In this document: positions 1-64,000 of the stretch, in pieces
Position numbering within the stretch: the first letter of the stretch is position 1
How the letters are laid out: every line of letters starts with the position of its first letter
Assembly (NCBI GenBank): GCA_947502635.1
Contig: CANNAN010000009.1
Location: 62,001-126,000, forward strand
From: an uncultured Flavobacteriaceae bacterium
Lineage (GTDB): Bacteria; Bacteroidota; Bacteroidia; Flavobacteriales; Flavobacteriaceae
Length of the DNA stretch: 64,000 nucleotides
Reading direction: 5' to 3'
Position numbers and translations under genes: made by a program
Notes under the pieces: generated by a model
Told to the model about the DNA's origin: nothing
Seen by the model: only the letters and a program-made list of their open reading frames with translations
Database searches by the model: none

Positions 1-1
1 A

Positions 2-1030
2 AAAGGCAAAATTTTTCAGCTAATACAAGGACCTTTAGTAGCTGTTGTTCTAGGTATTATTTTTTATTCGCTTTTTGGTACTTCAGATAATTTATCAATT
101 AATCAAGAAAGTTTAGTACGTGTACCAATTCCATCAGATATCTCTTCTTTCCTTGGTCAGTTCACATTCCCTAACTTTGGAGTGATTTTAGAAGGAGATG
201 TCTGGATTACAGCATTCACAATTGCCTTAGTAGCAAGTTTAGAAACCTTATTATGTGTGGAGGCTACAGACAAAATAGACCCTCTTAAAAGGGTAACGCC
301 AACAAACAGAGAGTTATTAGCACAAGGAACAGGAAATATTCTTTCTGGCTTAATAGGTGGTTTACCTATAACCCAAGTAATTGTAAGAAGTTCTGCAAAT
401 ATTCAATCTGGGGGAAAATCGAAACTTTCAGCAATTATTCATGGCTTCTTTTTAATTATTTCAGTAATCGCTATACCAAAGTTACTTAACCTTATCCCAT
501 TGTCTGTACTAGCTGCTATTTTATTAATAGTTGGTTACAAGCTAGCCAAACCATCATTGTTTAAAAAGATGTATAAGTTGGGGTGGAAACAATTTATTCC
601 TTTTACAGTAACAGTTTTAGGTATTGTTTTTATTGATTTATTATATGGAATAGGATTAGGGTTAGCTGTCGGGATTATTGTTATTTTATTGAAAAGCTAT
701 CAAAACTCTCACTTCCTTCATATTGAAGATAAAAGTAATGGTAAGCACAAAATAAAAATGTCGTTAGCAGAAGAAGTAACATTCTTTAATAAAGGAGCTA
801 TTTTAAAGGAGCTTGATAATTTACCAAGAGATACATATTTAGAGTTGGACCTTATTCAAACCAGATTTTTAGATAATGATATTATTGAAATAATAGAAGA
901 TTTTGCATTTAAAGCAAAAGAGCGAAATATTGATATAAAATTAATTTCTAAAAGAGGAACTGTTGAAAACCCTGATAGTTTTATCGAATTCTTTAAGACA
1001 AGACCAAAGTCTAAATTAAGTTTAAGTTAA
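2..1030 (+). CDS. SulP-family anion transporter, 5'-truncated
   Basis: The frame is open from the first bases of the window, so the gene starts upstream. A GTG at 182 is only an internal codon. About 342 residues are visible. They contain several hydrophobic membrane segments, the SulP core motif GGLPITQVIVRSSANI followed by a Gly-rich QSGGKSKLSA stretch, and a short C-terminal STAS-like domain of about 100 residues (alternating beta strands and helices, ending near KLISKRG). SulP proteins move sulfate, bicarbonate or other anions across the inner membrane. It sits 12 bp upstream of a universal stress protein gene, with a second SulP gene and a carbonic anhydrase further on, which suggests bicarbonate or another inorganic anion as substrate. 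That substrate is inference. Confidence 0.9.
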   Translation, partial: KGKIFQLIQGPLVAVVLGIIFYSLFGTSDNLSINQESLVRVPIPSDISSFLGQFTFPNFGVILEGDVWITAFTIALVASLETLLCVEATDKIDPLKRVTPTNRELLAQGTGNILSGLIGGLPITQVIVRSSANIQSGGKSKLSAIIHGFFLIISVIAIPKLLNLIPLSVLAAILLIVGYKLAKPSLFKKMYKLGWKQFIPFTVTVLGIVFIDLLYGIGLGLAVGIIVILLKSYQNSHFLHIEDKSNGKHKIKMSLAEEVTFFNKGAILKELDNLPRDTYLELDLIQTRFLDNDIIEIIEDFAFKAKERNIDIKLISKRGTVENPDSFIEFFKTRPKSKLSLS

Positions 1031-1042
1031 AATGAAAGGCAT

Positions 1043-1840
1043 ATGAAAAGTAATAAATATAAAATATTAGTGCTTTCAGATTTAAAAGATAGCTCTGATA
1101 CTATTATACAAACCACAGCTAATTTAGCAAAATTCACTGGCGGAGACATTGACCTTTTATACGTAAAAAGACCAGTTGACATTGTAGAAAGTGACAACCA
1201 GTTATCATCTATGCGTACTATTAATAGAGATTATCTTACAAGTAAAAATAAAATTGAAAATACTATAAAATCTATAGGTAATGAGTTAAGTATTAATTAC
1301 AATGTTATTTATGGTAATGTGAAGCAAACAATAAAAGAACACATAGAAACTACCAACCCAGATATTATAGTTATGGGAAAAAAAAGATTTAATGCTTTAA
1401 ACCTATCTGGAGACCGAGTTACTAAGTTTGTTCTTAAAAAATACAATGGAGTCGTTCTTATAGCTTCAAATGAAAATGTTTTAGAACCTAGTGCAGACTT
1501 ATCTTTGGGTATTTTTAATCATGCATCTAATGAAGATTTATTAAAAAAATTAATGGCGTATACTCAAAAACCTATAAAATCATTTAAAATTCAAAAATCT
1601 TCTAATGCATTGGAACAAGATAAAAGTGATGATGCTACATTAAAGGATGCCGTTGAATACATTTTTGAACCTAATGATAATGCCATTAATAACCTATCCA
1701 ATTATGTGTTAAAAAACAACATTGATTTGTTATGTATTAATAGAGACAATAACGATTCTAATAATACATCTGTATCTGGTAATTTAGATATTAACAAGAT
1801 GATTAATAAGCTTAATGTTTCGTTGTTGCTAACAAAGTAA
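1043..1840 (+). CDS. universal stress protein (UspA-like)
   Basis: 265 residues, about the size of a tandem two-domain Usp. The N-terminal half has the Usp fold pattern: a KYKILVLSDL first strand, a TTANLAKFTGGDIDLLYVK helix-strand, and a nucleotide-loop-like VMGKKRFNALNLSGD near residues 110-125. The second half is degenerate and has no clear ATP-binding glycine loop. Usp proteins are cytoplasmic nucleotide-binding regulators, and they often lie beside ion transporters in Bacteroidota. The gene starts 12 bp after the upstream SulP stop codon, so the two are probably cotranscribed, and this protein may modulate the transporter. The specific ligand is unknown. Confidence 0.8.
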   Translation: MKSNKYKILVLSDLKDSSDTIIQTTANLAKFTGGDIDLLYVKRPVDIVESDNQLSSMRTINRDYLTSKNKIENTIKSIGNELSINYNVIYGNVKQTIKEHIETTNPDIIVMGKKRFNALNLSGDRVTKFVLKKYNGVVLIASNENVLEPSADLSLGIFNHASNEDLLKKLMAYTQKPIKSFKIQKSSNALEQDKSDDATLKDAVEYIFEPNDNAINNLSNYVLKNNIDLLCINRDNNDSNNTSVSGNLDINKMINKLNVSLLLTK

Positions 1841-1865
1841 TATCAGTTTAGTTCTCAGGTACAAA

Positions 1866-1886
1866 CTATCTTTTGTAAAAAGATAG
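1866..1886 (+). other. small hairpin in intergenic gap
   Basis: Perfect 9-bp inverted repeat (CTATCTTTT / AAAAGATAG) around a 3-nt loop, between the Usp and DUF2490 genes. No T-run follows, so a terminator is unlikely. It may be an RNA-processing or stability element. Confidence 0.3.
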
Positions 1887-1914
1887 GATAAAGACTTATA
1901 GAAATTATTTCAAC

Positions 1915-2592
1915 ATGAAAAAGAATCTATTTAAAATTCATATGGTAGCATTAACAATTATGTTAATGCTACCAGCATATGTTCAAAGTCAAGATAGTAG
2001 TTTTGGTAACTGGCTAATCTATATTGGGAGTAAAAAACTTAATAAAAAGTGGAATATCCATAATGAAGTTCAATACAGAAATTATGATGCTATTGGAGAT
2101 TTGGAACAATTGCTTTTAAGAACGGGCCTGGGTTATACCTTTAATGAGGGCAAGAATAATGCTTTGTTGGGCTATGGTTATATTCTTTCTGAAAATTATG
2201 TAGGCAATTCAGATGAAAAAGTATCTGTTAATGAGCACAGAATTTTTCAGCAATTTATTTCTAAACAAAATATTGGAAGTGTCGGTTTAAGTCATCGTTA
2301 TAGATTTGAACAACGTTTTGTTGAAGATGATTTTAAAATGAGATTTCGTTATTTTTTAGCTTTTAAGATACCTTTTAAGACTAAAGAGAAAGAAAACAGT
2401 AAATTTTATTTATCAGCATACAATGAAATATTCTTAAATACCAAAAGTTCTATTTTTGATAGAAACAGGGTGTACGGTGGTTTAGGTTATACCATAAATA
2501 AAAATATAAGAATTGAAGCTGGTTATATGAACCAGTTTTTCGAAACAAAAAGCAGAGATCAATTTAATATAATAACGTTTGTTAATTTTTAA
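1915..2592 (+). CDS. DUF2490 family protein, probable outer-membrane beta-barrel
   Basis: 225 residues. A Sec signal peptide is visible (basic MKKN start, hydrophobic stretch, cleavage expected after the VQSQ region near residue 26). The mature part has the DUF2490 pattern: an early GNWLIYIGSKKLNKKW block, repeated amphipathic strands ending in aromatic residues (YRNYDA, LGYGYI, HRYRFEQRF), and a terminal strand ending in Phe. That fits a small outer-membrane barrel. Its place between two SulP genes suggests an outer-membrane partner in anion uptake, but no member has a role I can state with confidence. Confidence 0.75.
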   Translation: MKKNLFKIHMVALTIMLMLPAYVQSQDSSFGNWLIYIGSKKLNKKWNIHNEVQYRNYDAIGDLEQLLLRTGLGYTFNEGKNNALLGYGYILSENYVGNSDEKVSVNEHRIFQQFISKQNIGSVGLSHRYRFEQRFVEDDFKMRFRYFLAFKIPFKTKEKENSKFYLSAYNEIFLNTKSSIFDRNRVYGGLGYTINKNIRIEAGYMNQFFETKSRDQFNIITFVNF

Positions 2593-2601
2593 ATGTTTTA
2601 A

Positions 2602-2640
2602 AAACCTAATAAATTATTTATTATCTTATTAGTTTCTTTT
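2602..2640 (+). terminator. possible AT-rich terminator or attenuator
   Basis: Imperfect inverted repeat (AAACCTAATAA at 2602-2612 against TTATTAGTTT at 2626-2635, with one bulged C) followed by CTTTTC. It lies just after the DUF2490 stop codon and before the second SulP gene. It is AT-only apart from a few bases, so the call is weak. Confidence 0.3.
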
Positions 2641-2669
2641 CAAAGTTAAACAGTAAATAATAAATTATC

Positions 2670-4538
2670 ATGAAAAACTTTTTTTCAAATATAAAAGGAG
2701 ATGCTTTCGGTGGCATTACTGCGGGTATTGTTGCATTGCCCTTAGCTTTAGCTTTTGGAGTATCTTCTGGCTTAGGTCCTAGTGCAGGACTTTATGGAGC
2801 TATTTTTATTAGTTTTTTTGCGGCTCTCTTTGGAGGAACAAACACTCAGATTTCTGGGCCGACGGCACCAATGACAGCTGTTAGTATGGTAATTATTGCT
2901 GGTATAATAGCGGCTAATGATGGAGACATTAATAAGGCATTACCTGCTATTCTTATTGTTTTTTTATTAGCAGGTTTCATGCAAATTGGTCTTGGTATAT
3001 TAGGCCTAGGAAAGTATATCAGGTACATTCCTTACCCTGTAGTTTCTGGGTTTATGACAGCCATTGGCGTTATTATTTTAATTACACAAATATTACCTTC
3101 AATTGGATATTACCCAAAAGAAGATGTAGAATTTGTGAATGAATTTAGAGCACAGGCCGAAGAAGTTATGTTAGAGAATATTCTAAAGGATGAGGCTGGT
3201 GAAGGTATATTGGTTTTGGAAAATTTCAAAGAAACCATTACTAGAGCTGAAAAAATTTCACCTGAGGATATTTTAAAAGAATCTCAAACTTTGGCTGCTA
3301 AAGATGCTTCTGGAACAGTCGGGGCTATTAAAATACTACCAAGGGCTTTGAATAGTATTAATTGGCTCGAGTTGATACTTGCCTTAGGAACTATTTTTAT
3401 CATTTATGGCTTTAAACGAATTACTAAAGTTGTTCCCAGTACATTGGTAGCATTAATTGTTATGTCTGGGATAGCTGTTGGGTTTGGTTTAGACTACAGG
3501 CCTATTGAAAGAATACCCGATGGTTTGCCTCAACTTCGATTAGATATTTTTACTGGATTTAAATTAGGTTCTGTTACACCTTATTTCTTTACAGCACTTA
3601 CACTGGCACTCTTAGGAGCCATAGATTCCTTGCTAACCAGTGTGGTGGCAGATAACATGACCAAAACCAAACACAAACCAAATAAAGAACTGGTTGGACA
3701 AGGTATAGGTAATAGTATTGCTGCCTTATTTGGAGGAATTCCAGGAGCTGGGGCCACCATTCGTACGGTTGTTAATATTAACTCGGGAGGCAAAACAAAA
3801 TTGTCTGGTATGATAGCAGGAATTCTATTATTAATAATATTATTAGGGCTTAGCGGTGTTGCTTCTCAAATTCCAGCAGCTGTATTAGCAGGTATTCTAA
3901 TAACTGTTGGTATAGGTGTTATGGATTACAAAGGATTAAAGGCCATACCAAGTATGCCAAGAGACATTAAATTTGGCCCCTTAAAATTAAGTTCTGAGGT
4001 TTTAATTATGTTAACAGTTTTAATATTGTCAACATTTTGGGACTTGATTTTTGCTGTTGGTATAGGCTTAGTAATAGCTTCATTAATGTTTATGAAGAAA
4101 ATAGGTGATTTAACCGCAGAGCGATCCGATGTAAAACCACTAAAAGAAGAGGCCTGGGCAGATGAGGTTGATTTTCCCGACAATCTAAAAGAAGAAGTAT
4201 TTATAAAACATATTAAAGGACCTTTATTTTTTGGTTCTACGAGCGATTTTCAGCAATTGGCAGCACAAATACCTAAAACTGCCAAAACCGTAGTATTACG
4301 TTTGGGACGTATGCAGTATATGGATCAATCTGGACTGTATGCTCTGGAAGATGTATTATTAGACTTAAGAAAAAATGATGTCGATTTCTTATTTGTTGGT
4401 TTATTACCTCAGCCACGGTACATGATGGAACGTATTGATATCATACCAGACTTTATACCAGAAGCGCATATATTCGAAACATTTAAAGAATGTATGAATT
4501 GGATAAAAGAAAATATAGAAGACATAAGTGTTAATTAA
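2670..4538 (+). CDS. SulP-family anion transporter with STAS domain
   Basis: 622 residues, the full SulP layout. The N-terminal membrane core begins DAFGGITAGIVALPLALAFG and carries the SulP signature around QISGPTAPMTAV (residues 64-75). A second conserved block is GGIPGAGATIRTVVNINSGG (about 352-371). The cytoplasmic STAS domain spans about 505-620 and keeps the MDQSGLYAL motif with its phosphorylatable-type serine. A roughly 75-residue hydrophilic, acid-rich insert lies between membrane segments near residues 148-222, longer than in many SulP proteins. A carbonic anhydrase gene follows after 21 bp, an arrangement that favours a BicA-like bicarbonate role. Sulfate transport cannot be excluded. 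Confidence 0.9.
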   Translation: MKNFFSNIKGDAFGGITAGIVALPLALAFGVSSGLGPSAGLYGAIFISFFAALFGGTNTQISGPTAPMTAVSMVIIAGIIAANDGDINKALPAILIVFLLAGFMQIGLGILGLGKYIRYIPYPVVSGFMTAIGVIILITQILPSIGYYPKEDVEFVNEFRAQAEEVMLENILKDEAGEGILVLENFKETITRAEKISPEDILKESQTLAAKDASGTVGAIKILPRALNSINWLELILALGTIFIIYGFKRITKVVPSTLVALIVMSGIAVGFGLDYRPIERIPDGLPQLRLDIFTGFKLGSVTPYFFTALTLALLGAIDSLLTSVVADNMTKTKHKPNKELVGQGIGNSIAALFGGIPGAGATIRTVVNINSGGKTKLSGMIAGILLLIILLGLSGVASQIPAAVLAGILITVGIGVMDYKGLKAIPSMPRDIKFGPLKLSSEVLIMLTVLILSTFWDLIFAVGIGLVIASLMFMKKIGDLTAERSDVKPLKEEAWADEVDFPDNLKEEVFIKHIKGPLFFGSTSDFQQLAAQIPKTAKTVVLRLGRMQYMDQSGLYALEDVLLDLRKNDVDFLFVGLLPQPRYMMERIDIIPDFIPEAHIFETFKECMNWIKENIEDISVN

Positions 4539-4559
4539 AATTTAATCAGTAAGATAATT

Positions 4560-5189
4560 ATGAAAAACGAAGCAATTACAAAAGCAGTTCAAGACACATT
4601 AACACCTGCTAGTATTTTACAAGATTTACTAGATGGAAATAGAAGATTTGTTGAAAATAACATGCAAGCTATAGATCATTCTGCATTGGTACAACAAACA
4701 ATAGGTGGTCAATTTCCTAAAGCAGTTGTATTGTCCTGTATAGATTCTCGTGTACCAGTAGAAACCGTATTAGACCAAGCTATTGGCGATATTTTTGTGG
4801 CTCGAGTTGCTGGGAATTTTGAAAATATAGATATTTTAGGAAGTTTAGAATATTCTTGTAAAGTAGCAGGAAGTAAGTTAATCTTAGTGCTTGGTCATGA
4901 AAGTTGTGGCGCTGTAAAAGCTGCTTGCGATGGCGTAGAACTTGGTAATATTACAGCTTTATTAGCAAATATTGAGCCAGCTGTAAAACAATCTTCTGAT
5001 GAGGTTGAAGGCGAAGCTAATTCTTCAAATCCAGAATTTGTTGCAAAAACAGTAGAAAATAATGTAACCCTTACAATTGAAAGAATTAAAGAACGAAGTC
5101 CTATTTTAAAAGAAATGGAAGCTACAGGTGAGATTCAAATTGTTGGTGGGGTATATATGCTTTCAACAGGGAAAATAGAAATGCTTTAA
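4560..5189 (+). CDS. beta-class carbonic anhydrase
   Basis: 209 residues. All zinc-site residues of beta carbonic anhydrases are present: Cys60, with the Asp62-Arg64 dyad in CIDSRVPVE, and His113 and Cys116 in GHESCGAVKAA. The enzyme interconverts CO2 and bicarbonate. There is no signal peptide, so it is cytoplasmic. It starts 21 bp after the SulP gene. Next to a SulP transporter it would keep the internal bicarbonate/CO2 pool in equilibrium with uptake. It is the last gene of the cluster, and a long inverted repeat follows. Confidence 0.95.
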   Translation: MKNEAITKAVQDTLTPASILQDLLDGNRRFVENNMQAIDHSALVQQTIGGQFPKAVVLSCIDSRVPVETVLDQAIGDIFVARVAGNFENIDILGSLEYSCKVAGSKLILVLGHESCGAVKAACDGVELGNITALLANIEPAVKQSSDEVEGEANSSNPEFVAKTVENNVTLTIERIKERSPILKEMEATGEIQIVGGVYMLSTGKIEML

Positions 5190-5209
5190 TAAGCATAGCA
5201 ATAAAAAGT

Positions 5210-5363
5210 GACTGTCTAAAAGCAAGCGCAATGTCACATTGAGCGCGTCGAAATGTTTTTAACTAATAACTGTTAATTCAACATAGGTTTTGAAAAATCT
5301 GTGCTGAAACGTAGCCGAAGTACTCAACGAGACAAATCAAATTCTAAAGGCTTTTAGACAGTC
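5210..5363. repeat. long-range inverted repeat enclosing a dispersed palindromic element
   Basis: Perfect 14-bp arms (GACTGTCTAAAAGC at 5210-5223, its complement at 5350-5363) flank about 126 bp between convergent genes. The right arm runs into a T-run (5362-5368) for plus-strand transcripts, so the structure may terminate both the carbonic anhydrase and cvpA-like genes. Inside, at 5232-5255, is a copy of a CATTGAGCGC-GTCGAAATG element whose relatives occur at 14515, 51691 and 55998. A degenerate partner lies near 5305-5330. Confidence 0.6.
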
Positions 5364-5367
5364 TTTT

Positions 5368-5886
5368 TTATGCTTCATTGTTCGTTTCTTCTGTAGATTC
5401 CTCATCATTCCCCATAATACTAGGTAAAATAGTTGGCACTAACGATTTTACAGGTTTGTAAAGTATAGACGTATCTAAAGTTTCTTCTTCGGTAAATGGT
5501 ATCGTACTATTCATTTTATCAAAAATGATTAAAACCACGCTTAAAATCAATGCAATTTTCAGACCGCCAAAAAGACCTCCAAGTAACTTATTTATAATAC
5601 CAAGCGCAGCAAAATTTGCCAATTTAGTTAATGCCTTTCCAGCAAAAGCAATTGTTAAAACAATGATGACAAAAGTTATTGCAAAAGCAGCAATATTAAT
5701 CGTTTTCTCGTTCCAATCTACTTTACTTTCTAAAAAATCACTTGCAAAATTGCTAAAATGTATGGCGCCATAAACCCCTGCTATTAATGCAACAAGAGAG
5801 GCAACCTCAACAAAAAGCCCTTTCATAAAACCACGAACAAGGCCAAATAAAATTAAAGCACCTAAAACAATGTCTATAATACCCAT
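5368..5886 (-). CDS. CvpA family membrane protein
   Basis: 172 residues. The N-terminus IIDIVLGALILFGLVRGFMKGLFVE is the typical CvpA/colicin V production family start, with the conserved RGFxxG turn after the first membrane helix. Four hydrophobic segments can be seen, followed by a charged, acidic C-terminal tail (EESTEETNNEA). Family members are inner-membrane proteins linked to envelope homeostasis and, in E. coli, to colicin V export and the purF region. There is no bacteriocin context here. It is transcribed away from the small gene at 5962. The convergent end faces the inverted repeat after the carbonic anhydrase gene. Confidence 0.85.
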   Translation of the reverse strand: MGIIDIVLGALILFGLVRGFMKGLFVEVASLVALIAGVYGAIHFSNFASDFLESKVDWNEKTINIAAFAITFVIIVLTIAFAGKALTKLANFAALGIINKLLGGLFGGLKIALILSVVLIIFDKMNSTIPFTEEETLDTSILYKPVKSLVPTILPSIMGNDEESTEETNNEA

Positions 5887-5904
5887 ACTTAATTAGAATT
5901 TAAA

Positions 5905-5945
5905 CAAAGATAAAATAATAGTCACACTTAGGTTTATTAACTTTG
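5905..5945. promoter_or_regulatory. two divergent Bacteroidota-type -7 elements
   Basis: TATCTTTG on the minus strand (5912 to 5905) lies 18 bp before the cvpA-like start. TAACTTTG on the plus strand (5938-5945) lies 16 bp before the start at 5962. Both match TAnnTTTG. I see no good TTG -33 element at the expected distance for either, so the calls are tentative. Confidence 0.4.
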
Positions 5946-5961
5946 CAACTTTCAATTTATT

Positions 5962-6318
5962 ATGTCTAGAGACGAACAATTAAAAGAACGCTGGCAATTA
6001 GTAGTTAAAAAACTATCTGATCAATTTGCGGATGGAGACATTTTAGATCTCGATGCTATTATTTATTTAATAGGCATACAAGAGCTAGGACAGTTAGATA
6101 AAAGCTTTAAGAAAGACCAAAAGCTGGACCTTATGCATATTGCTATCTGCAAATTATTAACGCCTTATGGGTACTACGAACTCGATTTTGTAGATAATGA
6201 AGGCTGGCCACATTATAAAACACTTGAAGCACTTCCTCATTTAAAAGCAGGTGAACAAAGTGTATTAATGAAAGAAGCTATCGTTAACTATTTTTTAGAA
6301 ACCGAATATATTAACTAG
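5962..6318 (+). CDS. conserved flavobacterial hypothetical protein
   Basis: 118 residues, with no signal peptide or membrane segment. The sequence is a compact, mostly helical, acidic protein (KERWQLVVKKLSDQFADG, LDAIIYLIGIQELGQL) ending in LMKEAIVNYFLE. I recognise the style as a conserved Bacteroidota protein, but I know of no assigned function. It has its own likely -7 element and lies between a cvpA-like gene on the other strand and pheS, separated from pheS by degenerate repeat DNA, so cotranscription with pheS is not obvious. The coding call rests on length, composition and the upstream promoter-like site. Confidence 0.7.
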   Translation: MSRDEQLKERWQLVVKKLSDQFADGDILDLDAIIYLIGIQELGQLDKSFKKDQKLDLMHIAICKLLTPYGYYELDFVDNEGWPHYKTLEALPHLKAGEQSVLMKEAIVNYFLETEYIN

Positions 6319-6323
6319 TTATT

Positions 6324-6433
6324 GGCCGTTACCCTTTGGGTCGCGCTTTTCATTTCAATCTTTATTATTTTGTATTTCTTCCCTTTGACAGGAATCCATA
6401 ATAAAAAGGATTTCCATTTCAATCGCTAACGCA
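6324..6433. repeat. degenerate dispersed flavobacterial repeat
   Basis: About 110 bp running from GGCCGTTACCCTTTGGGTC at the left to GGATTTCCATTTCAATCGC and GCTAACGCAG at the right. It resembles, from memory, a repeat class scattered in Bacteroidota intergenic regions (GTTACCC..GGGTCG..GCTTT with a distal AATC.CTAACGC end). No credible long ORF lies in it. This is the only copy I noticed here, so the assignment needs a genome search. Confidence 0.4.
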
Positions 6434-6471
6434 GTTATCGTAAAAAACAGTAAATTTGCCATCATTTTAGA

Positions 6472-6490
6472 TGCTGAAATAAATTCAGCA
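6472..6490. repeat. short palindrome TGCTGAA..TTCAGCA
   Basis: Perfect 7-bp arms around a 5-nt loop, directly before pheS. A closely similar palindrome with the same GCTGAAATA left arm occurs at 48242-48258. It overlaps the space where a ribosome would bind for the upstream ATG at 6493, which favours the ATG at 6505 as the pheS start. Confidence 0.5.
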
Positions 6491-6504
6491 CAATGTTGAA
6501 TATC

Positions 6505-7524
6505 ATGATAGATAAGATAAAAGAACACATTGCAGAAGCAGAAGCCTTTAAAACACAATCTAAAGAAGAGGTAGAAGCATTTCGTATAAAATATTTAGGT
6601 AAAAAAGGATTATTGAATGACTTTTTTGCTGAGTTTAAAAATGTAGCGAAAGACCAGAAAAAAGAATTTGGTCAAACTATTAATAAACTTAAAAAAACAG
6701 CCGAAGATAAAGTAAACGCTTTAAAAGAAGAGTTAGAAAGTAAAGAAGAAGTAAAAGGTATTTATGGCGATTTATCACGTCCTGGAGAACCCATCCAAAT
6801 TGGTGCACGTCACCCTATTTCTATTGTAAAAAATCAAATTATTGATATCTTTTCACGTATAGGCTTTAATGTTAGCGAAGGCCCAGAAATAGAAGACGAT
6901 TGGCATAATTTTACAGCCTTAAATTTACCAGAATATCATCCAGCACGCGATATGCAGGACACGTTCTTTATTCAAACAAATCCTGATATCTTATTGCGTA
7001 CACATACAAGTTCTGTACAAGTGCGTTATATGGAAAATAACACACCTCCTATTCGTACTATTTCGCCAGGTAGGGTATATAGAAACGAAGCCATATCTGC
7101 CCGATCACATTGTTTCTTCCATCAATTGGAAGGTTTATATATAGATAAAGACGTGAGTTTTGCAGATTTAAAACAAACACTTCAGCACTTTACTACCGAG
7201 ATGTTTGGAAAATCTAAAATACGTCTACGTCCGTCGTACTTTCCTTTTACAGAGCCAAGTGCTGAAATAGATGTGTATTGGGGTTTAGAAACGGAAACTG
7301 ATTATAAAATTACTAAAGGCACAGGCTGGTTAGAAATTGGAGGCTGTGGTATGGTAGATCCTAATGTTTTAGAAAACTGTAAAATAGATCCAACAGAGTA
7401 TTCAGGCTTTGCTTTTGGTGTTGGTATAGACCGTATAGCGATGTTACTACATCAAATAGGTGATATTCGCTTGCTGAGTGAAAATGATGTTAGGTTTTTA
7501 GAGCAGTTTAAGAGTGCCCTATAA
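6505..7524 (+). CDS. pheS: phenylalanyl-tRNA synthetase alpha subunit
   Basis: 339 residues from the chosen start; an in-frame ATG four codons upstream (6493) abuts a hairpin and gives an atypical N-terminus. The N-terminal coiled coil (about 1-85) precedes the class II synthetase core. Motif 2 is visible as GRVYRNEAISARSH with the following FHQLEGLYID, and motif 3 as GFAFGVGIDRIAMLL near the C-terminus. Together with PheT it attaches phenylalanine to tRNA-Phe in the cytoplasm. No pheT is adjacent, so the two subunits are encoded apart in this genome. Length and motifs are normal. Confidence 0.97.
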   Translation: MIDKIKEHIAEAEAFKTQSKEEVEAFRIKYLGKKGLLNDFFAEFKNVAKDQKKEFGQTINKLKKTAEDKVNALKEELESKEEVKGIYGDLSRPGEPIQIGARHPISIVKNQIIDIFSRIGFNVSEGPEIEDDWHNFTALNLPEYHPARDMQDTFFIQTNPDILLRTHTSSVQVRYMENNTPPIRTISPGRVYRNEAISARSHCFFHQLEGLYIDKDVSFADLKQTLQHFTTEMFGKSKIRLRPSYFPFTEPSAEIDVYWGLETETDYKITKGTGWLEIGGCGMVDPNVLENCKIDPTEYSGFAFGVGIDRIAMLLHQIGDIRLLSENDVRFLEQFKSAL

Positions 7525-7527
7525 CTG

Positions 7528-7971
7528 TTATACACCATATGTTTTTTTGGCACTTGCTATCTGATCTTCCTCAGTAGTTTCAGGATAAAGAATATATTTA
7601 GGGGCAATTATTTTCTTAACATCATCAATAGAAATCTTGATAATATTAGAAAATGGGAACATGCCCTTGGTCATTTTTAGTATAATGGCTTCCATAGGAG
7701 CGTACGCTGCATCTTTTTTAGATACAATTTTTGCTTTTCCTTTAATTTGAAACCCTTTTTGCACAAAAATATCTATAAAACTTACGCATACTTTATTATT
7801 TTCCTTAATATTTTTAACCGATTGAGGAGATGCTATGTTTGCTATAATAATAGTATTTTCTGGATAGAAAGCAAATACTTCCTTAGGGGATACATTGGGT
7901 ATATTCTCTGATGAAGATGTCGCCAACCAGCACAATACACTTCTATCAATATATGTTTTTAAATCATTCAT
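7528..7971 (-). CDS. pyridoxamine 5'-phosphate oxidase-like (FMN split-barrel) protein
   Basis: 147 residues. The N-terminus LCWLATSSSENIPNVSPKEVFAFYPENTIIIAN is the split-barrel flavin-binding start found in small PNPOx-like proteins, followed by SVKNIKENNKVCVSF and a KGFQIKGKAKIV strand. Such proteins bind FMN, F420 or haem. Most small ones have no assigned substrate, and this one is too short and lacks the context to be the true PdxH. It is convergent with pheS, only 3 bp apart, and is transcribed from its own region with a TACTTTTG -7-like element upstream. Confidence 0.8.
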   Translation of the reverse strand: MNDLKTYIDRSVLCWLATSSSENIPNVSPKEVFAFYPENTIIIANIASPQSVKNIKENNKVCVSFIDIFVQKGFQIKGKAKIVSKKDAAYAPMEAIILKMTKGMFPFSNIIKISIDDVKKIIAPKYILYPETTEEDQIASAKKTYGV

Positions 7972-7982
7972 GGGTTCGTTTA

Positions 7983-8042
7983 CAAAAGTAAATCTAAAAT
8001 AAATTTTTTAAATCATATTCTTTAAAAAAACAAGTATTTTTG
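7983..8042. promoter_or_regulatory. divergent -7-like elements
   Basis: TACTTTTG on the minus strand (7990 to 7983) is 11 bp before the PNPOx-like start. TATTTTTG on the plus strand (8035-8042) is 21 bp before the GTG at 8064. Both fit TAnnTTTG. Clear TTG -33 boxes were not found. Confidence 0.35.
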
Positions 8043-8063
8043 TGCCTTTAAACAAATATCTAA

Positions 8064-8459
8064 GTGAAAAAAGACATCCAAATTCCAAAAGTTGAAGACG
8101 TTTATATTGCTGTTGTAAACGAATACAATGATATTTATAAGACTCATGACTGGAATGCCTATATAATAAACGATAAAGAGGTCGATTTAGACATGGTTCT
8201 TATTGTTACCAGTGGCTATTCTGAAAATAAACAAACATCTGTATTTAGAAAAAAGTTAGATAAACTTCCCAAAAAGAGCTATGCAAAAATTGAATTGATG
8301 CAAGAGGAGTTATTTGCTCTCAATAATACTTTTAAAGTTTCATTTTTCGAGGGCAATACGATGTTCGATAAAACCTATCTGTTTAGAAAGAATACCATTA
8401 ATCTAAAAGCATTACAGCCACTTCCACTAATGGATGCTAAAGGAGTTTTGGTGAAATAA
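8064..8459 (+). CDS. conserved hypothetical protein
   Basis: 131 residues from a GTG start, with no in-frame ATG close upstream; a TATTTTTG promoter-like element lies 21 bp before it. No signal peptide or membrane helix. The sequence KDIQIPKVEDVYIAVVNEYNDIYKTHDWNAYIIN, then a strand-rich middle (DMVLIVTSGYSE) and a basic segment FRKKLDKLPKKSYAKIELMQEEL, looks like a small soluble alpha/beta protein. I recognise it only as a conserved flavobacterial protein of unknown function. It is convergent with gpsA, 13 bp apart. Confidence 0.65.
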   Translation: MKKDIQIPKVEDVYIAVVNEYNDIYKTHDWNAYIINDKEVDLDMVLIVTSGYSENKQTSVFRKKLDKLPKKSYAKIELMQEELFALNNTFKVSFFEGNTMFDKTYLFRKNTINLKALQPLPLMDAKGVLVK

Positions 8460-8472
8460 ACCGATGATGCCC

Positions 8473-9474
8473 CTAATCCAATTTATCAGTTAATTTTCTA
8501 AACACCTTTTTAGGGTTTTTACCGTCATATAAAATCTGGTAAACGGCATTAATAATTGGAAGCTGCGTTTTTTTAGCGTTTTTCTGATTAAGTAAATGGG
8601 CACTTTTTGTAGCATAATAGCCCTCTGCGACCATGTTCATTTCCATTTGAGCCGATTTCACAGTATATCCTTTACCAATCATATTACCAAACATACGATT
8701 TCTCGAAAAGACCGAATATCCCGTTACTAATAAATCTCCCAGGTAAGCAGAATTATTAATATTACGTTTCATTTTATGCATTTTTTTAATAAAACGTTTC
8801 ATTTCCCTAATTGAGTTACTCATTAGTACGCTTTGAAAATTATCCCCATAACCCAAACCATGTGCTATTCCCGCAGCAATAGCATAAATATTTTTAAGCA
8901 TTACCGCATACTCTACTCCTATAATATCATCACTAGTTTTAGTTTTTATATAATCGCTAGATAATTTATTAGAGATCGCTTTTGCTTTTTCGGCATCCGA
9001 ACATGAAATAGTTAGGTACGATAAACGTTCTAAGGCCACTTCTTCTGCGTGACAAGGTCCTGCTATAACGGCAATATTATCATAAGGGATTTTGTGAAAC
9101 TCATGAAAATGTTCACCAACTAAAAGTCCAGATTCTGGAATAATACCTTTTACAGCTGAAACAATTATTTTATTCGAAATATCAATATTAAGTTTTTCTA
9201 ATTCGCTGTGTATAAAAGCTGAAGGAATTACAAAAATTAAAACATCAGAATAAGTCGCTATTTCGTTAATATCGTTGCTAATTTTTAGCTGTTCTAAATG
9301 AAACTCAACCGAACTTAAATAATTAGGGTTATGTTGCTCTTTTAATAAATGCTCTTTGGTATAAATACTTCGCATATACCAACCAACTTCATCTAAATTT
9401 TCACAAAGCATTTTCACAATAGCAGTTGCCCAACTTCCTGCTCCAAAAACCGCATATTTTAAAGGTTTTTCCAT
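8473..9474 (-). CDS. gpsA: glycerol-3-phosphate dehydrogenase [NAD(P)+]
   Basis: 333 residues from the ATG at 9474; a TTG three codons earlier is less likely. The Rossmann NAD-binding motif is YAVFGAGSWATAIV near the N-terminus. The SAVKGI stretch and the GVEYAVMLKNIYAIAAGIAHGLGYG region with the catalytic-type lysine match GpsA. The enzyme reduces dihydroxyacetone phosphate to sn-glycerol 3-phosphate for phospholipid synthesis. A TATTTTTG element lies 22 bp upstream on the minus strand (9504 to 9497). Length is normal. No adjacent plsY/plsX gene is seen. Confidence 0.95.
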   Translation of the reverse strand: MEKPLKYAVFGAGSWATAIVKMLCENLDEVGWYMRSIYTKEHLLKEQHNPNYLSSVEFHLEQLKISNDINEIATYSDVLIFVIPSAFIHSELEKLNIDISNKIIVSAVKGIIPESGLLVGEHFHEFHKIPYDNIAVIAGPCHAEEVALERLSYLTISCSDAEKAKAISNKLSSDYIKTKTSDDIIGVEYAVMLKNIYAIAAGIAHGLGYGDNFQSVLMSNSIREMKRFIKKMHKMKRNINNSAYLGDLLVTGYSVFSRNRMFGNMIGKGYTVKSAQMEMNMVAEGYYATKSAHLLNQKNAKKTQLPIINAVYQILYDGKNPKKVFRKLTDKLD

Positions 9475-9554
9475 AAATAACAAATCATTTCTGTTTCAAA
9501 AATACGCAAAATAATAATCATTGCTAGAGTAAGAAAAGGTTAAGAAATTGTTTT

Positions 9555-9570
9555 TGGCACGTGTTTTGAA
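9555..9570 (+). promoter_or_regulatory. candidate sigma-54 promoter
   Basis: TGGCACG-N4-TTGAA, one base off the classical TGGCACG-N4-TTGCA layout, with the -24 GG and -12 G in correct spacing. It ends 35 bp before the lipoprotein ATG at 9606. No enhancer-like palindrome was identified upstream. Confidence 0.5.
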
Positions 9571-9605
9571 AACACTAAAGTATAAAACTTAAAAAATGCT
9601 TGATT

Positions 9606-10544
9606 ATGAGGACTGTAAAATTACTTCTAGGCTTTGCTTTAACCGCGACATTGTTTACATCATGTTATACTGAAGTAAATATTGATGATAATGAGCCAAC
9701 AATATCTATAAATCAATTATTAAACTCGCATGAGTTATGGTATGTTGATATTAACAGTATTAAAGGGCCTGGTGAAACTCCTTTTTTACAAAAAGCGTTT
9801 ACAATCTCTTTTAGAAACGGTGTAATCTATGCAAATAACAATATAGTTGGGTTAGGCGATAATGGTGGTGGTTTTGGTATTGATATAGGACAATATGATG
9901 CATACGATATGGTTTTAGACGTGACTCATGATATTGATGGGTTTGAAACTTTTGATATTTTTCAAATAAATAATAATACTATAGAACTTTACAATCCTAA
10001 CAATGATACTTCTTATTTTTTAGAAGGCTACCAACGTAGTAATTTTGATTATGATTTTGTTTTCTATGATAACATTCATTATTTCTTACAAGAATATGAC
10101 GCTTGGGAAAAGACTTATACTAGTGAATTTGGGGCTATAAACGAATTTGACAATGAAAATTATTTACAGTTTTTAGCAGGAGGAAACGATTCAACGTTTC
10201 AAAGTTCGCAAGACGAAAATGGTATTGGCCCAAATAATCTCGAATGGCATTATACAGGAATATATGGTGTTGGAGATGTTAGTGGAGACATGTATTTAAA
10301 AACTTTAACATTAGATTATGATTTCTTCAACAATGAACACTTCGAATTGAGCGTTATAGATGACGGAAAGATAGAGTTGTTTCACCCAGCATCTGAAACA
10401 GTTTATGAGTTTGAAGGCAGAGGGTACATACAATACCTAAAAAATGGAAATACAAAAGGAAAAGCAAAAACTGCGGTTGAGAAAAAGCGTAAGTTTAAAA
10501 AAGATAGAGTAGATAACCCAAGAGAGAATACTAGGGTTAAATAA
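9606..10544 (+). CDS. lipoprotein of unknown function
   Basis: 312 residues from the ATG at 9606; a TTG two codons upstream is an unlikely start. The N-terminus RTVKLLLGFALTATLFTSC is a lipoprotein signal with lipobox ending LFTSC, so the mature protein starts at Cys19 or Cys20. The mature part is acidic and aromatic-rich (YDAYDMVLDVTHDIDGFETFDIF), with two similar strand-rich halves each containing an LYxP/LFHP-type motif (IELYNPNNDTSYFLEGY; IELFHPASETVYEFEG), which suggests an internal duplication. The tail is very basic (KGKAKTAVEKKRKFKKD). I do not recognise a function. A candidate sigma-54 promoter precedes it and a strong hairpin terminator follows it. Confidence 0.75.
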   Translation: MRTVKLLLGFALTATLFTSCYTEVNIDDNEPTISINQLLNSHELWYVDINSIKGPGETPFLQKAFTISFRNGVIYANNNIVGLGDNGGGFGIDIGQYDAYDMVLDVTHDIDGFETFDIFQINNNTIELYNPNNDTSYFLEGYQRSNFDYDFVFYDNIHYFLQEYDAWEKTYTSEFGAINEFDNENYLQFLAGGNDSTFQSSQDENGIGPNNLEWHYTGIYGVGDVSGDMYLKTLTLDYDFFNNEHFELSVIDDGKIELFHPASETVYEFEGRGYIQYLKNGNTKGKAKTAVEKKRKFKKDRVDNPRENTRVK

Positions 10545-10571
10545 AAATTTTGGTTGGTTATTTTTAGTTTA

Positions 10572-10613
10572 GAAACCGCTTAAAGAATTATTCTTTAGGC
10601 GGTTTCTTTTTTT
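10572..10613 (+). terminator. rho-independent terminator
   Basis: Nearly perfect inverted repeat starting GAAACCGC and ending GCGGTTTC (10572-10606), with outer GC-rich arms extended by a TTAAAGAA/TTCTTTAG stem. It runs into a T-run to 10613. It ends the lipoprotein transcript. Confidence 0.9.
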
Positions 10614-10700
10614 ACTCGATTTAAAAAAATCATAAATTATGTGACTTTATAATTTTTTAGGTGTCTAAAAAACAGTAACCCTCAAAAAATTATAAAACTT

Positions 10701-11186
10701 ATGGGATTATTCTCGTTTATTAAAAATGCTGGTGCTAAGATATTTGGGATTGGCACAACAAATCCCGATGATGCAGCTAAAGCTGCTGTTGAAGAACTTA
10801 TCTTAGAAAAGGTAGCTGTAAAAAAACTTACGAAAACGATTCAAGATTTACAATTACAAGTAGAAGATTTAAATATTTTTATTGATGGAGACATTGCTAT
10901 TGTTACAGGATTGGCTTACGACCAAGCTACTAAAGAAAAGGTGGTTTTAGTTATTGGAAATTCTAAAGGAATAGCTCTAGTTGATGATCGAATGGAAGTA
11001 GAACATACAGAACCTGAAGCACATTTCCATACAGTGATAAGTGGTGATACTTTAGGAAAAATAGCAAAAGAGTTTTATGGTGACGCTAAGAAATACCCTA
11101 TTATTTTCGAAGCTAATAAGCCAATGCTTATAGATCCAGATAAAATTTACCCAGGACAATTAATACGAATCCCTATCCCTAACTAA
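10701..11186 (+). CDS. BON and LysM domain protein (YgaU/Kbp-like)
   Basis: 161 residues. The N-terminus MGLFSFIKNAGAKIFG is typical of the YgaU/Kbp family. A BON domain covers about residues 25-95 (LQVEDLNIFIDGDIAIVTGLAYDQATKEKVVLVIGN), and a LysM domain covers about 110-160 (HTVISGDTLGKIAKEFYGDAKKYPIIFEANK, then IYPGQLIRIP). The E. coli homologue is a cytoplasmic potassium-binding protein. The LysM part may instead bind peptidoglycan-like glycans, but there is no signal peptide, so a cytoplasmic role is more likely. It is monocistronic: a terminator lies upstream and another follows at 11213. Confidence 0.88.
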   Translation: MGLFSFIKNAGAKIFGIGTTNPDDAAKAAVEELILEKVAVKKLTKTIQDLQLQVEDLNIFIDGDIAIVTGLAYDQATKEKVVLVIGNSKGIALVDDRMEVEHTEPEAHFHTVISGDTLGKIAKEFYGDAKKYPIIFEANKPMLIDPDKIYPGQLIRIPIPN

Positions 11187-11212
11187 ATTCTATTTAATAG
11201 CAATTAGTTTGT

Positions 11213-11245
11213 GAAGCCAACTTATTTTTAAGTTGGCTTCTTTTA
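11213..11245 (+). terminator. rho-independent terminator
   Basis: Perfect 12-bp stem GAAGCCAACTTA / TAAGTTGGCTTC with a TTTT loop (11213-11240), followed by TTTTA. It ends the LysM gene. Confidence 0.92.
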
Positions 11246-11280
11246 TGAATATCATCTAACAACTTCCTCTTTTAAACACA

Positions 11281-11312
11281 AAAACGGTTTGAGTTAATGT
11301 CTAAACCGTTTT
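11281..11312. terminator. hairpin, likely terminator of the minus-strand monooxygenase gene
   Basis: Perfect 10-bp arms AAAACGGTTT / AAACCGTTTT around a 12-nt loop. The A-rich left flank becomes a T-run on the minus strand, so it can terminate transcripts arriving from 11342. It may work in both directions. Confidence 0.7.
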
Positions 11313-11341
11313 CATGTTTATCAATGTTAGTCAACTGATTT

Positions 11342-11638
11342 CTATTCAATTTCCGTCATTTCATTTAATGTAAATGATTCCACAGCACCATCAGTCGCTT
11401 TCATATATTCGGCTAAATGTGCATTATTCATATGTACTTGCCATAATTCTCGACTTTCCCAGTTTTCGAAGAACAAGAACAAGTTTTCATTTTCATTATC
11501 TTGATGTAAGTCATAATTGATACATCCTTTTTCTGCTCTTGTAATATCAATAAGTTTTAGCAACTCCTTTTTTACTAATTCTCTTTTTTCAGCTTTCGCT
11601 AAAATTTTTGCAACGATTGTTAATTTTTCTGTTGTCAT
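11342..11638 (-). CDS. antibiotic biosynthesis monooxygenase (ABM) family protein
   Basis: 98 residues, the usual size of a single ABM domain. Recognisable features are LTIVAKILAKAEKRELVKKELLKLIDITRAEKGCINYDLHQD, then a strand with FFENWESRELWQVHMN and NAHLAEYMKA, the dimeric alpha/beta-barrel pattern of YgiN-like quinol monooxygenases. Such proteins oxidise quinols or simply bind them. A nitroreductase and an HxlR regulator lie upstream, which suggests a small quinone/electrophile-response set, although the 195-bp gap to the nitroreductase gene (with no recognisable feature) leaves cotranscription uncertain. Confidence 0.85.
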   Translation of the reverse strand: MTTEKLTIVAKILAKAEKRELVKKELLKLIDITRAEKGCINYDLHQDNENENLFLFFENWESRELWQVHMNNAHLAEYMKATDGAVESFTLNEMTEIE

Positions 11639-11833
11639 AAATTTTATTTTTAAATTTTAAAATATAATAAAGGGATACTATTCATCATTGTTTCCTATGA
11701 AAGCTGATGTTTTATGAAGCTGATTTACAATTATATAAATGCTTTCATTATTGACCAAAGTTACATTGTTCTGTTCAATTATTTTTTTGCCTCTTATCAT
11801 AGGGATTCAACTCACCAGAATTCGTTAAAATTT

Positions 11834-12433
11834 CTAAATTGTTTCTATTACTTTATTAATATCCCTTCTTGTTTTTGGACTTTTATCTGGTTGATTAAAA
11901 TCATCTTCATCTCTATGACCAATTGCCACAGCCATAAGGGCAGCGTAGTCTTTTTGATTTAAGACACTGTTGTACTTCTCTGGTTCAATACCTTCCATTG
12001 GTGTCGCATCAATATTCATTTCTGCACAAGCACTTAAAAAAACACCTAAGGCTAAATATACTTGTCGGTCAAACCAGGCTTTGATTTGCTCCTCTGTTTG
12101 AGGCTTTATAAATTCTTTATAATAATCAACAGCTCCCTTTGGAAGCCCTTCTTCAATCTGTTCTTCAAATAAGGGTATACTATTTATCCTGCTAAATACG
12201 ACCACTGTGTCACAATCAAAAACCTTATTGGCATTTAACCACGATACTTCAGAAAGTTCTTGTTTGATTTCTCCATTTGACACAAAAGTAAATTTCCAAG
12301 GTTGACTGTTTATTGAAGAGGGACTTAAACATAAAATTTCTTTTAATTCCTCAATTTTTTGTTTTTCAATTTTTTTAGAATTGTCATACTTTTTCGTCGT
12401 ATAACGATTCTTCATAGATTCTATAAAGCTCAT
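11834..12433 (-). CDS. NAD(P)H-dependent nitroreductase family flavoprotein
   Basis: 199 residues. The N-terminus SFIESMKNRYTTKKYDNSKKI matches NfsB-type nitroreductases, with the FMN-contact pattern RYTTKKYD. LCLSPSSINSQPWKFTFVS is the flavin-phosphate loop, and EGIEPEKYN and AVAIGHRDEDD lie near the C-terminus. The enzyme probably reduces nitroaromatics or quinones using NAD(P)H and FMN in the cytoplasm. It is transcribed divergently from an HxlR-type regulator 113 bp away. The shared interval carries an 11-bp palindrome over both promoters, so direct control by that regulator is very likely. Confidence 0.92.
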   Translation of the reverse strand: MSFIESMKNRYTTKKYDNSKKIEKQKIEELKEILCLSPSSINSQPWKFTFVSNGEIKQELSEVSWLNANKVFDCDTVVVFSRINSIPLFEEQIEEGLPKGAVDYYKEFIKPQTEEQIKAWFDRQVYLALGVFLSACAEMNIDATPMEGIEPEKYNSVLNQKDYAALMAVAIGHRDEDDFNQPDKSPKTRRDINKVIETI

Positions 12434-12445
12434 ATCTTATTTTTT

Positions 12446-12495
12446 ACTATACTTATTATAGTTGCAAAAATAAGTATAGTTATCTACCTTTGCAA
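12446..12495. promoter_or_regulatory. overlapping divergent promoters with HxlR-type operator palindrome
   Basis: Perfect 11-bp inverted repeat (ACTATACTTAT at 12446-12456, ATAAGTATAGT at 12470-12480) with a 13-nt spacer. Plus-strand promoter: TTG at 12462-12464, N20, TACCTTTG at 12485-12492. Minus-strand promoter: TTG (12495-12493), N20, TATTTTTG (12472-12465). Each -33 box touches the -7 box of the opposite promoter, and a regulator on the palindrome would cover both. Confidence 0.75.
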
Positions 12496-12546
12496 TAACG
12501 GTCAAAAATGATAGTTTAAATTTTTTTATAAATTAATAGTTTGTTT

Positions 12547-12885
12547 ATGCATAAGTTCAATGGAAAAGAATACCCTTGTTGTGCAAGCCTTACTATGGGT
12601 ATTATAGGTGGAAAATGGAAGACAGTCATTCTATTTCATTTAATGCAAGGAACTCTACGATATAATGAGTTAAGAAAAGAAATACCTTCTGTTACAGAGC
12701 GAACTTTAAGTTTGCAATTAAAGACTTTAGAAGAAGATGGGGTCATTCAAAGAAAAGTGTATACCGCAAAACCTCCTTTAAAAGTTGAATACTCATTAAC
12801 CGAATTTGGCAAAACTTTAATTCCACTTATACAATCTATTGCGGATTGGGGGGATTTTGTGGCAGAAAAACATTCTGAAGTTTAA
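12547..12885 (+). CDS. HxlR family winged-helix transcriptional regulator
   Basis: 112 residues from the ATG at 12547; a TTG two codons earlier is less likely. The HxlR core is clear: CCASLTMGIIGGKWKTVILFHL, then LRYNELRKEIPSVTERTLSLQLKTLEEDGVIQRKVY (recognition helix and wing) and VEYSLTEFGKTLIPLI. The adjacent Cys11-Cys12 pair sits where family members carry the conserved redox-sensing cysteine, so thiol sensing of quinones or aldehydes is plausible. It is divergent from the nitroreductase gene, and the intervening palindrome is its likely operator, also covering its own promoter. Confidence 0.92.
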   Translation: MHKFNGKEYPCCASLTMGIIGGKWKTVILFHLMQGTLRYNELRKEIPSVTERTLSLQLKTLEEDGVIQRKVYTAKPPLKVEYSLTEFGKTLIPLIQSIADWGDFVAEKHSEV

Positions 12886-13302
12886 TTTTTTAGATTTCAA
12901 GTTCAGCTTCTTGGCTCTTATTTTATACAACTGGATTTAAGAAAGCTGGAATAATTTCCTTTTTTTTAATCTAATTAATCTTTCAGCTTAAAAAGCGCTT
13001 AATTAAATTGTGTTCTAATTGATTAACATTAAGCTTTTACCCATCTATATTAAATGAAGAGAAAGGTTACCTTCTCAAGTTTGTTCTTAAGATTATGGGG
13101 CATTTATTTTCCCACAGACGATATCCCACCCAATAGTTAAGCCTGCTCTATTTTATTAAATTATTAATTCTTTTTGTGTATATAATCTCTGTTTTTTTGA
13201 ATGCAAAAGAGGATTTTTTTATGGTTTGATTGGCAATTTCCAGAGAAAAGGATAAAGAAAGATATGCTCCTATAAAAAGATCATTTTAAAACAGATAGAG
13301 TC
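12886..13302. other. 417-bp gap without a confident gene
   Basis: I see no long ORF, terminator or RNA gene. A 28-codon stretch (13054-13140, plus strand) reads LRLWGIYFPTDDIPPN, which faintly resembles the RIWGGIHPPADDIPGR motif of the haloperoxidase-type protein at 15628. It may be a decayed fragment or chance. The rest is AT-rich and featureless. Confidence 0.5.
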
Positions 13303-13881
13303 TCATTTATAAAAATTCATCTCATCTAAATATTCCCAAACAAATTCTGGAAGCATCGGTTTTACATTTTTACCTGCTTTAATGGCATTACGTATTAATG
13401 TAGAAGATAACTCCATAATAGGCGCATCGATATGATGTATTTTTTTATGACCATCAAATTGCGTTTCAATCTTGTTTTCAGAAATGCGTGGGTACACATA
13501 AATATGATGACTTTCGAGAATTAACTCATAGTTTTTCCATTTATGAAACCCTTTTAAGTTGTCTTCACCCATAATTAAAGAAAACGCATAATCTGGGTAT
13601 TTTTCTTGTAAATAAACAAGTGTATTTATGGTATAATTAGGTTGTGGTAAACTAAATTCAATATCACTGGGTTTAAGCTTGGTATAATCTTTAGTAGCAC
13701 GATAGACCATTTCTAAACGTTGGTAATTATCTAGTAAGCTCTGTTTCTTTTTAAATGGATTGTGTGGGGTTACTACAAACCAAACCTGATCTAAATCGCT
13801 ATGTTCTGCTAAATGATTGGCAATGACTAAATGTCCAATATGAATAGGATTAAAAGAACCAAAATATAACCCAATTTTCAT
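13303..13881 (-). CDS. nadD: nicotinate-nucleotide adenylyltransferase
   Basis: 192 residues. The nucleotidyltransferase motif GLYFGSFNPIHIGHLVIA (GxFxPxHxGH type) is at the N-terminus, WFVVTPHNPFK follows in the middle, and the C-terminal motif is LSSTLIRNAI. NadD joins nicotinate mononucleotide and ATP to form deamido-NAD. It is 10 bp downstream of gmk, with yicC beyond that, giving the operon order yicC-gmk-nadD. Length is normal for the family. Confidence 0.95.
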   Translation of the reverse strand: MKIGLYFGSFNPIHIGHLVIANHLAEHSDLDQVWFVVTPHNPFKKKQSLLDNYQRLEMVYRATKDYTKLKPSDIEFSLPQPNYTINTLVYLQEKYPDYAFSLIMGEDNLKGFHKWKNYELILESHHIYVYPRISENKIETQFDGHKKIHHIDAPIMELSSTLIRNAIKAGKNVKPMLPEFVWEYLDEMNFYK

Positions 13882-13891
13882 TTTAATGCTT

Positions 13892-14485
13892 TTAAGAGTT
13901 TATAAAATCACCAACTAGTTTATGCGCATTTTCAAGTGCTTTATCTAAATCATCGTTTACAACAATAACATCAAATAAAGGCGCCGTTGCTAGTTCTGCC
14001 GAAGCTTTAGCAACACGCATATTTATTTTATCTTCACTTTCTGTTTTACGTTTTTTTAATCTAATTTTTAATGCGTCAATACTTGGTGGCTTTACAAAAA
14101 TAGCCAAAGTTTGCTCTGGAAATTTCCTTTTTATACGCAAACCTCCAGATACATCGATATCAAAAATAACGTGCTTACCCATGGCCCAAATGCGCTCCAC
14201 TTCGGTTTTTAAAGTACCGTAAAAATTATCGCGATAGACTTCTTCCCACTCTAAGAACTCATCATTTTTAATTTTCGCCTTAAAATCTTTAGCCGATAAA
14301 AAATAATAATCTTTGGCATCTATTTCTTCTCCTCTTTTTTCTCGAGAGGTAGCCGATATAGAAAATTCTAAGTTCAAATCTTCAATACCTAATAGATGTC
14401 TTACAATAGTTGTTTTTCCAGAACCAGAAGGTGCAGAAAATACGATGAGTTTGCCTTTATTTATAGTGTTGTTTTGAGTAATCAA
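13892..14485 (-). CDS. gmk: guanylate kinase
   Basis: 197 residues. The P-loop is FSAPSGSGKTTIVRHLLG near residue 18, followed by the GMP-binding segments FSISATSREKRGEEIDAKDYYF and EWEEVYRDNFYGT, then the DIDVSGGLRIKRKFP stretch and the RLKKRKTESEDKINMR lid. It phosphorylates GMP to GDP. It lies between yicC (upstream, with a repeat-bearing 101-bp gap) and nadD (10 bp downstream). All expected motifs are intact. Confidence 0.96.
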   Translation of the reverse strand: MITQNNTINKGKLIVFSAPSGSGKTTIVRHLLGIEDLNLEFSISATSREKRGEEIDAKDYYFLSAKDFKAKIKNDEFLEWEEVYRDNFYGTLKTEVERIWAMGKHVIFDIDVSGGLRIKRKFPEQTLAIFVKPPSIDALKIRLKKRKTESEDKINMRVAKASAELATAPLFDVIVVNDDLDKALENAHKLVGDFINS

Positions 14486-14514
14486 TAGTAGAATTATTTA
14501 TAATTGAGATTTGA

Positions 14515-14577
14515 TTGCACTTCGACTTTAGTTTATCTTGAGCACAGTCGAAAGGCTCTGTGTGACATGTTCGAGCA
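14515..14577. repeat. degenerate copy of the dispersed TTCGACT..GAGC palindrome
   Basis: Contains TTCGACT (14521-14527) and AGTCGAA (14546-14552) with CTTGAGCACAGTCGAAAG and a downstream TGTGACATG tail. It is related to the better copies at 51694 and 55998, and lies in the gmk-yicC gap. Confidence 0.5.
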
Positions 14578-14586
14578 AATACTAAT

Positions 14587-15444
14587 TTAAAGCACGTTTA
14601 ATAATTGTTCCTTAATTTTTTCCAGTTCATCTTTCATTTGAACCACTAATTGTTGCATTGGCGCATAATTACTTTTAGATCCAATAGTATTAATTTCTCT
14701 TCCCATTTCTTGGCCTATAAATCCGAGTTTTTTTCCGTTAGAATCTTTAGATTTAATACATTCTGTAAAGTAATCTAAGTGATTTTTTAAACGTACTTTT
14801 TCTTCGGTAATATCAAATTTTTCTATGTAATAGACCAGCTCTTGTTCAAAACGATTTTCATCATATTTCTCTTTTAAGTCCTCAACGCCTTTAAGTAAAC
14901 GTTCGCGAACGCCTTCAACACGCTCAGGATCCATAGCAATTACTTGCTCAAGTATATTCTCAATGGCGATAACCCGTTTGTTAAAATCCTGCTCAAGAAC
15001 TTTTCCTTCATCCAATCTATGATTGATCAAGTCATCTATAGCTGCATTTATTTGCGCCTCAATAGTTTTCCATTCGTCATCATCAATTTCCTCACGCACT
15101 GTATTTAAAGCATCTGGAAAACGAACCGCCATTTTAAGAAGTTCTATAGCATCACCATCTACAACATTTTTTAACTGTTCTATATATTGCTTAACAACTG
15201 GTGTGTTTATTTGTGTAGAGGTGTCTTCTGCGGTAGCTTCAACATAAATAGAGAAATCAACTTTCCCTCGTTCTAATTTTGCGGCAAGAAGCTTACGAAT
15301 GAATAATTCTTTTTCTCTATAAATTGAGGGCATCCTCGCATTTAAATCTAAATTTTTACTATTAAGAGATTTAAGCTCTATTGTTATTTTTTTTGTGGGT
15401 AATTGCAATACAGATTTTCCATAACCTGTCATTGAATATATCAT
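14587..15444 (-). CDS. yicC: YicC family endoribonuclease-like protein
   Basis: 285 residues from the ATG at 15444, giving the canonical MIYSMTGYGK start and normal family length; an open frame extends 31 codons further upstream but has no family character. The family hallmarks are the N-terminal SMTGYGKS with ELKSLNSKNLDLNARMP, the long coiled middle (EEIDDDEWKTIEAQINAAID) and the C-terminal KKLGFIGQEMGREINTIGSKS. E. coli YicC has been linked to RNA turnover. Genes of this family commonly precede gmk. It is first in the yicC-gmk-nadD operon. Confidence 0.9.
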   Translation of the reverse strand: MIYSMTGYGKSVLQLPTKKITIELKSLNSKNLDLNARMPSIYREKELFIRKLLAAKLERGKVDFSIYVEATAEDTSTQINTPVVKQYIEQLKNVVDGDAIELLKMAVRFPDALNTVREEIDDDEWKTIEAQINAAIDDLINHRLDEGKVLEQDFNKRVIAIENILEQVIAMDPERVEGVRERLLKGVEDLKEKYDENRFEQELVYYIEKFDITEEKVRLKNHLDYFTECIKSKDSNGKKLGFIGQEMGREINTIGSKSNYAPMQQLVVQMKDELEKIKEQLLNVL

Positions 15445-15627
15445 AATGCTTGTATTAAGTTTTGCAAAGGTAATTAAAACCTTAAGGATAGAAAATAGAT
15501 TAATTTCTATATACTTTCTAATAATTTCAGTGAACAAATAATTTACATGTAGGTATTAGCCTTTTAACTTCAATCTATTTTAATTATCTTAATAGCAAAA
15601 AGTTCTAATCCTAAAATTATTGCATAA

Positions 15628-18600
15628 TTGTATTCAAAAATTCTTACATTTTTAGCTATAACTGCTACTTTTTTTACATCTGAAGTTTTATATTCTCAAT
15701 CCTTTGAAAGAATAGAATCTCTAGTTGGTTTGGGTAGCTTAGAACAAAATAATGGTGTTGCTGTGGCAGATTATGATGGTGATAACGACTTAGATATTTT
15801 TGTAGTTGCTAAATTAAGGGACTCAGAATTTCAATTATTTTCTAAAAGCAAGTTGTACAGAAATAATAGTAATGGAACATTTACTGATGTTACTGAAGAA
15901 TCGGGACTAGTAAACCTACTATTAGAAGATGAAACCAATTTAATAGGTTTAGATTCTGACGGATTTAAAAATGGAGTATCTTGGGGTGATTATGATAATG
16001 ATGGCTTTCCAGATATATTTTTCACGCACAGAACAAAAGTCCAATTATTCCATAACAACGGAGATGCTACATTTACTAATGTAACAGATGCCGCTAATAT
16101 TACTGGTATAAATAATTGTAACAATACCAGTGCTACTTGGTTTGATGCTAATAATGATGGCTTTTTAGATATCTATGTATCAGATTGGATTGCTTGTGAA
16201 AACAATAACTTTTACATTAATAATGGGGACGGTACCTTTACTAATACTCTAAATAATTATTTTGAATCAGCTAGAAAGTACTCATATACAAGCATACCTT
16301 TTGATTTTAATAATGATGGCTGGATGGATTTATTCTTAACCCAAGACTTTAGTGATCATAATGATGTATTTATTAATCAAAATGGAACTGGTTTTATTGA
16401 ACAATCGGAATCTTATGGACTAGATTATGTGGGTAATGATATGGGTATTGCAATAGGTGATTATAATAATGATGGCTTCTTTGATTTATTTACAACTGGA
16501 ATTAATGCAAACCCTTTATTCACAAATAATGGAGACAATATATTTACAAATGATGCTGCAATAAATAATGTAGATAATGCAGGTTGGGCATGGGGAACCA
16601 TATTTGCAGATTTTGATTTAGATGGAGATGAAGATTTATTTGTTGCTAATGGATTTAAAGAAAATGTTCCTATTCAAGAACGGAATTTTTATTTTGAAAA
16701 CTTACATGCTCAAGGTGAAAACTCATTTAGAGATATAACAGTACCTATAGGGTTTATAGACGAAGCTACTAGTGTTACCCCAGTAGCTTTTGATTATGAT
16801 AATGATGGTGATTTAGATCTTTATATCACCAATAGTGATAAAGCGTCTCATTTCTATGAAAATAAATTAATTAACGTTGAAGAACAAAACTCATTAAATT
16901 GGTTTAAAGTAGCATTACGTGGTACAATCTCCAATAGAGACGCTATTGGAACAATAGTCTCTGTAACTACTAATTCGGGAACTATTCATCGTTATAACGC
17001 AGCAATAACACATTTTTCTCAAAGCTTAAAACCACTACATTTTGGACTTGCTGATGCTACAGAAATAACTCAAATAAATATAAAATGGCCATCTGGAATA
17101 CAAGAATCATATAACAATTTTAGTTCAAATCAATCTATTCTTTTTATTGAAGGCAATGGATTCGAAACATATAATATTCCAGAAGTTATAAAAATTACTG
17201 GCTGTACAGATCCTAAATCTTGTAACTACAACCCCATAGCAACCATACCAGATGATTCTTGTACTTATTTAGATACAAGTGAGATAAGTGGTAATGCTAG
17301 CCCTAACTTTTTAAGCACAGAAACATACACTTATTCCTCAAATAACTTAAACAGTAGTTTCTCTTGGAGTGTTGAAGGCGGAGAGGCCATTAATGGATAT
17401 GACTCTAATACTATAACCGTAAAATGGGGTGTAACAGAAAAAGGTTTCTTAACTGTTGAAGAGTCTAGCAACCTCTGTAGTAGCGAAAAAATTGAACTAG
17501 AAGTTAATTTAAGCACTAATAATGTTTCTGAAAATCATTCTGTAGCTAGATTATGGAACGAAGCTCTTTTAAATGCAATTAGGGGAGATTTTGCAAGACC
17601 AACTGTTCATGCCAGAAACCTGTTCCATACTAGTGTAGCAATGTACGATTCTTGGTCAATTTACGATGATGAAGCAAGAACATATCTTATAGGAAACACA
17701 GTTGATGATTATAAAAGCACTTTCAATGGTTTTACATCAAGTGAAGACATTGATATATCTAGATCAAAAACAATAAGTTATGCCGCATACAGGCTATTAA
17801 CACATAGATTTCAAAACTCACCAAGCTCAGTAACTACATTAAATCTGTTTGATCATTTAATGGAACAACTTGGATATGACACAAGTTTTATTTCTTTAGA
17901 TTATTCCGAAGGAAATGCAGCTGCACTAGGTAACTACATTGCGCAAACAATTATTAACTATGGAAATCAAGATGGTTCTAGAGAACAATTTGAATATAAT
18001 AATGCGCATTATATCCCAACAAACCTTCCATTATTCCCAGAAAACTCAGGAAATTCAACACTTACAGATCCTAACCGTTGGCAGCCATTAAGTCTTAATG
18101 AATTTATAGACCAAAGTGGCAACCTTGTTTCTAATAATACTCCAGAGTTTCTAAGTCCTGAATGGGGAGAAGTTTCATCCTTTGCGTTAAATGATGAATT
18201 CAAATCTTCCTTTTCAAGAGCTAATAATGACTATTTTGTTTATCATGATCCAGGTGCGCCCCCTTATTTAAATTTAAACTCTAATGATTCTCAAAGTGAA
18301 GCCTATAAATGGGGCTTTTCTATGGTGTCTGTTTGGGGGGCTCATCTCGATCCTTCAGACAATGTTTTATGGGATATCTCTCCAAAATCTATAGGTAATG
18401 CCAATATTTCAAATTTCCCAACAAACTATTCAGATTACCCCAATTTTTATAAGTATTTAGAAGGTGGTGATATTGGTGAAGGACATGCTATAAATCCTTT
18501 TACTAATGCTCCATATGAAACCCAAATGGTTCCAAGAGGGGATTATGCTAGGGTTCTTGCAGAGTTTTGGGCAGATGGCCCAGATTCTGAAACACCTCCA

Positions 18601-19650
18601 GGGCATTGGTTTACATTATTAAATTATGTAAGTGATCATTCTGAATTAGAAAAAAAACTAAATGGTACAGACGAAGTTCTTCCGTCTTTAGAATGGGATG
18701 TAAAATCCTATTTCCTTATGGGAGGCACCATGCATGATGCAGCCATTTCTGCTTGGAGCATAAAAGGTTGGTATGATTATATTAGACCTATATCTGCCAT
18801 TCGTTATATGGCTGCTTTAGGTCAAAGTACAGATGCCTCAAAAGGCAACTACAATATAGCTGGTATACCTTTACAAGAAGGTTACATTGAAACCGTAGAA
18901 ATAGGTGATCCTCTAACTGGCAGGCAAGATGAGCATGTTGGAAAAATAAAATTATATACATGGAGAGGACATGATTATATTGGTGATACCGAAACAGATT
19001 TAGCTGAAGTTGGGTGGATTTTAGCAGAAAACTGGTGGCCTTACCAAAGACCTAGTTTTGTTACACCTCCTTTTGCAGGTTTTGTTTCAGGACACTCTAC
19101 ATATTCTAGGGCAGCTGCAGAATTAATGACACTTTTAACAGGTAGTGAATATTTCCCTGGAGGATATGGAGAATTTATTGCTAGAAAAAATGAATTTTTA
19201 GTGTTTGAAGAAGGTCCTAGTGTAGATGTAAAATTACAATGGGCTACTTATAGAGATGCTTCAGATCAATGCAGTTTATCAAGAATTTGGGGAGGTATAC
19301 ATCCTCCTGCCGATGACATACCAGGAAGGTTGATAGGAGAAAAGATAGGAATAGATGCATTTGATTTTGGTGTAAAATATTTCAGCGGAAAAAGCACAAA
19401 CGATCCAACGCAGGATAATCTAATTTATCCTAATCCTGTAAATGATGACTTAACAATATTTGTAACAAATACTCGAAATACAGATGAGTTTCAACTTTCA
19501 GATTTAAAAGGAAGTGTTATTTCTACTAATCTAACTAAATCTTTTACTGACTTTAACGGTGTTACCGAAGTACGGTTACCAAAAAATTTGGTATCTGGAA
19601 TCTATATTTTAAAAATAAATGATAGAGCAAAACGTATTGTTAAGCCTTGA
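15628..19650 (+). CDS. secreted FG-GAP/ASPIC plus vanadium-haloperoxidase-type fusion, T9SS cargo
   Basis: 1340 residues from a TTG start; an in-frame stop lies directly before it and only this start keeps the signal peptide (cleavage near LYSQS, residue 25). Residues about 40-420 hold FG-GAP/VCBS repeats with calcium-type DxDxDG loops (DYDGDNDLD, DYDNDGFPD, DFNNDGWMD, DYDNDGDLD). An ASPIC/UnbV-like block (about 430-515), a CTDPKSCNYNP motif (about 525) and a PKD-like segment follow. From about 635 the sequence becomes a vanadium-dependent haloperoxidase/PAP2-like domain, with DYIRPISAIRYMA, the FVSGHSTYSRAA motif (near 1154) and RIWGGIHPPADDIPGR (near 1225). The last ~75 residues are a T9SS sorting domain (YPNPVNDDLTIF). 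Activity could be halide oxidation or phosphatase-like. Confidence 0.88.
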   Translation: MYSKILTFLAITATFFTSEVLYSQSFERIESLVGLGSLEQNNGVAVADYDGDNDLDIFVVAKLRDSEFQLFSKSKLYRNNSNGTFTDVTEESGLVNLLLEDETNLIGLDSDGFKNGVSWGDYDNDGFPDIFFTHRTKVQLFHNNGDATFTNVTDAANITGINNCNNTSATWFDANNDGFLDIYVSDWIACENNNFYINNGDGTFTNTLNNYFESARKYSYTSIPFDFNNDGWMDLFLTQDFSDHNDVFINQNGTGFIEQSESYGLDYVGNDMGIAIGDYNNDGFFDLFTTGINANPLFTNNGDNIFTNDAAINNVDNAGWAWGTIFADFDLDGDEDLFVANGFKENVPIQERNFYFENLHAQGENSFRDITVPIGFIDEATSVTPVAFDYDNDGDLDLYITNSDKASHFYENKLINVEEQNSLNWFKVALRGTISNRDAIGTIVSVTTNSGTIHRYNAAITHFSQSLKPLHFGLADATEITQINIKWPSGIQESYNNFSSNQSILFIEGNGFETYNIPEVIKITGCTDPKSCNYNPIATIPDDSCTYLDTSEISGNASPNFLSTETYTYSSNNLNSSFSWSVEGGEAINGYDSNTITVKWGVTEKGFLTVEESSNLCSSEKIELEVNLSTNNVSENHSVARLWNEALLNAIRGDFARPTVHARNLFHTSVAMYDSWSIYDDEARTYLIGNTVDDYKSTFNGFTSSEDIDISRSKTISYAAYRLLTHRFQNSPSSVTTLNLFDHLMEQLGYDTSFISLDYSEGNAAALGNYIAQTIINYGNQDGSREQFEYNNAHYIPTNLPLFPENSGNSTLTDPNRWQPLSLNEFIDQSGNLVSNNTPEFLSPEWGEVSSFALNDEFKSSFSRANNDYFVYHDPGAPPYLNLNSNDSQSEAYKWGFSMVSVWGAHLDPSDNVLWDISPKSIGNANISNFPTNYSDYPNFYKYLEGGDIGEGHAINPFTNAPYETQMVPRGDYARVLAEFWADGPDSETPPGHWFTLLNYVSDHSELEKKLNGTDEVLPSLEWDVKSYFLMGGTMHDAAISAWSIKGWYDYIRPISAIRYMAALGQSTDASKGNYNIAGIPLQEGYIETVEIGDPLTGRQDEHVGKIKLYTWRGHDYIGDTETDLAEVGWILAENWWPYQRPSFVTPPFAGFVSGHSTYSRAAAELMTLLTGSEYFPGGYGEFIARKNEFLVFEEGPSVDVKLQWATYRDASDQCSLSRIWGGIHPPADDIPGRLIGEKIGIDAFDFGVKYFSGKSTNDPTQDNLIYPNPVNDDLTIFVTNTRNTDEFQLSDLKGSVISTNLTKSFTDFNGVTEVRLPKNLVSGIYILKINDRAKRIVKP

Positions 19651-19665
19651 TTAATTCACAAAAAT

Positions 19666-19696
19666 AAAAAGGTATAACATATTTTTATACGCTTTT
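19666..19696 (+). terminator. probable terminator
   Basis: Imperfect hairpin AAAAAGGTATA / TATACGCTTTT just after the haloperoxidase-type gene, with a GTATA/TATAC core and a T-rich right flank. Short and AT-rich, so moderate confidence. Confidence 0.5.
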
Positions 19697-19760
19697 ACTC
19701 CAAAAAAATTAACTACATATAAATTACTCTTTCACTAACTTTAAACTAGTTATTCCAGAT

Positions 19761-19973
19761 TCAGTAAATACCTTTGCAAAGTATATCCTTATCTAAAACT
19801 ACCGTGTTCACAAAATAACCTCTCGACCAAAAGTGATTGCCCCAATACTGTTTTTGTCTTAAACTTGGATAAGTCTTGAACAGTTTAATTGCCACCTTCC
19901 CTTTTAAAGCGCCCATGAACTCGGATATGGAAACTTTCGGTGGAATTGAACAAACTAAATGAATGTGACCTTT
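19761..19973 (-). pseudogene. IS200/IS605-type TnpA transposase remnant
   Basis: The minus strand reads KGHIHLVCSIPPKVSISEF, then MGALKGKVAIKLFKTYPSLR, then YWGNHFWSRGYFVNTV before a stop at 19761. These are hallmark segments of Y1 transposases: the HxH metal site (HIH), IPPK, MGxLKGK and HFWSRGY. A TGA at 19974-19976 breaks the frame on the N-terminal side, and the region with the catalytic tyrosine is replaced by KDILCKGIY and a stop. The surrounding 478-bp gap (19651-20128) has no other gene. Hairpins at 19994-20016 (ACCATCA/TGATGGT) and near 20021-20055 could be relics of the element's subterminal structure. Confidence 0.8.
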
Positions 19974-20128
19974 TCACACATTAATTATTGAAGACCATCA
20001 ACTTATCACTGATGGTTATAAAAAGGCTCTTACACTCCTGTAAAAGCTTTTGTCTCTTTTTTATCTTTTTATTAGTACGCCACTAAACGCAGTTTATCGG
20101 GAGCTTAAATAAACTGTTACAATGTATT

Positions 20129-21613
20129 CTATTCATTTATTTTTTTGATCATATTCAATGTAAACGCCATTTCTAAATCTTTACCAGTTAGTTTATCTAT
20201 AATGGATGGTCTGACATAATAGTCGGGAATCACACCATGATTAGTCCTTTCATGGCTCACATTCAATTTAAATAATTCCATTGGGATGCGTGCTCTAACT
20301 TTAGAATTTGGGAGTGTAAGCATTACAGTAGTACCACTAACGTTTTGGTTTGTATTACCTCCTACCTCTTCGCCAATAAACATTGCCCGATCTGCATTTT
20401 TAAGAAATGACGTAAATTCTCCTGTTGCAGAAAAAGAAAGGCCATTGGTTACAACATATACTTTTTCTTTATAAACCGACTTAGAAGGCCCAACTTCTTT
20501 CATTCCTGGTATTCCTTTAACTCTATAAACATTCCCGTTTTTTTTTAGTTTTAATAGTGGGTACCAAAAATTCATTGCAAATTTACTTTGGTCATATAGC
20601 TCTGCATCTGGTATCTTGTTGGTAATCGTATACATATCTTTATAAAATGTAAACGGTTTATCTAGTAAATGCGAAAGTAATTCGATCGTGGGCATTTCAT
20701 CACCGCCTCCGTTATACCTAAGATCAATGATAAGGTGCTTAATGTTTTCTTCTTCAATTTTCTTAAATGCCTTGTCAAAGAATTTTTTAAATTTCTGATT
20801 AACTCTACGTGCATAATAAATGGAAAACGTTTTAATTTCCATTATGGCAACGTCATTATCTATTTTCAGCTTTAGAACGGGGGCGTTTGTTTCTCCCCAC
20901 CATTTACCATTATCCTGATATCTGTTTAATTTATTTACACCAATCTCTTTCAACGTTAGCCCCTTAACAGTAATATCTATTCGTTCTCCATTGGGAGCAA
21001 TAAACGCCACTTGGTAAGTAGGATATACTCCTTTTAATTTGCAATATAGTTTATTGAATTGCAATGTGGCAACCATTTCTGGAAACGTATTATTGTCTCC
21101 ATCTCGAGAGGATTTCATTACTAATTCTTTAAAAATACTTGATGCATCTTCGCCATTGATAGATTTAATGACACTTCCTTCTTTTATAATATTATTGGCA
21201 GAATTGTTTTTGAGTACATAAAGGGAGTCCTTGTCAAAATAGACATCAAACGGAAATAAAGTGAAAGAATTATTTATGGTTTCTTCATAGGCTAAATGGG
21301 GCATGATATTCGTATGTCCATTTTTTATATACTGCAAAAGAGGAATGAGTTTTCGGTAAAACTCAATGGATGAAATAGGCTGATTTATTGATGCTTCAAT
21401 TTCATCAAAAACCTCATCCATTTTTGCTTTACTTGTATACGTATATAATCCCGCTTGGACTGTTTCTAAATGACGTTTTAAAATTTGAAGGTCTTCCTTT
21501 ATTTCATTTACTGTATGGGTTTTTAAAAAAACACTTTCTGTCTGTTGCGTTTGAGAAAATGAATTTTCAGCTAATACTAATAACAAGCAAAAAATACTTA
21601 GCATATTTTTCAT
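20129..21613 (-). CDS. S41 family (C-terminal processing-type) peptidase
   Basis: 494 residues with a Sec signal peptide (LLLVLAENSFSQ, cleavage near residue 21). An N-terminal helical region (about 30-110) precedes a degenerate PDZ-like part (about 140-220) and the S41 core. HLIIDLRYNGGGDEMPTIELL is the conserved strand and Gly-rich loop, and VVTNGLSFSATGEFTSFLKN carries the nucleophile-type serine (SFSAT). It is a periplasmic or surface serine peptidase of unknown substrate. It starts 47 bp after the TolC-family gene and is probably the distal gene of the short ATPase-TolC operon under the sigma-54 candidate at 23785, but function in export is only inferred. Confidence 0.85.
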   Translation of the reverse strand: MKNMLSIFCLLLVLAENSFSQTQQTESVFLKTHTVNEIKEDLQILKRHLETVQAGLYTYTSKAKMDEVFDEIEASINQPISSIEFYRKLIPLLQYIKNGHTNIMPHLAYEETINNSFTLFPFDVYFDKDSLYVLKNNSANNIIKEGSVIKSINGEDASSIFKELVMKSSRDGDNNTFPEMVATLQFNKLYCKLKGVYPTYQVAFIAPNGERIDITVKGLTLKEIGVNKLNRYQDNGKWWGETNAPVLKLKIDNDVAIMEIKTFSIYYARRVNQKFKKFFDKAFKKIEEENIKHLIIDLRYNGGGDEMPTIELLSHLLDKPFTFYKDMYTITNKIPDAELYDQSKFAMNFWYPLLKLKKNGNVYRVKGIPGMKEVGPSKSVYKEKVYVVTNGLSFSATGEFTSFLKNADRAMFIGEEVGGNTNQNVSGTTVMLTLPNSKVRARIPMELFKLNVSHERTNHGVIPDYYVRPSIIDKLTGKDLEMAFTLNMIKKINE

Positions 21614-21660
21614 GATTTATAAAAATAAATGGTTAATCTGAGGTCATGCACTATTAAGAT

Positions 21661-23076
21661 TTAATAAATCCCTCTATAAAAATCTAAAACTTTAACGCGT
21701 AACAAATATTCGTATCTCGCTCTACTTAAATTAAGTCTGGCATCATCCATATTGTTTTTACTAACAATATAGTTTACTATATTAGAGACTCCATTGTTAA
21801 ACCGTACTTCGTTAATACGGTACGACTCTTCAAATACAGACAATTGGTCTAGCAAAACATGATATTTATTAAAAGCGGCTTCCATATTGTTATGTGCTTG
21901 CTGTATGGATTGTTTAAAAAGTAATTTTGTGTTTTTAAGCTCTAATTCGGTTTCTTCCAATTGGATTTTTTGGAGTTTTACATTGTTCCTAGCTCGAAAT
22001 CCATTAAATAATGGCATTTGAACGGACACCCCAACAACCGTATTTAGGTTATTATCAAACTGATCCATATAATTTATTTTATGGCCTTCAAATTCTGCTT
22101 TATTTTGAAGTACTGGATAATCTTGATTATTAATACTAACAAAATCTCCTGTTTCTATAATACTAGAGCCTGTTTCTGTAAACGTCTCTGCTAAACTCGA
22201 ATAATTTGTATTTAACTGTCCGAAAATGGACACCTCAGGCAAATAATTTGCTCTGGCTACTTTTATACCCTTATTAGCGGCATCAATTCTTAATTGCCTT
22301 GATTTGAAAGTTGCTAAGTTTTGTAGTGCATCATGATAGACATCGTTTGCAGAAAGTTGATATTTTTCAGAATTTATTAAGCCAGATATATTATTAAACT
22401 GTTTTTCCGATTGATCTTCTAAGTTTAATAATCTTGTAAAATCCAATACGGCCGATTTAAAATTATTCTCAGCATCAATAATAGCTATTTGGTCTAGAGC
22501 ATACTGCCCTTTCATATCTGTATAGTCGGCAGGATTCCCGACACCCTCATTGTAATTTGTTTCCAACCGCTTCAATTGAGCTTCTGTCGTTTTTAATCTA
22601 ACTTTTAAAAGTGCTACCCTATCTCGACTATTTAATATCAGTATATACCCAATCGTTACATCTAAAATTAAGTTTTGTTTGGCTTCTTCCTCTTCCATTT
22701 CAGCAGCCTTCATATTAAACTTGCTTTGTTTAATACTATTTAAAACTCTAAAACCATTAAAAACAGTAAATCGCAAGTCCATCCCAAAGTTAGAAAACGT
22801 TAACTCTCTATTAATATAACTATTGGTAAAAGGGTCTATGCTACGCCCATCATTAACGCCCAAATTGTAATTCGCATTTAGGTTAGGGAGCAATTCGTTT
22901 ACGGATTGTTTATAGTTTATTTTGGACGATTTCTTTCTTAATTCGGCACTTTTTAAATCTAAATTATTCTCAATAGCTAAGGTGATGCATGCTTCTAGAG
23001 TAAGACTTGACTCTTGACTAAACCCTAAACTTGTGCATAAGCCCCAAATACTTAATACTATTATTCTTTTAATCAT
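21661..23076 (-). CDS. TolC family outer-membrane efflux channel
   Basis: 471 residues. Signal peptide at the N-terminus (LSIWGLCTSLGFSQ, cut near residue 20). Two similar halves with OEP-type helices can be seen: SLTLEACITLAIENNLDLKSAELRKK, LKRLETNYNEGVGNPADYTDMK in the first, and LKNTKLLFKQSIQQAHNNMEAA, INEVRFNNGVSNIVNYIVSKN in the second. Forms a trimeric outer-membrane duct for tripartite exporters. It is 15 bp downstream of an ABC ATPase gene. It is the only TolC-type gene in the window, so the whole permease array plausibly shares it. Confidence 0.92.
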   Translation of the reverse strand: MIKRIIVLSIWGLCTSLGFSQESSLTLEACITLAIENNLDLKSAELRKKSSKINYKQSVNELLPNLNANYNLGVNDGRSIDPFTNSYINRELTFSNFGMDLRFTVFNGFRVLNSIKQSKFNMKAAEMEEEEAKQNLILDVTIGYILILNSRDRVALLKVRLKTTEAQLKRLETNYNEGVGNPADYTDMKGQYALDQIAIIDAENNFKSAVLDFTRLLNLEDQSEKQFNNISGLINSEKYQLSANDVYHDALQNLATFKSRQLRIDAANKGIKVARANYLPEVSIFGQLNTNYSSLAETFTETGSSIIETGDFVSINNQDYPVLQNKAEFEGHKINYMDQFDNNLNTVVGVSVQMPLFNGFRARNNVKLQKIQLEETELELKNTKLLFKQSIQQAHNNMEAAFNKYHVLLDQLSVFEESYRINEVRFNNGVSNIVNYIVSKNNMDDARLNLSRARYEYLLRVKVLDFYRGIY

Positions 23077-23091
23077 AAGTATATTTCAAAA

Positions 23092-23763
23092 TCAATTATT
23101 GACTATCAACCCATCTTTTAGATGTATGGTTCGCGAACCGTAAGTTGCATTAGTTTCAGAATGTGTTACTTGAATAATAGTAACGCCTTCATCATTTAGC
23201 TTTTTAAATAATTGCATAATTTCTTCGCCTTGTGTTGAATTTAGATTGCCTGTTGGCTCATCTGCTAATATGAGTTTTGGGCTTGAAACTAACGCTCTTG
23301 CTATCCCTACCAATTGTTGTTGTCCGCCACTTAACTGCGATGGAAATAAATCTTTTTTGCCTACTATATTAAAACGATCTAACATATCGGCTACCATTGC
23401 TTTTCGCTCAGAGGAACTATGTTTTTTATATAATAAAGGGGTTTCTATATTTTCATAAACCGTTAATTCATCAATTAAGTGATACGCTTGAAATACAAAA
23501 CCTATATACTCTTTATATAATCTTGCTCTATGCTTTTCTTTTAAAGTATGAACAGGTTCATCTAGAAAAGTGTATTCACCCTCATTAAAATCATCCAACA
23601 TCCCAATGACATTAAGCAATGTTGTTTTACCCGAACCTGAAGGCCCCATAATTGAAATAAACTCCCCTTCATTTACAGTAAAATCTATATCGTTTAATAA
23701 GAAAACCCTATTCCCTCCAGAATTCACCCATTTAAAAATATTTTTAAGTTGTAGTATCATCAT
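23092..23763 (-). CDS. ABC transporter ATP-binding protein (MacB/LolD type)
   Basis: 223 residues, a stand-alone ATPase. Walker A GPSGSGKTT at 40-48, Q-loop at Gln92, signature LSGGQQQ at 144-150, Walker B LILADE at 164-169 and switch His201 are all present. After the signature the sequence reads LVGIARALV; the arginine usual in QQQRVAIARAL is replaced by leucine. It would energise FtsX-type permeases that lack their own ATPase. The start is 22 bp from a candidate sigma-54 promoter, and the gene heads a second transcription unit with TolC and the S41 peptidase. It differs clearly from the ATPase at 50995, so the two may serve different permeases. Confidence 0.93.
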   Translation of the reverse strand: MMILQLKNIFKWVNSGGNRVFLLNDIDFTVNEGEFISIMGPSGSGKTTLLNVIGMLDDFNEGEYTFLDEPVHTLKEKHRARLYKEYIGFVFQAYHLIDELTVYENIETPLLYKKHSSSERKAMVADMLDRFNIVGKKDLFPSQLSGGQQQLVGIARALVSSPKLILADEPTGNLNSTQGEEIMQLFKKLNDEGVTIIQVTHSETNATYGSRTIHLKDGLIVNN

Positions 23764-23784
23764 TTATATATTTTAGTAAAAATA

Positions 23785-23800
23785 TGTTAATATCGTGCCA
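23785..23800 (-). promoter_or_regulatory. candidate sigma-54 promoter of the ATPase-TolC unit
   Basis: On the minus strand TGGCACG-ATAT-TAACA: a perfect -24 half with a weak -12 half (TAAC instead of TTGC). It lies 21 bp before the ATPase start. A paired candidate at 53048 shares the same departure at -12 (TGAC) and the same 51-bp distance to its enhancer-like element, which strengthens both calls. Confidence 0.65.
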
Positions 23801-23851
23801 TTATTTAAACCGCTAAAAAAGAGCCATTTAACTCAAAACAAACCTAACAAT

Positions 23852-23898
23852 GTGTTCGAAATTGATACAATACTGTTCTATAATAGAACACTTTATAT
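23852..23898 (-). promoter_or_regulatory. bipartite enhancer-like element, copy A
   Basis: 47 bp matching copy B at 53115-53161 in 37 positions. It contains two 17-bp sites 21 bp apart: TGTTCGAAATTGATACA (23853-23869) and TGTTCTATAATAGAACA (23874-23890); the latter is a perfect 7-bp-arm palindrome. Exactly 51 bp separate it from the sigma-54 candidate. Likely binding site of the NtrC-type regulator encoded at 53224. Confidence 0.7.
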
Positions 23899-23906
23899 AC
23901 TAGATC

Positions 23907-26297
23907 TTATTCCGTTCTTAAACTTTTTATAGGATTAGTAGCAGCCACCTTTATAGCTTGAAAGCTTACTGTTAACAATGTAATTCCTAATGCTCCTATA
24001 CCTGCTATTACAAAAATCCACCACGATACTTCGGTTTGATACGTATAATTATTTAGCCATTTTGTAACTCCATAATATGCTAAAGGTGTAGCCACAATAA
24101 TTGCAAGTACTGCCAACTTCACAAAGTCTTTGGAAAGTAATTGCCATAAGTTAAATACTGAAGCCCCTACTACTTTTCTAACACCTATTTCTTTGGTTCG
24201 CAGTTCTGCCATAAAAGATGCTAAACCAAACAACCCAAGGCAACTTATAAAAATGGCAAAAAACGCAAAAATGGTAGATAGTTTTCCAATACGTTCAATA
24301 GCTTCAAATTTCTCAGCAAAAGTATCATCTACAAACTCATATTTAAAAGGAACATGAGGTGCGTGTTTTGATAAAACTGCTTTTACGCCCGCTAAAGACA
24401 CTCCTGCACTTTTTTCTGGGTTGAGTTTTAATTCAATCCAATTAGTATTAGCATACTTAATGGTATAAACTGTTGGTAGCACAGGTTCAAAAGGCGACAC
24501 CGCTATGATATCTTTAACCACTCCAATAACCTGATGCTCCTGATTATTCCAACGAATTATTTTACCAACAGGATTTTCTAATCCCATATATTTAATTGCC
24601 GTTTCATTAAAAACAAACGCCGTAGAATCGGTAGCAAAAGTTCTCGAAAAATCACGCCCATCTACAACATCCCATCCCACCGTTTTTCCATAATCATGTG
24701 ATATTGAAATCGTAGCTATATTTGTAATAAAATCTGGAGATTTCCCTTCCCATTCAAACCCACCTGTAGTACTCCAAACATCTGTTAAAGGACTTGATGA
24801 TTCAGCCATTTCTAAAACTGCTCCGCTATTTATAAGTTCGTTGCGGAGCATATTATACTTGCCATCATAATCTTGAGTTGTCTTTTGAACCATTATTAAA
24901 CTATTCATATCATAACCAATAGGCCTGTTTTTCGAATAGTCAATTTGCTTTTCAACAGCAATAGTTCCTATAACCAATATTACCGAAACCGTAAATTGAA
25001 CAACGACCAATGCCTTACGAAATGATGTTGTAGACTGACCTGTTTTAAAAGTACCTTTTAGCACTTTTACTGGTCTGAAAGAAGACAAATACAAGGCTGG
25101 ATAACTACCTGCCAAAAGGCTTGTAATAATTATAAAGACTACGCTGATAATCCAAAAAGTAACACTATTAAAAGGAAACACAATTTGTTTATCAGACAAT
25201 TGATTAAACAATGGCATAACTAAAAAAACCAGACCAATAGCTAATATGAAAGCTGCGAGAACCACTAAAAATGATTCGCTTAAAAACTGATTAATTAATT
25301 GATATCTAGATGAGCCTACTGTTTTTCTAATACCCACTTCTTTAGCTCGTTTCTCTGACTGTGCCGTACTTAAGTTCATGAAATTAATACAAGCCAAGAG
25401 TAAAACAAATAATCCTACCACACCAAATAACCAGACATACTGAATAAACCCGCCAACATTGACTCCATCTTTCCAATCCGACCGTAAATGCCAGTTTTTC
25501 ATTGGGTGCAATACTAATTCGGGCTTATCTCTTTTACCATATTCTGGTATATTATTGAATATCACTTTTTTGATGTTATTGCTCACAGAAATCATGTTTT
25601 TTCCTTCTGCTATTTGCACAAACAATTGATAGGAGTTATTATCCCATTGATTTGTATCACGAGCTGCTTTCACCCATGGATAAGACATGGCATATAACTC
25701 CCAAGGCACAATGAAATCTAACTGATTTAAAGTAGCATTGTGCGCAATATCTTTATACACCCCAGTAACTGAAACATTGAGCTTATTGTTAATCTTCATG
25801 GTTTTCCCTAATGGATTATCGGCTCCAAAAAAGGAATTAGCAGTAGATTGGGATAGTACAATAGAATTTGGATCATTTAATGCATCCCAATCTCCATAGA
25901 TCATATCAAGTGAAAACAAACTAAGGGCTCCTGATTCCATAAAACCGCCATGTCTAGAAAGTTTTTTATCATCCATAGATATCACATTATCTCCATGAAA
26001 TGAGCTCATCACAACATGCTTAAAGTTTTCACCATAATTTGCTCTTAACTCGCTACCTAAAGGATAAGGCAGAGAATACCGAATAACGTTTTTTCCATTT
26101 CGTGTTTTTCTAGACATAACTTGGGCAATGCCATCATAATTGTCATGACTTTTATCAAAAGTAAGCTCATCGTAAACCCACAAACTTATAAGAAGTACTA
26201 AAGCCATTCCTAAAGCTAGCCCGCCTATATTTATTAAAGCATACCCTTTATTTTTTAGAAGGTTTCTTAATGCTATTTTAAAATAATTTTTAATCAT
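23907..26297 (-). CDS. FtsX/MacB-type ABC permease (copy G)
   Basis: 796 residues. Architecture shared by all ten array members: short basic start (MIKNYFKIALRNLLKNKGY), TM1 at about 20-42, a large periplasmic MacB-PCD-like domain to about 285, a first FtsX core with coupling motif AKEVGIRKTVGSSRYQL near residue 316, TM5 near 430, a second periplasmic domain and a second FtsX core (TKEIGIRK-like motif reads TKEIGVRKVVGAS), ending NPIKSLRTE. It has no ATPase domain, so it needs a separate one. It is the last gene of the long unit, 17 bp after copy H; its 3' end abuts the enhancer-like element of the next unit. Probable export or envelope-sensing permease; substrate unknown. Confidence 0.93.
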   Translation of the reverse strand: MIKNYFKIALRNLLKNKGYALINIGGLALGMALVLLISLWVYDELTFDKSHDNYDGIAQVMSRKTRNGKNVIRYSLPYPLGSELRANYGENFKHVVMSSFHGDNVISMDDKKLSRHGGFMESGALSLFSLDMIYGDWDALNDPNSIVLSQSTANSFFGADNPLGKTMKINNKLNVSVTGVYKDIAHNATLNQLDFIVPWELYAMSYPWVKAARDTNQWDNNSYQLFVQIAEGKNMISVSNNIKKVIFNNIPEYGKRDKPELVLHPMKNWHLRSDWKDGVNVGGFIQYVWLFGVVGLFVLLLACINFMNLSTAQSEKRAKEVGIRKTVGSSRYQLINQFLSESFLVVLAAFILAIGLVFLVMPLFNQLSDKQIVFPFNSVTFWIISVVFIIITSLLAGSYPALYLSSFRPVKVLKGTFKTGQSTTSFRKALVVVQFTVSVILVIGTIAVEKQIDYSKNRPIGYDMNSLIMVQKTTQDYDGKYNMLRNELINSGAVLEMAESSSPLTDVWSTTGGFEWEGKSPDFITNIATISISHDYGKTVGWDVVDGRDFSRTFATDSTAFVFNETAIKYMGLENPVGKIIRWNNQEHQVIGVVKDIIAVSPFEPVLPTVYTIKYANTNWIELKLNPEKSAGVSLAGVKAVLSKHAPHVPFKYEFVDDTFAEKFEAIERIGKLSTIFAFFAIFISCLGLFGLASFMAELRTKEIGVRKVVGASVFNLWQLLSKDFVKLAVLAIIVATPLAYYGVTKWLNNYTYQTEVSWWIFVIAGIGALGITLLTVSFQAIKVAATNPIKSLRTE

Positions 26298-26314
26298 AAT
26301 GTTTTGAGATTACG

Positions 26315-28753
26315 TTATTCCTCTCGGATAATAACAGCAGGATTTAACCTTAAAACTTTTAACACATAATACATAATGTTACATACCGCTACCATAAGTA
26401 TTAATAAAACAGCGCTTAGAAAAACGACACCTTGAATCTCTATTCTGTAGGCAAAATTGTTTAGCCAGTTCATCAAGAAATACCAGGTTAGTGGAATGGC
26501 AATGGCTGCAGCTATTACTATGAGCAAAATGTAGCCTTTAGACATTAACATAAAAACAGCCTTGTTATTTGCTCCTAAAACCCTGCGTACGGCAATGGCT
26601 TTTAAGTTCTCAACTGTTGTTAAAGACACCATAGCAAGAAGCCCAAGGTTAGCTATTAAAATGGCTAATATGGTCAACGCATTAAAGATGTTGCCAAATT
26701 GTTTGCATTGGTTATACTGTTCATTAAAAAAACTATCGGAAAAATGTGCTAAAAAAGGGTCATCTGGATACATGGCATGCCATTTAGATTCTATAAAATC
26801 CATTTGGGCTTTAAGATTGTTCGGGCTTAATTTCACCAAATAGTGTCCAAATGCAAAAGGGTGCCTGTTTGTATAAAAAGCTGGCAATATAGACTCTGTT
26901 AATGATTTCATATGAAAATCTGCCACAATGGCTCTTATTTTCCAAAGAAGCCCATCTAACATCACTTCTTGTCCTAAAGCATCTTCTGGACTTTCAAACC
27001 CAAGTAGCTCCAAAGCCTTTTCGTTAATAATAGTTTCCATTTTTTGCTGTGTAGGGTCTATTTCAAAATTGTTTCCTGCTAGAATTTCTGCCCCATAAAG
27101 AGGAAGGAAATTTTCATCAATAAGGCGCTCTTCAACTTCAGTTTGTATAGCTTCTCCCTTTCCTTTAAGCTTAATATTATGCCGTAAAAGTTCGGCTTCT
27201 TCTCCTGGAATGCTATAACACGATGCGACTTCTTTTAATGATGAATTCTGTAAAAGTTGTTGCCTGAATACATTGTATTTTCCATTTTTTATGGCTATTT
27301 CGTCATATGAATGCCAACCACCTGCATTTAAACTTGTAGGAGCTTGCAAAACAATAACTTGATTGGTGTTAATTCCTAAATCGTAGTTTTGCATAAATTG
27401 CACTTGTTGATAGACCACATAAGCTGCTATGGTAAGAAATATGGATGCACAAAATTGTACTACCAAAAGTCCTTGCTTTATATAGGCATGACTCGTTCTT
27501 CCTTTTATTATTTTTCCTTTTATTGCCGTATTTACATCTATAGAAGTTAAAACAAAAGCAGGATAAAAACTAACAGCTAATACGCATACACCAAAAATTA
27601 GAATCCCTAAAAACCAGAACAATGGTTTGGTAAACACATTAAAACTTAGTGAAATATTAAAATAGCTTTCTATAAATGAAGTACTAACTAACACAATAAT
27701 TGCAGCAATTATTAATGCAGTCACATTTAGTAAAAAGGCTTCAATAAAATATTGAATTCTTAATTGTAAGGCTGATGCTCCTAAGGTTTTTCTAACACCT
27801 GTATCTTTGGATCTTCGTAGAGAAAGTGTTGTACTTAAATTAATAAAATTGATAAAAACAATGATTAATATAGCAATACCAACCCCCATAATGATGTAAA
27901 CTTGACTGAGGTTTCCATTAGCTTCTAGCTCATCATTATAATTAGACGTTAAGTGAATATCTTCAATAGGCTGTAAGCCAAATTCTATCTTTTTCCCTTC
28001 ACTTTTTTCAGGGTTTACATGTAATAAGCTTAAATTATTTAATGCCCTTTGAATGTTATCTTTTGAACCTTGATTGGATACCGAAATGTAATTCTGGCCG
28101 AAATTCCAATGCCAATTCCCTTCTTTTTGTATCCATCCATAATGCACCCAAGTGTCGAGCGTAGCTAAATATTCGTATTTAAAATGGGTATTTAATGGTG
28201 GATCTTTCACAACGCCTGTTACCTGAAAAGGCATGCCTTCATTTACCTTTACTTCTTTTCCTATTGGGTCTTCATTACCAAAAAGGGCATAGGCTCTAGA
28301 TGCTGTAAGTACCATTTTTAAAGGCGCATCTAAGGCTGTATCTGGATTTCCTGAAATAAGTAACCCCTTAAACACTTTAAGAAAATCTTTATCTACCCAA
28401 TATACTTTTTGTTTCGCATATTTTTTATCATCAGTTCTAACCAGACAAGGTTCAAAATAAGTTCGTGTAGCATGCTCTATATTTGGTATTTCTACAGGAG
28501 CAATTTGTTCTAATATAGATGGTCCCTTAGTACCTTCAAACACCTTTTTACCATGTACATATCTAGCTGTGGCAACCCTATATACGTTTGCCTTATTATC
28601 AATATGATCTTCATAAGAAAACTCAAAGGTTACATACCCCAGAATAAGAATACACACTGCAAACCCTAGAGCTAAACCACCAATATTAATAGCTGTAAAA
28701 AACTTTTCACGACTAAAGACTCTTAATGCAAACTTTAAATTATTCTTAAACAT
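26315..28753 (-). CDS. FtsX/MacB-type ABC permease (copy H), divergent
   Basis: 812 residues from the ATG at 28753; an upstream in-frame start would overlap the esterase gene and gives an atypical N-terminus. The start MFKNNLKFALRVFSREKFF differs from the common MIRNYFKIAWRNL of other copies. First coupling motif RSKDTGVRKTLGASALQL is near residue 313; the second is altered to KAIAVRRVLGANNKAVF in place of KEIGIRKVLGAS. C-terminus ends NPAVIIREE rather than NPIKSLRTE. These differences make it the most diverged member besides F, perhaps an older lineage or a different partner ATPase. Two periplasmic domains and eight membrane helices remain recognisable. Confidence 0.92.
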   Translation of the reverse strand: MFKNNLKFALRVFSREKFFTAINIGGLALGFAVCILILGYVTFEFSYEDHIDNKANVYRVATARYVHGKKVFEGTKGPSILEQIAPVEIPNIEHATRTYFEPCLVRTDDKKYAKQKVYWVDKDFLKVFKGLLISGNPDTALDAPLKMVLTASRAYALFGNEDPIGKEVKVNEGMPFQVTGVVKDPPLNTHFKYEYLATLDTWVHYGWIQKEGNWHWNFGQNYISVSNQGSKDNIQRALNNLSLLHVNPEKSEGKKIEFGLQPIEDIHLTSNYNDELEANGNLSQVYIIMGVGIAILIIVFINFINLSTTLSLRRSKDTGVRKTLGASALQLRIQYFIEAFLLNVTALIIAAIIVLVSTSFIESYFNISLSFNVFTKPLFWFLGILIFGVCVLAVSFYPAFVLTSIDVNTAIKGKIIKGRTSHAYIKQGLLVVQFCASIFLTIAAYVVYQQVQFMQNYDLGINTNQVIVLQAPTSLNAGGWHSYDEIAIKNGKYNVFRQQLLQNSSLKEVASCYSIPGEEAELLRHNIKLKGKGEAIQTEVEERLIDENFLPLYGAEILAGNNFEIDPTQQKMETIINEKALELLGFESPEDALGQEVMLDGLLWKIRAIVADFHMKSLTESILPAFYTNRHPFAFGHYLVKLSPNNLKAQMDFIESKWHAMYPDDPFLAHFSDSFFNEQYNQCKQFGNIFNALTILAILIANLGLLAMVSLTTVENLKAIAVRRVLGANNKAVFMLMSKGYILLIVIAAAIAIPLTWYFLMNWLNNFAYRIEIQGVVFLSAVLLILMVAVCNIMYYVLKVLRLNPAVIIREE

Positions 28754-28760
28754 ATTATTC

Positions 28761-29588
28761 TTATTCCTTAAAATTCGGATACACAAATTTCACACCATCA
28801 TAAACCGTTTTTAATAAAATGGTAATGTGTGTTTCATTTTTATAAGCTACACTTTTCCAATAGAGATTATTAGGTGAATTCTCTTTTAAAACATCACCTA
28901 CAGCTTCAATTCCCATACCTCTATATGGCATACCTTCACGACCACTTATAAACAGTTTTACATCTAAATCTAACAGATTAGGCAATGTCTCTTTTGCCAG
29001 TTTAATCACATATTTTCCATCCCACCATAATGATGGGTCTGCTGCTATATAAGCGCTAAATAGATTAGGAGCTTTTAACATGCTGTAAATAGCGAATGTG
29101 CCACCGTGAGAATGTCCAAAAAGTGTATTGTATTTTGATGTAGCATAGGTTTTATTAATATGAGGCATTAACTCCTCTTTAATAAATTTGATATAATTAT
29201 CGGCGCCTCCTGATAAGGGTGAACGCTTATCATGAGTAGGTAATAAGTCCCTATCACGCATCACTACACCATCTACAAATTTATTATCTATTCCAACAAT
29301 AATACATCTTGGTATTGCCTGCCAATCTGATGCAATTCGGTGTGTTGGAGACACTACATTTACTACGGTTTCTCCATCTAACACATAAATAACATCATGT
29401 TTTTTATCCGAATTCAAATCATAGCTATAGTCTGCTGGTAAAACAACACGGTAATTTCTATATTCATTCAATGTTTTGGAAAAAAGGGAATCTTGAATTA
29501 CAGTATTATTTTGTTGTGCTTTTACGGTATTAGATACACATAAAAATGCTATGGCTATAAAAAATAAAAGTTTGTTGTGGTTTTTCAT
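28761..29588 (-). CDS. alpha/beta-hydrolase, esterase-D/IroE-like, exported
   Basis: 275 residues with a signal peptide (LLFFIAIAFLCVSNTVKAQ). The fold pattern DVIYVLDGETVVNVV, then RCIIVGIDNK, RDRDLLPTHDKRSPLSGGADNYIKFI, and the nucleophile elbow FGHSHGGTFAIYSML near residue 157 (Ser at the elbow centre), with WWDGKY and a C-terminal ETHITI supplying the likely His. This matches the putative esterase family that includes siderophore esterases. It is set inside the permease operon, 7 bp before copy H and 49 bp after copy A1, so it is probably coexpressed with them. The link to an exported ester substrate is inference. Confidence 0.88.
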   Translation of the reverse strand: MKNHNKLLFFIAIAFLCVSNTVKAQQNNTVIQDSLFSKTLNEYRNYRVVLPADYSYDLNSDKKHDVIYVLDGETVVNVVSPTHRIASDWQAIPRCIIVGIDNKFVDGVVMRDRDLLPTHDKRSPLSGGADNYIKFIKEELMPHINKTYATSKYNTLFGHSHGGTFAIYSMLKAPNLFSAYIAADPSLWWDGKYVIKLAKETLPNLLDLDVKLFISGREGMPYRGMGIEAVGDVLKENSPNNLYWKSVAYKNETHITILLKTVYDGVKFVYPNFKE

Positions 29589-29637
29589 GTTTGTTGTTGT
29601 TTTTAGATATGTTTCTTGATTGATACATTTTGATTTT

Positions 29638-32073
29638 TTATTCTGAACGCAAAATTTTTGCTGGATTTATTAATGCAGATTTTACTGCATGATAACTTAT
29701 AGTTACTAAAGCTATAGTCATTGCTATAATACCTGCAACGGCAAAAACAGACCAAGACATATCTATTCTATATTCATAATCTTGCAACCACGTTTGCATT
29801 AAATAGTAAGCTATTGGAATTGCAACAGATAGTGCAATTATAATAAGTGCTAAAAAGTTTTTTGTAAGTAATTTAAAAATAGTCTGTACTGAAGCTCCAA
29901 GTACTTTACGGATACTCATTTCTTTGTTACGCTGTTCTACCATGTAAGCTGAAAGCGCTAGTAAACCTAAACAAGCCACCAATATGGCTAAAATGGCAAA
30001 TGCTGTAAATATGGATTTTATTCTGTTTACGTTATCATACATTTTAGAAAAAGACGCATCCATAAATTCGTATCTAAATGCCATATTAGGAACAAACGCC
30101 TTCCATTTTGCTTCCATTGATGATAATACTGCTGAGACATTTGATGTATTTATTTTTACGGAAGTTATGGAGGGACTTATTCCGCTAAAAAAACAAAGTG
30201 GTCTCACCGATGTTTTCATCGTATCAAAATTAAAATCTTCTACAACGCCTATAACTTCATAAAGCTCGCCATATCTAGAGATTCGTTTACCAATGGGTTC
30301 TATTAGATTTAATTCTTTTGCCATGGCTTGATTTATTATCACCGCTTGCTCATCAGAAGCTCTACTTGCAATAAAATTGCGCCCATCAACTAAGCTCATT
30401 CCCATTGTTTCAATATAGTCTTCATCTATTACCCAGGCCTGCCCAGGTATATTTTCGTCAATACCATCTTTACCTTCGTTTACAAAACTATTTCCATTTC
30501 TTTTGGTGCCTTCAATTGGTAAATAATCGCTAACAGAAACACTGCTAACACCTGGTAATTTTTCAAGTTCTTCTTTAAAGGTTTCAACGCGTTCATTTAA
30601 AATATTAGTACTGTAAATTTGAACAACTTGGTCTTTTTCAAACCCTACCTTAGAATTCAAAATAAAATTCATTTGTTGGTTTACAATTAATGTTCCTACA
30701 ATTAAAATGATTGAAATTGTAAATTGGAAAACTACTAGGCTACTTCTCAATCCAGATGATTTGCTCCCTGAACTTAATTTACCTTTAAGCACATTAATAG
30801 GGTTAAAGTTTGAGAGGTAAAACGACGGATATAGACCAGCCAGAATACCTACAAAAATTGATGCCATTAAAATAATTGGAATAAACCCAAAACTAGACCA
30901 AGGCATTATTAAATCAATACCAGACATACTCCTAAAAAGAGGCATTAATAAAGCAGATAAGGCTATTCCAACAATAAAAGCAATAAGTGAAATAAGAATG
31001 GATTCTGCCAAAAACTGACCAATAAGTTGTGAACGTGTAGAGCCTACCACTTTTCTAAGACCTACTTCCTTTGCACGGTTAGCGGATTTTGCTGTTGACA
31101 AATTAACAAAATTGATGCTTGCAATAATTAGAATAAACAAGGCGACAATACCAAAAATCCATATGATTTTAATATCATTTCTAGAACTAGATTCAAAACT
31201 TATATGCGCAGAATGCAAATTAATGTCTGTAAGAGGTTGTAAGTACATTTTAATCCGCTCATGCATTTGTTCCCAACCTGCAAACCCTGCAGACTGGAAA
31301 GCTGGTTTTATATACTTTTCTATTAAAGTAGTGCCCATCTTTTTTTCAAAAGCGGCAACATTAGTACCCGATTTTAAAACTATATAAGTGAAATAGTTAT
31401 TTTGAATCCATCTTGTTTGTTCGCCCTCACCAAACTCTACATCTTTTAATGTGATTAAAAAATCATAGTCTAAATGAGAATTACTAGCAAAATCTTCCAT
31501 CACTCCAGTAATTTCAAATGGATCTTCATTATTACCATTTAGGTACATAATACGCCCTACAGGATTTTCACTCTTAAAATATTTTGTGGCAATACGTTGT
31601 GAAATCACCATTGTTTTTGGTTTAGTGAGTGCTGTTGTTACATCCCCATAAACCATATTAACACCCATAATATCAATCATGGATTGATCAGCATACGTAA
31701 AGCCTTCTTCATGGTGTTGCATATCTTCTCCATCAAAACGTATCTCATTGCTACCAGCTCTATAAAAAAGCTGATTAGCCATTAATCTACCTGAATTTTC
31801 CACTTCTTCAAAGTCTTTTAAAACAGTGCTAGCTGTATTTGCTGAAAAGTGAATACCATTGTTAACACGACTATCCTCAATATATTGACCTGTCATTCTA
31901 TATACATTCTCAGAATTTGGAACACCACTGTCATAGCTGCTCTCATGAAGTATATAAATGGTTATTAAAATACAAGCAGCTACTCCTATGCTCAATCCAA
32001 AAATGTTGATAAACGAGAAGCTTTTATTCTTCAATAGGTTTCTCCATGCAATTTTAAAATAGTTACGTATCAT
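29638..32073 (-). CDS. FtsX/MacB-type ABC permease (copy A1)
   Basis: 811 residues. N-terminus MIRNYFKIAWRNLLKNKSF, TM1 SFINIFGLSIGVAACILI, first coupling motif RAKEVGLRKVVGSTRSQL near residue 332, second motif NKEMSIRKVLGASVQTIF, end NPAKILRSE. It is closely related along its whole length to copy A2 (36991): they share IYILHESSYD, FEEVENxGRLMA, TYADQSxIDIM and VEQRNKEMSIRKVLGAS. The next gene upstream, B1, is likewise the sister of B2, so A1-B1 and A2-B2 are a duplicated pair. Starts 22 bp after B1. Substrate unknown; A-type periplasmic domains differ from those of the other copies. Confidence 0.93.
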   Translation of the reverse strand: MIRNYFKIAWRNLLKNKSFSFINIFGLSIGVAACILITIYILHESSYDSGVPNSENVYRMTGQYIEDSRVNNGIHFSANTASTVLKDFEEVENSGRLMANQLFYRAGSNEIRFDGEDMQHHEEGFTYADQSMIDIMGVNMVYGDVTTALTKPKTMVISQRIATKYFKSENPVGRIMYLNGNNEDPFEITGVMEDFASNSHLDYDFLITLKDVEFGEGEQTRWIQNNYFTYIVLKSGTNVAAFEKKMGTTLIEKYIKPAFQSAGFAGWEQMHERIKMYLQPLTDINLHSAHISFESSSRNDIKIIWIFGIVALFILIIASINFVNLSTAKSANRAKEVGLRKVVGSTRSQLIGQFLAESILISLIAFIVGIALSALLMPLFRSMSGIDLIMPWSSFGFIPIILMASIFVGILAGLYPSFYLSNFNPINVLKGKLSSGSKSSGLRSSLVVFQFTISIILIVGTLIVNQQMNFILNSKVGFEKDQVVQIYSTNILNERVETFKEELEKLPGVSSVSVSDYLPIEGTKRNGNSFVNEGKDGIDENIPGQAWVIDEDYIETMGMSLVDGRNFIASRASDEQAVIINQAMAKELNLIEPIGKRISRYGELYEVIGVVEDFNFDTMKTSVRPLCFFSGISPSITSVKINTSNVSAVLSSMEAKWKAFVPNMAFRYEFMDASFSKMYDNVNRIKSIFTAFAILAILVACLGLLALSAYMVEQRNKEMSIRKVLGASVQTIFKLLTKNFLALIIIALSVAIPIAYYLMQTWLQDYEYRIDMSWSVFAVAGIIAMTIALVTISYHAVKSALINPAKILRSE

Positions 32074-32095
32074 GATTGTTCGTTTTTTGATGATA

Positions 32096-34528
32096 TTATT
32101 CTGTTCTTAAACTTTTAATGGGGTTTACTATAGCTGCTTTTATACTTTGAAAACTTATGGTTAAAATTGAAACTAATAATGCCAAAACTACAGCCAAAAT
32201 AAACACACCCCATCCTATAGTTATGCTATACTCAAAGTCTTCTAACCACTTATTCATAGCATACCAAGCCAATGGCAATGCTATTAAAATGGAGATACCA
32301 ACTAGTTTTAAAAAGTCTATAGAAAGCTTATAGGTTATTTGTCCAACGCTAGCTCCTAAAACTTTACGAACCCCTATTTCCTTGGCACGTTTTTCGGCGC
32401 TAAATGCAGCCAACCCAAATAATCCGAGGCAAGCAATAAAAATGGATAGAATTGTAAAAGTTATAAAAATGCGTCCTAAACGTTGTTCTGCATTGTAGGT
32501 ATTATTAAAAGAATCTTCCATGAAATAATGATTGAATAATTGCCCAGATGCCATAGTTTTCCATATACTTTCAATATTAGATACAGTGGTGACATAATCA
32601 CTTCCACTAATTTTCACTACTAAATCGTTGGCATAACCACCAATATGCATACTCAATGCCGCTATATCATTTCGTAATGTCTCAAAATGAAAGTCTTTAA
32701 CAACACCTACAACTGTAAAAAATCTGGGGTTTTCTTCACCTAACTCATAAGTAAATCGTTTATTTATAGCTTCTTCTGGTGTAATATCTAATACTTTTAC
32801 AGCCGCTTCATTTATTATGATACTAAGAGAATCGCTACCAAATTTTTTATTAAAATCTCTGCCAGCAATCAGTTCTAAATTCAGTGTTGACAAATAATCC
32901 ATATCAACATCCCAACTTTGCATTTGTAATGCATTCTCCTGACTTATTGCTCCTTCTTCATAAAAACCTCTATCTCTTCTATAAGAAGGAATCGGCAAAT
33001 AACTACTTAAACTAGCCTGTTTTACACTTGCTAATTGTTTTATTTGTTGCTTAAATGCCTGTTGTTGGTTACCTAAAGTCCCCACATCTTGAATGACCAA
33101 AACCTGATCTTTTGCATACCCGACGTCCTTATTTTGAATGTATTGTAATTGTTGAAAAACTACCAGTGTACTAATAATTAAAAACACCGATATAGCGAAT
33201 TGAAACACTACTAACGAACTTCTAATACCACCTGCTTTACGGCTATCATTAGCACCTCCTTTAAGCACCTTAACAGGAATAAAACGTGACATGAAAAACG
33301 CAGGATATATTCCCGATAAAAGACCAAGTACCAATGTGCATATAACTAAAACCAACCAAAATAATGGCTTCCCATAAGGGATTTCCATGGTCTTATCTGC
33401 AAGTGCATTAAAAAAAGGAAGTGCCAAAGCTGCAACTCCTATAGCCACCAATAATGCTATAAATGTTATTAAGCCTGACTCTGCTAAAAACTGACTTACT
33501 AAAGCAGATTTACCAGACCCCAATGTTTTTCTAATACCTACTTCTTTTGCACGTTTAAGAGAATGTGCTGTAGACAAATTCATAAAGTTGACACTTGCCA
33601 GTATGATAAGAAATAGGCCTATAAAGGATAAAATATAAATATTTTGAATACTTCCGTTAGCACTCATTTCTGGAAACCTGTTAGAATGCAAATGAATATC
33701 CTGTAGATTAATGGTACTGAAATTATAATAATTTCCTGATGCTAAAAACTGCTCTTCTGTGATACCAGGCATATAAGGCTGAGCATATGGAATAAAATAT
33801 TTTTTAAAAAAGCCATCCAAGGCAGTTTGAACATCTTGAATGTTAGCAGTTGGTAAAAGTTTTATAAAGGTTGGAAAATTGTTACTTCCCCAATTGTTCT
33901 CTTTTTCTTCTTGGTTGCCTGCCATAGCTAAAAATACACTATGGTCTCTTAAAAGTGAGTTTTTTGGTAAATCTTCTATAACCCCTGTTACAACATAAGT
34001 ATCACCATTATTTAAAATAAGGCTTTTCCCAACAGCTTCTTCTATGTTAAAATGTTTTTCTGCAGCTGTTTTAGTTAAAACTAATGTATTGGGTTCATTC
34101 AATGCAGATGCACTATCACCAAATAATACATCAATCCCAAACATTTCAAAAAAGCTTGGGTCAACATAACTAACCTGTAGTTCCTTTACATTGATATCGG
34201 TTTCATGTTTCTTTATTAGCATATTACCGCTGTTACGAAAACGTGTAATTAACTCAATTTGAGGCACGTCGTTTTCCAACACTTCAGCCACTGGACTGGA
34301 AATCTCAGCAAAATTGCTTACATCTCCGCCAAACTTAACATCCAAATTAATACGATGTATGCGGTCAGCATCAGGAAACATATTGTCATAGTTCAATTCA
34401 TCATAAACATATAATGCAATTAATAGACTACCTGCCATTCCAATAGTTAACCCAAAGATGTTTAGAAATGTAAAAAAGGGTTGTTTTTTAAGGTTTCGCC
34501 ACGCGATTTTGAAATAATTACGAATCAT
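32096..34528 (-). CDS. FtsX/MacB-type ABC permease (copy B1)
   Basis: 810 residues. Start MIRNYFKIAWRNLKKQPFF with TM1 LNIFGLTIGMAGSLLIALYVY. First coupling motif RAKEVGIRKTLGSGKSAL near residue 324; second AKEIGVRKVLGASVGQI; end NPIKSLRTE. Sister of copy B2 (39435): shared signatures include FADRIHRIN-type DADRIHRIN, the LPTANIQDV/LPNANIDNL loop, ITEEQFLASGNYYNF against MTEESFFASGNYLYY, and the LSSYLPIPSYRRDR against SGYLPTPSLRRDR loop. 22 bp separate it from copy C upstream. Together with A1 it forms the downstream copy of the duplicated A-B block. Confidence 0.93.
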   Translation of the reverse strand: MIRNYFKIAWRNLKKQPFFTFLNIFGLTIGMAGSLLIALYVYDELNYDNMFPDADRIHRINLDVKFGGDVSNFAEISSPVAEVLENDVPQIELITRFRNSGNMLIKKHETDINVKELQVSYVDPSFFEMFGIDVLFGDSASALNEPNTLVLTKTAAEKHFNIEEAVGKSLILNNGDTYVVTGVIEDLPKNSLLRDHSVFLAMAGNQEEKENNWGSNNFPTFIKLLPTANIQDVQTALDGFFKKYFIPYAQPYMPGITEEQFLASGNYYNFSTINLQDIHLHSNRFPEMSANGSIQNIYILSFIGLFLIILASVNFMNLSTAHSLKRAKEVGIRKTLGSGKSALVSQFLAESGLITFIALLVAIGVAALALPFFNALADKTMEIPYGKPLFWLVLVICTLVLGLLSGIYPAFFMSRFIPVKVLKGGANDSRKAGGIRSSLVVFQFAISVFLIISTLVVFQQLQYIQNKDVGYAKDQVLVIQDVGTLGNQQQAFKQQIKQLASVKQASLSSYLPIPSYRRDRGFYEEGAISQENALQMQSWDVDMDYLSTLNLELIAGRDFNKKFGSDSLSIIINEAAVKVLDITPEEAINKRFTYELGEENPRFFTVVGVVKDFHFETLRNDIAALSMHIGGYANDLVVKISGSDYVTTVSNIESIWKTMASGQLFNHYFMEDSFNNTYNAEQRLGRIFITFTILSIFIACLGLFGLAAFSAEKRAKEIGVRKVLGASVGQITYKLSIDFLKLVGISILIALPLAWYAMNKWLEDFEYSITIGWGVFILAVVLALLVSILTISFQSIKAAIVNPIKSLRTE

Positions 34529-34550
34529 GATTGTTTTTTTGATTGATGAA

Positions 34551-36980
34551 CTATTCTTGTTTAAGTGATTTTACTGGGTTTACTAAAGCAGCATTAATTG
34601 TTTTTACACTAATTGAAATAAGAACAAATAACATAACCAGCAATACCGGTACTGTAAATAACCATACCTTTAAGTGTATTCTGGCTGTAAAGTTTTCTAG
34701 CCAATTATTAGCTAAAAGGTATGCTATAGGCGTACCAATAAGTATAGACAACAACACTGTTTTTACAAAGTTTTTTGATAATAACACTAAAATATTTGTG
34801 ACACTTGCTCCTATCACTTTACGGATTCCTATTTCTTTTTTTCGTTTTAAAACCGTGAATGAAGCTAAACCAAATAAGCCAAGACATGCTATGAGTATGG
34901 CAAACCCTGTAAGCACATTAAATACGTCTTGAAAACGTCTGTCTGCTTTAAATTGTTTATCAAATTCGGTATCCATAAAAAAATATGAAAATGGTGCCTC
35001 TGGAAATACCGATTTATAAACTGATTCTAATTGAGCTAGTTGTTCTTTTGGGTTATCATTGTGAAACTTAACACTAGCTAAACCTTCAAAAGAATTTGAA
35101 AATCTGTGAATAATGGGTACAAATGGTACTTTGGCAGACTCTTGATGGTAATCTTTAAGCACGCCCTTTATTGTCCATTCATCTCCCCACATCTTTATTT
35201 TTTTGCCAATAACCAGTTCGTAATCACGAGCCCCCCAAAGACTAAGCGCTCTTTCGTTTACTATAACTTCTTTCTTTTCTGGCACACTGGTTTCGTCAAA
35301 ATTTGCTCCTGCCAATAACTCCATATTCATTAGCGGAATAAAGTTTTCATCTATGGTTGTGATGTAAAAATTATGGTTGTGTTTTTCTGAAGATTCTGAG
35401 AGGTTAATTCCAGTAGTTGTACTCATTTCATTAGCCAGTTCACCTGGAACAGCTTCAGATAGTGACACATTTTTAATATTAGAATTCGCCAAAAGTTTTT
35501 GTTTAAACACTCCATATCTTTCTTCAGAACCATTCTGAATGGGAGCTTCTACAATTATAGTATTATCTGTCTCAACACCCAATTCCATATTTCTTAAGAA
35601 ACTCAACTGTTCTGTAATAGTAAACACTAATATTAACAGTACTATGGTGACGCTAAACTGAAATACCACTAAAGATTTTCGGAGTAAAGCACCTTTAAAC
35701 GAATGAGAAAAGTTCCCTTTTAAAATAAGTGATGGTTTGAAAGACGATAATACCAATGCTGGATATACTCCAGAAAACAAAACCCCTAATATCAAAAATG
35801 TTCCAAGAATTCCCCAGAAAAATACATCTGCAAAAACACTAAAACTTGATGGCAAACCTGCTATTTCAATAAAACGTTCTTTAACAAAGAAAATAATTAC
35901 CAAAGCGCAGAGTCCTGCTAGCAAGTTCATGAGTAAAGATTCAATTAAAAACTGAACTCTTAATTGATTTTTAGTAGAGCCAACTACTTTTCTAACACCT
36001 ACTTCTTTGGCTCTATCTAAGGCTTTAGATGTTGCCAAATTAACGTAATTTACAAATGCACTGATAATAACTAAAAAAGCGACACCTAACAAGAAAAAAA
36101 CAGCCGTAGCGTTTCCATTTGGTTCTGGCTCAAAAGGCTTGTTAGAGTATAAATGAATATCTTCAATTTTCTGACCAATTACACGGTCGGTCAGTATTTT
36201 TCCTTCACTTTTTAGTTGTTTGTTAAATCCGACTAAATTATCTGTGAAACTTTCGTAAGCTGCATTTTTGTTAAGTAAAGCATAAGTAAACGTATTATTC
36301 CCATTCCAATTATCTTCTGTTTCTCCATAAAGTGCTTGCATTACAGGGTCTGTTAACATGGTTGCATAAGACATTAACATATCAAACTTCAAATGTGTAT
36401 TTGCAGGACTATCTGATACAACCCCTACGATATCCAACAATACTTCTGTTCCTGCTGCAGGCAAAGCAATGGTTTCCCCAATAACATCGGTACGGTTAAA
36501 ATATTTTAATGCGTTTGATGCTGTTAAAACGGTTTGGTTTGGCTCTGTAAAAATCCCATCTTGTTTCCCATGCAATAAAGGATATGTAAACAAGTTAAAG
36601 AACGAAGGATCTGCCGCATACACCTTTTCTACTATAAACTGTTTGTTATCTACTTCTATGGTTACGCTAGGCTCTCCTATGTGATAAGCTCTAGTAACAT
36701 CTTCTACTTCTGCCATTTCAGATTTTAATTTGGCTCCTAATGGCGGATTGGTTTCACAGTCTTGTGAACTTACTGTTTCACCATCCATAATATCATAAGT
36801 CAACCTTACTACTCTATCGGCTTTTTCATGCGTGTTTTCATAGCTCAATTCAAACCTTACATATTGAATAATTAATAAAGCTATGGCAAATCCTGTTGCT
36901 AGCCCTAATAAGTTAATCGTTGTAAAACTTTTATCTTTTATAAAACTCCGCCATGCGATTTTAAAATAGTTGCGTATCAT
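34551..36980 (-). CDS. FtsX/MacB-type ABC permease (copy C)
   Basis: 809 residues. Start MIRNYFKIAWRSFIKDKSF; TM1 INLLGLATGFAIALLIIQY. First coupling motif RAKEVGVRKVVGSTKNQL near residue 320; second KKEIGIRKVIGASVTNIL; end NPVKSLKQE, with a TAG stop while most copies end in TAA. The periplasmic domain includes QDCETNPPLGAKLKSEM and GFNKQLKSEGKILTDRVIGQKIEDIHLYS. No sister in the window. It separates the two A-B pairs. The single A-B-C-A-B order suggests tandem duplication of an A-B-C or A-B unit with later change. Starts 10 bp after copy A2. Confidence 0.93.
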   Translation of the reverse strand: MIRNYFKIAWRSFIKDKSFTTINLLGLATGFAIALLIIQYVRFELSYENTHEKADRVVRLTYDIMDGETVSSQDCETNPPLGAKLKSEMAEVEDVTRAYHIGEPSVTIEVDNKQFIVEKVYAADPSFFNLFTYPLLHGKQDGIFTEPNQTVLTASNALKYFNRTDVIGETIALPAAGTEVLLDIVGVVSDSPANTHLKFDMLMSYATMLTDPVMQALYGETEDNWNGNNTFTYALLNKNAAYESFTDNLVGFNKQLKSEGKILTDRVIGQKIEDIHLYSNKPFEPEPNGNATAVFFLLGVAFLVIISAFVNYVNLATSKALDRAKEVGVRKVVGSTKNQLRVQFLIESLLMNLLAGLCALVIIFFVKERFIEIAGLPSSFSVFADVFFWGILGTFLILGVLFSGVYPALVLSSFKPSLILKGNFSHSFKGALLRKSLVVFQFSVTIVLLILVFTITEQLSFLRNMELGVETDNTIIVEAPIQNGSEERYGVFKQKLLANSNIKNVSLSEAVPGELANEMSTTTGINLSESSEKHNHNFYITTIDENFIPLMNMELLAGANFDETSVPEKKEVIVNERALSLWGARDYELVIGKKIKMWGDEWTIKGVLKDYHQESAKVPFVPIIHRFSNSFEGLASVKFHNDNPKEQLAQLESVYKSVFPEAPFSYFFMDTEFDKQFKADRRFQDVFNVLTGFAILIACLGLFGLASFTVLKRKKEIGIRKVIGASVTNILVLLSKNFVKTVLLSILIGTPIAYLLANNWLENFTARIHLKVWLFTVPVLLVMLFVLISISVKTINAALVNPVKSLKQE

Positions 36981-36990
36981 AATAGTTTTT

Positions 36991-39432
36991 TTATTCTGTT
37001 CTTAACACTTTAGCGGGATCTATTAAAGCAGATTTCATGGCGTGATAGCTAATGGTAAGCAAAGCAATAGCTAAGGCAATAATGCCTGCAATAGCAAATA
37101 CAGACCAAGACATATCAATTTTGTATTCGTAATCTTGCAACCATGTTTGCATGAGATAATAAGCAGCAGGAATAGCTACAGCAAGTGCAATGATAACGAG
37201 TACCAGAAAGTTCTTTGTTAGTAATTTAAATATGGTTTGTACAGAAGCCCCTAAGACCTTACGAATACTCATTTCTTTATTACGTTGCTCCACCATATAT
37301 GCTGAAAGTGCTAACAACCCTAAACATGCAACCAATATGGCTAAAACGGCAAATGTTGTAAATACTGCTTTTATTCTACTTACGTTATTGTATGTTTGGG
37401 CAAAGGATGCATCCATAAATTTATAACGAAATGCCATATTAGGCACAAAAGCTTTCCATTTACCTTCAATAGCAGCAAGCGTACCAGACACATCTGTGGT
37501 ATTTAATTTTACAGACATAATACTATTGCTAGTACTCTTTATAAAACAAAGGGGTCTTATTGTCTCCTTCATACTGTCATAATTAAAATCTTCTACCACA
37601 CCTACTATTTTTAGAGGAATTCCTCCTTCTCTTGAAATGCTTTCCCCGATAGGATTTTCTAAGTGTAATGCTTTTGCCAGAGCTTGATTTATAATTACGG
37701 TTTCTCTATCTGTTTTACTCTCTTCGAAAAAGTTACGTCCTTCAAGTAATTTTATACCTAGTGTTTCAATATAGTTCTCATCAATACTCCAAAATTGCCC
37801 ATATATACTTTCATCAATACCATCCATTTCTGTTTTTACAAAGTACGCTCCATTTCTTTTGGCTCCATTTAGAGGTAAAAAATCGCCAACACTCACATTT
37901 GCGACTCCAGGTATCGTTTTTAACTCATCTCTAAATGAAATGGTTTTAGACTTTAACAAGTTAGTACTGTATAATTGGACTATCTGGTCTTTTTCAAATC
38001 CTATTTTAGAATTTAAAATAAATTGTAACTGTTTATTAACTATAAGTGTTGCTACAATTAAAACTATAGAAATGGTAAATTGAAATACCACCAAGCTACT
38101 TCTTAATCCACTTGATGTACTTCCAGAACTCAATTTACCTTTAAGTACATTAATAGGGTTAAAATTAGAAAGATAAAAAGAAGGATATAATCCTGCCAAT
38201 ATACCAACTACAAGTGATGTTAATAGTAAAGTAGATATAAATTTAAAACTTGACCAAGGCATCATTAAATCTATTCCACACAGGGTTCTAAATAGCGGCA
38301 TAAATAATGCTGACAATACTACACCTATACTAAAAGCAATACATGAAATTAATATAGATTCTGCCAAAAACTGACCTATCAATTGCTTACGGGTTGAACC
38401 TACTACTTTTCTTAATCCGACTTCCTTAGCTCTATTCGCTGATTTTGCGGTAGATAAGTTTACAAAATTAATACTAGCGATTATAAGAATAAACAACGCC
38501 ACTATACCAAAAATCCAAATAGTTTTTATGTCGTTGCTGAAATTTAATTCACCATAAATATGCGAAGAATATAAGTTAATGTCTGCTAGTGGTTGCAGCA
38601 CAAATTTCATGCGTTCTTCTAAATTCACCCAACTAGGAAATCCTGCAGACTTATATGCAGGTTTCAAATACCTCCCTATTAAGGTCGTACTTACCTTTTG
38701 CTCAAAAGTTTTTATATCAATATCAGGTTTAAGTGACACATAGGTAAAATATTTTTCTCCAACCCAACTAGTTTGTTCACCTCTTTCAAACTCTACATCT
38801 TTTAACGTAATTAAAAACTCATAATCCAAATGTGAGTTAGTAGCAAAGTCCTTCATAACACCATTAATCTTAAACGGGTCTTGATTATTACCATTTAAAA
38901 ATATAGTACGACCAATGGGGTTTTTATTTTTAAAGTATTTATTTGCAATTTTTTCTGAAATAACAATGGTTTTAGGTTTATCTAAAGCGGTTTTAGCATC
39001 TCCATATACCATTTGAATATCCATAATATCAATAATGGATTGATCTGCATAGGTAAAGCCTTCTTCGTAATATTGTGTAGATTCATCATCAAACCGTATG
39101 TCATTACTTCCCGCACCATCAAACCCTTGGACAGCCATAAGCCTTCCCGTATTTTCTACTTCTTCAAAGTCGTTAAGTATTGTTGGTGCTGTATTGGCAG
39201 AAAAAAAGATTCCAGTACCATTTAAACCACGAACCTTAGAATAATCAGTAGTCATCCTGTAAATATTCTCAAAGTTTGATACATGTTTATCATAACTACT
39301 TTCATGCAAAATGTAAATACTAATCAAAATACAAGCTGCTACACCAACACTTAAACCGAAAATATTTATAAATGAAAAACCTTTATTCTTTAATAAGTTT
39401 CGCCATGCGATTTTAAAATAGTTACGTATCAT
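36991..39432 (-). CDS. FtsX/MacB-type ABC permease (copy A2)
   Basis: 813 residues, sister of A1. Start MIRNYFKIAWRNLLKNKGF; TM1 INIFGLSVGVAACILISI. First coupling motif RAKEVGLRKVVGSTRKQL near residue 332; second NKEMSIRKVLGASVQTIF; end DPAKVLRTE. The membrane cores are nearly identical to A1, while the periplasmic domains have drifted (for example MKFVLQPLADINLYSSHIYG against IKMYLQPLTDINLHSAHIS), the pattern expected if the ligand-facing part diversifies. Starts only 2 bp after B2 stops, so translation is probably coupled. Confidence 0.93.
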   Translation of the reverse strand: MIRNYFKIAWRNLLKNKGFSFINIFGLSVGVAACILISIYILHESSYDKHVSNFENIYRMTTDYSKVRGLNGTGIFFSANTAPTILNDFEEVENTGRLMAVQGFDGAGSNDIRFDDESTQYYEEGFTYADQSIIDIMDIQMVYGDAKTALDKPKTIVISEKIANKYFKNKNPIGRTIFLNGNNQDPFKINGVMKDFATNSHLDYEFLITLKDVEFERGEQTSWVGEKYFTYVSLKPDIDIKTFEQKVSTTLIGRYLKPAYKSAGFPSWVNLEERMKFVLQPLADINLYSSHIYGELNFSNDIKTIWIFGIVALFILIIASINFVNLSTAKSANRAKEVGLRKVVGSTRKQLIGQFLAESILISCIAFSIGVVLSALFMPLFRTLCGIDLMMPWSSFKFISTLLLTSLVVGILAGLYPSFYLSNFNPINVLKGKLSSGSTSSGLRSSLVVFQFTISIVLIVATLIVNKQLQFILNSKIGFEKDQIVQLYSTNLLKSKTISFRDELKTIPGVANVSVGDFLPLNGAKRNGAYFVKTEMDGIDESIYGQFWSIDENYIETLGIKLLEGRNFFEESKTDRETVIINQALAKALHLENPIGESISREGGIPLKIVGVVEDFNYDSMKETIRPLCFIKSTSNSIMSVKLNTTDVSGTLAAIEGKWKAFVPNMAFRYKFMDASFAQTYNNVSRIKAVFTTFAVLAILVACLGLLALSAYMVEQRNKEMSIRKVLGASVQTIFKLLTKNFLVLVIIALAVAIPAAYYLMQTWLQDYEYKIDMSWSVFAIAGIIALAIALLTISYHAMKSALIDPAKVLRTE

Positions 39433-39434
39433 GA

Positions 39435-41843
39435 TTATTCGGTCCTTAAACTTTTAATAGGATTAGCAATAGCTGCTTTTATACTTTGAAAACTTATGGT
39501 TAAAACGGCCACTACCAATACGATTAGTACTGTAAAAGCAAATATTTGCCAACTTATGTCTATACGGTATGAAAAATCTTGAAGCCACACATTCATAGCA
39601 TACCAGCTAATTGGTAATGAAATTAAAATGGCAATACTTACAAGTTTTAAAAAGGTAAAAACGAGTTTTAACGTAATTTGATTTACTGTAGCTCCTAAAA
39701 CCTTTCTTATACCAATTTCTTTAAAATGTTTTTGAGCGTTAAATGCCGCTAAACCAAACAAACCTAGACAAGCTATAAAAATAGATAGTATGGTAAATGT
39801 CATAAAAATCACTCCTAATTTTTGCTCTTCCTTGTATACCGTATTAAAAGAATCTTCCATAAAATTATAGGCAAAAGGCTCTCCTGGAGCTATTTCATTC
39901 CATATACTTTCTATTTTTGAAATAGTATTTGAAAAATCACCTGCTGCTAATAATACCGCCATTGAGTTATTTGAATTACCTATTGTAAGTCCCAAAGCCC
40001 CAACTTTATCTTTTAGGGATTCAAAGTGGAAATTTTTAACAACCCCTATTATTTTAACCTTTTCAGAAAGGTTCATTCCAATGGCTTCTTCTGGTGTTAC
40101 GCCCAACAATTCAATAGCCGATTCATTTAAAACAATAGATTGTAAATCTGTGGTAAACTGTTTGTCAAACCCTCTACCTGCAATTATTTCCATACCCATT
40201 GTAGATATGTAATCATAGTCCACTTCCCAAGATTGCATGTTTACTGGGTTTTCTTGGTCTGTATTCCTTGATCTTCGATAAGTTCGGTCTCTTCTTAGTG
40301 ATGGTGTTGGCAGATAGCCACTTACCGATGCGCTTTTAACGTTAGATAGTTTTTGCACCTCAGCTTTAAATGTTTGTACTCTATCTCCAGCACCATGAAC
40401 ATCATCTATAATTAAAACCTGATCTTTAGTATAGCCTAAATCTTTGTTTTGAATAAAATTTAATTGTTGGTACACGACTATTGTAGCTACAATTAAAACT
40501 ACCGAAATAGAAAATTGAAATACTATTAATGTGTTTCTAAGACCTCCTCCTTTGGTATTGCTATTGGTACTTCCTTTAAGTACATGAACGGGTATAAACC
40601 GAGACATAAAAAATGCAGGATACATTCCTGAAAAACTACCCAATAGTACTGTGCATGCAATCAAAACCAACCAAAAAATAGGATTACCAAAAGGTATCTC
40701 TATGGTCTTATCTGCCAATGTATTAAAAAACGGAAGGGTCAATGCGGTTACACCTATAGCTACTAAAAGTGCTATAAATGAAATTAAACCAGACTCTGTA
40801 AGAAATTGTTTGATAAGGCTAAGTCTATTTGAACCCAATGTTTTGCGTATACCTACTTCTTTGGCTCTTTTTAAAGAAGATGCTGTAGATAAGTTAATGA
40901 AATTAACGCTAGCCAGCACAATTAAAAATAGACCAATACATGAAAGGATATACACATTCTGCATGGCGCTATTAGGGCTCAGTTCTTCTTCCTTATTTCC
41001 TGATAAATGAATATCTGTTAACGGTATGATCTCGTAGTATAAATAATTACCAGAAGCAAAAAAGCTTTCTTCCGTCATCCCTGGGAAAAAAGTTTGCATC
41101 CAAGGGACAAGATATTTACCTACAAACCCTTTAAGAACGGTTTCCAAATTATCGATGTTTGCATTAGGTAATAGCTTGACGAAGGTGTAAAAATTAAAAT
41201 TCCCCCATTGGTTTTCCTGTGCTAAACTATAACCTGATGTTGATACCAGTACAGTATGATTTCTGAGAAATGAATTTTTTGGAAAATCATTTACAATGCC
41301 AGTAACTGTATATAGCTCATCATTGTTTATAATAAGTTGCTTACCTATAGCGCTATGTATGGTTTCAAAATGTTTAAGAGCGGCAGTTTTTGTAAGTACT
41401 AAAGTATTTTGTTCTTTTAATGCATGTGTCTGACCAGCCAGTAAATCAACACCAAACATTTCAAAAAAATTAGCGTCAACATACGTTGCATGCTTTTCTT
41501 TTATATTGTTTTGAGAATTCTTTTTCTTAATGAGTGCTCCAGCTTCATCTCTAATTCTAGTCACCATTTCTACTTGCGGACAATCGTTTAACATAGTCTG
41601 AGCCATTGGCGAAGGTACTTTAGCCATATCATGAGTGACACCTCCAAATTTAACATCTGCATTAATTCTATGAATTCTGTCGGAATCTGCAAACATTTTG
41701 TCAAAGCTTAACTCATCGTATAGGTAAAGACCGATTAATAAGCTTCCTGCTATACCAATAGTAAGTCCAAAAATATTTAGAAATGTAAAAAACGGCTGCC
41801 TTTTCAAGCTTCGCCAAGCTATTTTGAAATAGTTACGTATCAT
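39435..41843 (-). CDS. FtsX/MacB-type ABC permease (copy B2)
   Basis: 802 residues, sister of B1. Start MIRNYFKIAWRSLKRQPFF; TM1 LNIFGLTIGIAGSLLIGLYLY. First coupling motif RAKEVGIRKTLGSNRLSL near residue 325; second FKEIGIRKVLGATVNQI; end NPIKSLRTE. Slightly shorter than B1, mainly through gaps in the second periplasmic domain (the ENPRFFTVVGVV stretch of B1 is reduced to EKVKIIGVV). One base lies between it and copy D, so the genes are almost fused end to end. Substrate unknown. Confidence 0.93.
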   Translation of the reverse strand: MIRNYFKIAWRSLKRQPFFTFLNIFGLTIGIAGSLLIGLYLYDELSFDKMFADSDRIHRINADVKFGGVTHDMAKVPSPMAQTMLNDCPQVEMVTRIRDEAGALIKKKNSQNNIKEKHATYVDANFFEMFGVDLLAGQTHALKEQNTLVLTKTAALKHFETIHSAIGKQLIINNDELYTVTGIVNDFPKNSFLRNHTVLVSTSGYSLAQENQWGNFNFYTFVKLLPNANIDNLETVLKGFVGKYLVPWMQTFFPGMTEESFFASGNYLYYEIIPLTDIHLSGNKEEELSPNSAMQNVYILSCIGLFLIVLASVNFINLSTASSLKRAKEVGIRKTLGSNRLSLIKQFLTESGLISFIALLVAIGVTALTLPFFNTLADKTIEIPFGNPIFWLVLIACTVLLGSFSGMYPAFFMSRFIPVHVLKGSTNSNTKGGGLRNTLIVFQFSISVVLIVATIVVYQQLNFIQNKDLGYTKDQVLIIDDVHGAGDRVQTFKAEVQKLSNVKSASVSGYLPTPSLRRDRTYRRSRNTDQENPVNMQSWEVDYDYISTMGMEIIAGRGFDKQFTTDLQSIVLNESAIELLGVTPEEAIGMNLSEKVKIIGVVKNFHFESLKDKVGALGLTIGNSNNSMAVLLAAGDFSNTISKIESIWNEIAPGEPFAYNFMEDSFNTVYKEEQKLGVIFMTFTILSIFIACLGLFGLAAFNAQKHFKEIGIRKVLGATVNQITLKLVFTFLKLVSIAILISLPISWYAMNVWLQDFSYRIDISWQIFAFTVLIVLVVAVLTISFQSIKAAIANPIKSLRTE

Positions 41844-41844
41844 A

Positions 41845-44220
41845 TTATTCTGTTCTTAAGCTTTTAATAGGGTTGGTAATTGCAACTTTTATTGTCTGAT
41901 AACTTATAGTTACGAGGGTAATCAACATTACAGAAAGAATAGCAATAGCAAAGTACCACCAGTGTATTTTAGTTCTATATACATACTCTTGTAACCATTG
42001 TTCTGTTAAATACCAAGCAATTGGTGTAGCTATGACTCCTGCTATTAAGATAAGTACAAGGAAATCTACAGAGAATAAACTCAATATATGACTTACGCTA
42101 CTACCTAAAACTTTTCGGACACCTACTTCTTTGATGCGCTGATTAACAAAAAATAGTATTAACCCATAGATCCCCAAACAACCTATTAAAATAGCCAATC
42201 CTGAAAATACTTTTGAAAGGAAAAGATAACGCTGCTCTGCTCTATACTGTCGGTTAATTCTATCATCTAAAAATCTATAATCAAAAATATGATTTGGAAA
42301 CGTTTGAGACCACTCTCTTTCAACATTAGCCAAAGTACTTTTAGTATCTAAAGGACTTATTTTTAACGATATTTCACTATACCATTCAGCATTAGGAGTA
42401 ATAACTATGGCACTTATACCACTGGTAAATTTTTCATTATGAAAATCTTTAATTACCCCAATTACTTTTCCATTCATACCATTCACACTTAACTTTTTAC
42501 CTAAGATTGCATCGGGAGTCTCTCCTATTTTTTTAACAAATTGCTCATTCACAATCATTTCATCTGAGTGTTCTTTTTTGAAAAAGTTTCTGCCAGCAAC
42601 AAAAGAGACGTCATATAATTTCAAATAATCTTCATCTCCAGGTTTTAATGAAATCTGAAACTTTTCTGCTTCTGGTCTATTGTCATACACAACAGTAGAA
42701 TACCAACTGCTAGTTGATGCCCCTGGGCTACTTAAACACATAGAGACATCTTTAACCCCTGAAATATTTTTTAAACGCTGTTTTAAACTTTTCTGTTTGA
42801 CACCATCAATAGTTTTAGGAAGGCTTAACATGACAACCTCATCTTTATCAAATCCTAAATCACTATTAACAGCATAATCAATTTGTTTAGAAATGACTAT
42901 AGTAGCTACAATAAGAATAATTGATATTGAAAACTGTGTTACTACTAAAACTTTCCGTGTAGATATGCCTTTTGTTTGCTTTTGAAAAAATTTTCCTTTT
43001 AAAGCTAATACTGGTAAAATACGAGACATTAGAATGCCAGGGTAAGAACCCGACATAAATGTAACCACTCCTAGAAGTAGTAGTATCATACTTAAAAACT
43101 GAACATTTAACAGTGTTTTTAAAGATAATTCAAGGTCAAATAAAGAGTTAAATGCTGGAAGAAAAATGGCAGCAATCAACAATCCTAATAAAACGGCCAT
43201 TAAAGTGATTAAAAAAGTCTCAACAATAAATTGCCAGAACAAATGTTGCTTAATGCTGCCTAATACTTTGCGTATACCTATTTCTTTTGAACGATAAGTA
43301 GATAGGGCTGTTGATATATTGATGAAATTAATAGCCGCTATTCCTATTAAAAACAATCCTATAATTCCAAATAGAATAAGAAACGTAGCATCTATCCCTC
43401 CATAATCTACTATAAAGTGAATATCTTTTAAGGCATGTAATTTGTATACATGCTTGGTTGTAATATCGTTAGACCTGTATTTTTCTGGTAATTTTAAAAG
43501 AGCTGTTTCTAAGGTTGCTTTTTTTACATCTGGTTTTAGAAGCGCGAAACACTTAAGACCTCCAGATATTCCATACCAACTTTCACCAGCTTCAAAGGAA
43601 TTAATACTAGTAAGGTTTTCAAAAGCGATAAAAATTTCGGTCTTTAAAAAAGTAGATTTTGGAAAATCTTTTAAAACCCCTACTATTTCTATTGTCTTAT
43701 CATTATCAAGCACAAAAACCTCTCCTACAACATCTCGTTTCCCAAACATTGTTAGTGCTTGTTTTTCGGTTATTACCGCTGTATTTGGTTGGGAAAGAAT
43801 AGGTTTACCCCCTCTTATTGTTGGTAAGCTAAAAATATCAAAAAAGCCGTCTTCAACAAATGCCACTTCTTCTTTATATTTATCCTTGTTAGCATTTTTA
43901 GTAATACTTACTACTAAATTTTCTTTCCAAACAATTTTGGCAACCTTTTCTGTATAATCATAATCCTCTCTTAATGTACTTGCAAGACCAGGAGGTACAC
44001 TTGCTATATGATTTACGGTTCCTCTTGTTTCTTCTGTATCTATTCTATAAATTCTATCTGCATTCGCATGAAAATTTTCAAAAGAAAAATGATAGTTTAA
44101 AAACAGATAAATTATAATACTACTACCAAAACCTATGGCAAGCCCTAGGATATTAATAGCTGAAAACACTTTTCTTCTTGTTAAGTTTCGCCACGCGATT
44201 TTAAAATAGTTACGTATCAT
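41845..44220 (-). CDS. FtsX/MacB-type ABC permease (copy D)
   Basis: 791 residues, the shortest copy. Start MIRNYFKIAWRNLTRRKVF; TM1 INILGLAIGFGSSIIIYLFL. First coupling motif RSKEIGIRKVLGSIKQHL near residue 310; second IKEVGVRKVLGSSVSHIL; end NPIKSLRTE. Its first periplasmic domain is lysine-rich (LVVSITKNANKDKYKEEV). The gap to E is a single base. Same eight-helix, two-periplasmic-domain plan as the others, with no ATPase domain. No sister copy is seen in this window. Confidence 0.93.
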   Translation of the reverse strand: MIRNYFKIAWRNLTRRKVFSAINILGLAIGFGSSIIIYLFLNYHFSFENFHANADRIYRIDTEETRGTVNHIASVPPGLASTLREDYDYTEKVAKIVWKENLVVSITKNANKDKYKEEVAFVEDGFFDIFSLPTIRGGKPILSQPNTAVITEKQALTMFGKRDVVGEVFVLDNDKTIEIVGVLKDFPKSTFLKTEIFIAFENLTSINSFEAGESWYGISGGLKCFALLKPDVKKATLETALLKLPEKYRSNDITTKHVYKLHALKDIHFIVDYGGIDATFLILFGIIGLFLIGIAAINFINISTALSTYRSKEIGIRKVLGSIKQHLFWQFIVETFLITLMAVLLGLLIAAIFLPAFNSLFDLELSLKTLLNVQFLSMILLLLGVVTFMSGSYPGILMSRILPVLALKGKFFQKQTKGISTRKVLVVTQFSISIILIVATIVISKQIDYAVNSDLGFDKDEVVMLSLPKTIDGVKQKSLKQRLKNISGVKDVSMCLSSPGASTSSWYSTVVYDNRPEAEKFQISLKPGDEDYLKLYDVSFVAGRNFFKKEHSDEMIVNEQFVKKIGETPDAILGKKLSVNGMNGKVIGVIKDFHNEKFTSGISAIVITPNAEWYSEISLKISPLDTKSTLANVEREWSQTFPNHIFDYRFLDDRINRQYRAEQRYLFLSKVFSGLAILIGCLGIYGLILFFVNQRIKEVGVRKVLGSSVSHILSLFSVDFLVLILIAGVIATPIAWYLTEQWLQEYVYRTKIHWWYFAIAILSVMLITLVTISYQTIKVAITNPIKSLRTE

Positions 44221-44221
44221 A

Positions 44222-46654
44222 TTATTCTGTTCTTAAACTTTTTATTGGATTGGCTAATGCAGATTTAATTGATTGAAAACCTACTGTTAAAAAGGTGATT
44301 GTTAAGGCAAAACCGCCTGCTAATAAAAATGTCCACCATTGAATATCTATTCTAAATTGAAAACCGTCTAACCATTGTTGCATTAAATAGTAAGCTATTG
44401 GGGTAGCAATTATAAAAGCTACAATAACCAATACTATGTAATCTTTGGTCATTAATTTTATTACGGTTTGAACGCTTGCACCCAATACTTTTCTAATACC
44501 TATTTCTTTTTTCTTTTGTTCGGCTATAAAAGAAACCAAACCAAAAAGCCCTAGGCAGCTTATAAGAATGGCCAGAAAGGTAAATAATGAGGATATTTTA
44601 CTTAAACGTTGTTCTTCTTTAAACAGTTTTGCTACTTCACTATCTACAAAGTTGTATACGAAAGGTGTATTGGGGTTTACAGTTTTCCAAGTGTCTTCTA
44701 ATTGTGCTAGTAAAGATTTTAAATTAGCCGAATTCGTTTTAGCAACTAACCAGTCTGGAGTATTATCATAAGTTATAACCATAGGGCTAATAGCTTCTTT
44801 TAATGAGGCAAAGAGATAATTTTCTATAACACCTACAATTTCAAATTCACTAGAGTGTCCGTTATTAATTCCAATAATTTTTGAACTAACTGCTCTTTCT
44901 AAAGGAATATTAAACGCATTTAATGTAGCTTCATTAACAATAACTTTGGCCTGTATATCATCTCCAGTACGAAAATCTCTACCACTAAGTATTTTTGTTC
45001 CTACGGTGTTAAAATAATTATCTTTTGCACCATTCATGTAAACCAACGTTTGATTACTTGGGTCCTGACCTGGAAGATGAAAACCCATATCATCCCTAAT
45101 AGTTAGAGAAGGGTAGTGATTACTGCCAGAAACATCAGATACACTTGGAACGGTTGATAGTTTAGTTCTTAATGGCTCAAAATTTTTAATCGCTTCATCT
45201 GTTCCTAAATTTATAGCTATGAGATTCTCTTTATCAAATCCCATATCGATGTTTTGAGCATATTTTAATTGTTGGGTAATAATAGTAACAGCAATAACTA
45301 GTGTTATTGAAACCACAAACTGGAACACGACCAACCCTTTACGAAGATTACCATTATTTGGTTGCAGATTAAAAACACCTTTAAGTACTTTTATTGGCTT
45401 TACAGCTGATAAAATAATGGCAGGATAAACCCCTGCTAATAACCCTGTGGTGATACCTAAAATGATAAAGAACAATAAGATTCTAAAGTTAAAAAGATGT
45501 GATAAAGTTAAATCACCTTGTGTGATATCATTTATATAAGGCAATAATAATATTACTATAGGAATACTTATAATAACAGCAAAAAGAGATAAAAGTAACG
45601 ATTCACCTAAAAACTGTCCTACCAAGGACCTCTTACTAGCGCCTACTACTTTGCGAACTCCTATTTCTTTAGAACGTTTACTCGCTCTAGCAGTGCTTAG
45701 GTTAATAAAATTAACACAAGCCACCAATAGAATAATACCGCATAAAATAAGCATTGCATAAAGGTTTTCTATGTTCGACACTGTCTCTATTTGATTACCA
45801 ATATCTTTAGAGTGTAAATGAATGTCTTTTAGGGGTTGTAACAACAATGTTTTTTCAAAACCCATAGCAGCAATATGTTTAGAACCTCTGACATTTAAAA
45901 AGTTTGGTAATTTTTTTTCTAAACTAGCTGCATCTGCGCCCTTTTTTAACTTGATATAACTGTATACAAAATTATGTGTCGCAAAATTTTGAGCTTGAAC
46001 TACAAAATGACCTACACCTTGTGATTGCATACAAATTATGTAATTAGGGTTTAAATGTGTTTTTCCATAATCTTCATTAAAAACCCCTGTAACTGTATAT
46101 TTTGCTTCAAAGTCCCTATTACCTATAACCACTGTTTTATTTAAAACATCTTCCTTTTTAAAAAGCTTCTTAGCTAGTCTAGAAGATAATACAATGGTGT
46201 TAGGCGCATTTAAAGCGTCTTTAGTGCCTTCTATTAATGGATAATCAAATAGTTTGAAAAATGTAGAATCTGCCACATAACCCCTAGGCTCATAATACCC
46301 TTGACTACTTCCTTCTACTTTTAAAAGCGAGGTTCTATCTTCTCCAAAATAAACGATACGGCATACTTCAGATACTTCTGGGAAGTCTTCTTTCATAGCG
46401 GGAGCTATGGGCGGACTTGCACATGCCCAATCCTCATTAATACTATTATTTTTTATAGTTTTGATTTTAGTTCTAAGCCTGTAAATAGACTCCGCATCTG
46501 TATAATGCGTATCATATCCAAACTGAGCTACAACATAAACTAGTATAGCCAAACAGCTTACCATACCTATGGTAAGCCCAAGTATGTTTATACTTGTTTG
46601 AAGCTTATCTTTTATGAGGTTCCGCCATGCGATTTTTAAATAGTTTCGTATCAT
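44222..46654 (-). CDS. FtsX/MacB-type ABC permease (copy E)
   Basis: 810 residues. Start MIRNYLKIAWRNLIKDKLQ; TM1 INILGLTIGMVSCLAILVYV. First coupling motif RSKEIGVRKVVGASKRSL near residue 325; second KKEIGIRKVLGASVQTVI; end NPIKSLRTE. The periplasmic domain contains DWACASPPIAPAMKEDF and a GYYEPRGYVADSTFF loop. It is the first of the seven uninterrupted permease genes E-D-B2-A2-C-B1-A1 in transcription order, starting 15 bp after the embedded LamG/DUF1080-like gene. Confidence 0.93.
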   Translation of the reverse strand: MIRNYLKIAWRNLIKDKLQTSINILGLTIGMVSCLAILVYVVAQFGYDTHYTDAESIYRLRTKIKTIKNNSINEDWACASPPIAPAMKEDFPEVSEVCRIVYFGEDRTSLLKVEGSSQGYYEPRGYVADSTFFKLFDYPLIEGTKDALNAPNTIVLSSRLAKKLFKKEDVLNKTVVIGNRDFEAKYTVTGVFNEDYGKTHLNPNYIICMQSQGVGHFVVQAQNFATHNFVYSYIKLKKGADAASLEKKLPNFLNVRGSKHIAAMGFEKTLLLQPLKDIHLHSKDIGNQIETVSNIENLYAMLILCGIILLVACVNFINLSTARASKRSKEIGVRKVVGASKRSLVGQFLGESLLLSLFAVIISIPIVILLLPYINDITQGDLTLSHLFNFRILLFFIILGITTGLLAGVYPAIILSAVKPIKVLKGVFNLQPNNGNLRKGLVVFQFVVSITLVIAVTIITQQLKYAQNIDMGFDKENLIAINLGTDEAIKNFEPLRTKLSTVPSVSDVSGSNHYPSLTIRDDMGFHLPGQDPSNQTLVYMNGAKDNYFNTVGTKILSGRDFRTGDDIQAKVIVNEATLNAFNIPLERAVSSKIIGINNGHSSEFEIVGVIENYLFASLKEAISPMVITYDNTPDWLVAKTNSANLKSLLAQLEDTWKTVNPNTPFVYNFVDSEVAKLFKEEQRLSKISSLFTFLAILISCLGLFGLVSFIAEQKKKEIGIRKVLGASVQTVIKLMTKDYIVLVIVAFIIATPIAYYLMQQWLDGFQFRIDIQWWTFLLAGGFALTITFLTVGFQSIKSALANPIKSLRTE

Positions 46655-46669
46655 GATTACATTAATTCG

Positions 46670-47329
46670 TTATTTACTATCCTTAACTATTTCTAAATTT
46701 TTAAATCTTCCAAAAGCATTGTTTCCTGTCCATAGCCCTATTTTATCCGATCCCGATACTGCTAATCTTTTCACAACCAAATCGGGTTTTTCTTTTTCCC
46801 CGTCTACAAATACTTTAACCGTTTTTTCACTTATTACAATTTTTACATGAAACCAATCATTTGGTTTTGGTGGCTGTATGAGTTCATTTTCAAATATGCC
46901 TCCTCTTTCTTTCCTTAGTTTGTGCCAAGTATATTTGGGGTGACTTATATACTGTACCATATGGTCTTTTTTTATTTGTTGCTCTGCTATAAAATTGAAC
47001 GGACGAAAATAAACAGCTTCATAGGTCGAATCGTTTTTTATATTAAATGCAATCCCTACAAAGCTTCTCCCAAGCAGGTTTTTTCCAGCAATGTCTATTT
47101 CAATAGAACCTTTTGTGAATGATATATTTTTAAATATTCCCAAACCGTCTCCCTTTTTAGTATTCATAAATAATGCATTAGAATCTGTAGAGTCAATCGA
47201 GATCTGTCTGTTTACTGCTTTTATTTCGTTATCTACAAAAGCATTTATAAGGACACTTTTTTGCGCGTAAGAAAACCCTTGTATTGATAGAAAAAATAGA
47301 AGCGTTTTTAAAATAAGATGTGTTTTCAT
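46670..47329 (-). CDS. exported LamG/DUF1080-like concanavalin-fold protein
   Basis: 219 residues with a signal peptide (LLFFLSIQGFSYAQ, cut near residue 22). The rest is a single beta-sandwich-like domain: FTKGSIEIDIAGKNLLGRSFVGIAFNIKNDSTYEAVYFRPFNF, then WFHVKIVISEKTVKVFVDGE and GSDKIGLWTGNNAFGRFKNLEI, typical of the 3-keto-glucoside hydrolase/DUF1080 or LamG group of glycan-binding proteins. It is probably periplasmic or surface-exposed. It lies between the GIN protein gene (2 bp) and permease E (15 bp), and so is cotranscribed. A role as a binding partner of the array is inference. Confidence 0.75.
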   Translation of the reverse strand: MKTHLILKTLLFFLSIQGFSYAQKSVLINAFVDNEIKAVNRQISIDSTDSNALFMNTKKGDGLGIFKNISFTKGSIEIDIAGKNLLGRSFVGIAFNIKNDSTYEAVYFRPFNFIAEQQIKKDHMVQYISHPKYTWHKLRKERGGIFENELIQPPKPNDWFHVKIVISEKTVKVFVDGEKEKPDLVVKRLAVSGSDKIGLWTGNNAFGRFKNLEIVKDSK

Positions 47330-47331
47330 AA

Positions 47332-48111
47332 TTAATTAATTTTCTTAATCTTAGCCTCACCTAATATAATGCCCTTACTTACCTCTGGGTTTCCTTTATA
47401 GTTAATAACAGCTTCTCCATATGCAGTTACTTTAAGGTAATCTGAAACGTTTAAATAATACTTCCCTTCACCAAATGCCGTAATTTTCGAGTCTTCATTA
47501 TTAACAGCACCAATATTTATTTCGCATTCACCATAACACTTCATCTTGTGTTTAATAACACTACCCTTTTTTATTTCTAAATAGCTTTCACCATATATGG
47601 TCGTATTTAAATTTACTAAGTCTAGATGATTGAAATATGTTTTAGATTCACCATAAATTTTTAATCTTAACATAGCGCTATCTATATGGTCTTTAAAAAC
47701 AAAAGTTTCATCGCCTCTTAGCGAAAGTTCATTAATAGTTTTATAGGTAACAGTTGCTGTAACAATGGTACCTTGATATATGGAACACTTTCTTTTCCAA
47801 TTCTCATCTTCATATTTTTCTGACTTTGAAGCTATTCTTGCATCATCTAGATAAATATGAAGCGTATTACCTTTTACTTTAATATTTAATTTGTCATTAG
47901 AAACCTTATTGGATTCAACAGTTACAGATTCTTTATCACCTTCTACAAAAGTTACTTGTATATGCGGACTGATAATTACTTTTTCAAAGTGGTCTACGCT
48001 AATAGCTGTTGATTGCCCTAATGCATTCATGCCTATTAAGACTAAACATGTAAACATCATGCTTTTTAGACTTCTAACTATTGGTTTTTTTAATAATCTT
48101 GTTAATTTCAT
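47332..48111 (-). CDS. GIN-domain (DUF2807) exported protein
   Basis: 259 residues. Signal-peptide-like N-terminus (MMFTCLVLIGMNALGQ) after a basic stretch. The GIN domain runs from STAISVDHFEKVIISPHIQVTFVEG to the end: repeated short strands with YGESKTYFNHLDLVNLNT, YGESYLEIKKGSV and YGECEINIGAV, the right-handed beta-helix-like repeats of this Bacteroidota head domain. Such proteins are envelope-associated and of unknown function. It is 2 bp upstream of the LamG-like gene in the transcript, and next to the permease scar at 48147. An involvement in envelope-stress sensing is a guess from position. Confidence 0.85.
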   Translation of the reverse strand: MKLTRLLKKPIVRSLKSMMFTCLVLIGMNALGQSTAISVDHFEKVIISPHIQVTFVEGDKESVTVESNKVSNDKLNIKVKGNTLHIYLDDARIASKSEKYEDENWKRKCSIYQGTIVTATVTYKTINELSLRGDETFVFKDHIDSAMLRLKIYGESKTYFNHLDLVNLNTTIYGESYLEIKKGSVIKHKMKCYGECEINIGAVNNEDSKITAFGEGKYYLNVSDYLKVTAYGEAVINYKGNPEVSKGIILGEAKIKKIN

Positions 48112-48146
48112 TTTTTTTGATTTTGATTGATGATTTACTTTCTAAT

Positions 48147-48225
48147 TTATTCTGTTCTTAAACTTTTAATAGCCTTTGTTTTTTAAAAGATTCCGCCACG
48201 CGATTTTAAAATAGCTGCGTATCAT
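48147..48225 (-). pseudogene. internally deleted permease scar
   Basis: The minus strand starts ATG and reads MIRSYFKIAWRNLLKNKGY, the common permease N-terminus, then joins directly (out of frame by one) to codons reading IKSLRTE and a TAA, the common permease C-terminus. About 2.3 kb of an ordinary copy is missing. The DNA of both ends is near-identical to intact neighbours (for example GCCACGCGATTTTAAAATAG on the plus strand, also found at the start of copy D). It is therefore the relic of an eleventh permease. It lies in the 160-bp gap between copy F and the GIN gene. Confidence 0.85.
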
Positions 48226-48241
48226 AACTATACGTTTTTAT

Positions 48242-48258
48242 GCTGAAATACCTTCAGC
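48242..48258. repeat. short palindrome, second copy
   Basis: GCTGAA..TTCAGC arms around ATACC, related to the element at 6472-6490. Between permease F and the scar. Confidence 0.45.
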
Positions 48259-48271
48259 GCAGATTGATGAA

Positions 48272-50740
48272 TTATTCTTCTTTCAATGCTTCAACAGGAT
48301 TATTTGTTGCTGCTTTAAAACTTTGCCAACTCACACTAGCAAGTGCAATACCTATGGCAAGTAGTCCTGCAAAACCATAGACCCACCAAGTAATATTTGT
48401 TCTATAGGCAAAGTCTTCTAACCACCTATTCATGGTGTACCAAGAAACTGGTATCGCAATGACATAAGCAACAACAACCCACTTTAAAAAATCTATATTT
48501 AGCATCACCATAATTTGGCTTACGGTAGCGCCACTTACCTTTCTAATGCCTATTTCTTTAACCCGCTTTTTAATATTAAACAATGCCATACCAAGTAACC
48601 CTAAACAAGAAATTAAAAGAGCAAGACACGCTGAATAGGTCAAAATTTGATTAAACTTTTGGTCTCTTGCATATTGAGCTGCAAAAGAAGTATCTGAAAA
48701 ATTATAAATAAACGCCTCTTTAGGATATAAGCTATTCCATATTTGTGTAATATGAGACATGGTTTTATCAATGTCTTTAGAATTTAGTTGAAATGAATAA
48801 TACCCAACACTATGATCCCAATTTAAATTTTGAGTAAAAATGCTTGGTTCTATTGAGGTGTGTAACGACGTATGATGGTAATCTTCAATAACACCTACTA
48901 TTTTACAGTTATTATTTCCAACAGTTATTACTTTACCCAAAGCATCTATTGCATCTGTTATCCCCATAGCTTGTAAGGCTGTTTCATTAATTAAAATATC
49001 ATTAGAGACCCAATCATTTTGAATGCTCAAATTTTTTCCTGCTTTTAAATGAATACCATAGGTTTTTATATAATTATCATCGATACTAATTTCACTAAAC
49101 GAAGCTGGAAACGGTTCTGCAACACCTACTGGTCTAATCTGATTATTTAAACGGTTCGCCTTTTTCCCAGGGATACTAGAACTTACCGAAAAAGAGTTTA
49201 CACCATTTAAAGCGACTAATTCGTTTCTAAAAGTTCTTAGCTTATTTGGTATATCTGGATGTTGATTCATGGTCATTGGAGAGAAACTATACAATGTTTG
49301 GTGGCCATCAAACCCAAGATCGGACGCAACCATAAATTGCATTTGTTTGTAAATACCAACGGTACAAACAATTAATATGATGGTTATTGAAAACTGCATG
49401 GTCACCAAAACCTTTTGGCTTTTCCATTTTTGACTTATCTTTTGTGTACCTATTTTTAATCCCGAAGAAAAACGGTTTTTTACTACAGATAAAAAAGGAA
49501 TAAGAGCTGCAACGACAGACACCAATAAAACAATAGCGATTACAGATAGAAATATGTAGGGTGCAACTTTTGTGGAAGGAAGTTCTTTAACAATTAAAAC
49601 ATAGGCCAAAGGCAATGATAAAAGTAAGGCAAGACCATTAAAAATAAAGCTTTCTACCAATATCATTTGAAAAATCTGCCCGTAAGTAGAGCCATTAAAT
49701 ATGCGAATGGAATAATTTTTTAGCTGCTCTATATTCGAAATTGTATTTAGATTTATAAAATTGATCAAACACACAAATAACACGACAGCTATAATGATAT
49801 AAAGAAAAATAATTTGCTTTGTATTGCCATTTACAGACTGCTCATGACTTAAGTTGGACTTTAAATGAATATCGCGAATAGGTTGAAACTTAAATTTCAA
49901 ATTGCCATTTTTTAATCTATAAGGCAATGGCACTTTACCTAGCAAACCAGCAACCTTAGACTCAACAGTTTTTATCCCAATATTTTTTTTAAGTTTTATG
50001 TAAGAATAAGGTCTGTATTGTACAGGTGTACTCCAACGTCTTTGGCTATAAGGATCTGGTTTATGATATTCATAATTAGGATTCTCTACTAAAACCTGTT
50101 TCGTATTATCAAAATTCTGCATGTAGTAGAAAAGTGATTTATAAGCTGCCACGACATCTATTTTCATATGGCTGTTACTTGGAATATCTTCAAAAACAGC
50201 ATCTACAACAAATTTCCAGCCTTCATTAACTGTGAGTTCTTTATTAATAGGATCTTCATTTCCAAATAACTTTTTGGCGAACGACTGAGAAATCACAACA
50301 CCATGAATATTTTCAAGCAGTTTTGTACTTTCAGATTTTATAATCTTTCTATTAAACACTTCAAAAAAGGTAGGATCTGTATACACAAAATCTACATCTT
50401 GTATTTTTTGTTTTGAGTCATTAAAAATGGTTACAACATCTTTCCCAAAATTACAGTGGCTTATTACTTCTGGTAATTCTAAATCTAATAATTCTGATGC
50501 GCCACCAAAGTTTTTTGCAGATAGCACTTCTTCACCATTATTATATTTAACATCTAAGGCTACTCTGTAAACAGATTCTGAATCTGTCCAAAATTGATCA
50601 TAACTATTCTCATACTGAATTTTTGCTGTTAAAAAGATAAAAACAGTAAACCCCACGACAAGGCCTAAAATCTTTGCTACAGACAAAAATTTCTTTTTTA
50701 GAATACTTCTTATAATTGATTTTAGAAAGTGGGATTTCAT
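48272..50740 (-). CDS. FtsX/MacB-type ABC permease (copy F), divergent coupling motif
   Basis: 822 residues, the longest copy and the first permease in the transcript. Start MKSHFLKSIIRSILKKKFL unlike the common MIRNYFKIAWRNL. In the first FtsX core the usual AKEVGIRKxxGS coupling motif has decayed to QLKNYSIRIFNGSTYGQI (near residue 340), while the second is canonical (VKEIGIRKVSGATVSQI); end NPVEALKEE. The first half may not contact the ATPase in the usual way. It starts 11 bp after a 55-codon small ORF and follows the ATPase gene, so F is the likeliest primary partner of that ATPase and the adaptor. Confidence 0.93.
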   Translation of the reverse strand: MKSHFLKSIIRSILKKKFLSVAKILGLVVGFTVFIFLTAKIQYENSYDQFWTDSESVYRVALDVKYNNGEEVLSAKNFGGASELLDLELPEVISHCNFGKDVVTIFNDSKQKIQDVDFVYTDPTFFEVFNRKIIKSESTKLLENIHGVVISQSFAKKLFGNEDPINKELTVNEGWKFVVDAVFEDIPSNSHMKIDVVAAYKSLFYYMQNFDNTKQVLVENPNYEYHKPDPYSQRRWSTPVQYRPYSYIKLKKNIGIKTVESKVAGLLGKVPLPYRLKNGNLKFKFQPIRDIHLKSNLSHEQSVNGNTKQIIFLYIIIAVVLFVCLINFINLNTISNIEQLKNYSIRIFNGSTYGQIFQMILVESFIFNGLALLLSLPLAYVLIVKELPSTKVAPYIFLSVIAIVLLVSVVAALIPFLSVVKNRFSSGLKIGTQKISQKWKSQKVLVTMQFSITIILIVCTVGIYKQMQFMVASDLGFDGHQTLYSFSPMTMNQHPDIPNKLRTFRNELVALNGVNSFSVSSSIPGKKANRLNNQIRPVGVAEPFPASFSEISIDDNYIKTYGIHLKAGKNLSIQNDWVSNDILINETALQAMGITDAIDALGKVITVGNNNCKIVGVIEDYHHTSLHTSIEPSIFTQNLNWDHSVGYYSFQLNSKDIDKTMSHITQIWNSLYPKEAFIYNFSDTSFAAQYARDQKFNQILTYSACLALLISCLGLLGMALFNIKKRVKEIGIRKVSGATVSQIMVMLNIDFLKWVVVAYVIAIPVSWYTMNRWLEDFAYRTNITWWVYGFAGLLAIGIALASVSWQSFKAATNNPVEALKEE

Positions 50741-50751
50741 CTCTCTTTTTA

Positions 50752-50919
50752 TTATGTTTCTTTTATTTCGTCTAATAATAAGTCTACTAATAACTTTAAA
50801 TATGTTAACTCGTTATTATCCAGAATTAGTGATTGATTTTTGATACTTAAACGTAATTTTAAATCTGCATTTTCTTTTTCTAATTTCTTGATCTTTATGT
50901 TATCTAAATCTGGGGTCAT
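50752..50919 (-). CDS. small coiled-coil protein (55 residues)
   Basis: ATG at 50919, TAA at 50752-50754. The product starts MTPDLDNIKIKKLEKENADL and continues with heptad-patterned leucines and lysines to LLVDLLLDEIKET: a short coiled coil or leucine zipper with no signal peptide or membrane helix. It fits neatly between the ATPase gene (75 bp downstream of that stop) and permease F (11 bp), in the same orientation. Leucine and asparagine codons look like those of neighbours. No function recognised; it could be a regulator or assembly factor of the export complex, or a spurious ORF. Confidence 0.6.
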   Translation of the reverse strand: MTPDLDNIKIKKLEKENADLKLRLSIKNQSLILDNNELTYLKLLVDLLLDEIKET

Positions 50920-50994
50920 TTTTTATAATCAGATTATTCTGGTTTAATATGTTTTTATGCCGTTTCGAAATAATTAAGTCTCTCGATAAATAAA

Positions 50995-51672
50995 TTACAT
51001 TAAACTATTTTCAGCCACTTTCTGCCCATCCAACATACGAATAATACGATGCGTAAATTTTGCATCATGCTCACTATGCGTTACCATAACTATAGTGGTT
51101 CCTTGAGAATTTAATTCAGTTAACAAATCCATAACTTCATTACCATTACTACTATCAAGGTTTCCTGTTGGCTCATCAGCAAGTATTAACTTGGGGTTAT
51201 TAACTACAGCTCTTGCTACAGCTACACGTTGTTGCTGACCACCCGATAATTGCTGTGGGAAGTGTTTACGTCTGTGCATAATCTGCATTTTTTCTAAGAC
51301 TTCTTCCACACGTTTTTTACGTTCTGCTTTTTTTACGCCTGTGTATATTAAGGGGAGTTCTACATTTTCGAAAACAGAAAGTTGATCTATCAAATTAAAA
51401 CTTTGAAATACAAAACCGATATTATGTTTTCTAATGTTTGCACGTTTACGTTCATTATAATTTATCACTTCTTCACCATTAAAAATGAAACTGCCTCCAT
51501 CTGAATCATCCAGCATTCCTAAAATATTAAGCAACGTTGATTTCCCACACCCGGAAGGCCCCATAATGGCAACAAACTCTCCTTCTTTAACCTCAAAGGA
51601 TAGTTTATTAAGTGCTATGGTTTGTAACTCTTCTGTTTTATAATATTTTTCTAAATCTGTTATTTTTATCAT
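50995..51672 (-). CDS. ABC transporter ATP-binding protein (MacB/LolD type)
   Basis: 225 residues. Walker A GPSGCGKST at 38-46, signature LSGGQQQRVAVARAVV, Walker B LILADEPTGNLDSSNG, and switch His in MVTHSEHDAKF are all canonical. It shows the family features of MacB and LolD ATPases (NIGFVFQSFNLIDQLSVFENVELPLIY). It lies directly after the MacA-like adaptor gene in the transcript (98 bp, with a palindromic repeat between) and before the permeases. It is presumably the main ATPase of the array. Confidence 0.95.
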   Translation of the reverse strand: MIKITDLEKYYKTEELQTIALNKLSFEVKEGEFVAIMGPSGCGKSTLLNILGMLDDSDGGSFIFNGEEVINYNERKRANIRKHNIGFVFQSFNLIDQLSVFENVELPLIYTGVKKAERKKRVEEVLEKMQIMHRRKHFPQQLSGGQQQRVAVARAVVNNPKLILADEPTGNLDSSNGNEVMDLLTELNSQGTTIVMVTHSEHDAKFTHRIIRMLDGQKVAENSLM

Positions 51673-51690
51673 CTTTTACTTTTTATTGTC

Positions 51691-51763
51691 TGGTCGAGCG
51701 CAGTCGAGACCTTATTATATTTCTTATAGCTCACAAACCTCTCGACTGCGCTCGAGGGGACAA
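51691..51763. repeat. dispersed palindromic element, good copy
   Basis: Perfect 15-bp arms TCGAGCGCAGTCGAG (51694-51708) and CTCGACTGCGCTCGA (51741-51755) with a 32-nt loop, ending near GGGGACA. It lies between the adaptor and ATPase genes inside one operon, so it may act on the transcript as a stem-loop. Same family as 5232, 14515 and 55998. Confidence 0.75.
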
Positions 51764-51770
51764 CTATATT

Positions 51771-53018
51771 TTATTTTAATACTAATTCCTGTTTATCTCC
51801 AAAATTATCATAGCTAGAAGTGATCACCTTATCTCCAGGCGACAAGCCTTCTAAAACCTCATAATATTGTGTATTTTTTGTTCCCAATTGAATATCTACT
51901 TTATAAGCCAATGTACCATCTTCATTTAATTTAAAAATCCAGTTTCCTCCTGTTTTTTGAAAAAATCCACCTTTAGGCACTAAAACGGCTTGTTTTTCCT
52001 GACTTAAAGCCAATCGAATTTGTAATGATTGTCCGCGTCTAATACCCTCAACTTTTTTATCAAATAACATATCCACCTGGAATCGGCCATTAGTAACTTG
52101 AGTAAATACCTTTTTAATGGTCAACACATAGGTTTCTCCATTGAATTCAAAAGTACCTTGTTGCCCAGAATAAATTCTGGAAATATAGTGTTCGTCTATA
52201 TCTGCACGTACTTTAAATCCGCTTAAAACATCAATTTGCCCCAAACGTTGCCCTTTAGTTTTAGACTGACCAATCTCGGCATCTAAAGAGGTTAATTGTC
52301 CATCTACTGGTGCTCTAACCACTAAATCTCCTACTTTTTTACGCATTAATTTTAAAGCACTTTGTGTTCTTGCAAAAGAACTTTTTACTTGATTCGCTTC
52401 TTGTTTTACTGCTATAGAATCTTCCTTAAGAATTTGTTCTGCAAGCTCCATTTGCTGTTTTTGGTTATTGTAATTGTTTTCAGATTCTTTAAACTCCTGA
52501 CCACCAATGGCTCTTTGCGTATACAATTTTTTATTTAGCTCGTATATACGCTCTGCTTCTATTAAGGTGTTTTTTACATCTGTCATTCTTGTTAACTTGT
52601 TAATCGTATTTTGTCTTGCAGCATTTTGCGAGATCTGCATTTGTGTTAATAGATTATAAACAGATGTTTCTTGATTCACTAAACTTAACTCTAAATCTGT
52701 ATTAGAAAGACGCAGAATAGGTTCCCCTTGTTTCATAATAGCGCCGTCTTCAACAAATTTCTCATCCACACGCCCCCCTTCAAGGGCATCTAAATAAATT
52801 GTGGTAATGGGCATAACAACTCCTGTAACAGGAATATTCTCTTGAAATACACCTTCTTTAATTTCGCTAATAGAAATACGCTCCGTATCAACATTTAACT
52901 TTGACTTTCCTCCTGTTGAAACAACTACAAAAATTATTAATGATATTAAAAGCAATATTCCAACAGCTATGCTAATTCTCTTTTTACTAAAACGTTTCTT
53001 TTCTAATGGGATATCCAT
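51771..53018 (-). CDS. MacA-like periplasmic adaptor (efflux membrane-fusion protein)
   Basis: 415 residues from the ATG at 53018. The open frame extends 19 codons upstream, but a sigma-54 candidate occupies that stretch and the extension has no family character. N-terminal TM anchor (SIAVGILLLISLIIFVVV, about 13-32); lipoyl-like half ITTIYLDALEGGRVDEKFVEDGAIMKQGEPILRLSN; a long alpha-helical hairpin (about 110-230); the second lipoyl half LVVRAPVDGQLTSLDAEIGQS; and beta-barrel and membrane-proximal parts to the C-terminus. It bridges an inner-membrane permease to TolC. It is the first gene of the long operon. Confidence 0.93.
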   Translation of the reverse strand: MDIPLEKKRFSKKRISIAVGILLLISLIIFVVVSTGGKSKLNVDTERISISEIKEGVFQENIPVTGVVMPITTIYLDALEGGRVDEKFVEDGAIMKQGEPILRLSNTDLELSLVNQETSVYNLLTQMQISQNAARQNTINKLTRMTDVKNTLIEAERIYELNKKLYTQRAIGGQEFKESENNYNNQKQQMELAEQILKEDSIAVKQEANQVKSSFARTQSALKLMRKKVGDLVVRAPVDGQLTSLDAEIGQSKTKGQRLGQIDVLSGFKVRADIDEHYISRIYSGQQGTFEFNGETYVLTIKKVFTQVTNGRFQVDMLFDKKVEGIRRGQSLQIRLALSQEKQAVLVPKGGFFQKTGGNWIFKLNEDGTLAYKVDIQLGTKNTQYYEVLEGLSPGDKVITSSYDNFGDKQELVLK

Positions 53019-53047
53019 GTATGCTATTATATTTATACAGAATCTAT

Positions 53048-53063
53048 AGTCATTACTATGCCA
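53048..53063 (-). promoter_or_regulatory. candidate sigma-54 promoter of the adaptor operon
   Basis: On the minus strand TGGCATA-GTAA-TGACT: good -24 half, weak -12 half (TGAC). It ends 29 bp before the adaptor ATG. Exactly 51 bp separate it from the enhancer-like element at 53115, as at 23785/23852. Confidence 0.65.
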
Positions 53064-53114
53064 GTTTTTAAACACTTAACTATCAATACATTAAAAAATT
53101 AAAAAAAATTTAAA

Positions 53115-53161
53115 GTGTTCGAAAATGATACACTCACGTTCGATAACAACACACTTTTTAT
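53115..53161 (-). promoter_or_regulatory. bipartite enhancer-like element, copy B
   Basis: Two 17-bp sites 21 bp apart: TGTTCGAAAATGATACA (53116-53132) and CGTTCGATAACAACACA (53137-53153). 37 of 47 positions match copy A at 23852-23898. It lies between the divergent adaptor operon and the NtrC-type regulator gene, so that protein is the obvious candidate binder and may also control itself. Confidence 0.7.
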
Positions 53162-53167
53162 CAATTC

Positions 53168-53175
53168 TATTTTTG
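53168..53175 (+). promoter_or_regulatory. -7-like element of the regulator gene
   Basis: TATTTTTG matches TAnnTTTG, 48 bp before the regulator ATG. No TTG -33 at the right distance. It sits just downstream of the enhancer-like element, compatible with autoregulation. Confidence 0.35.
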
Positions 53176-53223
53176 TCGTTTAATAATTTTTAATGAGACT
53201 ATTATTATTGTAATATTGTAATA

Positions 53224-54570
53224 ATGTTATTAAAAAATGCAAATATATTAGTTGTAGATGATGATGTCGATGTACTGACTGCCATGAGGTTACTACTAAA
53301 ATCTAAAACAAATCATGTTGTTACAGAAAAAAATCCCAACAACATTGTTTCCTTAATTCAGCAAAATAAATTTGATATTATTATTCTAGATATGAATTTT
53401 AATGGTCTTATAAATACTGGCAATGAGGGTATTTTTTGGCTTAATAAAATTAAAAGCATCAATGAAGAGGCTTCTGTTATTTTAATAACGGCCTATGGAG
53501 ATTTAGATTTGGCTATTAAATCATTAAAACAAGGCGCTTCAGATTTTTTAGTAAAACCTTGGGAAAACAATAAACTTATTGAAGCTATTGGTGAAATTTT
53601 AGATAAAAAAAAGTCTAAAACATCTAAAAAGCAAAACACTTTAATTACCAGAACAGAAATACTTGGAGAAAGTCATGTCATGAAAGATGTATTCTTCAAA
53701 ATTAAAAAAATAGCACCTACAGATGCCAATATTTTAATTTTGGGTGAAAACGGAACAGGTAAAGACCTCATTGCAAAAGCTATACATGATAATTCATTGC
53801 GAAAGGACAAACCTTTTGTTAAAGTTGATGTTGGCGCTTTAACATCTACACTATTTGAAAGTGAATTATTTGGTTATAAAAAAGGTGCTTTTACCGATGC
53901 AAAGACAGATAGACAAGGGCGATTTGAAGCTGCTGAAGGAGGCACGCTATTTCTAGATGAAATAGGTAATATTAACTTACAACAACAAGCACGATTACTT
54001 ACTGTTATTCAAAACAGACAGGTAACGCCTCTGGGTTCTAATAAAGCCATTCCTATCAACATCCGGCTTATTTGTGCAACCAATCTTGATATTGAATTAC
54101 TAGCAGATGAGGCTAATTTTAGAAAAGATCTTATTTACAGAATCAATACCGTTGAAATTATCATGCCTCCGCTGAGAGATCGCGAGAAAGATATTGTTTT
54201 ACTAGCAAAGTATTTTGTTGAATTGTATGCTGAAAAATATTTAAAGTCTAGTTTTCAACTGGATGATAGTTTTATTGAAAAACTAAAAAGTTATTACTTC
54301 CCAGGGAATGTTCGTGAGCTTCAATATGCCATAGAACGTGCTGTAATTATGGCAGAAAACACTGTTTTATATGATAAGGATCTTGTTTTTTCTCCTATAG
54401 AAAAACAAGTCAACAAAATCGACCAAAATGATTTAAAACTAGAAACTATTGAGAAAAATGCCATTCTAAAAGTACTTGAAAAGCATGGTGGTAATGTATC
54501 GAGATCTGCTAAAGAATTAGGAATAACAAGAACCGCCTTATACAGAAGGTTAAATAAATATGGCTTATAA
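53224..54570 (+). CDS. NtrC-type sigma-54 activating response regulator
   Basis: 448 residues. Receiver domain 1-125 with acidic pocket VVDDDVDV and phosphoacceptor Asp56 (IIILDMNF). AAA+ domain about 140-375: Walker A GENGTGKD (174-181), Walker [12 protein letters not shown], the sensor [10 protein letters not shown], and the sigma-54 contact loop reading GAFTDA instead of the canonical GAFTGA. A Fis-type helix-turn-helix follows at the C-terminus ([19 protein letters not shown]). Phosphorylated by the kinase whose gene overlaps its end by 11 bp, it would bind enhancers and activate RpoN polymerase. The divergent operon start carries a matching sigma-54 site and enhancer-like element. Confidence 0.95.
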
Positions 54571-55927
54571 AAAATATAAATTGGCTCTAATAATTAGAGT
54601 CCTTATTTTATTTTTTTCGCTTACTGGATTAGCGATATTTATTGGTATGCTTGATTTTAAATCGAATATATCTTATAAAATTATCATAATCATTCCTTTT
54701 ATTCTTCTAGCAATTTTTAGCTTTATTAATCTTTTTAAATTTATCTCTAGTCGATTTCGAGAAATGGATGATTTTTTCGAATCGGTAAAGTATCGCGATT
54801 TTTCTCGTTGGTACAATGAAAAGTCGGGGGCAGAAGATGTTAAAGAATTACATAAAGGCTTTAATGAAGTAAACAGGACAGTACTGGAAATAAATAAAGA
54901 AAAAGAAACCCAACACCTGTACTTAAAAAAAATTTTAGAACTCATTCAAACAGGAATTGTGGCTTACAATGTAAAGTCTAGTAACATTTTATGGGTTAAT
55001 GATGCTTTTAAAAAACAGCTAAATATTCCATCTTTAAAAAACATTCGGTTTATTGAAAATAGGAAGCCTAAACTTTACGAAACCATTTTTCTGAAAAACC
55101 ATACGACTAATGATACGATTAACATTGAAATTAATAATGAAAAAACACAGTTCTTAATTGCAAGTTCAATTTTTGAAATAGAGGATGAAACCTTCAAACT
55201 AATTATTCTACAAAATATTGAAGATACGCTGAACAAAAATGAATCTGAAGCCTGGAAAAAATTATTGAGTGTTATGACTCATGAAATCATGAACTCTATT
55301 GCCCCTATTTCTTCATTAGCAGAAACGCTACAATCTAAAGTAGAGTTATCTATTCAAGATTCGAATGAACACCCTCTTGATATGAACGATTTAGATATTG
55401 GTATTGAGAGTATAAAAAAGAGAAGTGAAGGCCTTTTAAAATTTGCAAAGACGTATCGCAGTTTGAATAAAATCACCAAACTTAATTTAAGCACTATTCA
55501 AGTAAAAGCCTTGTTTAGTAATATAAAAACCTTAATGCTACCTTCTCTTAATGGAAAAAACATCTCACTTATTTTTGAAAATGAAAATCCGTCTTTAGAA
55601 ATTGAAATTGACACATACCTCATCGAACAGGTGCTTATTAATTTAATCCTTAATGCTGTTGAAGCTTGTAAGGATATTGAAAATCCTAAAATAATTTTAA
55701 AAGCTCAAAAGACAATTGAAGGACAACCTGTATTGAAAATAATAGACAACGGAAAAGGAATTCCTGATGAAATTATTGAAAATATTTTTGTGCCTTTTTT
55801 TACAACTAAAAAAACAGGGAGTGGTATTGGCTTAAGCTTATGTAAACAAATTATGATGCTTCACAAAGGCAAAATATTAATTAAAAGTATTGAAGATAAA
55901 GGCACCTCTGTGAGTCTCGTTTTTTAA
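54560..55927 (+). CDS. membrane sensor histidine kinase
   Basis: 455 residues. Two closely spaced N-terminal membrane helices (about 8-30 and 38-58) leave almost no periplasmic loop, so signal may come from within the membrane. A HAMP-like and PAS-like region follow (about 60-215). H-box: [23 protein letters not shown] with His241. ATP-binding domain: N-box [13 protein letters not shown]1 DNGKGIP, F-box PFFTTKK, G2 [10 protein letters not shown]. The gene overlaps the regulator gene by 11 bp, so the two are translationally coupled. A kinase without a large sensor loop, next to an export array, resembles intramembrane-sensing kinases that read transporter or envelope state; that is inference. 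Confidence 0.94.
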
Positions 55928-55997
55928 TTTTTTAAAAAATATCTCATCGAATGCCAACCTCTATACAATGACATTTAGTTAAAAAATAAATGTCCGT

Positions 55998-56058
55998 TTG
56001 AGCGCAGTCGAAGATCATATTGAACTTCAGATTTCAATAGCATTTCGACTGCGCTCAA
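55998..56058. repeat. dispersed palindromic element, good copy
   Basis: Perfect 15-bp arms TTGAGCGCAGTCGAA (55998-56012) and TTCGACTGCGCTCAA (56044-56058), followed by TGTGACA. Between the kinase and the convergent sulfatase gene; the rest of the gap 55928-56186 shows nothing else. Confidence 0.75.
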
Positions 56059-56186
56059 TGTGACAAAACAGAGCAATTTTCCTTAACTAAAGACATCGAA
56101 CTCACACTTGCCAGATGTGCAAGCAAACACTCCAAACAAACATTAAAGTACTTTTTAGACCCTTTTTATTTTCCTAAGAAATGAAT

Positions 56187-57758
56187 CTATTTTAATTCAA
56201 TCTTTTGAGTTTTCTCATTATAACCTTTACCTCTAATAGCTTCAAATTTTGTTATCATCTCCTGAAGTTTTTCTTTATTAGTTTTGGCCAAGTTATGATG
56301 TTGAGAAACATCTTCTTTTAAATTATACAACTGAAAATCTTTAGAATTTCCTATTTCAATTTGTACATCTTTTAAAACAGGTGGTCCTTCGTAAGGTGGT
56401 ATCATTACCCAATCTCCTTCCTTATAAGCGGTTCTTGAAGTCGCTTCAATAATTAAACTTTCTCGTCCTTTTTGAGATTTTCCTAAGAAAACATCTAATA
56501 ATTCTTGACTATCGTCTACCCTTATATCACTTTCTACTAACTTAGAAATAGATGATAATAAATCTAACTGACACACTAAAGCATCTGAAACAGCTGGTTG
56601 AATCGTTCCTTTCCAGTAAGTAAAAAACGGCATACGGGTTCCTGCTTCAAATAGGCTATATTTTCCACCTCTTAATTTTCCTGCGGGTGTATGTTTTCCA
56701 ATTTTAGTATCAGCATCATCAAAGTAGCCATCATTTAGAACAGGGCCATTATCACTTGTAAATACGATAAGGGTATTCTCTAATAAACCTTCTGTTTCGA
56801 GTGTTTTAATAAATTCACCAATACACCAGTCTGCTTCAACAATAACATCGCCTCTTGCCCCTAAGCCAGATGTTCCAACAAATCTAGGGTGTGGCGTTCT
56901 TGGTACGTGTGGTTGTTGCATAGCATAGTATAGAAAAAATGGTTCATCTTTATGTTTTTTAACATAATCCTGGGCCCCTTTTAAGAAGTGGTCTGCCATA
57001 TCCTCGTCTTTCCATTTTGCTTTTTCTCCACCTTTCATATAGCCAATGCGCGGTATACCATTTACTATCGTGTTATTGTGGCCATGATGCCATTTCATTT
57101 TAGTCAACTCAGGATTACCTTTTCCTGTTGGCTGTCCTTCAAAATTTTCTTTATAGCTAATTTCAATAGGGTCATTTGGATCTAGGCCAACAACATCGCC
57201 ATTTTCAATATAAACAGTAGGCACTCTGTCTTGAGTTGCAGCCATGATATATGAATAATCAAATCCAACTTCGTTTGGCCCTGGACTAACATGCTCATTC
57301 CAGTTTACATCTCCAGTTCCTAATCCAAGATGCCATTTTCCAACAATTCCTGTATGATATCCCTTTGTCTTTAGCATTTTAGGAATAGTCATCTGATCTG
57401 TAGAAATAATTAAAGGTGCTGTTCCTGGCAAAATTTTAGCATTTTTTTCTCTCCAAGGATATACGCCTGTTAGCAAAGCATATCTACTAGGCGTACATGT
57501 AGCAGAAGAAGCAAAACCGTTAGTAAAACGAACACCACTATTTGCAAGTTTATCTAAATTAGGCGTTTTAATTTCTGTAGCGCCATTAAAACCGACATCT
57601 CCATAGCCCAAATCGTCTACATATATAACGACAATATTGGGTGGTGTTTTTTCAATGTTTTCGACCTTCTTGGCTTCAGGTTTTGCTTGTTTTTCTTTAC
57701 AGTTAATACTAATAAGCAGTACTAATGCCAGTAAAACAAAATGCTTTATTCTTTTCAT
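56187..57758 (-). CDS. lipoprotein sulfatase (arylsulfatase family S1)
   Basis: 523 residues. Lipoprotein signal LVLLISINC with lipid-acceptor Cys20. The alkaline-phosphatase-fold metal site begins IVVIYVDDLGYGDVGF (Asp48, Asp49). The formylglycine motif is CTPSRYALLTG at Cys88-Gly98 with C-x-P-S-R intact, so it needs an anaerobic- or FGE-type maturase from elsewhere. GKWHLGLG and FFLYYAMQQPHVPRTPHPRF follow, and FTSDNGPV completes the metal site. It removes sulfate esters from substrates, most likely algal glycans outside the cytoplasm. 212 bp separate it from the lyase-like gene upstream; a hairpin terminator lies in between, so they are separate units. Confidence 0.94.
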   Translation of the reverse strand: MKRIKHFVLLALVLLISINCKEKQAKPEAKKVENIEKTPPNIVVIYVDDLGYGDVGFNGATEIKTPNLDKLANSGVRFTNGFASSATCTPSRYALLTGVYPWREKNAKILPGTAPLIISTDQMTIPKMLKTKGYHTGIVGKWHLGLGTGDVNWNEHVSPGPNEVGFDYSYIMAATQDRVPTVYIENGDVVGLDPNDPIEISYKENFEGQPTGKGNPELTKMKWHHGHNNTIVNGIPRIGYMKGGEKAKWKDEDMADHFLKGAQDYVKKHKDEPFFLYYAMQQPHVPRTPHPRFVGTSGLGARGDVIVEADWCIGEFIKTLETEGLLENTLIVFTSDNGPVLNDGYFDDADTKIGKHTPAGKLRGGKYSLFEAGTRMPFFTYWKGTIQPAVSDALVCQLDLLSSISKLVESDIRVDDSQELLDVFLGKSQKGRESLIIEATSRTAYKEGDWVMIPPYEGPPVLKDVQIEIGNSKDFQLYNLKEDVSQHHNLAKTNKEKLQEMITKFEAIRGKGYNEKTQKIELK

Positions 57759-57931
57759 GTTTTAATTGTTTAATCTTTAATAAGCCTAACAGCTTTGTTT
57801 TTATTGTGCCTAAAGTTAGGGGTTTTCATATTAAGACTCAAAAGACTATAGAAATGACTCTATTCTAATTCTCAAAAAAACTGAACCATGCAGCTAAAAC
57901 ACTTTCTAGCGCTCCTTTTGAATACTATTAT

Positions 57932-57964
57932 TTAAAAAGAAGGTCGACTCAATGAGTCGACCTT
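57932..57964 (-). terminator. rho-independent terminator of the lyase-like gene
   Basis: Perfect 11-bp stem AAGGTCGACTC / GAGTCGACCTT around AAT (57940-57964). On the minus strand it is followed by a T-run (complement of the A-rich 57932-57939). Confidence 0.88.
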
Positions 57965-57970
57965 TATAAA

Positions 57971-59608
57971 TTATTTTTTAATTAACTTAAAAGTTTTAGC
58001 TTCTTTTTGTTGCCCTGTTAGTTTAAGCAAATAAAGACCAGGGGCTAAATTTAAATTTTTAAACGATAACAAATAATCTTTTTTCATCGTATTTAAAGTC
58101 GAAGAAAAAAGAAGTTTTCTGCCCGTTATGTTATATAAGTCTGCGGAATTATAACCATGCTCGGCTTCTAATAATAGAGTTATATTAGAAGTAAAGGGGT
58201 TAGGGTAAACAGAAGCATCATTTGTTTTTAATTTCTCCTGTAATATTTTATCTACTGATGCCTTCAATGATCTAGAAACTCCTATAGAGGTAAACTTCCA
58301 TTGTTGATTTTGATTCGATGTATTAGATCTCCATAATTTAGTGCTTTGATTATTTGATCCACCATTGCCTCCATCAATTGAATAGTTGGAAGCATTTCGT
58401 TTTTGTAATCTGAAATGCCCAGATCCTGCGCTGATTTTTTTCCAGTGTTGATTTTGATTGCTGCTGCTACATGTCCATAATTTAAGGTTTTGTCCATTTG
58501 AACCACCACTGCCTCCATCTAAACAAAAGTTAGTATTTCTTTTTTTATAAGAATAATATCCGTTTCCTCGGCTTATTTCCTCCCAATGTTGATTTTGGTT
58601 GTTGGTATTAGAACTCCATAATTTTATGTTTTGATTGTTTGCACCTCCAGAACCTCCATCGAGTGCATACCCTGAAGCATTTCTTTTTTTCATATGTACA
58701 AAAGCTCCATTGCTATTACCATTAGGGACATATATCTTAAAATCATCTATTCGCACATACGCATCGCCATCGGCTACATCTGAACCACCATTGTAATAAT
58801 TAAACCAATAGGCATACACTTTTAGTTTATCTACTCTACGAAAATTAATATTGGTAAAATTACATACTTGCACACCATTTACCCAAGCTCTGAGTATCCC
58901 ATTATTTTGACCTACATCATTCATTTTAACATATTGTTTAACGTGGTACCATTTATTGAAATCCATATCACTGGCATCTCTTTCTTTCCAAGAACCCCAA
59001 TTTAATGCTGATGCAAAAGTTTTTTTACTTGCAAATGGCTGAGCTCCAGGATTACTTACTCTATAGGCCCTAGGGTTGTATTGCCTGTAGTTAGTACTGC
59101 CTGTTCTTACAGGAGCATCATAGTTTGTATAAGTATGATACAAATAGTACCTGTTTTGAACGTAGTTTTGATTATCGCAATTAATGGTGCCACGGGCAGA
59201 CCACCCTTCTACACCATAACCAGGCCTATTACCCCATCCAGCTTCATCATAAGTTCCAGAAAACCCTGGGGCCTTGCCACCATACCCTGCACTTTGGTTC
59301 CCCATAGAAACATCGTAGCGAACACGATATTCAGCATATACTTCTTCTGGTTCAAACCCCCATTGTTGCTTAAGTAAATAGCGCATCGAACCTCCATAAT
59401 GTTGGCCTTTGTTAATTTTAATTTCAACACAAGGACTGTTGTTATACCCACCTGATGTTAAGCGTTTAAAGTTTTGCTCTGCAGTAAAATCATAATTGTT
59501 TTTAAAATTTGGGGAACTAAAATCGTCTTCCCACATTTGTCCATAAGTAAAATTTGATATTAACGCTATTAAAAAGTAGCTAAGTAATAATAATTGTTTT
59601 GTTTTCAT
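57971..59608 (-). CDS. secreted PL14-like polysaccharide lyase with ricin-type repeats, T9SS cargo
   Basis: 545 residues. Signal peptide to about residue 23 (SNFTYGQ). Catalytic-type domain about 25-295 with PL14-like motifs: YAEYRVRYDV, GGKAPGFSG, GWSARG, WYHVKQYVKMN and RIDDFKIY. Three near-identical ~46-residue ricin-type (QxW) repeats follow (about 300-440), with DGGSGG, LW and NQNQHW/NQNQQW marks; these usually bind glycans. The C-terminal ~75 residues are a T9SS sorting domain (VYPNPFTSNITLLL to AKTFKLIKK). It probably cleaves a uronic-acid polysaccharide such as alginate at the cell surface. The neighbouring sulfatase fits algal glycan use. The exact substrate is not shown by sequence. 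Confidence 0.85.
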   Translation of the reverse strand: MKTKQLLLLSYFLIALISNFTYGQMWEDDFSSPNFKNNYDFTAEQNFKRLTSGGYNNSPCVEIKINKGQHYGGSMRYLLKQQWGFEPEEVYAEYRVRYDVSMGNQSAGYGGKAPGFSGTYDEAGWGNRPGYGVEGWSARGTINCDNQNYVQNRYYLYHTYTNYDAPVRTGSTNYRQYNPRAYRVSNPGAQPFASKKTFASALNWGSWKERDASDMDFNKWYHVKQYVKMNDVGQNNGILRAWVNGVQVCNFTNINFRRVDKLKVYAYWFNYYNGGSDVADGDAYVRIDDFKIYVPNGNSNGAFVHMKKRNASGYALDGGSGGANNQNIKLWSSNTNNQNQHWEEISRGNGYYSYKKRNTNFCLDGGSGGSNGQNLKLWTCSSSNQNQHWKKISAGSGHFRLQKRNASNYSIDGGNGGSNNQSTKLWRSNTSNQNQQWKFTSIGVSRSLKASVDKILQEKLKTNDASVYPNPFTSNITLLLEAEHGYNSADLYNITGRKLLFSSTLNTMKKDYLLSFKNLNLAPGLYLLKLTGQQKEAKTFKLIKK

Positions 59609-60435
59609 AATTTTTAGATTTGGGGTTTATATTACTCCATTGTAACATTGTCATAATATTAATACAATAAATGTAAGAAATAGGGCGTAAAATGATTTAA
59701 AAAGAGGGTCAATTAGTTCTCTTGACTTTGATTCTTCTGTATTAAATCATTTTATCAACATGAAGAACGAATACTTCTGCGGAAGTATTCACAGTAATGT
59801 TTTAAGGAAAAAACTATGAAAAAGACTTTACCTACCTTACTTTAAACAAGAAAATATTTTTCTCTACGATATTATCAAAGGAATGATTAGTGGAAATGTA
59901 GAACACAGATAAGTATCATTTTATAAATAAATATTACGAGTATAGTCGTAAATAAATTGGGATAGATATACATCTAAATACAAAAATCCTGATTAAATTA
60001 ATAATCAGGATTTCATCTGTACTCAAGGTGGAACTAGTTCAAACTTGAAATTATCGCGTTTTAAAGGGGTTTTCAGAGGTTGAAAATTCTACTGACACCG
60101 AATTAGCTCCTTTTTATGAAAATTTTAACATTTTCAGCATGATTTACCTCCATTTGTAATTATTTAAATGGAAATCACTGTATTTGATTTGTTTTAACTA
60201 TTCCTTACTCGCACTAATTACATTTGCCTGAAAGGTTTCCTTCCCTTTTTTGCCAATTTTGTTCCAGCTTAATAAACCATACTCGAATACATAGTATAGG
60301 TCATTTACGTTCCTTTTTTAGGCTAATACGGCAATTAAACACTCTTTTTGACGTAAATATTACGGCGTATATTTTGTGATACAGCAAATACATGTTATAT
60401 TCGCAGTATATAATACGTCATTTAAAACAATAACA
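59609..60435. other. ~830-bp gap with hairpins and possible gene debris
   Basis: No confident gene. Hairpins: GAATACTTC/GAAGTATTC at 59769-59790; AAATCCTGATTA/TAATCAGGATTT at 59984-60013 with a T-run on the minus strand. On the minus strand, 60313 down to 60198 reads a short protein-like stretch ending QANVISASKE, in an otherwise closed frame; it may be debris of a lost gene. Upstream of the Fic gene are CGTAA/TTACG at 60352-60364 and TGACGTA/TACGTCA at 60349-60420, possible operator sites. Confidence 0.45.
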
Positions 60436-61542
60436 ATGTATTTACACCATAGCAAAGACTGGCCAAACTTTAAATGGGATAACGATATACTACTTCCTTA
60501 CGTGAGCAAGGTGCGTGATCTACAAGGTAGGTTAATAGGTAGAATGGAAAGCATGGGGTTTGCGTTAAGAGAAGAAGCGGTGCTTGAGACATTAACCGAA
60601 GATATTGTTAAGTCAAGTGAAATTGAAGGAGAGTTATTGAACCCGAAAGAAGTAAGATCCTCAGTGGCTCGAAGGTTAGGGATGGAAATATCAGGATTGC
60701 CTAATGCAAGTCGTGAAGTAGAGGGCGTTGTAGAAATGATGTTGGATGCTACTCAGAAATATAAAGACCCTGTGACTAAAGATCGAATGTGTGGATGGCA
60801 TGCTGCTCTATTTCCAACAGGAAGAAGTGGGATGTATAAGATCACAGTAGGTGAATGGCGGGGGGATGAACAAGGTCCAATGCATATAGTATCAGGTCCA
60901 ATGGGGAGAGAAAAGGTCCATTACACCGCTCCTGAAGCTTCTCGGTTAGAAGAGGAAATGAATCGGTTTATAAAGTGGTTCAATACAGATAAAAGCATAG
61001 AGCCTGTGGTTAAATCGGCTATAGCCCATTTATGGTTTGTAAGTATCCACCCGTTCGATGATGGGAATGGAAGAATTGCCAGAGCTATTGCAGATACTCA
61101 ATTAGCCAGAGCAGACAGAACCAACCAAAGATTCTATAGTATGTCGGCTCAAATATTGAAATCCAAACAGGGATACTATGATGTATTGGAGTCTACGCAA
61201 AAGGGAAGTATGGATGTAAGCCAATGGCTCGTATGGTTTTTTGAACGCTTAACTGAAGCACTTGTAGTGACCGATGAAACATTATCAAAAATATTAATAA
61301 CGGCCAAGTTCTGGGAATTGCATAAAACCACCCAATTCAATGAGAGACAAGTCGAAATGATCAATAAACTTCAAGGGGATTTTGTTGGTAAGTTGCATTC
61401 GTCTAAATGGGCAAAGATGACAAAAGTACACAGGGACACCGCTCGTAGAGATATTCAAGATTTAATCGAAAAAGGAGTCTTATTGGATTCTGGTGAAGGA
61501 GGAAGAAGTACAAACTACATATTAAATCTTCCAAATCTTTAG
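60436..61542 (+). CDS. Fic family AMPylase-type protein with DUF4172 N-terminal domain
   Basis: 368 residues from the ATG at 60436; a GTG 20 codons upstream gives an N-terminus unlike the family. N-terminal DUF4172-type domain (WPNFKWDNDILLPYVSKVRDLQGRLIGRMES). It holds the inhibitory-helix motif [ST]xxxE[GN] as SSEIEG near residue 55. The Fic core motif is HPFDDGNGRIAR with the catalytic His. A C-terminal winged-helix-like part (KVHRDTARRDIQDLIEKGVLLDSG) follows. Such enzymes transfer AMP to target proteins and are held off by the N-terminal helix. The gene looks richer in G+C than its flanks and lies beside recombinase debris, which suggests acquisition. Confidence 0.92.
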   Translation: MYLHHSKDWPNFKWDNDILLPYVSKVRDLQGRLIGRMESMGFALREEAVLETLTEDIVKSSEIEGELLNPKEVRSSVARRLGMEISGLPNASREVEGVVEMMLDATQKYKDPVTKDRMCGWHAALFPTGRSGMYKITVGEWRGDEQGPMHIVSGPMGREKVHYTAPEASRLEEEMNRFIKWFNTDKSIEPVVKSAIAHLWFVSIHPFDDGNGRIARAIADTQLARADRTNQRFYSMSAQILKSKQGYYDVLESTQKGSMDVSQWLVWFFERLTEALVVTDETLSKILITAKFWELHKTTQFNERQVEMINKLQGDFVGKLHSSKWAKMTKVHRDTARRDIQDLIEKGVLLDSGEGGRSTNYILNLPNL

Positions 61543-61671
61543 CTATCTTTTTGTTGCCAACAACAGGTCATGAGTCATGAGTCTTGATCTGCGAAATCTG
61601 TGACTTCGCAGAGCAAGGGAAGTTTGGTTCGAATCAATTTACAAAACGTCATAATAAAAAACTTATATTGG

Positions 61672-61921
61672 TTATAAAAAACAAGAAAAAAGGATTCTTT
61701 TAAAAGAAGTAGTTACAATTGCTGGTATAGTTAAAATTTAACCACAGATATAGCCAGAAAAATATTTGAAAGCACTGTATTATTATACAACGATGTACCT
61801 ATAAAGATTGTTAGTGAACTATTGAGGGCATTCTAGTATGAAAATTACACAAGGCAGTTATGGCAAGGTTTTGCGGAAGAGAATAAGTTTAGGAAAGACT
61901 AAAAGGGAGATGCATCACTAA
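61672..61921 (+). pseudogene. tyrosine recombinase (integrase) C-terminal remnant, frameshifted
   Basis: Three frames together spell the end of a Bacteroidota tyrosine recombinase: ILLKEVVTIAGIVK (to about 61735), then NLTT-like TTDIARKIFESTVLLYNDVP and IKIVSELLRAF with a TAG at 61834-61836, then MKITQGSYGKVLRKRIS from 61838. The HxxR box is altered (expected His replaced by Asp), and the final Tyr survives in GSYGKV. At least two frameshifts make it non-functional. The rest of the 559-bp gap (61543-62101) holds only a CTGCGAA/TTCGCAG hairpin (61589-61611) and a TCATGAG direct repeat near 61568. Confidence 0.8.
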
Positions 61922-62101
61922 ATCAAAAGATTTAAGAAAGTATCATATAAAATATGGATTATTATTTTAATTAATAACTGTGATGATATGATGAGAAAAA
62001 TATTATTTTTTTAACACTGAATATGGTATTTTTGTTCAAGTTATTCACAATTTAATTTTTTGCAATTGAGTGTAGCTTTCATTACTTTAAATTTTACTCT
62101 T

Positions 62102-63757
62102 ATGAAGAATTATTGTTTAGCATTTATTATCTTTTTTACGTTTTTTACATGTTTAAACGCACAAACACAATTAGGCGCTGATATTTATGGAGATGCTTCA
62201 GGTGATAGTTTTGGAAAATATGTTAGCATATCAAATAGTGGAGATGTAATTGCGATAAGTGGGATGTACAATGATAATAATGGTAATAATTCAGGGCATG
62301 TCAAAATTTATAAAAATATTTCTGGGACATGGACACAAATTGGAGATGATATTGAAGGGGTAAATACAAGTGACCAATCAGGAGCGAGTATTAGTTTATC
62401 AAATGATGGAAATATTGTTGCCATTAGTGCTCCTTGGTATAATGGTATAAGAACTGATACTGGACATGTAAGAATTTTTGAAAATATATCTGGTACATGG
62501 ACTCAAATTGGTAGTGATATAGAAGGTTCTCAGTTATATGAAAAAATAGGTACTTGTGTTCGCCTGTCTGGTGATGGCTCAATAATAGCAATTGGTGTTA
62601 CAGGTAATTCACAGAATAATTCAGGTCATGTTAGTATTTATAAAAATATATCTGGTACGTGGACACAAATTGGCAATGATATAGAAGGTGAAAATATAGG
62701 TGATTATTTTGGAGCTAGTGTAAGTTTATCTGATGCTGGTAATATAGTAGCAATTGGTTCAACCTATAATTCAGATAATGGAACTCGTTTTGGGCATGTA
62801 AGGATTTATGAAAACATATCTAATGTATGGACTCAAGTTGGGAATGACATTAATGGAATAAGTAACATTTCTTTTAGCAAAAGTATTAGTTTATCTATTG
62901 ATGGTAATATTGTGGCAATTGGAGCTACAGGTTATGATAATAGAAAAGGTTTAGTACAAATATATCAGAATGTAGCAGGAAATTGGACACAGGTTGGTGG
63001 TAATATTATTGGTAAATCAACATATTCATCCTCAGGCGATAGTGTAAGTCTATCTGATGATGGAACGGTTGTTGCAATTGGAGCTCCTGAAAGTAGCTCT
63101 GATAGAGGTTATGCAAGGCTTTATAAGAATATGTCTGGTTCTTGGGTTCAATTTGGTAATGACATTACTGGACTAATAAGTTATGACAGATTAGGAACGA
63201 GTGTAGGTTTATCTGGTGCAGGGAATATTGTTGCTATTGGAGCTGATCAAATATTTAGTGGTGATTCTAAAGGGTTTTGTAGTGTATATGATTTTAGTTC
63301 TGAATTAGCTTTGCTTGAGGTTAAAGATGATATACAAGGTAATGTCAATGGGGTTAATGTGACAGCTGCACAACTAAATAGTATTATTGGTGTATCTGGA
63401 GCAATAGAAGATGTGAATTATTCTCTAGCTTTAGCAGATGCAACCTTTGCAAACCCGAACAACCCTACCGCAATTGAAGTTCAAGCAGTAGTTGATTCAG
63501 TAAACAGTACTCTAAGTATAGAAGAAAATAAAGGAAATTATTTTAAGGTCTATCCTAATCCTGTAAAAGACATTTTAAACATTGAACTTAATAATGGTTT
63601 GGTTTTAAAAGAAGTTAATATTTACAATAGTTTAGGTCAATTTATGACTGTTTCTAGCAAATTGAAAATCATTACCAGTAAGTTTTCAAAGGGGATCTAT
63701 TTCTTGGAAGTAGAAACAAATGAAGGGAGCTCAACCAAAACTATTGTTGTGGAGTAA
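62102..63757 (+). CDS. secreted repeat protein (beta-propeller-like), T9SS cargo
   Basis: 551 residues from the ATG at 62102; the frame opens at a TTG 14 codons upstream, but only the ATG gives a compact signal peptide (CLAFIIFFTFFTCLNAQ, cut near residue 20). Residues about 21-410 hold seven or so repeats of 55-60 residues with the pattern GDxFGxSVSLSxDGNIVAIG, then GHVRIYENISGTWTQIGxDI. The periodicity suggests a beta propeller of integrin-like repeats. A low-similarity stretch (about 415-475) is followed by a T9SS sorting domain (VYPNPVKDILNIEL to KTIVVE). It is probably secreted or cell-surface anchored. Ligand unknown; near-identical repeats may be prone to slippage. Confidence 0.85.
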   Translation: MKNYCLAFIIFFTFFTCLNAQTQLGADIYGDASGDSFGKYVSISNSGDVIAISGMYNDNNGNNSGHVKIYKNISGTWTQIGDDIEGVNTSDQSGASISLSNDGNIVAISAPWYNGIRTDTGHVRIFENISGTWTQIGSDIEGSQLYEKIGTCVRLSGDGSIIAIGVTGNSQNNSGHVSIYKNISGTWTQIGNDIEGENIGDYFGASVSLSDAGNIVAIGSTYNSDNGTRFGHVRIYENISNVWTQVGNDINGISNISFSKSISLSIDGNIVAIGATGYDNRKGLVQIYQNVAGNWTQVGGNIIGKSTYSSSGDSVSLSDDGTVVAIGAPESSSDRGYARLYKNMSGSWVQFGNDITGLISYDRLGTSVGLSGAGNIVAIGADQIFSGDSKGFCSVYDFSSELALLEVKDDIQGNVNGVNVTAAQLNSIIGVSGAIEDVNYSLALADATFANPNNPTAIEVQAVVDSVNSTLSIEENKGNYFKVYPNPVKDILNIELNNGLVLKEVNIYNSLGQFMTVSSKLKIITSKFSKGIYFLEVETNEGSSTKTIVVE

Positions 63758-63895
63758 GTACTTTTTGCTTTAAAATTGTTCTTTCAGCATAGAAAATTTT
63801 CATTGACTAAAATTATGAAAGATGAATTTGGCGAAAGTGAAGAAGCTAAGGGCATTGATGAGAAATGCACTAAAGAATCCTTCAGGTTTAAATAA

Positions 63896-64000
63896 ATGAG
63901 ACAAATTCTAAGAGCCACTATACGTCCTATTTTTATTGGAATTCTATTTTACCTTTTTGTGTTATTAGCAAATAATTCAGGGGTTATCGCCGAAGATTTA
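63896..64000 (+). CDS. start of a truncated gene, membrane-anchored product
   Basis: ATG at 63896 opens a frame of 35 codons to the window end with no stop. It begins MRQILRATIRPIFIGILFYL and continues with a hydrophobic stretch (FVLLANN), so the product starts with a membrane segment. It begins directly after the TAA of a 26-codon ORF (63815-63895, MKDEFGESEEAKGIDEKCTK). Function cannot be told from this much sequence. Confidence 0.45.
   Translation, partial: MRQILRATIRPIFIGILFYLFVLLANNSGVIAEDL

Follow-up and report, generated by a model that had tools for sequence, protein, structure and literature searches.

Paired upstream elements and sigma-54-like promoters at both ends of a MacB/FtsX-type permease array: candidate targets of a neighbouring NtrC-type activator

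How might a long array of transporter genes be kept under joint control at both of its ends? In a 64,000-nucleotide stretch of DNA from an uncultured Flavobacteriaceae bacterium (the window), such an array lies between two operon starts with similar upstream DNA, and an initial annotation had proposed that these array ends form one regulon under a divergently encoded NtrC-type regulator. The genes concerned are the following:

54560–55927, plus strand: histidine kinase, the regulator's presumed partner
53224–54570, plus strand: NtrC-type response regulator of 448 aa (receiver, AAA+ and Fis HTH domains; motif GAFTDA), the proposed activator
51771–53018, minus strand: HlyD-type periplasmic adaptor, first gene of operon 1
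50995–51672, minus strand: ABC ATPase 1
23907–50740, minus strand: array of 10 MacB/FtsX-type permease genes with three inserted genes
47332–48111: inserted DUF2807 gene
46670–47329: inserted unknown gene
28761–29588: inserted esterase gene (PF00756)
23092–23763, minus strand: ABC ATPase 2, first gene of operon 2
21661–23076, minus strand: TolC-type outer-membrane efflux protein
20129–21613, minus strand: S41 peptidase, of uncertain membership because only the window, G005 and G011 have it next to the cluster

The cluster resembles MacA-MacB-TolC efflux systems in combining adaptor, ATPase, MacB-like permease and TolC genes, but differs in its two separate ATPases, its ten stand-alone permeases and the esterase within the array. 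Permeases were assigned by Pfam for three of the ten and otherwise from open reading frame lists and BLASTP; all three scanned proteins carry MacB_PCD and FtsX domains in duplicate and no ATPase, whereas MacB itself is defined by a fused ATPase and a single permease domain. In relatives, the array ranges from 2 to 14 permease genes. Pfam domains PF00072, PF00158 and PF02954 place the regulator in the NtrC family of enhancer-binding proteins (EBPs), and the genome encodes RpoN. The regulator's GAFTGA loop reads GAFTDA, a variant shared by most sister activators and listed, in the passages available from PMC4641369, among those expected to remain active.

Two matching elements in front of the two operons

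Upstream of each operon lie a candidate enhancer element and a sigma-54-like promoter:

53115–53161, minus strand: element of the adaptor operon, with two 17-bp sites (53116–53132 and 53137–53153) 21 bp apart
53048–53063, minus strand: promoter TGGCATAGTAATGACT of the adaptor operon, with a good –24 and a poor –12 box
23852–23898, minus strand: element of the ATPase 2 operon, with two 17-bp sites (23853–23869 and 23874–23890)
23785–23800, minus strand: promoter TGGCACGATATTAACA of the ATPase 2 operon

Our recount confirmed most of what the initial annotation had described here: the 47-bp elements are identical at 37 positions, the sites of each pair start 21 bp apart, and each element stands 51 bp from its promoter, although the intervening DNA has diverged (24/51 identical). 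The promoters agree at 10 of 16 positions and the 50 bp outside each element at 17. The match also exceeds chance; the best ungapped 47-mer shared by the 300-bp upstream regions scores 37, against a mean of 27.3 and a maximum of 33 in dinucleotide shuffles (0/2000 reaching 37). What did not hold was the proposed site form, TGTTCGAAAATGAAACA, which is literally none of the four actual sites (TGTTCGAAATTGATACA, TGTTCTATAATAGAACA, TGTTCGAAAATGATACA and CGTTCGATAACAACACA). The distal site of the ATPase 2 element is a near-perfect palindrome. The permease genes around the two elements are paralogs.

When the 5.44-Mb genome was searched for the exact pair pattern, as the initial annotation had suggested, the two window elements were the sole matches. 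With up to two mismatches, 14 matches were found, no more than the 16 of a reversed-pattern control. Single sites are uninformative on their own, since neither their count in the window (61 vs 58 expected) nor that in the genome at up to one mismatch (9 vs 27 in the reversed control) rose above expectation. As pairs, the elements have the attributes of upstream activating sequences (UAS): repeated dyad sites about 80–150 bp upstream and linked to an activator, their centres falling near –87 and –108 relative to the start predicted from the promoter.

Conservation alongside the regulator, and a probable third target

For comparison we used 15 genomes, the window included, that encode a full-length regulator ortholog of at least 69% identity. 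Excluded before counting were L027 (70% identity; its contig ends before the intergenic region), five copies of counted genomes (L043, L046, L047, L049 and L065) and two loci matching in the receiver domain only (L069 and L070). The adaptor-operon element and promoter were present in all 15 genomes and the second element, before ATPase 2, in eight; in all 23 cases the gap between element and promoter was 51–54 bp, despite arrays of 2–14 permease genes. Compared pairwise, the 15 adaptor promoters had a mean identity of 0.87 in the proximal site, 0.78 in the distal site and 0.80 in promoter positions 1–12, but 0.42–0.44 in the spacer. The layout was likewise kept beside 10 of 10 regulators of 63–67% identity.

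A scatter of the elements among many unrelated genes had been named beforehand as evidence against a dedicated regulon, and none was seen: a refined pair pattern (at most two mismatches) gave 24 matches in 18 genomes and none in its reversed control, with 21 at the adaptor or second promoters, two before a secreted esterase and one unassigned. Among viral contigs, four stretches matched a pattern, none of which encodes a relative.

The second element is absent from 7 of the 15 genomes, the two closest relatives among them, and its distribution on the regulator tree takes four changes, a number equally low in 96 of 500 label shuffles. Flavivirga algicola (L018/L043, L074–L076), a culturable relative, has the adaptor-side element together with both ATPases and lacks the second element. 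That a long array requires this element was unsupported, as it occurs with 2–14 permease genes and is missing with 4–13.

Recent copying, through paralogy or gene conversion, could have left the two regions alike without any present function, as the 79% likeness of the elements and the paralogy of the surrounding permease genes might suggest. This account was already disfavoured, and we regard it as extremely improbable: spacer and outer flank (17/50) match far less than the elements, the distal site of the second copy differs from that of the same genome's adaptor copy in the other seven genomes with a second copy, and the layout recurs beside the more distant regulators.

The co-occurrence data support the divergent gene at 53224 as the probable regulator, as initially proposed, the paired site and promoter being conserved alongside its ortholog in 15/15 genomes. 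ATPase 2 is found in all 15 of these and in none of three same-genus genomes without the regulator, so that regulator and ATPase 2 were concordant, both there or both missing, in all 18 genomes checked. All 25 regulator orthologs examined also have a paired site within the 400–500 bp preceding the gene. These patterns leave little probability for the elements binding some other activator or repressor, with the divergent gene a bystander; G008, which carries the esterase copy of the element and no ortholog of the regulator, would fit such a reading, as would the similar TGTTCG/TGTCCG sites in front of sister activators, which make cross-talk plausible. Four HTH_8 proteins (E up to 0.01) are encoded in the genome, however, and the other three differ in their recognition helix.

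The secreted, distantly encoded esterase is probably a third target. Few genomes bear on this: the element precedes it in four of five with both regulator and esterase and in one of two without the regulator (G008), a count that leaves out the in-cluster esterase of G063 (36% identity); the exception, G010, has regulator and esterase and no clear element. The regulon would therefore probably extend beyond the array ends. Thus, the idea of the array ends as one regulon is supported by co-conservation, yet is too narrow if the esterase belongs to it and applies at the second element to 8 of 15 genomes only.

Promoter class and a putative bend site in the spacer

Sigma-54 promoters were defined by GG at –25/–24 (TGGCA) and GC at –13/–12, 12 bp from the GG. 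All 23 promoters (15 adaptor, 8 second) carry GGCA; none has GC at positions 14–15, where AC occurs in 11 and AA, CC, TC, TA, CA or TT in the others, and GC lies one base nearer in two (the G002 adaptor and G003 second promoters). We accordingly class both window promoters as sigma-54-like, not as proven members. The TnAC deviation at –12 noted earlier is real in both window promoters; as a conserved feature it was not upheld, given AC in 11/23. Counts across 12 genomes of the genus (TGGCAY-N5-TTGCW, 64 vs 44 in the reversed control; TGGCAY-N5-TNACW, 490 vs 243) permit no conclusion because reversing a pattern controls poorly for coding bias. Coupling of GAFTDA to the odd –12 box was also rejected, as most sister activators have GAFTDA or GSFTDA, among them some whose –12 box is canonical (such as L028 and L039, ATTGCC).

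Might TGGCAC then be a different element, read by a housekeeping or ECF sigma factor? The missing GC fits this, as does the better conservation of positions 9 and 12 (T) than of the –12 box. We nevertheless judge it very unlikely, for GGCA is invariant, the genome encodes both RpoN and an activator of the sigma-54 type, and canonical boxes are found at promoters next to sister activators that have paired sites of this type (ATTGCC in L028 and L039, CTTGCC in L060).

Between sites and promoter, sequences resembling the IHF consensus WATCARNNNNTTR were located:

53081–53093, plus strand: TATCAATACATTA, adaptor promoter, matching all 9 specified positions and lying 17 bp from the –24 box
23818–23830, plus strand: weak IHF-like AAAGAGCCATTTA, second promoter, 7 of 9 positions matched, likewise 17 bp from the –24 box

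Taken alone, the weaker site does not exceed shuffles and does not qualify as an IHF site. Across the 15 adaptor spacers, nine contain a 9/9 match (0.28 predicted from shuffles), and 14 have at least 8/9 at the usual placement, three of them as the mirror image (3.8 predicted). Ten more distant relatives gave 9/9 in five (0.08 predicted) and at least 8/9 in nine (1.6 predicted). The best match lies elsewhere in two of the eight second promoters, and Sphingobacterium promoters reach at least 8/9 at the usual placements in only four of eight. Overall, 31 of 38 promoters score at least 8/9 at one of two mirror-image placements, compared with 6 of 570 other AT-rich [TC]GGCA[CT] sites; the placements had been noticed before this control was run, and it replaces a first one (26/592, six placements) that included real promoters. 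A putative bend site thus appears to occupy a fixed place in most spacers, weakly so at the window's second promoter. Alternatively, the spacing may reflect no protein-bent loop and the IHF-like match be incidental, for instance in an intrinsically curved spacer: the spacers look AT-rich, the window's second promoter scores 7/9, and AT-rich tracts can replace IHF according to the portion of PMC3897727 consulted. Against the contrast of 31/38 with 6/570, we consider this doubtful.

Similar spacing recurs in the wider activator family. Over 1.9 Mb of DNA, mostly fetched around activators, gaps of 51–56 bp were found in 21 of 44 cases and of 63–66 bp in 13, with none at 57–62 bp. A search over a narrow range (44–60 bp) gave 13 matches among 32 where 0.25 were expected; one of them, L038, is a poor match whose better sites give 66 bp, and L036, L040, L041 and L042 had no match in this range. 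The sister-locus comparison took 14 of 22 loci, leaving out these last four and the Sphingobacterium loci L058, L059, L061 and L062, which the separate count of IHF placements covers.

Proposed mechanism and relation to known systems

Very probably, the elements are paired UAS of the neighbouring two-component activator, driving sigma-54-type promoters at the array ends and probably at the distant esterase. The kinase would phosphorylate the activator, two dimers of which would bind the sites 21 bp apart. The DNA between sites and promoter would bend at one set position, some 17.5 bp upstream of the –24 T, aided at least at the adaptor promoter by an IHF/HU-type protein, and the AAA+ ring would open sigma-54 RNA polymerase at the TGGCA-type promoters. 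This would jointly switch on the adaptor-ATPase-MacB array, the ATPase 2-TolC module and probably the secreted esterase. Where present, the far-end promoter would give the last module its own start, presumably making it independent of read-through across a growing or shrinking array. For the physiological role, we infer efflux or envelope stress.

The arrangement recalls NtrC at glnA and nifLA, where a receiver-AAA+-Fis HTH activator is likewise combined with short dyad sites that precede a –24 promoter. As described in parts of PMC7408454, a two-site system depends on the face of the helix, and the glnA distance tolerates extension from 70 bp to more than 1000 bp with little loss; here, in contrast, it stays at 51–54 bp across genera and clusters in two steps over the DNA examined. 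In the orp operons of Desulfovibrio vulgaris, excerpts of PMC3897727 place a WATCARxxxxTTR site between activator site and promoter, with a working IHF site at –43 in orp2, close to the bend-site position here, and a different one at –79 in orp1. Unlike there, the IHF site in our loci is putative, and across many genomes its match is found in either of two orientations that mirror each other about a single point. In the literature searched, sigma-54 control of Bacteroidota transporters appeared only as promoter predictions, namely in a survey of Bacteroidia whose accessible passages call its predictions at FtsX-like permeases (COG0577) first evidence and contain neither an activator nor its binding site, and likewise no spacing, no bend site and no pair of promoters flanking an array (PMC12316311).

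Candidate activator, site, spacing, bend site and targets are now linked in testable form. They also point to a way in which a pump-gene array that gains and loses members can keep both ends under one switch. Beyond this locus, we lean towards a Bacteroidota family of two-component EBPs with a hard-wired geometry in place of a movable enhancer, in which two dimer sites 21–23 bp apart lie about 52 or 64 bp from the –24 box (two distances differing by roughly one helical turn), the bend, centred on a fixed point, accepts its site in either orientation and the recognition letters are clade-specific. Such a fixed geometry is at odds with the view of enhancers acting over a wide range of distances. 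Since distant relatives show this site-promoter distance too, sequence may allow additional targets to be predicted; if the hard-wired geometry is true, geometry alone would suffice, providing a specific rule for locating the targets of unstudied activators.

Paired elements at the ends of the permease array

On re-reading the window, we recovered both 47-bp elements (hereafter doublets) and their promoters at the positions assigned in the initial annotation. The reported identity of the two doublets, 37 of 47 positions, also held, compared with 24 of 51 in the 51-bp spacers and 17 of 50 in the outer flank; the best 47-mer match in 2000 dinucleotide shuffles of both 300-bp upstream regions was 33.

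Features of the locus
53224-54570 (+): NtrC-type regulator gene, divergent from the adaptor gene; product with receiver, sigma-54 AAA+ and Fis HTH domains; histidine kinase gene next to it on the downstream side
Opposite strand to the regulator: genes for a HlyD adaptor, an ABC ATPase and MacB/FtsX permeases (10 genes), followed by ATPase2, TolC and an S41 peptidase
53115-53161: doublet before the adaptor operon, two 17-bp sites
53048-53063 (-): adaptor promoter, sigma-54-like
23852-23898: doublet before the ATPase2 operon, two 17-bp sites
23785-23800 (-): second promoter, sigma-54-like
C3:288851-288888 (same genome, outside the window): esterase element

The initial annotation had also proposed a specific binding site uniting both ends of the array in one regulon. 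A search of all 81 contigs of the genome (5.44 Mb) returned TGTTC-N9-ACA-N5-GTTC-N9-ACA, the exact pair pattern, at these two places only. With up to two mismatches allowed, this genome gave 14 matches versus 16 for the reversed control, and looser pair matches within it therefore carry no meaning by themselves; single 17-bp sites, searched alone, were uninformative too. RpoN is encoded in the genome. Sigma-54 promoters have been predicted at FtsX-like permeases in Bacteroidia, which PMC12316311 calls first evidence. Neither this regulon nor its geometry was described in the literature we searched, which covered few subscription papers.

Conservation of the two promoters

Fifteen genomes, the window's included, carry a full-length regulator ortholog (at least 69% identity). 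In all 15 the adaptor gene is preceded by a doublet and a GGCA promoter; the gap, counted from the proximal site's last base to the TGGCA T, is 51-54 bp. A refined pair pattern (up to two mismatches) recovers this element in 14 of them, and a script recovered that of G034, whose sites lie 22 bp apart. Across the 15 adaptor promoters, the proximal site has a mean pairwise identity of 0.87, the distal site one of 0.78 and the spacer 0.42-0.44; within the promoter itself it is 0.80 at positions 1-12 and 0.54 at positions 13-18. Classical sigma-54 promoters carry GC at positions 14-15. Among the 23 adaptor and second promoters, none has GC there and 11 have AC, while the -24 half reads GGCA in all 23. 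A coupling of the activator's GAFTDA loop to this unusual -12 box was tested and dropped; PMC4641369 lists GAFTDA among the variants expected to work.

ATPase2 is present in 15/15 genomes with the regulator and in none of three same-genus genomes without it. Its own element and promoter occur in eight of the 15 (the window's genome, G003, G010, G028, G060, G061, G062 and G063) and the element is absent from the other seven, a distribution that requires four changes on the regulator tree. In the closest relatives, G005 and G011, a small open reading frame occupies its place, and no element was found between ATPase2 and the preceding permease gene in G002, G004, G007, G009 and G034. A looser scan (up to six mismatches; 568 kb of relatives' DNA, mostly these clusters) returned 16 matches, all at adaptor or second promoters. 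Permease genes number from 2 (G060) to 14 (G061) per cluster; clusters with both promoters thus retain the promoter layout though the intervening DNA varies by tens of kilobases.

Several further features were seen in and around the array. Immediately before the regulator start lies ATTGTAATATTGTAAT (53207-53222), possibly a promoter or leader for the regulator itself; its core GTAATATTGT is conserved in 14 of 15 genomes (exception, G034). At 50741-50994, a small ORF (MTPDLDNIKIKKLEKENADLK...) separates ATPase1 from the first MacB gene. A DUF2807 gene (47332-48111; 'Toastrack' group in PMC11237479) and a PF00756 esterase gene (28761-29588) are embedded in the array, and both recur in several relatives' clusters. 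On the minus strand at 48140-48240, a start like MIRSYFKIAWRNLLKNKGY runs directly into an AIKSLRTE-stop end in a different frame. Both parts resemble ends of intact array genes; we read this stretch as the scar of a deleted MacB gene, an indication that deletion is how the array shrinks.

Specificity and a third candidate target

Across 18 genomes, the refined pattern (up to two mismatches) gave 24 matches and its reversed control none: 14 adaptor promoters, seven second promoters, two sites before a secreted esterase (PF00756 plus PA14) and one at G005:C22. The esterase was matched in eight of the 18 genomes, in seven at 71-100% identity and in G063 at 36%, where it sits inside the cluster. 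Five esterase genes (window's genome, G005, G011, G003 and G008) are preceded by a doublet with weaker sites and a promoter at a gap of 50-52 bp, the promoter in G005 being CGGTA; the G010 element is degenerate. The place of the G063 relative and the PF00756 esterase within the window's own array, a functional match, support the secreted esterase as a third target. Since G008 carries the element but no ortholog of this regulator, a sister activator (a related activator at another locus) may serve it. In G001 (L164), which lacks the regulator, the entire segment that carries the G008 enhancer and promoter is absent before the esterase.

Gap lengths and an IHF-like site in the spacer

Regulators at 63-67% identity (Flavihumibacter, Lacibacter, Sediminibacterium, a Chitinophagaceae MAG and other Bacteroidota MAGs) were accompanied by a doublet and promoter in 10/10 cases, at gaps of 51-53 bp, four of these doublets matching only 10 of 12 end letters. 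Each of the four Sphingobacterium loci has a pair of such promoters (52-53 bp), and a Parabacteroides locus has two at 54 and 55 bp. Among 14 sister-activator promoters, 11 have a doublet whose proximal site lies 63-66 bp away; doublets stand at 54 and 56 bp in L060 and L064, and L063 showed one site at the first scan's threshold and a doublet at 65 bp in a stricter scan. That scan (1.90 Mb, overlapping loci included; gaps of 10-160 bp allowed) yielded 44 distinct doublet-promoter pairs: 21 had gaps of 51-56 bp and 13 of 63-66 bp, the range 57-62 bp was empty, and 10 pairs lay elsewhere. These counts cannot be treated as independent samples of genomes, since most of the DNA comes from around activators and related loci share descent. 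The scan is a partial sample that includes 9 of the 23 adaptor and second promoters in the 15 genomes. In the sister-activator promoters of L031, L033 and L034, two TGGCA/CGGCA boxes 23 bp apart give gaps of 63 and 86 bp from a single doublet, and this extra box accounts for three of the 10 pairs elsewhere.

We scored spacers against the nine specified positions of the E. coli IHF consensus, WATCARxxxxTTR (PMC3897727).

Spacers with IHF-like matches (expectation from shuffles in brackets)
Adaptor promoters (n=15): 9/9 in 9 (0.28); at least 8/9 in 14 (3.8)
More distant relatives (n=10): 9/9 in 5 (0.08); at least 8/9 in 9 (1.6)
Second promoters (n=8): 9/9 in 1 (0.04); at least 8/9 in 4 (1.7)
Esterase promoters (n=5): 9/9 in 3 (0.07); at least 8/9 in 5 (1.1)

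The window's second promoter reaches only 7/9, not above shuffles. Of 32 promoters scoring 8/9 or better, 31 have the site in one of two placements: reading away from the promoter at 17-18 bp from the -24 T, or reading towards it at 5-6 bp. The two placements mirror each other about a point ~17.5 bp from that T. When IHF is bound to DNA, its pseudo-dyad is located close to the consensus's 5' edge; flipping the site about this point would therefore preserve the bend centre. These placements were noticed before the control was run, in which 570 other AT-rich [TC]GGCA[CT] sites gave at least 8/9 there in six and 9/9 in one. At sister loci an IHF-like match is often close by, though sometimes placed differently: where the best match reaches 8/9 or more, it lies at 18-19 bp (L028, L030, L031, L033, L034, L038) or 28 bp (L032, L037) reading away, and at 6-7 bp (L060, L064) or 16 bp (L035) reading towards the promoter; L029 and L039 reach only 7/9.

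Such activator sites lie ~100-150 bp upstream, with IHF often aiding looping (PMC7057263); at glnA the distance can rise from 70 to over 1000 bp, while a two-site system was face-of-the-helix dependent (both PMC7408454). The sequences themselves show how the sites are paired and spaced, their co-inheritance and the fixed position of the IHF-like match. Activator binding, looping, sigma-54 use and the pump substrate we infer: the activator would bind the paired sites, the DNA would loop and the sigma-54 promoter would be used.
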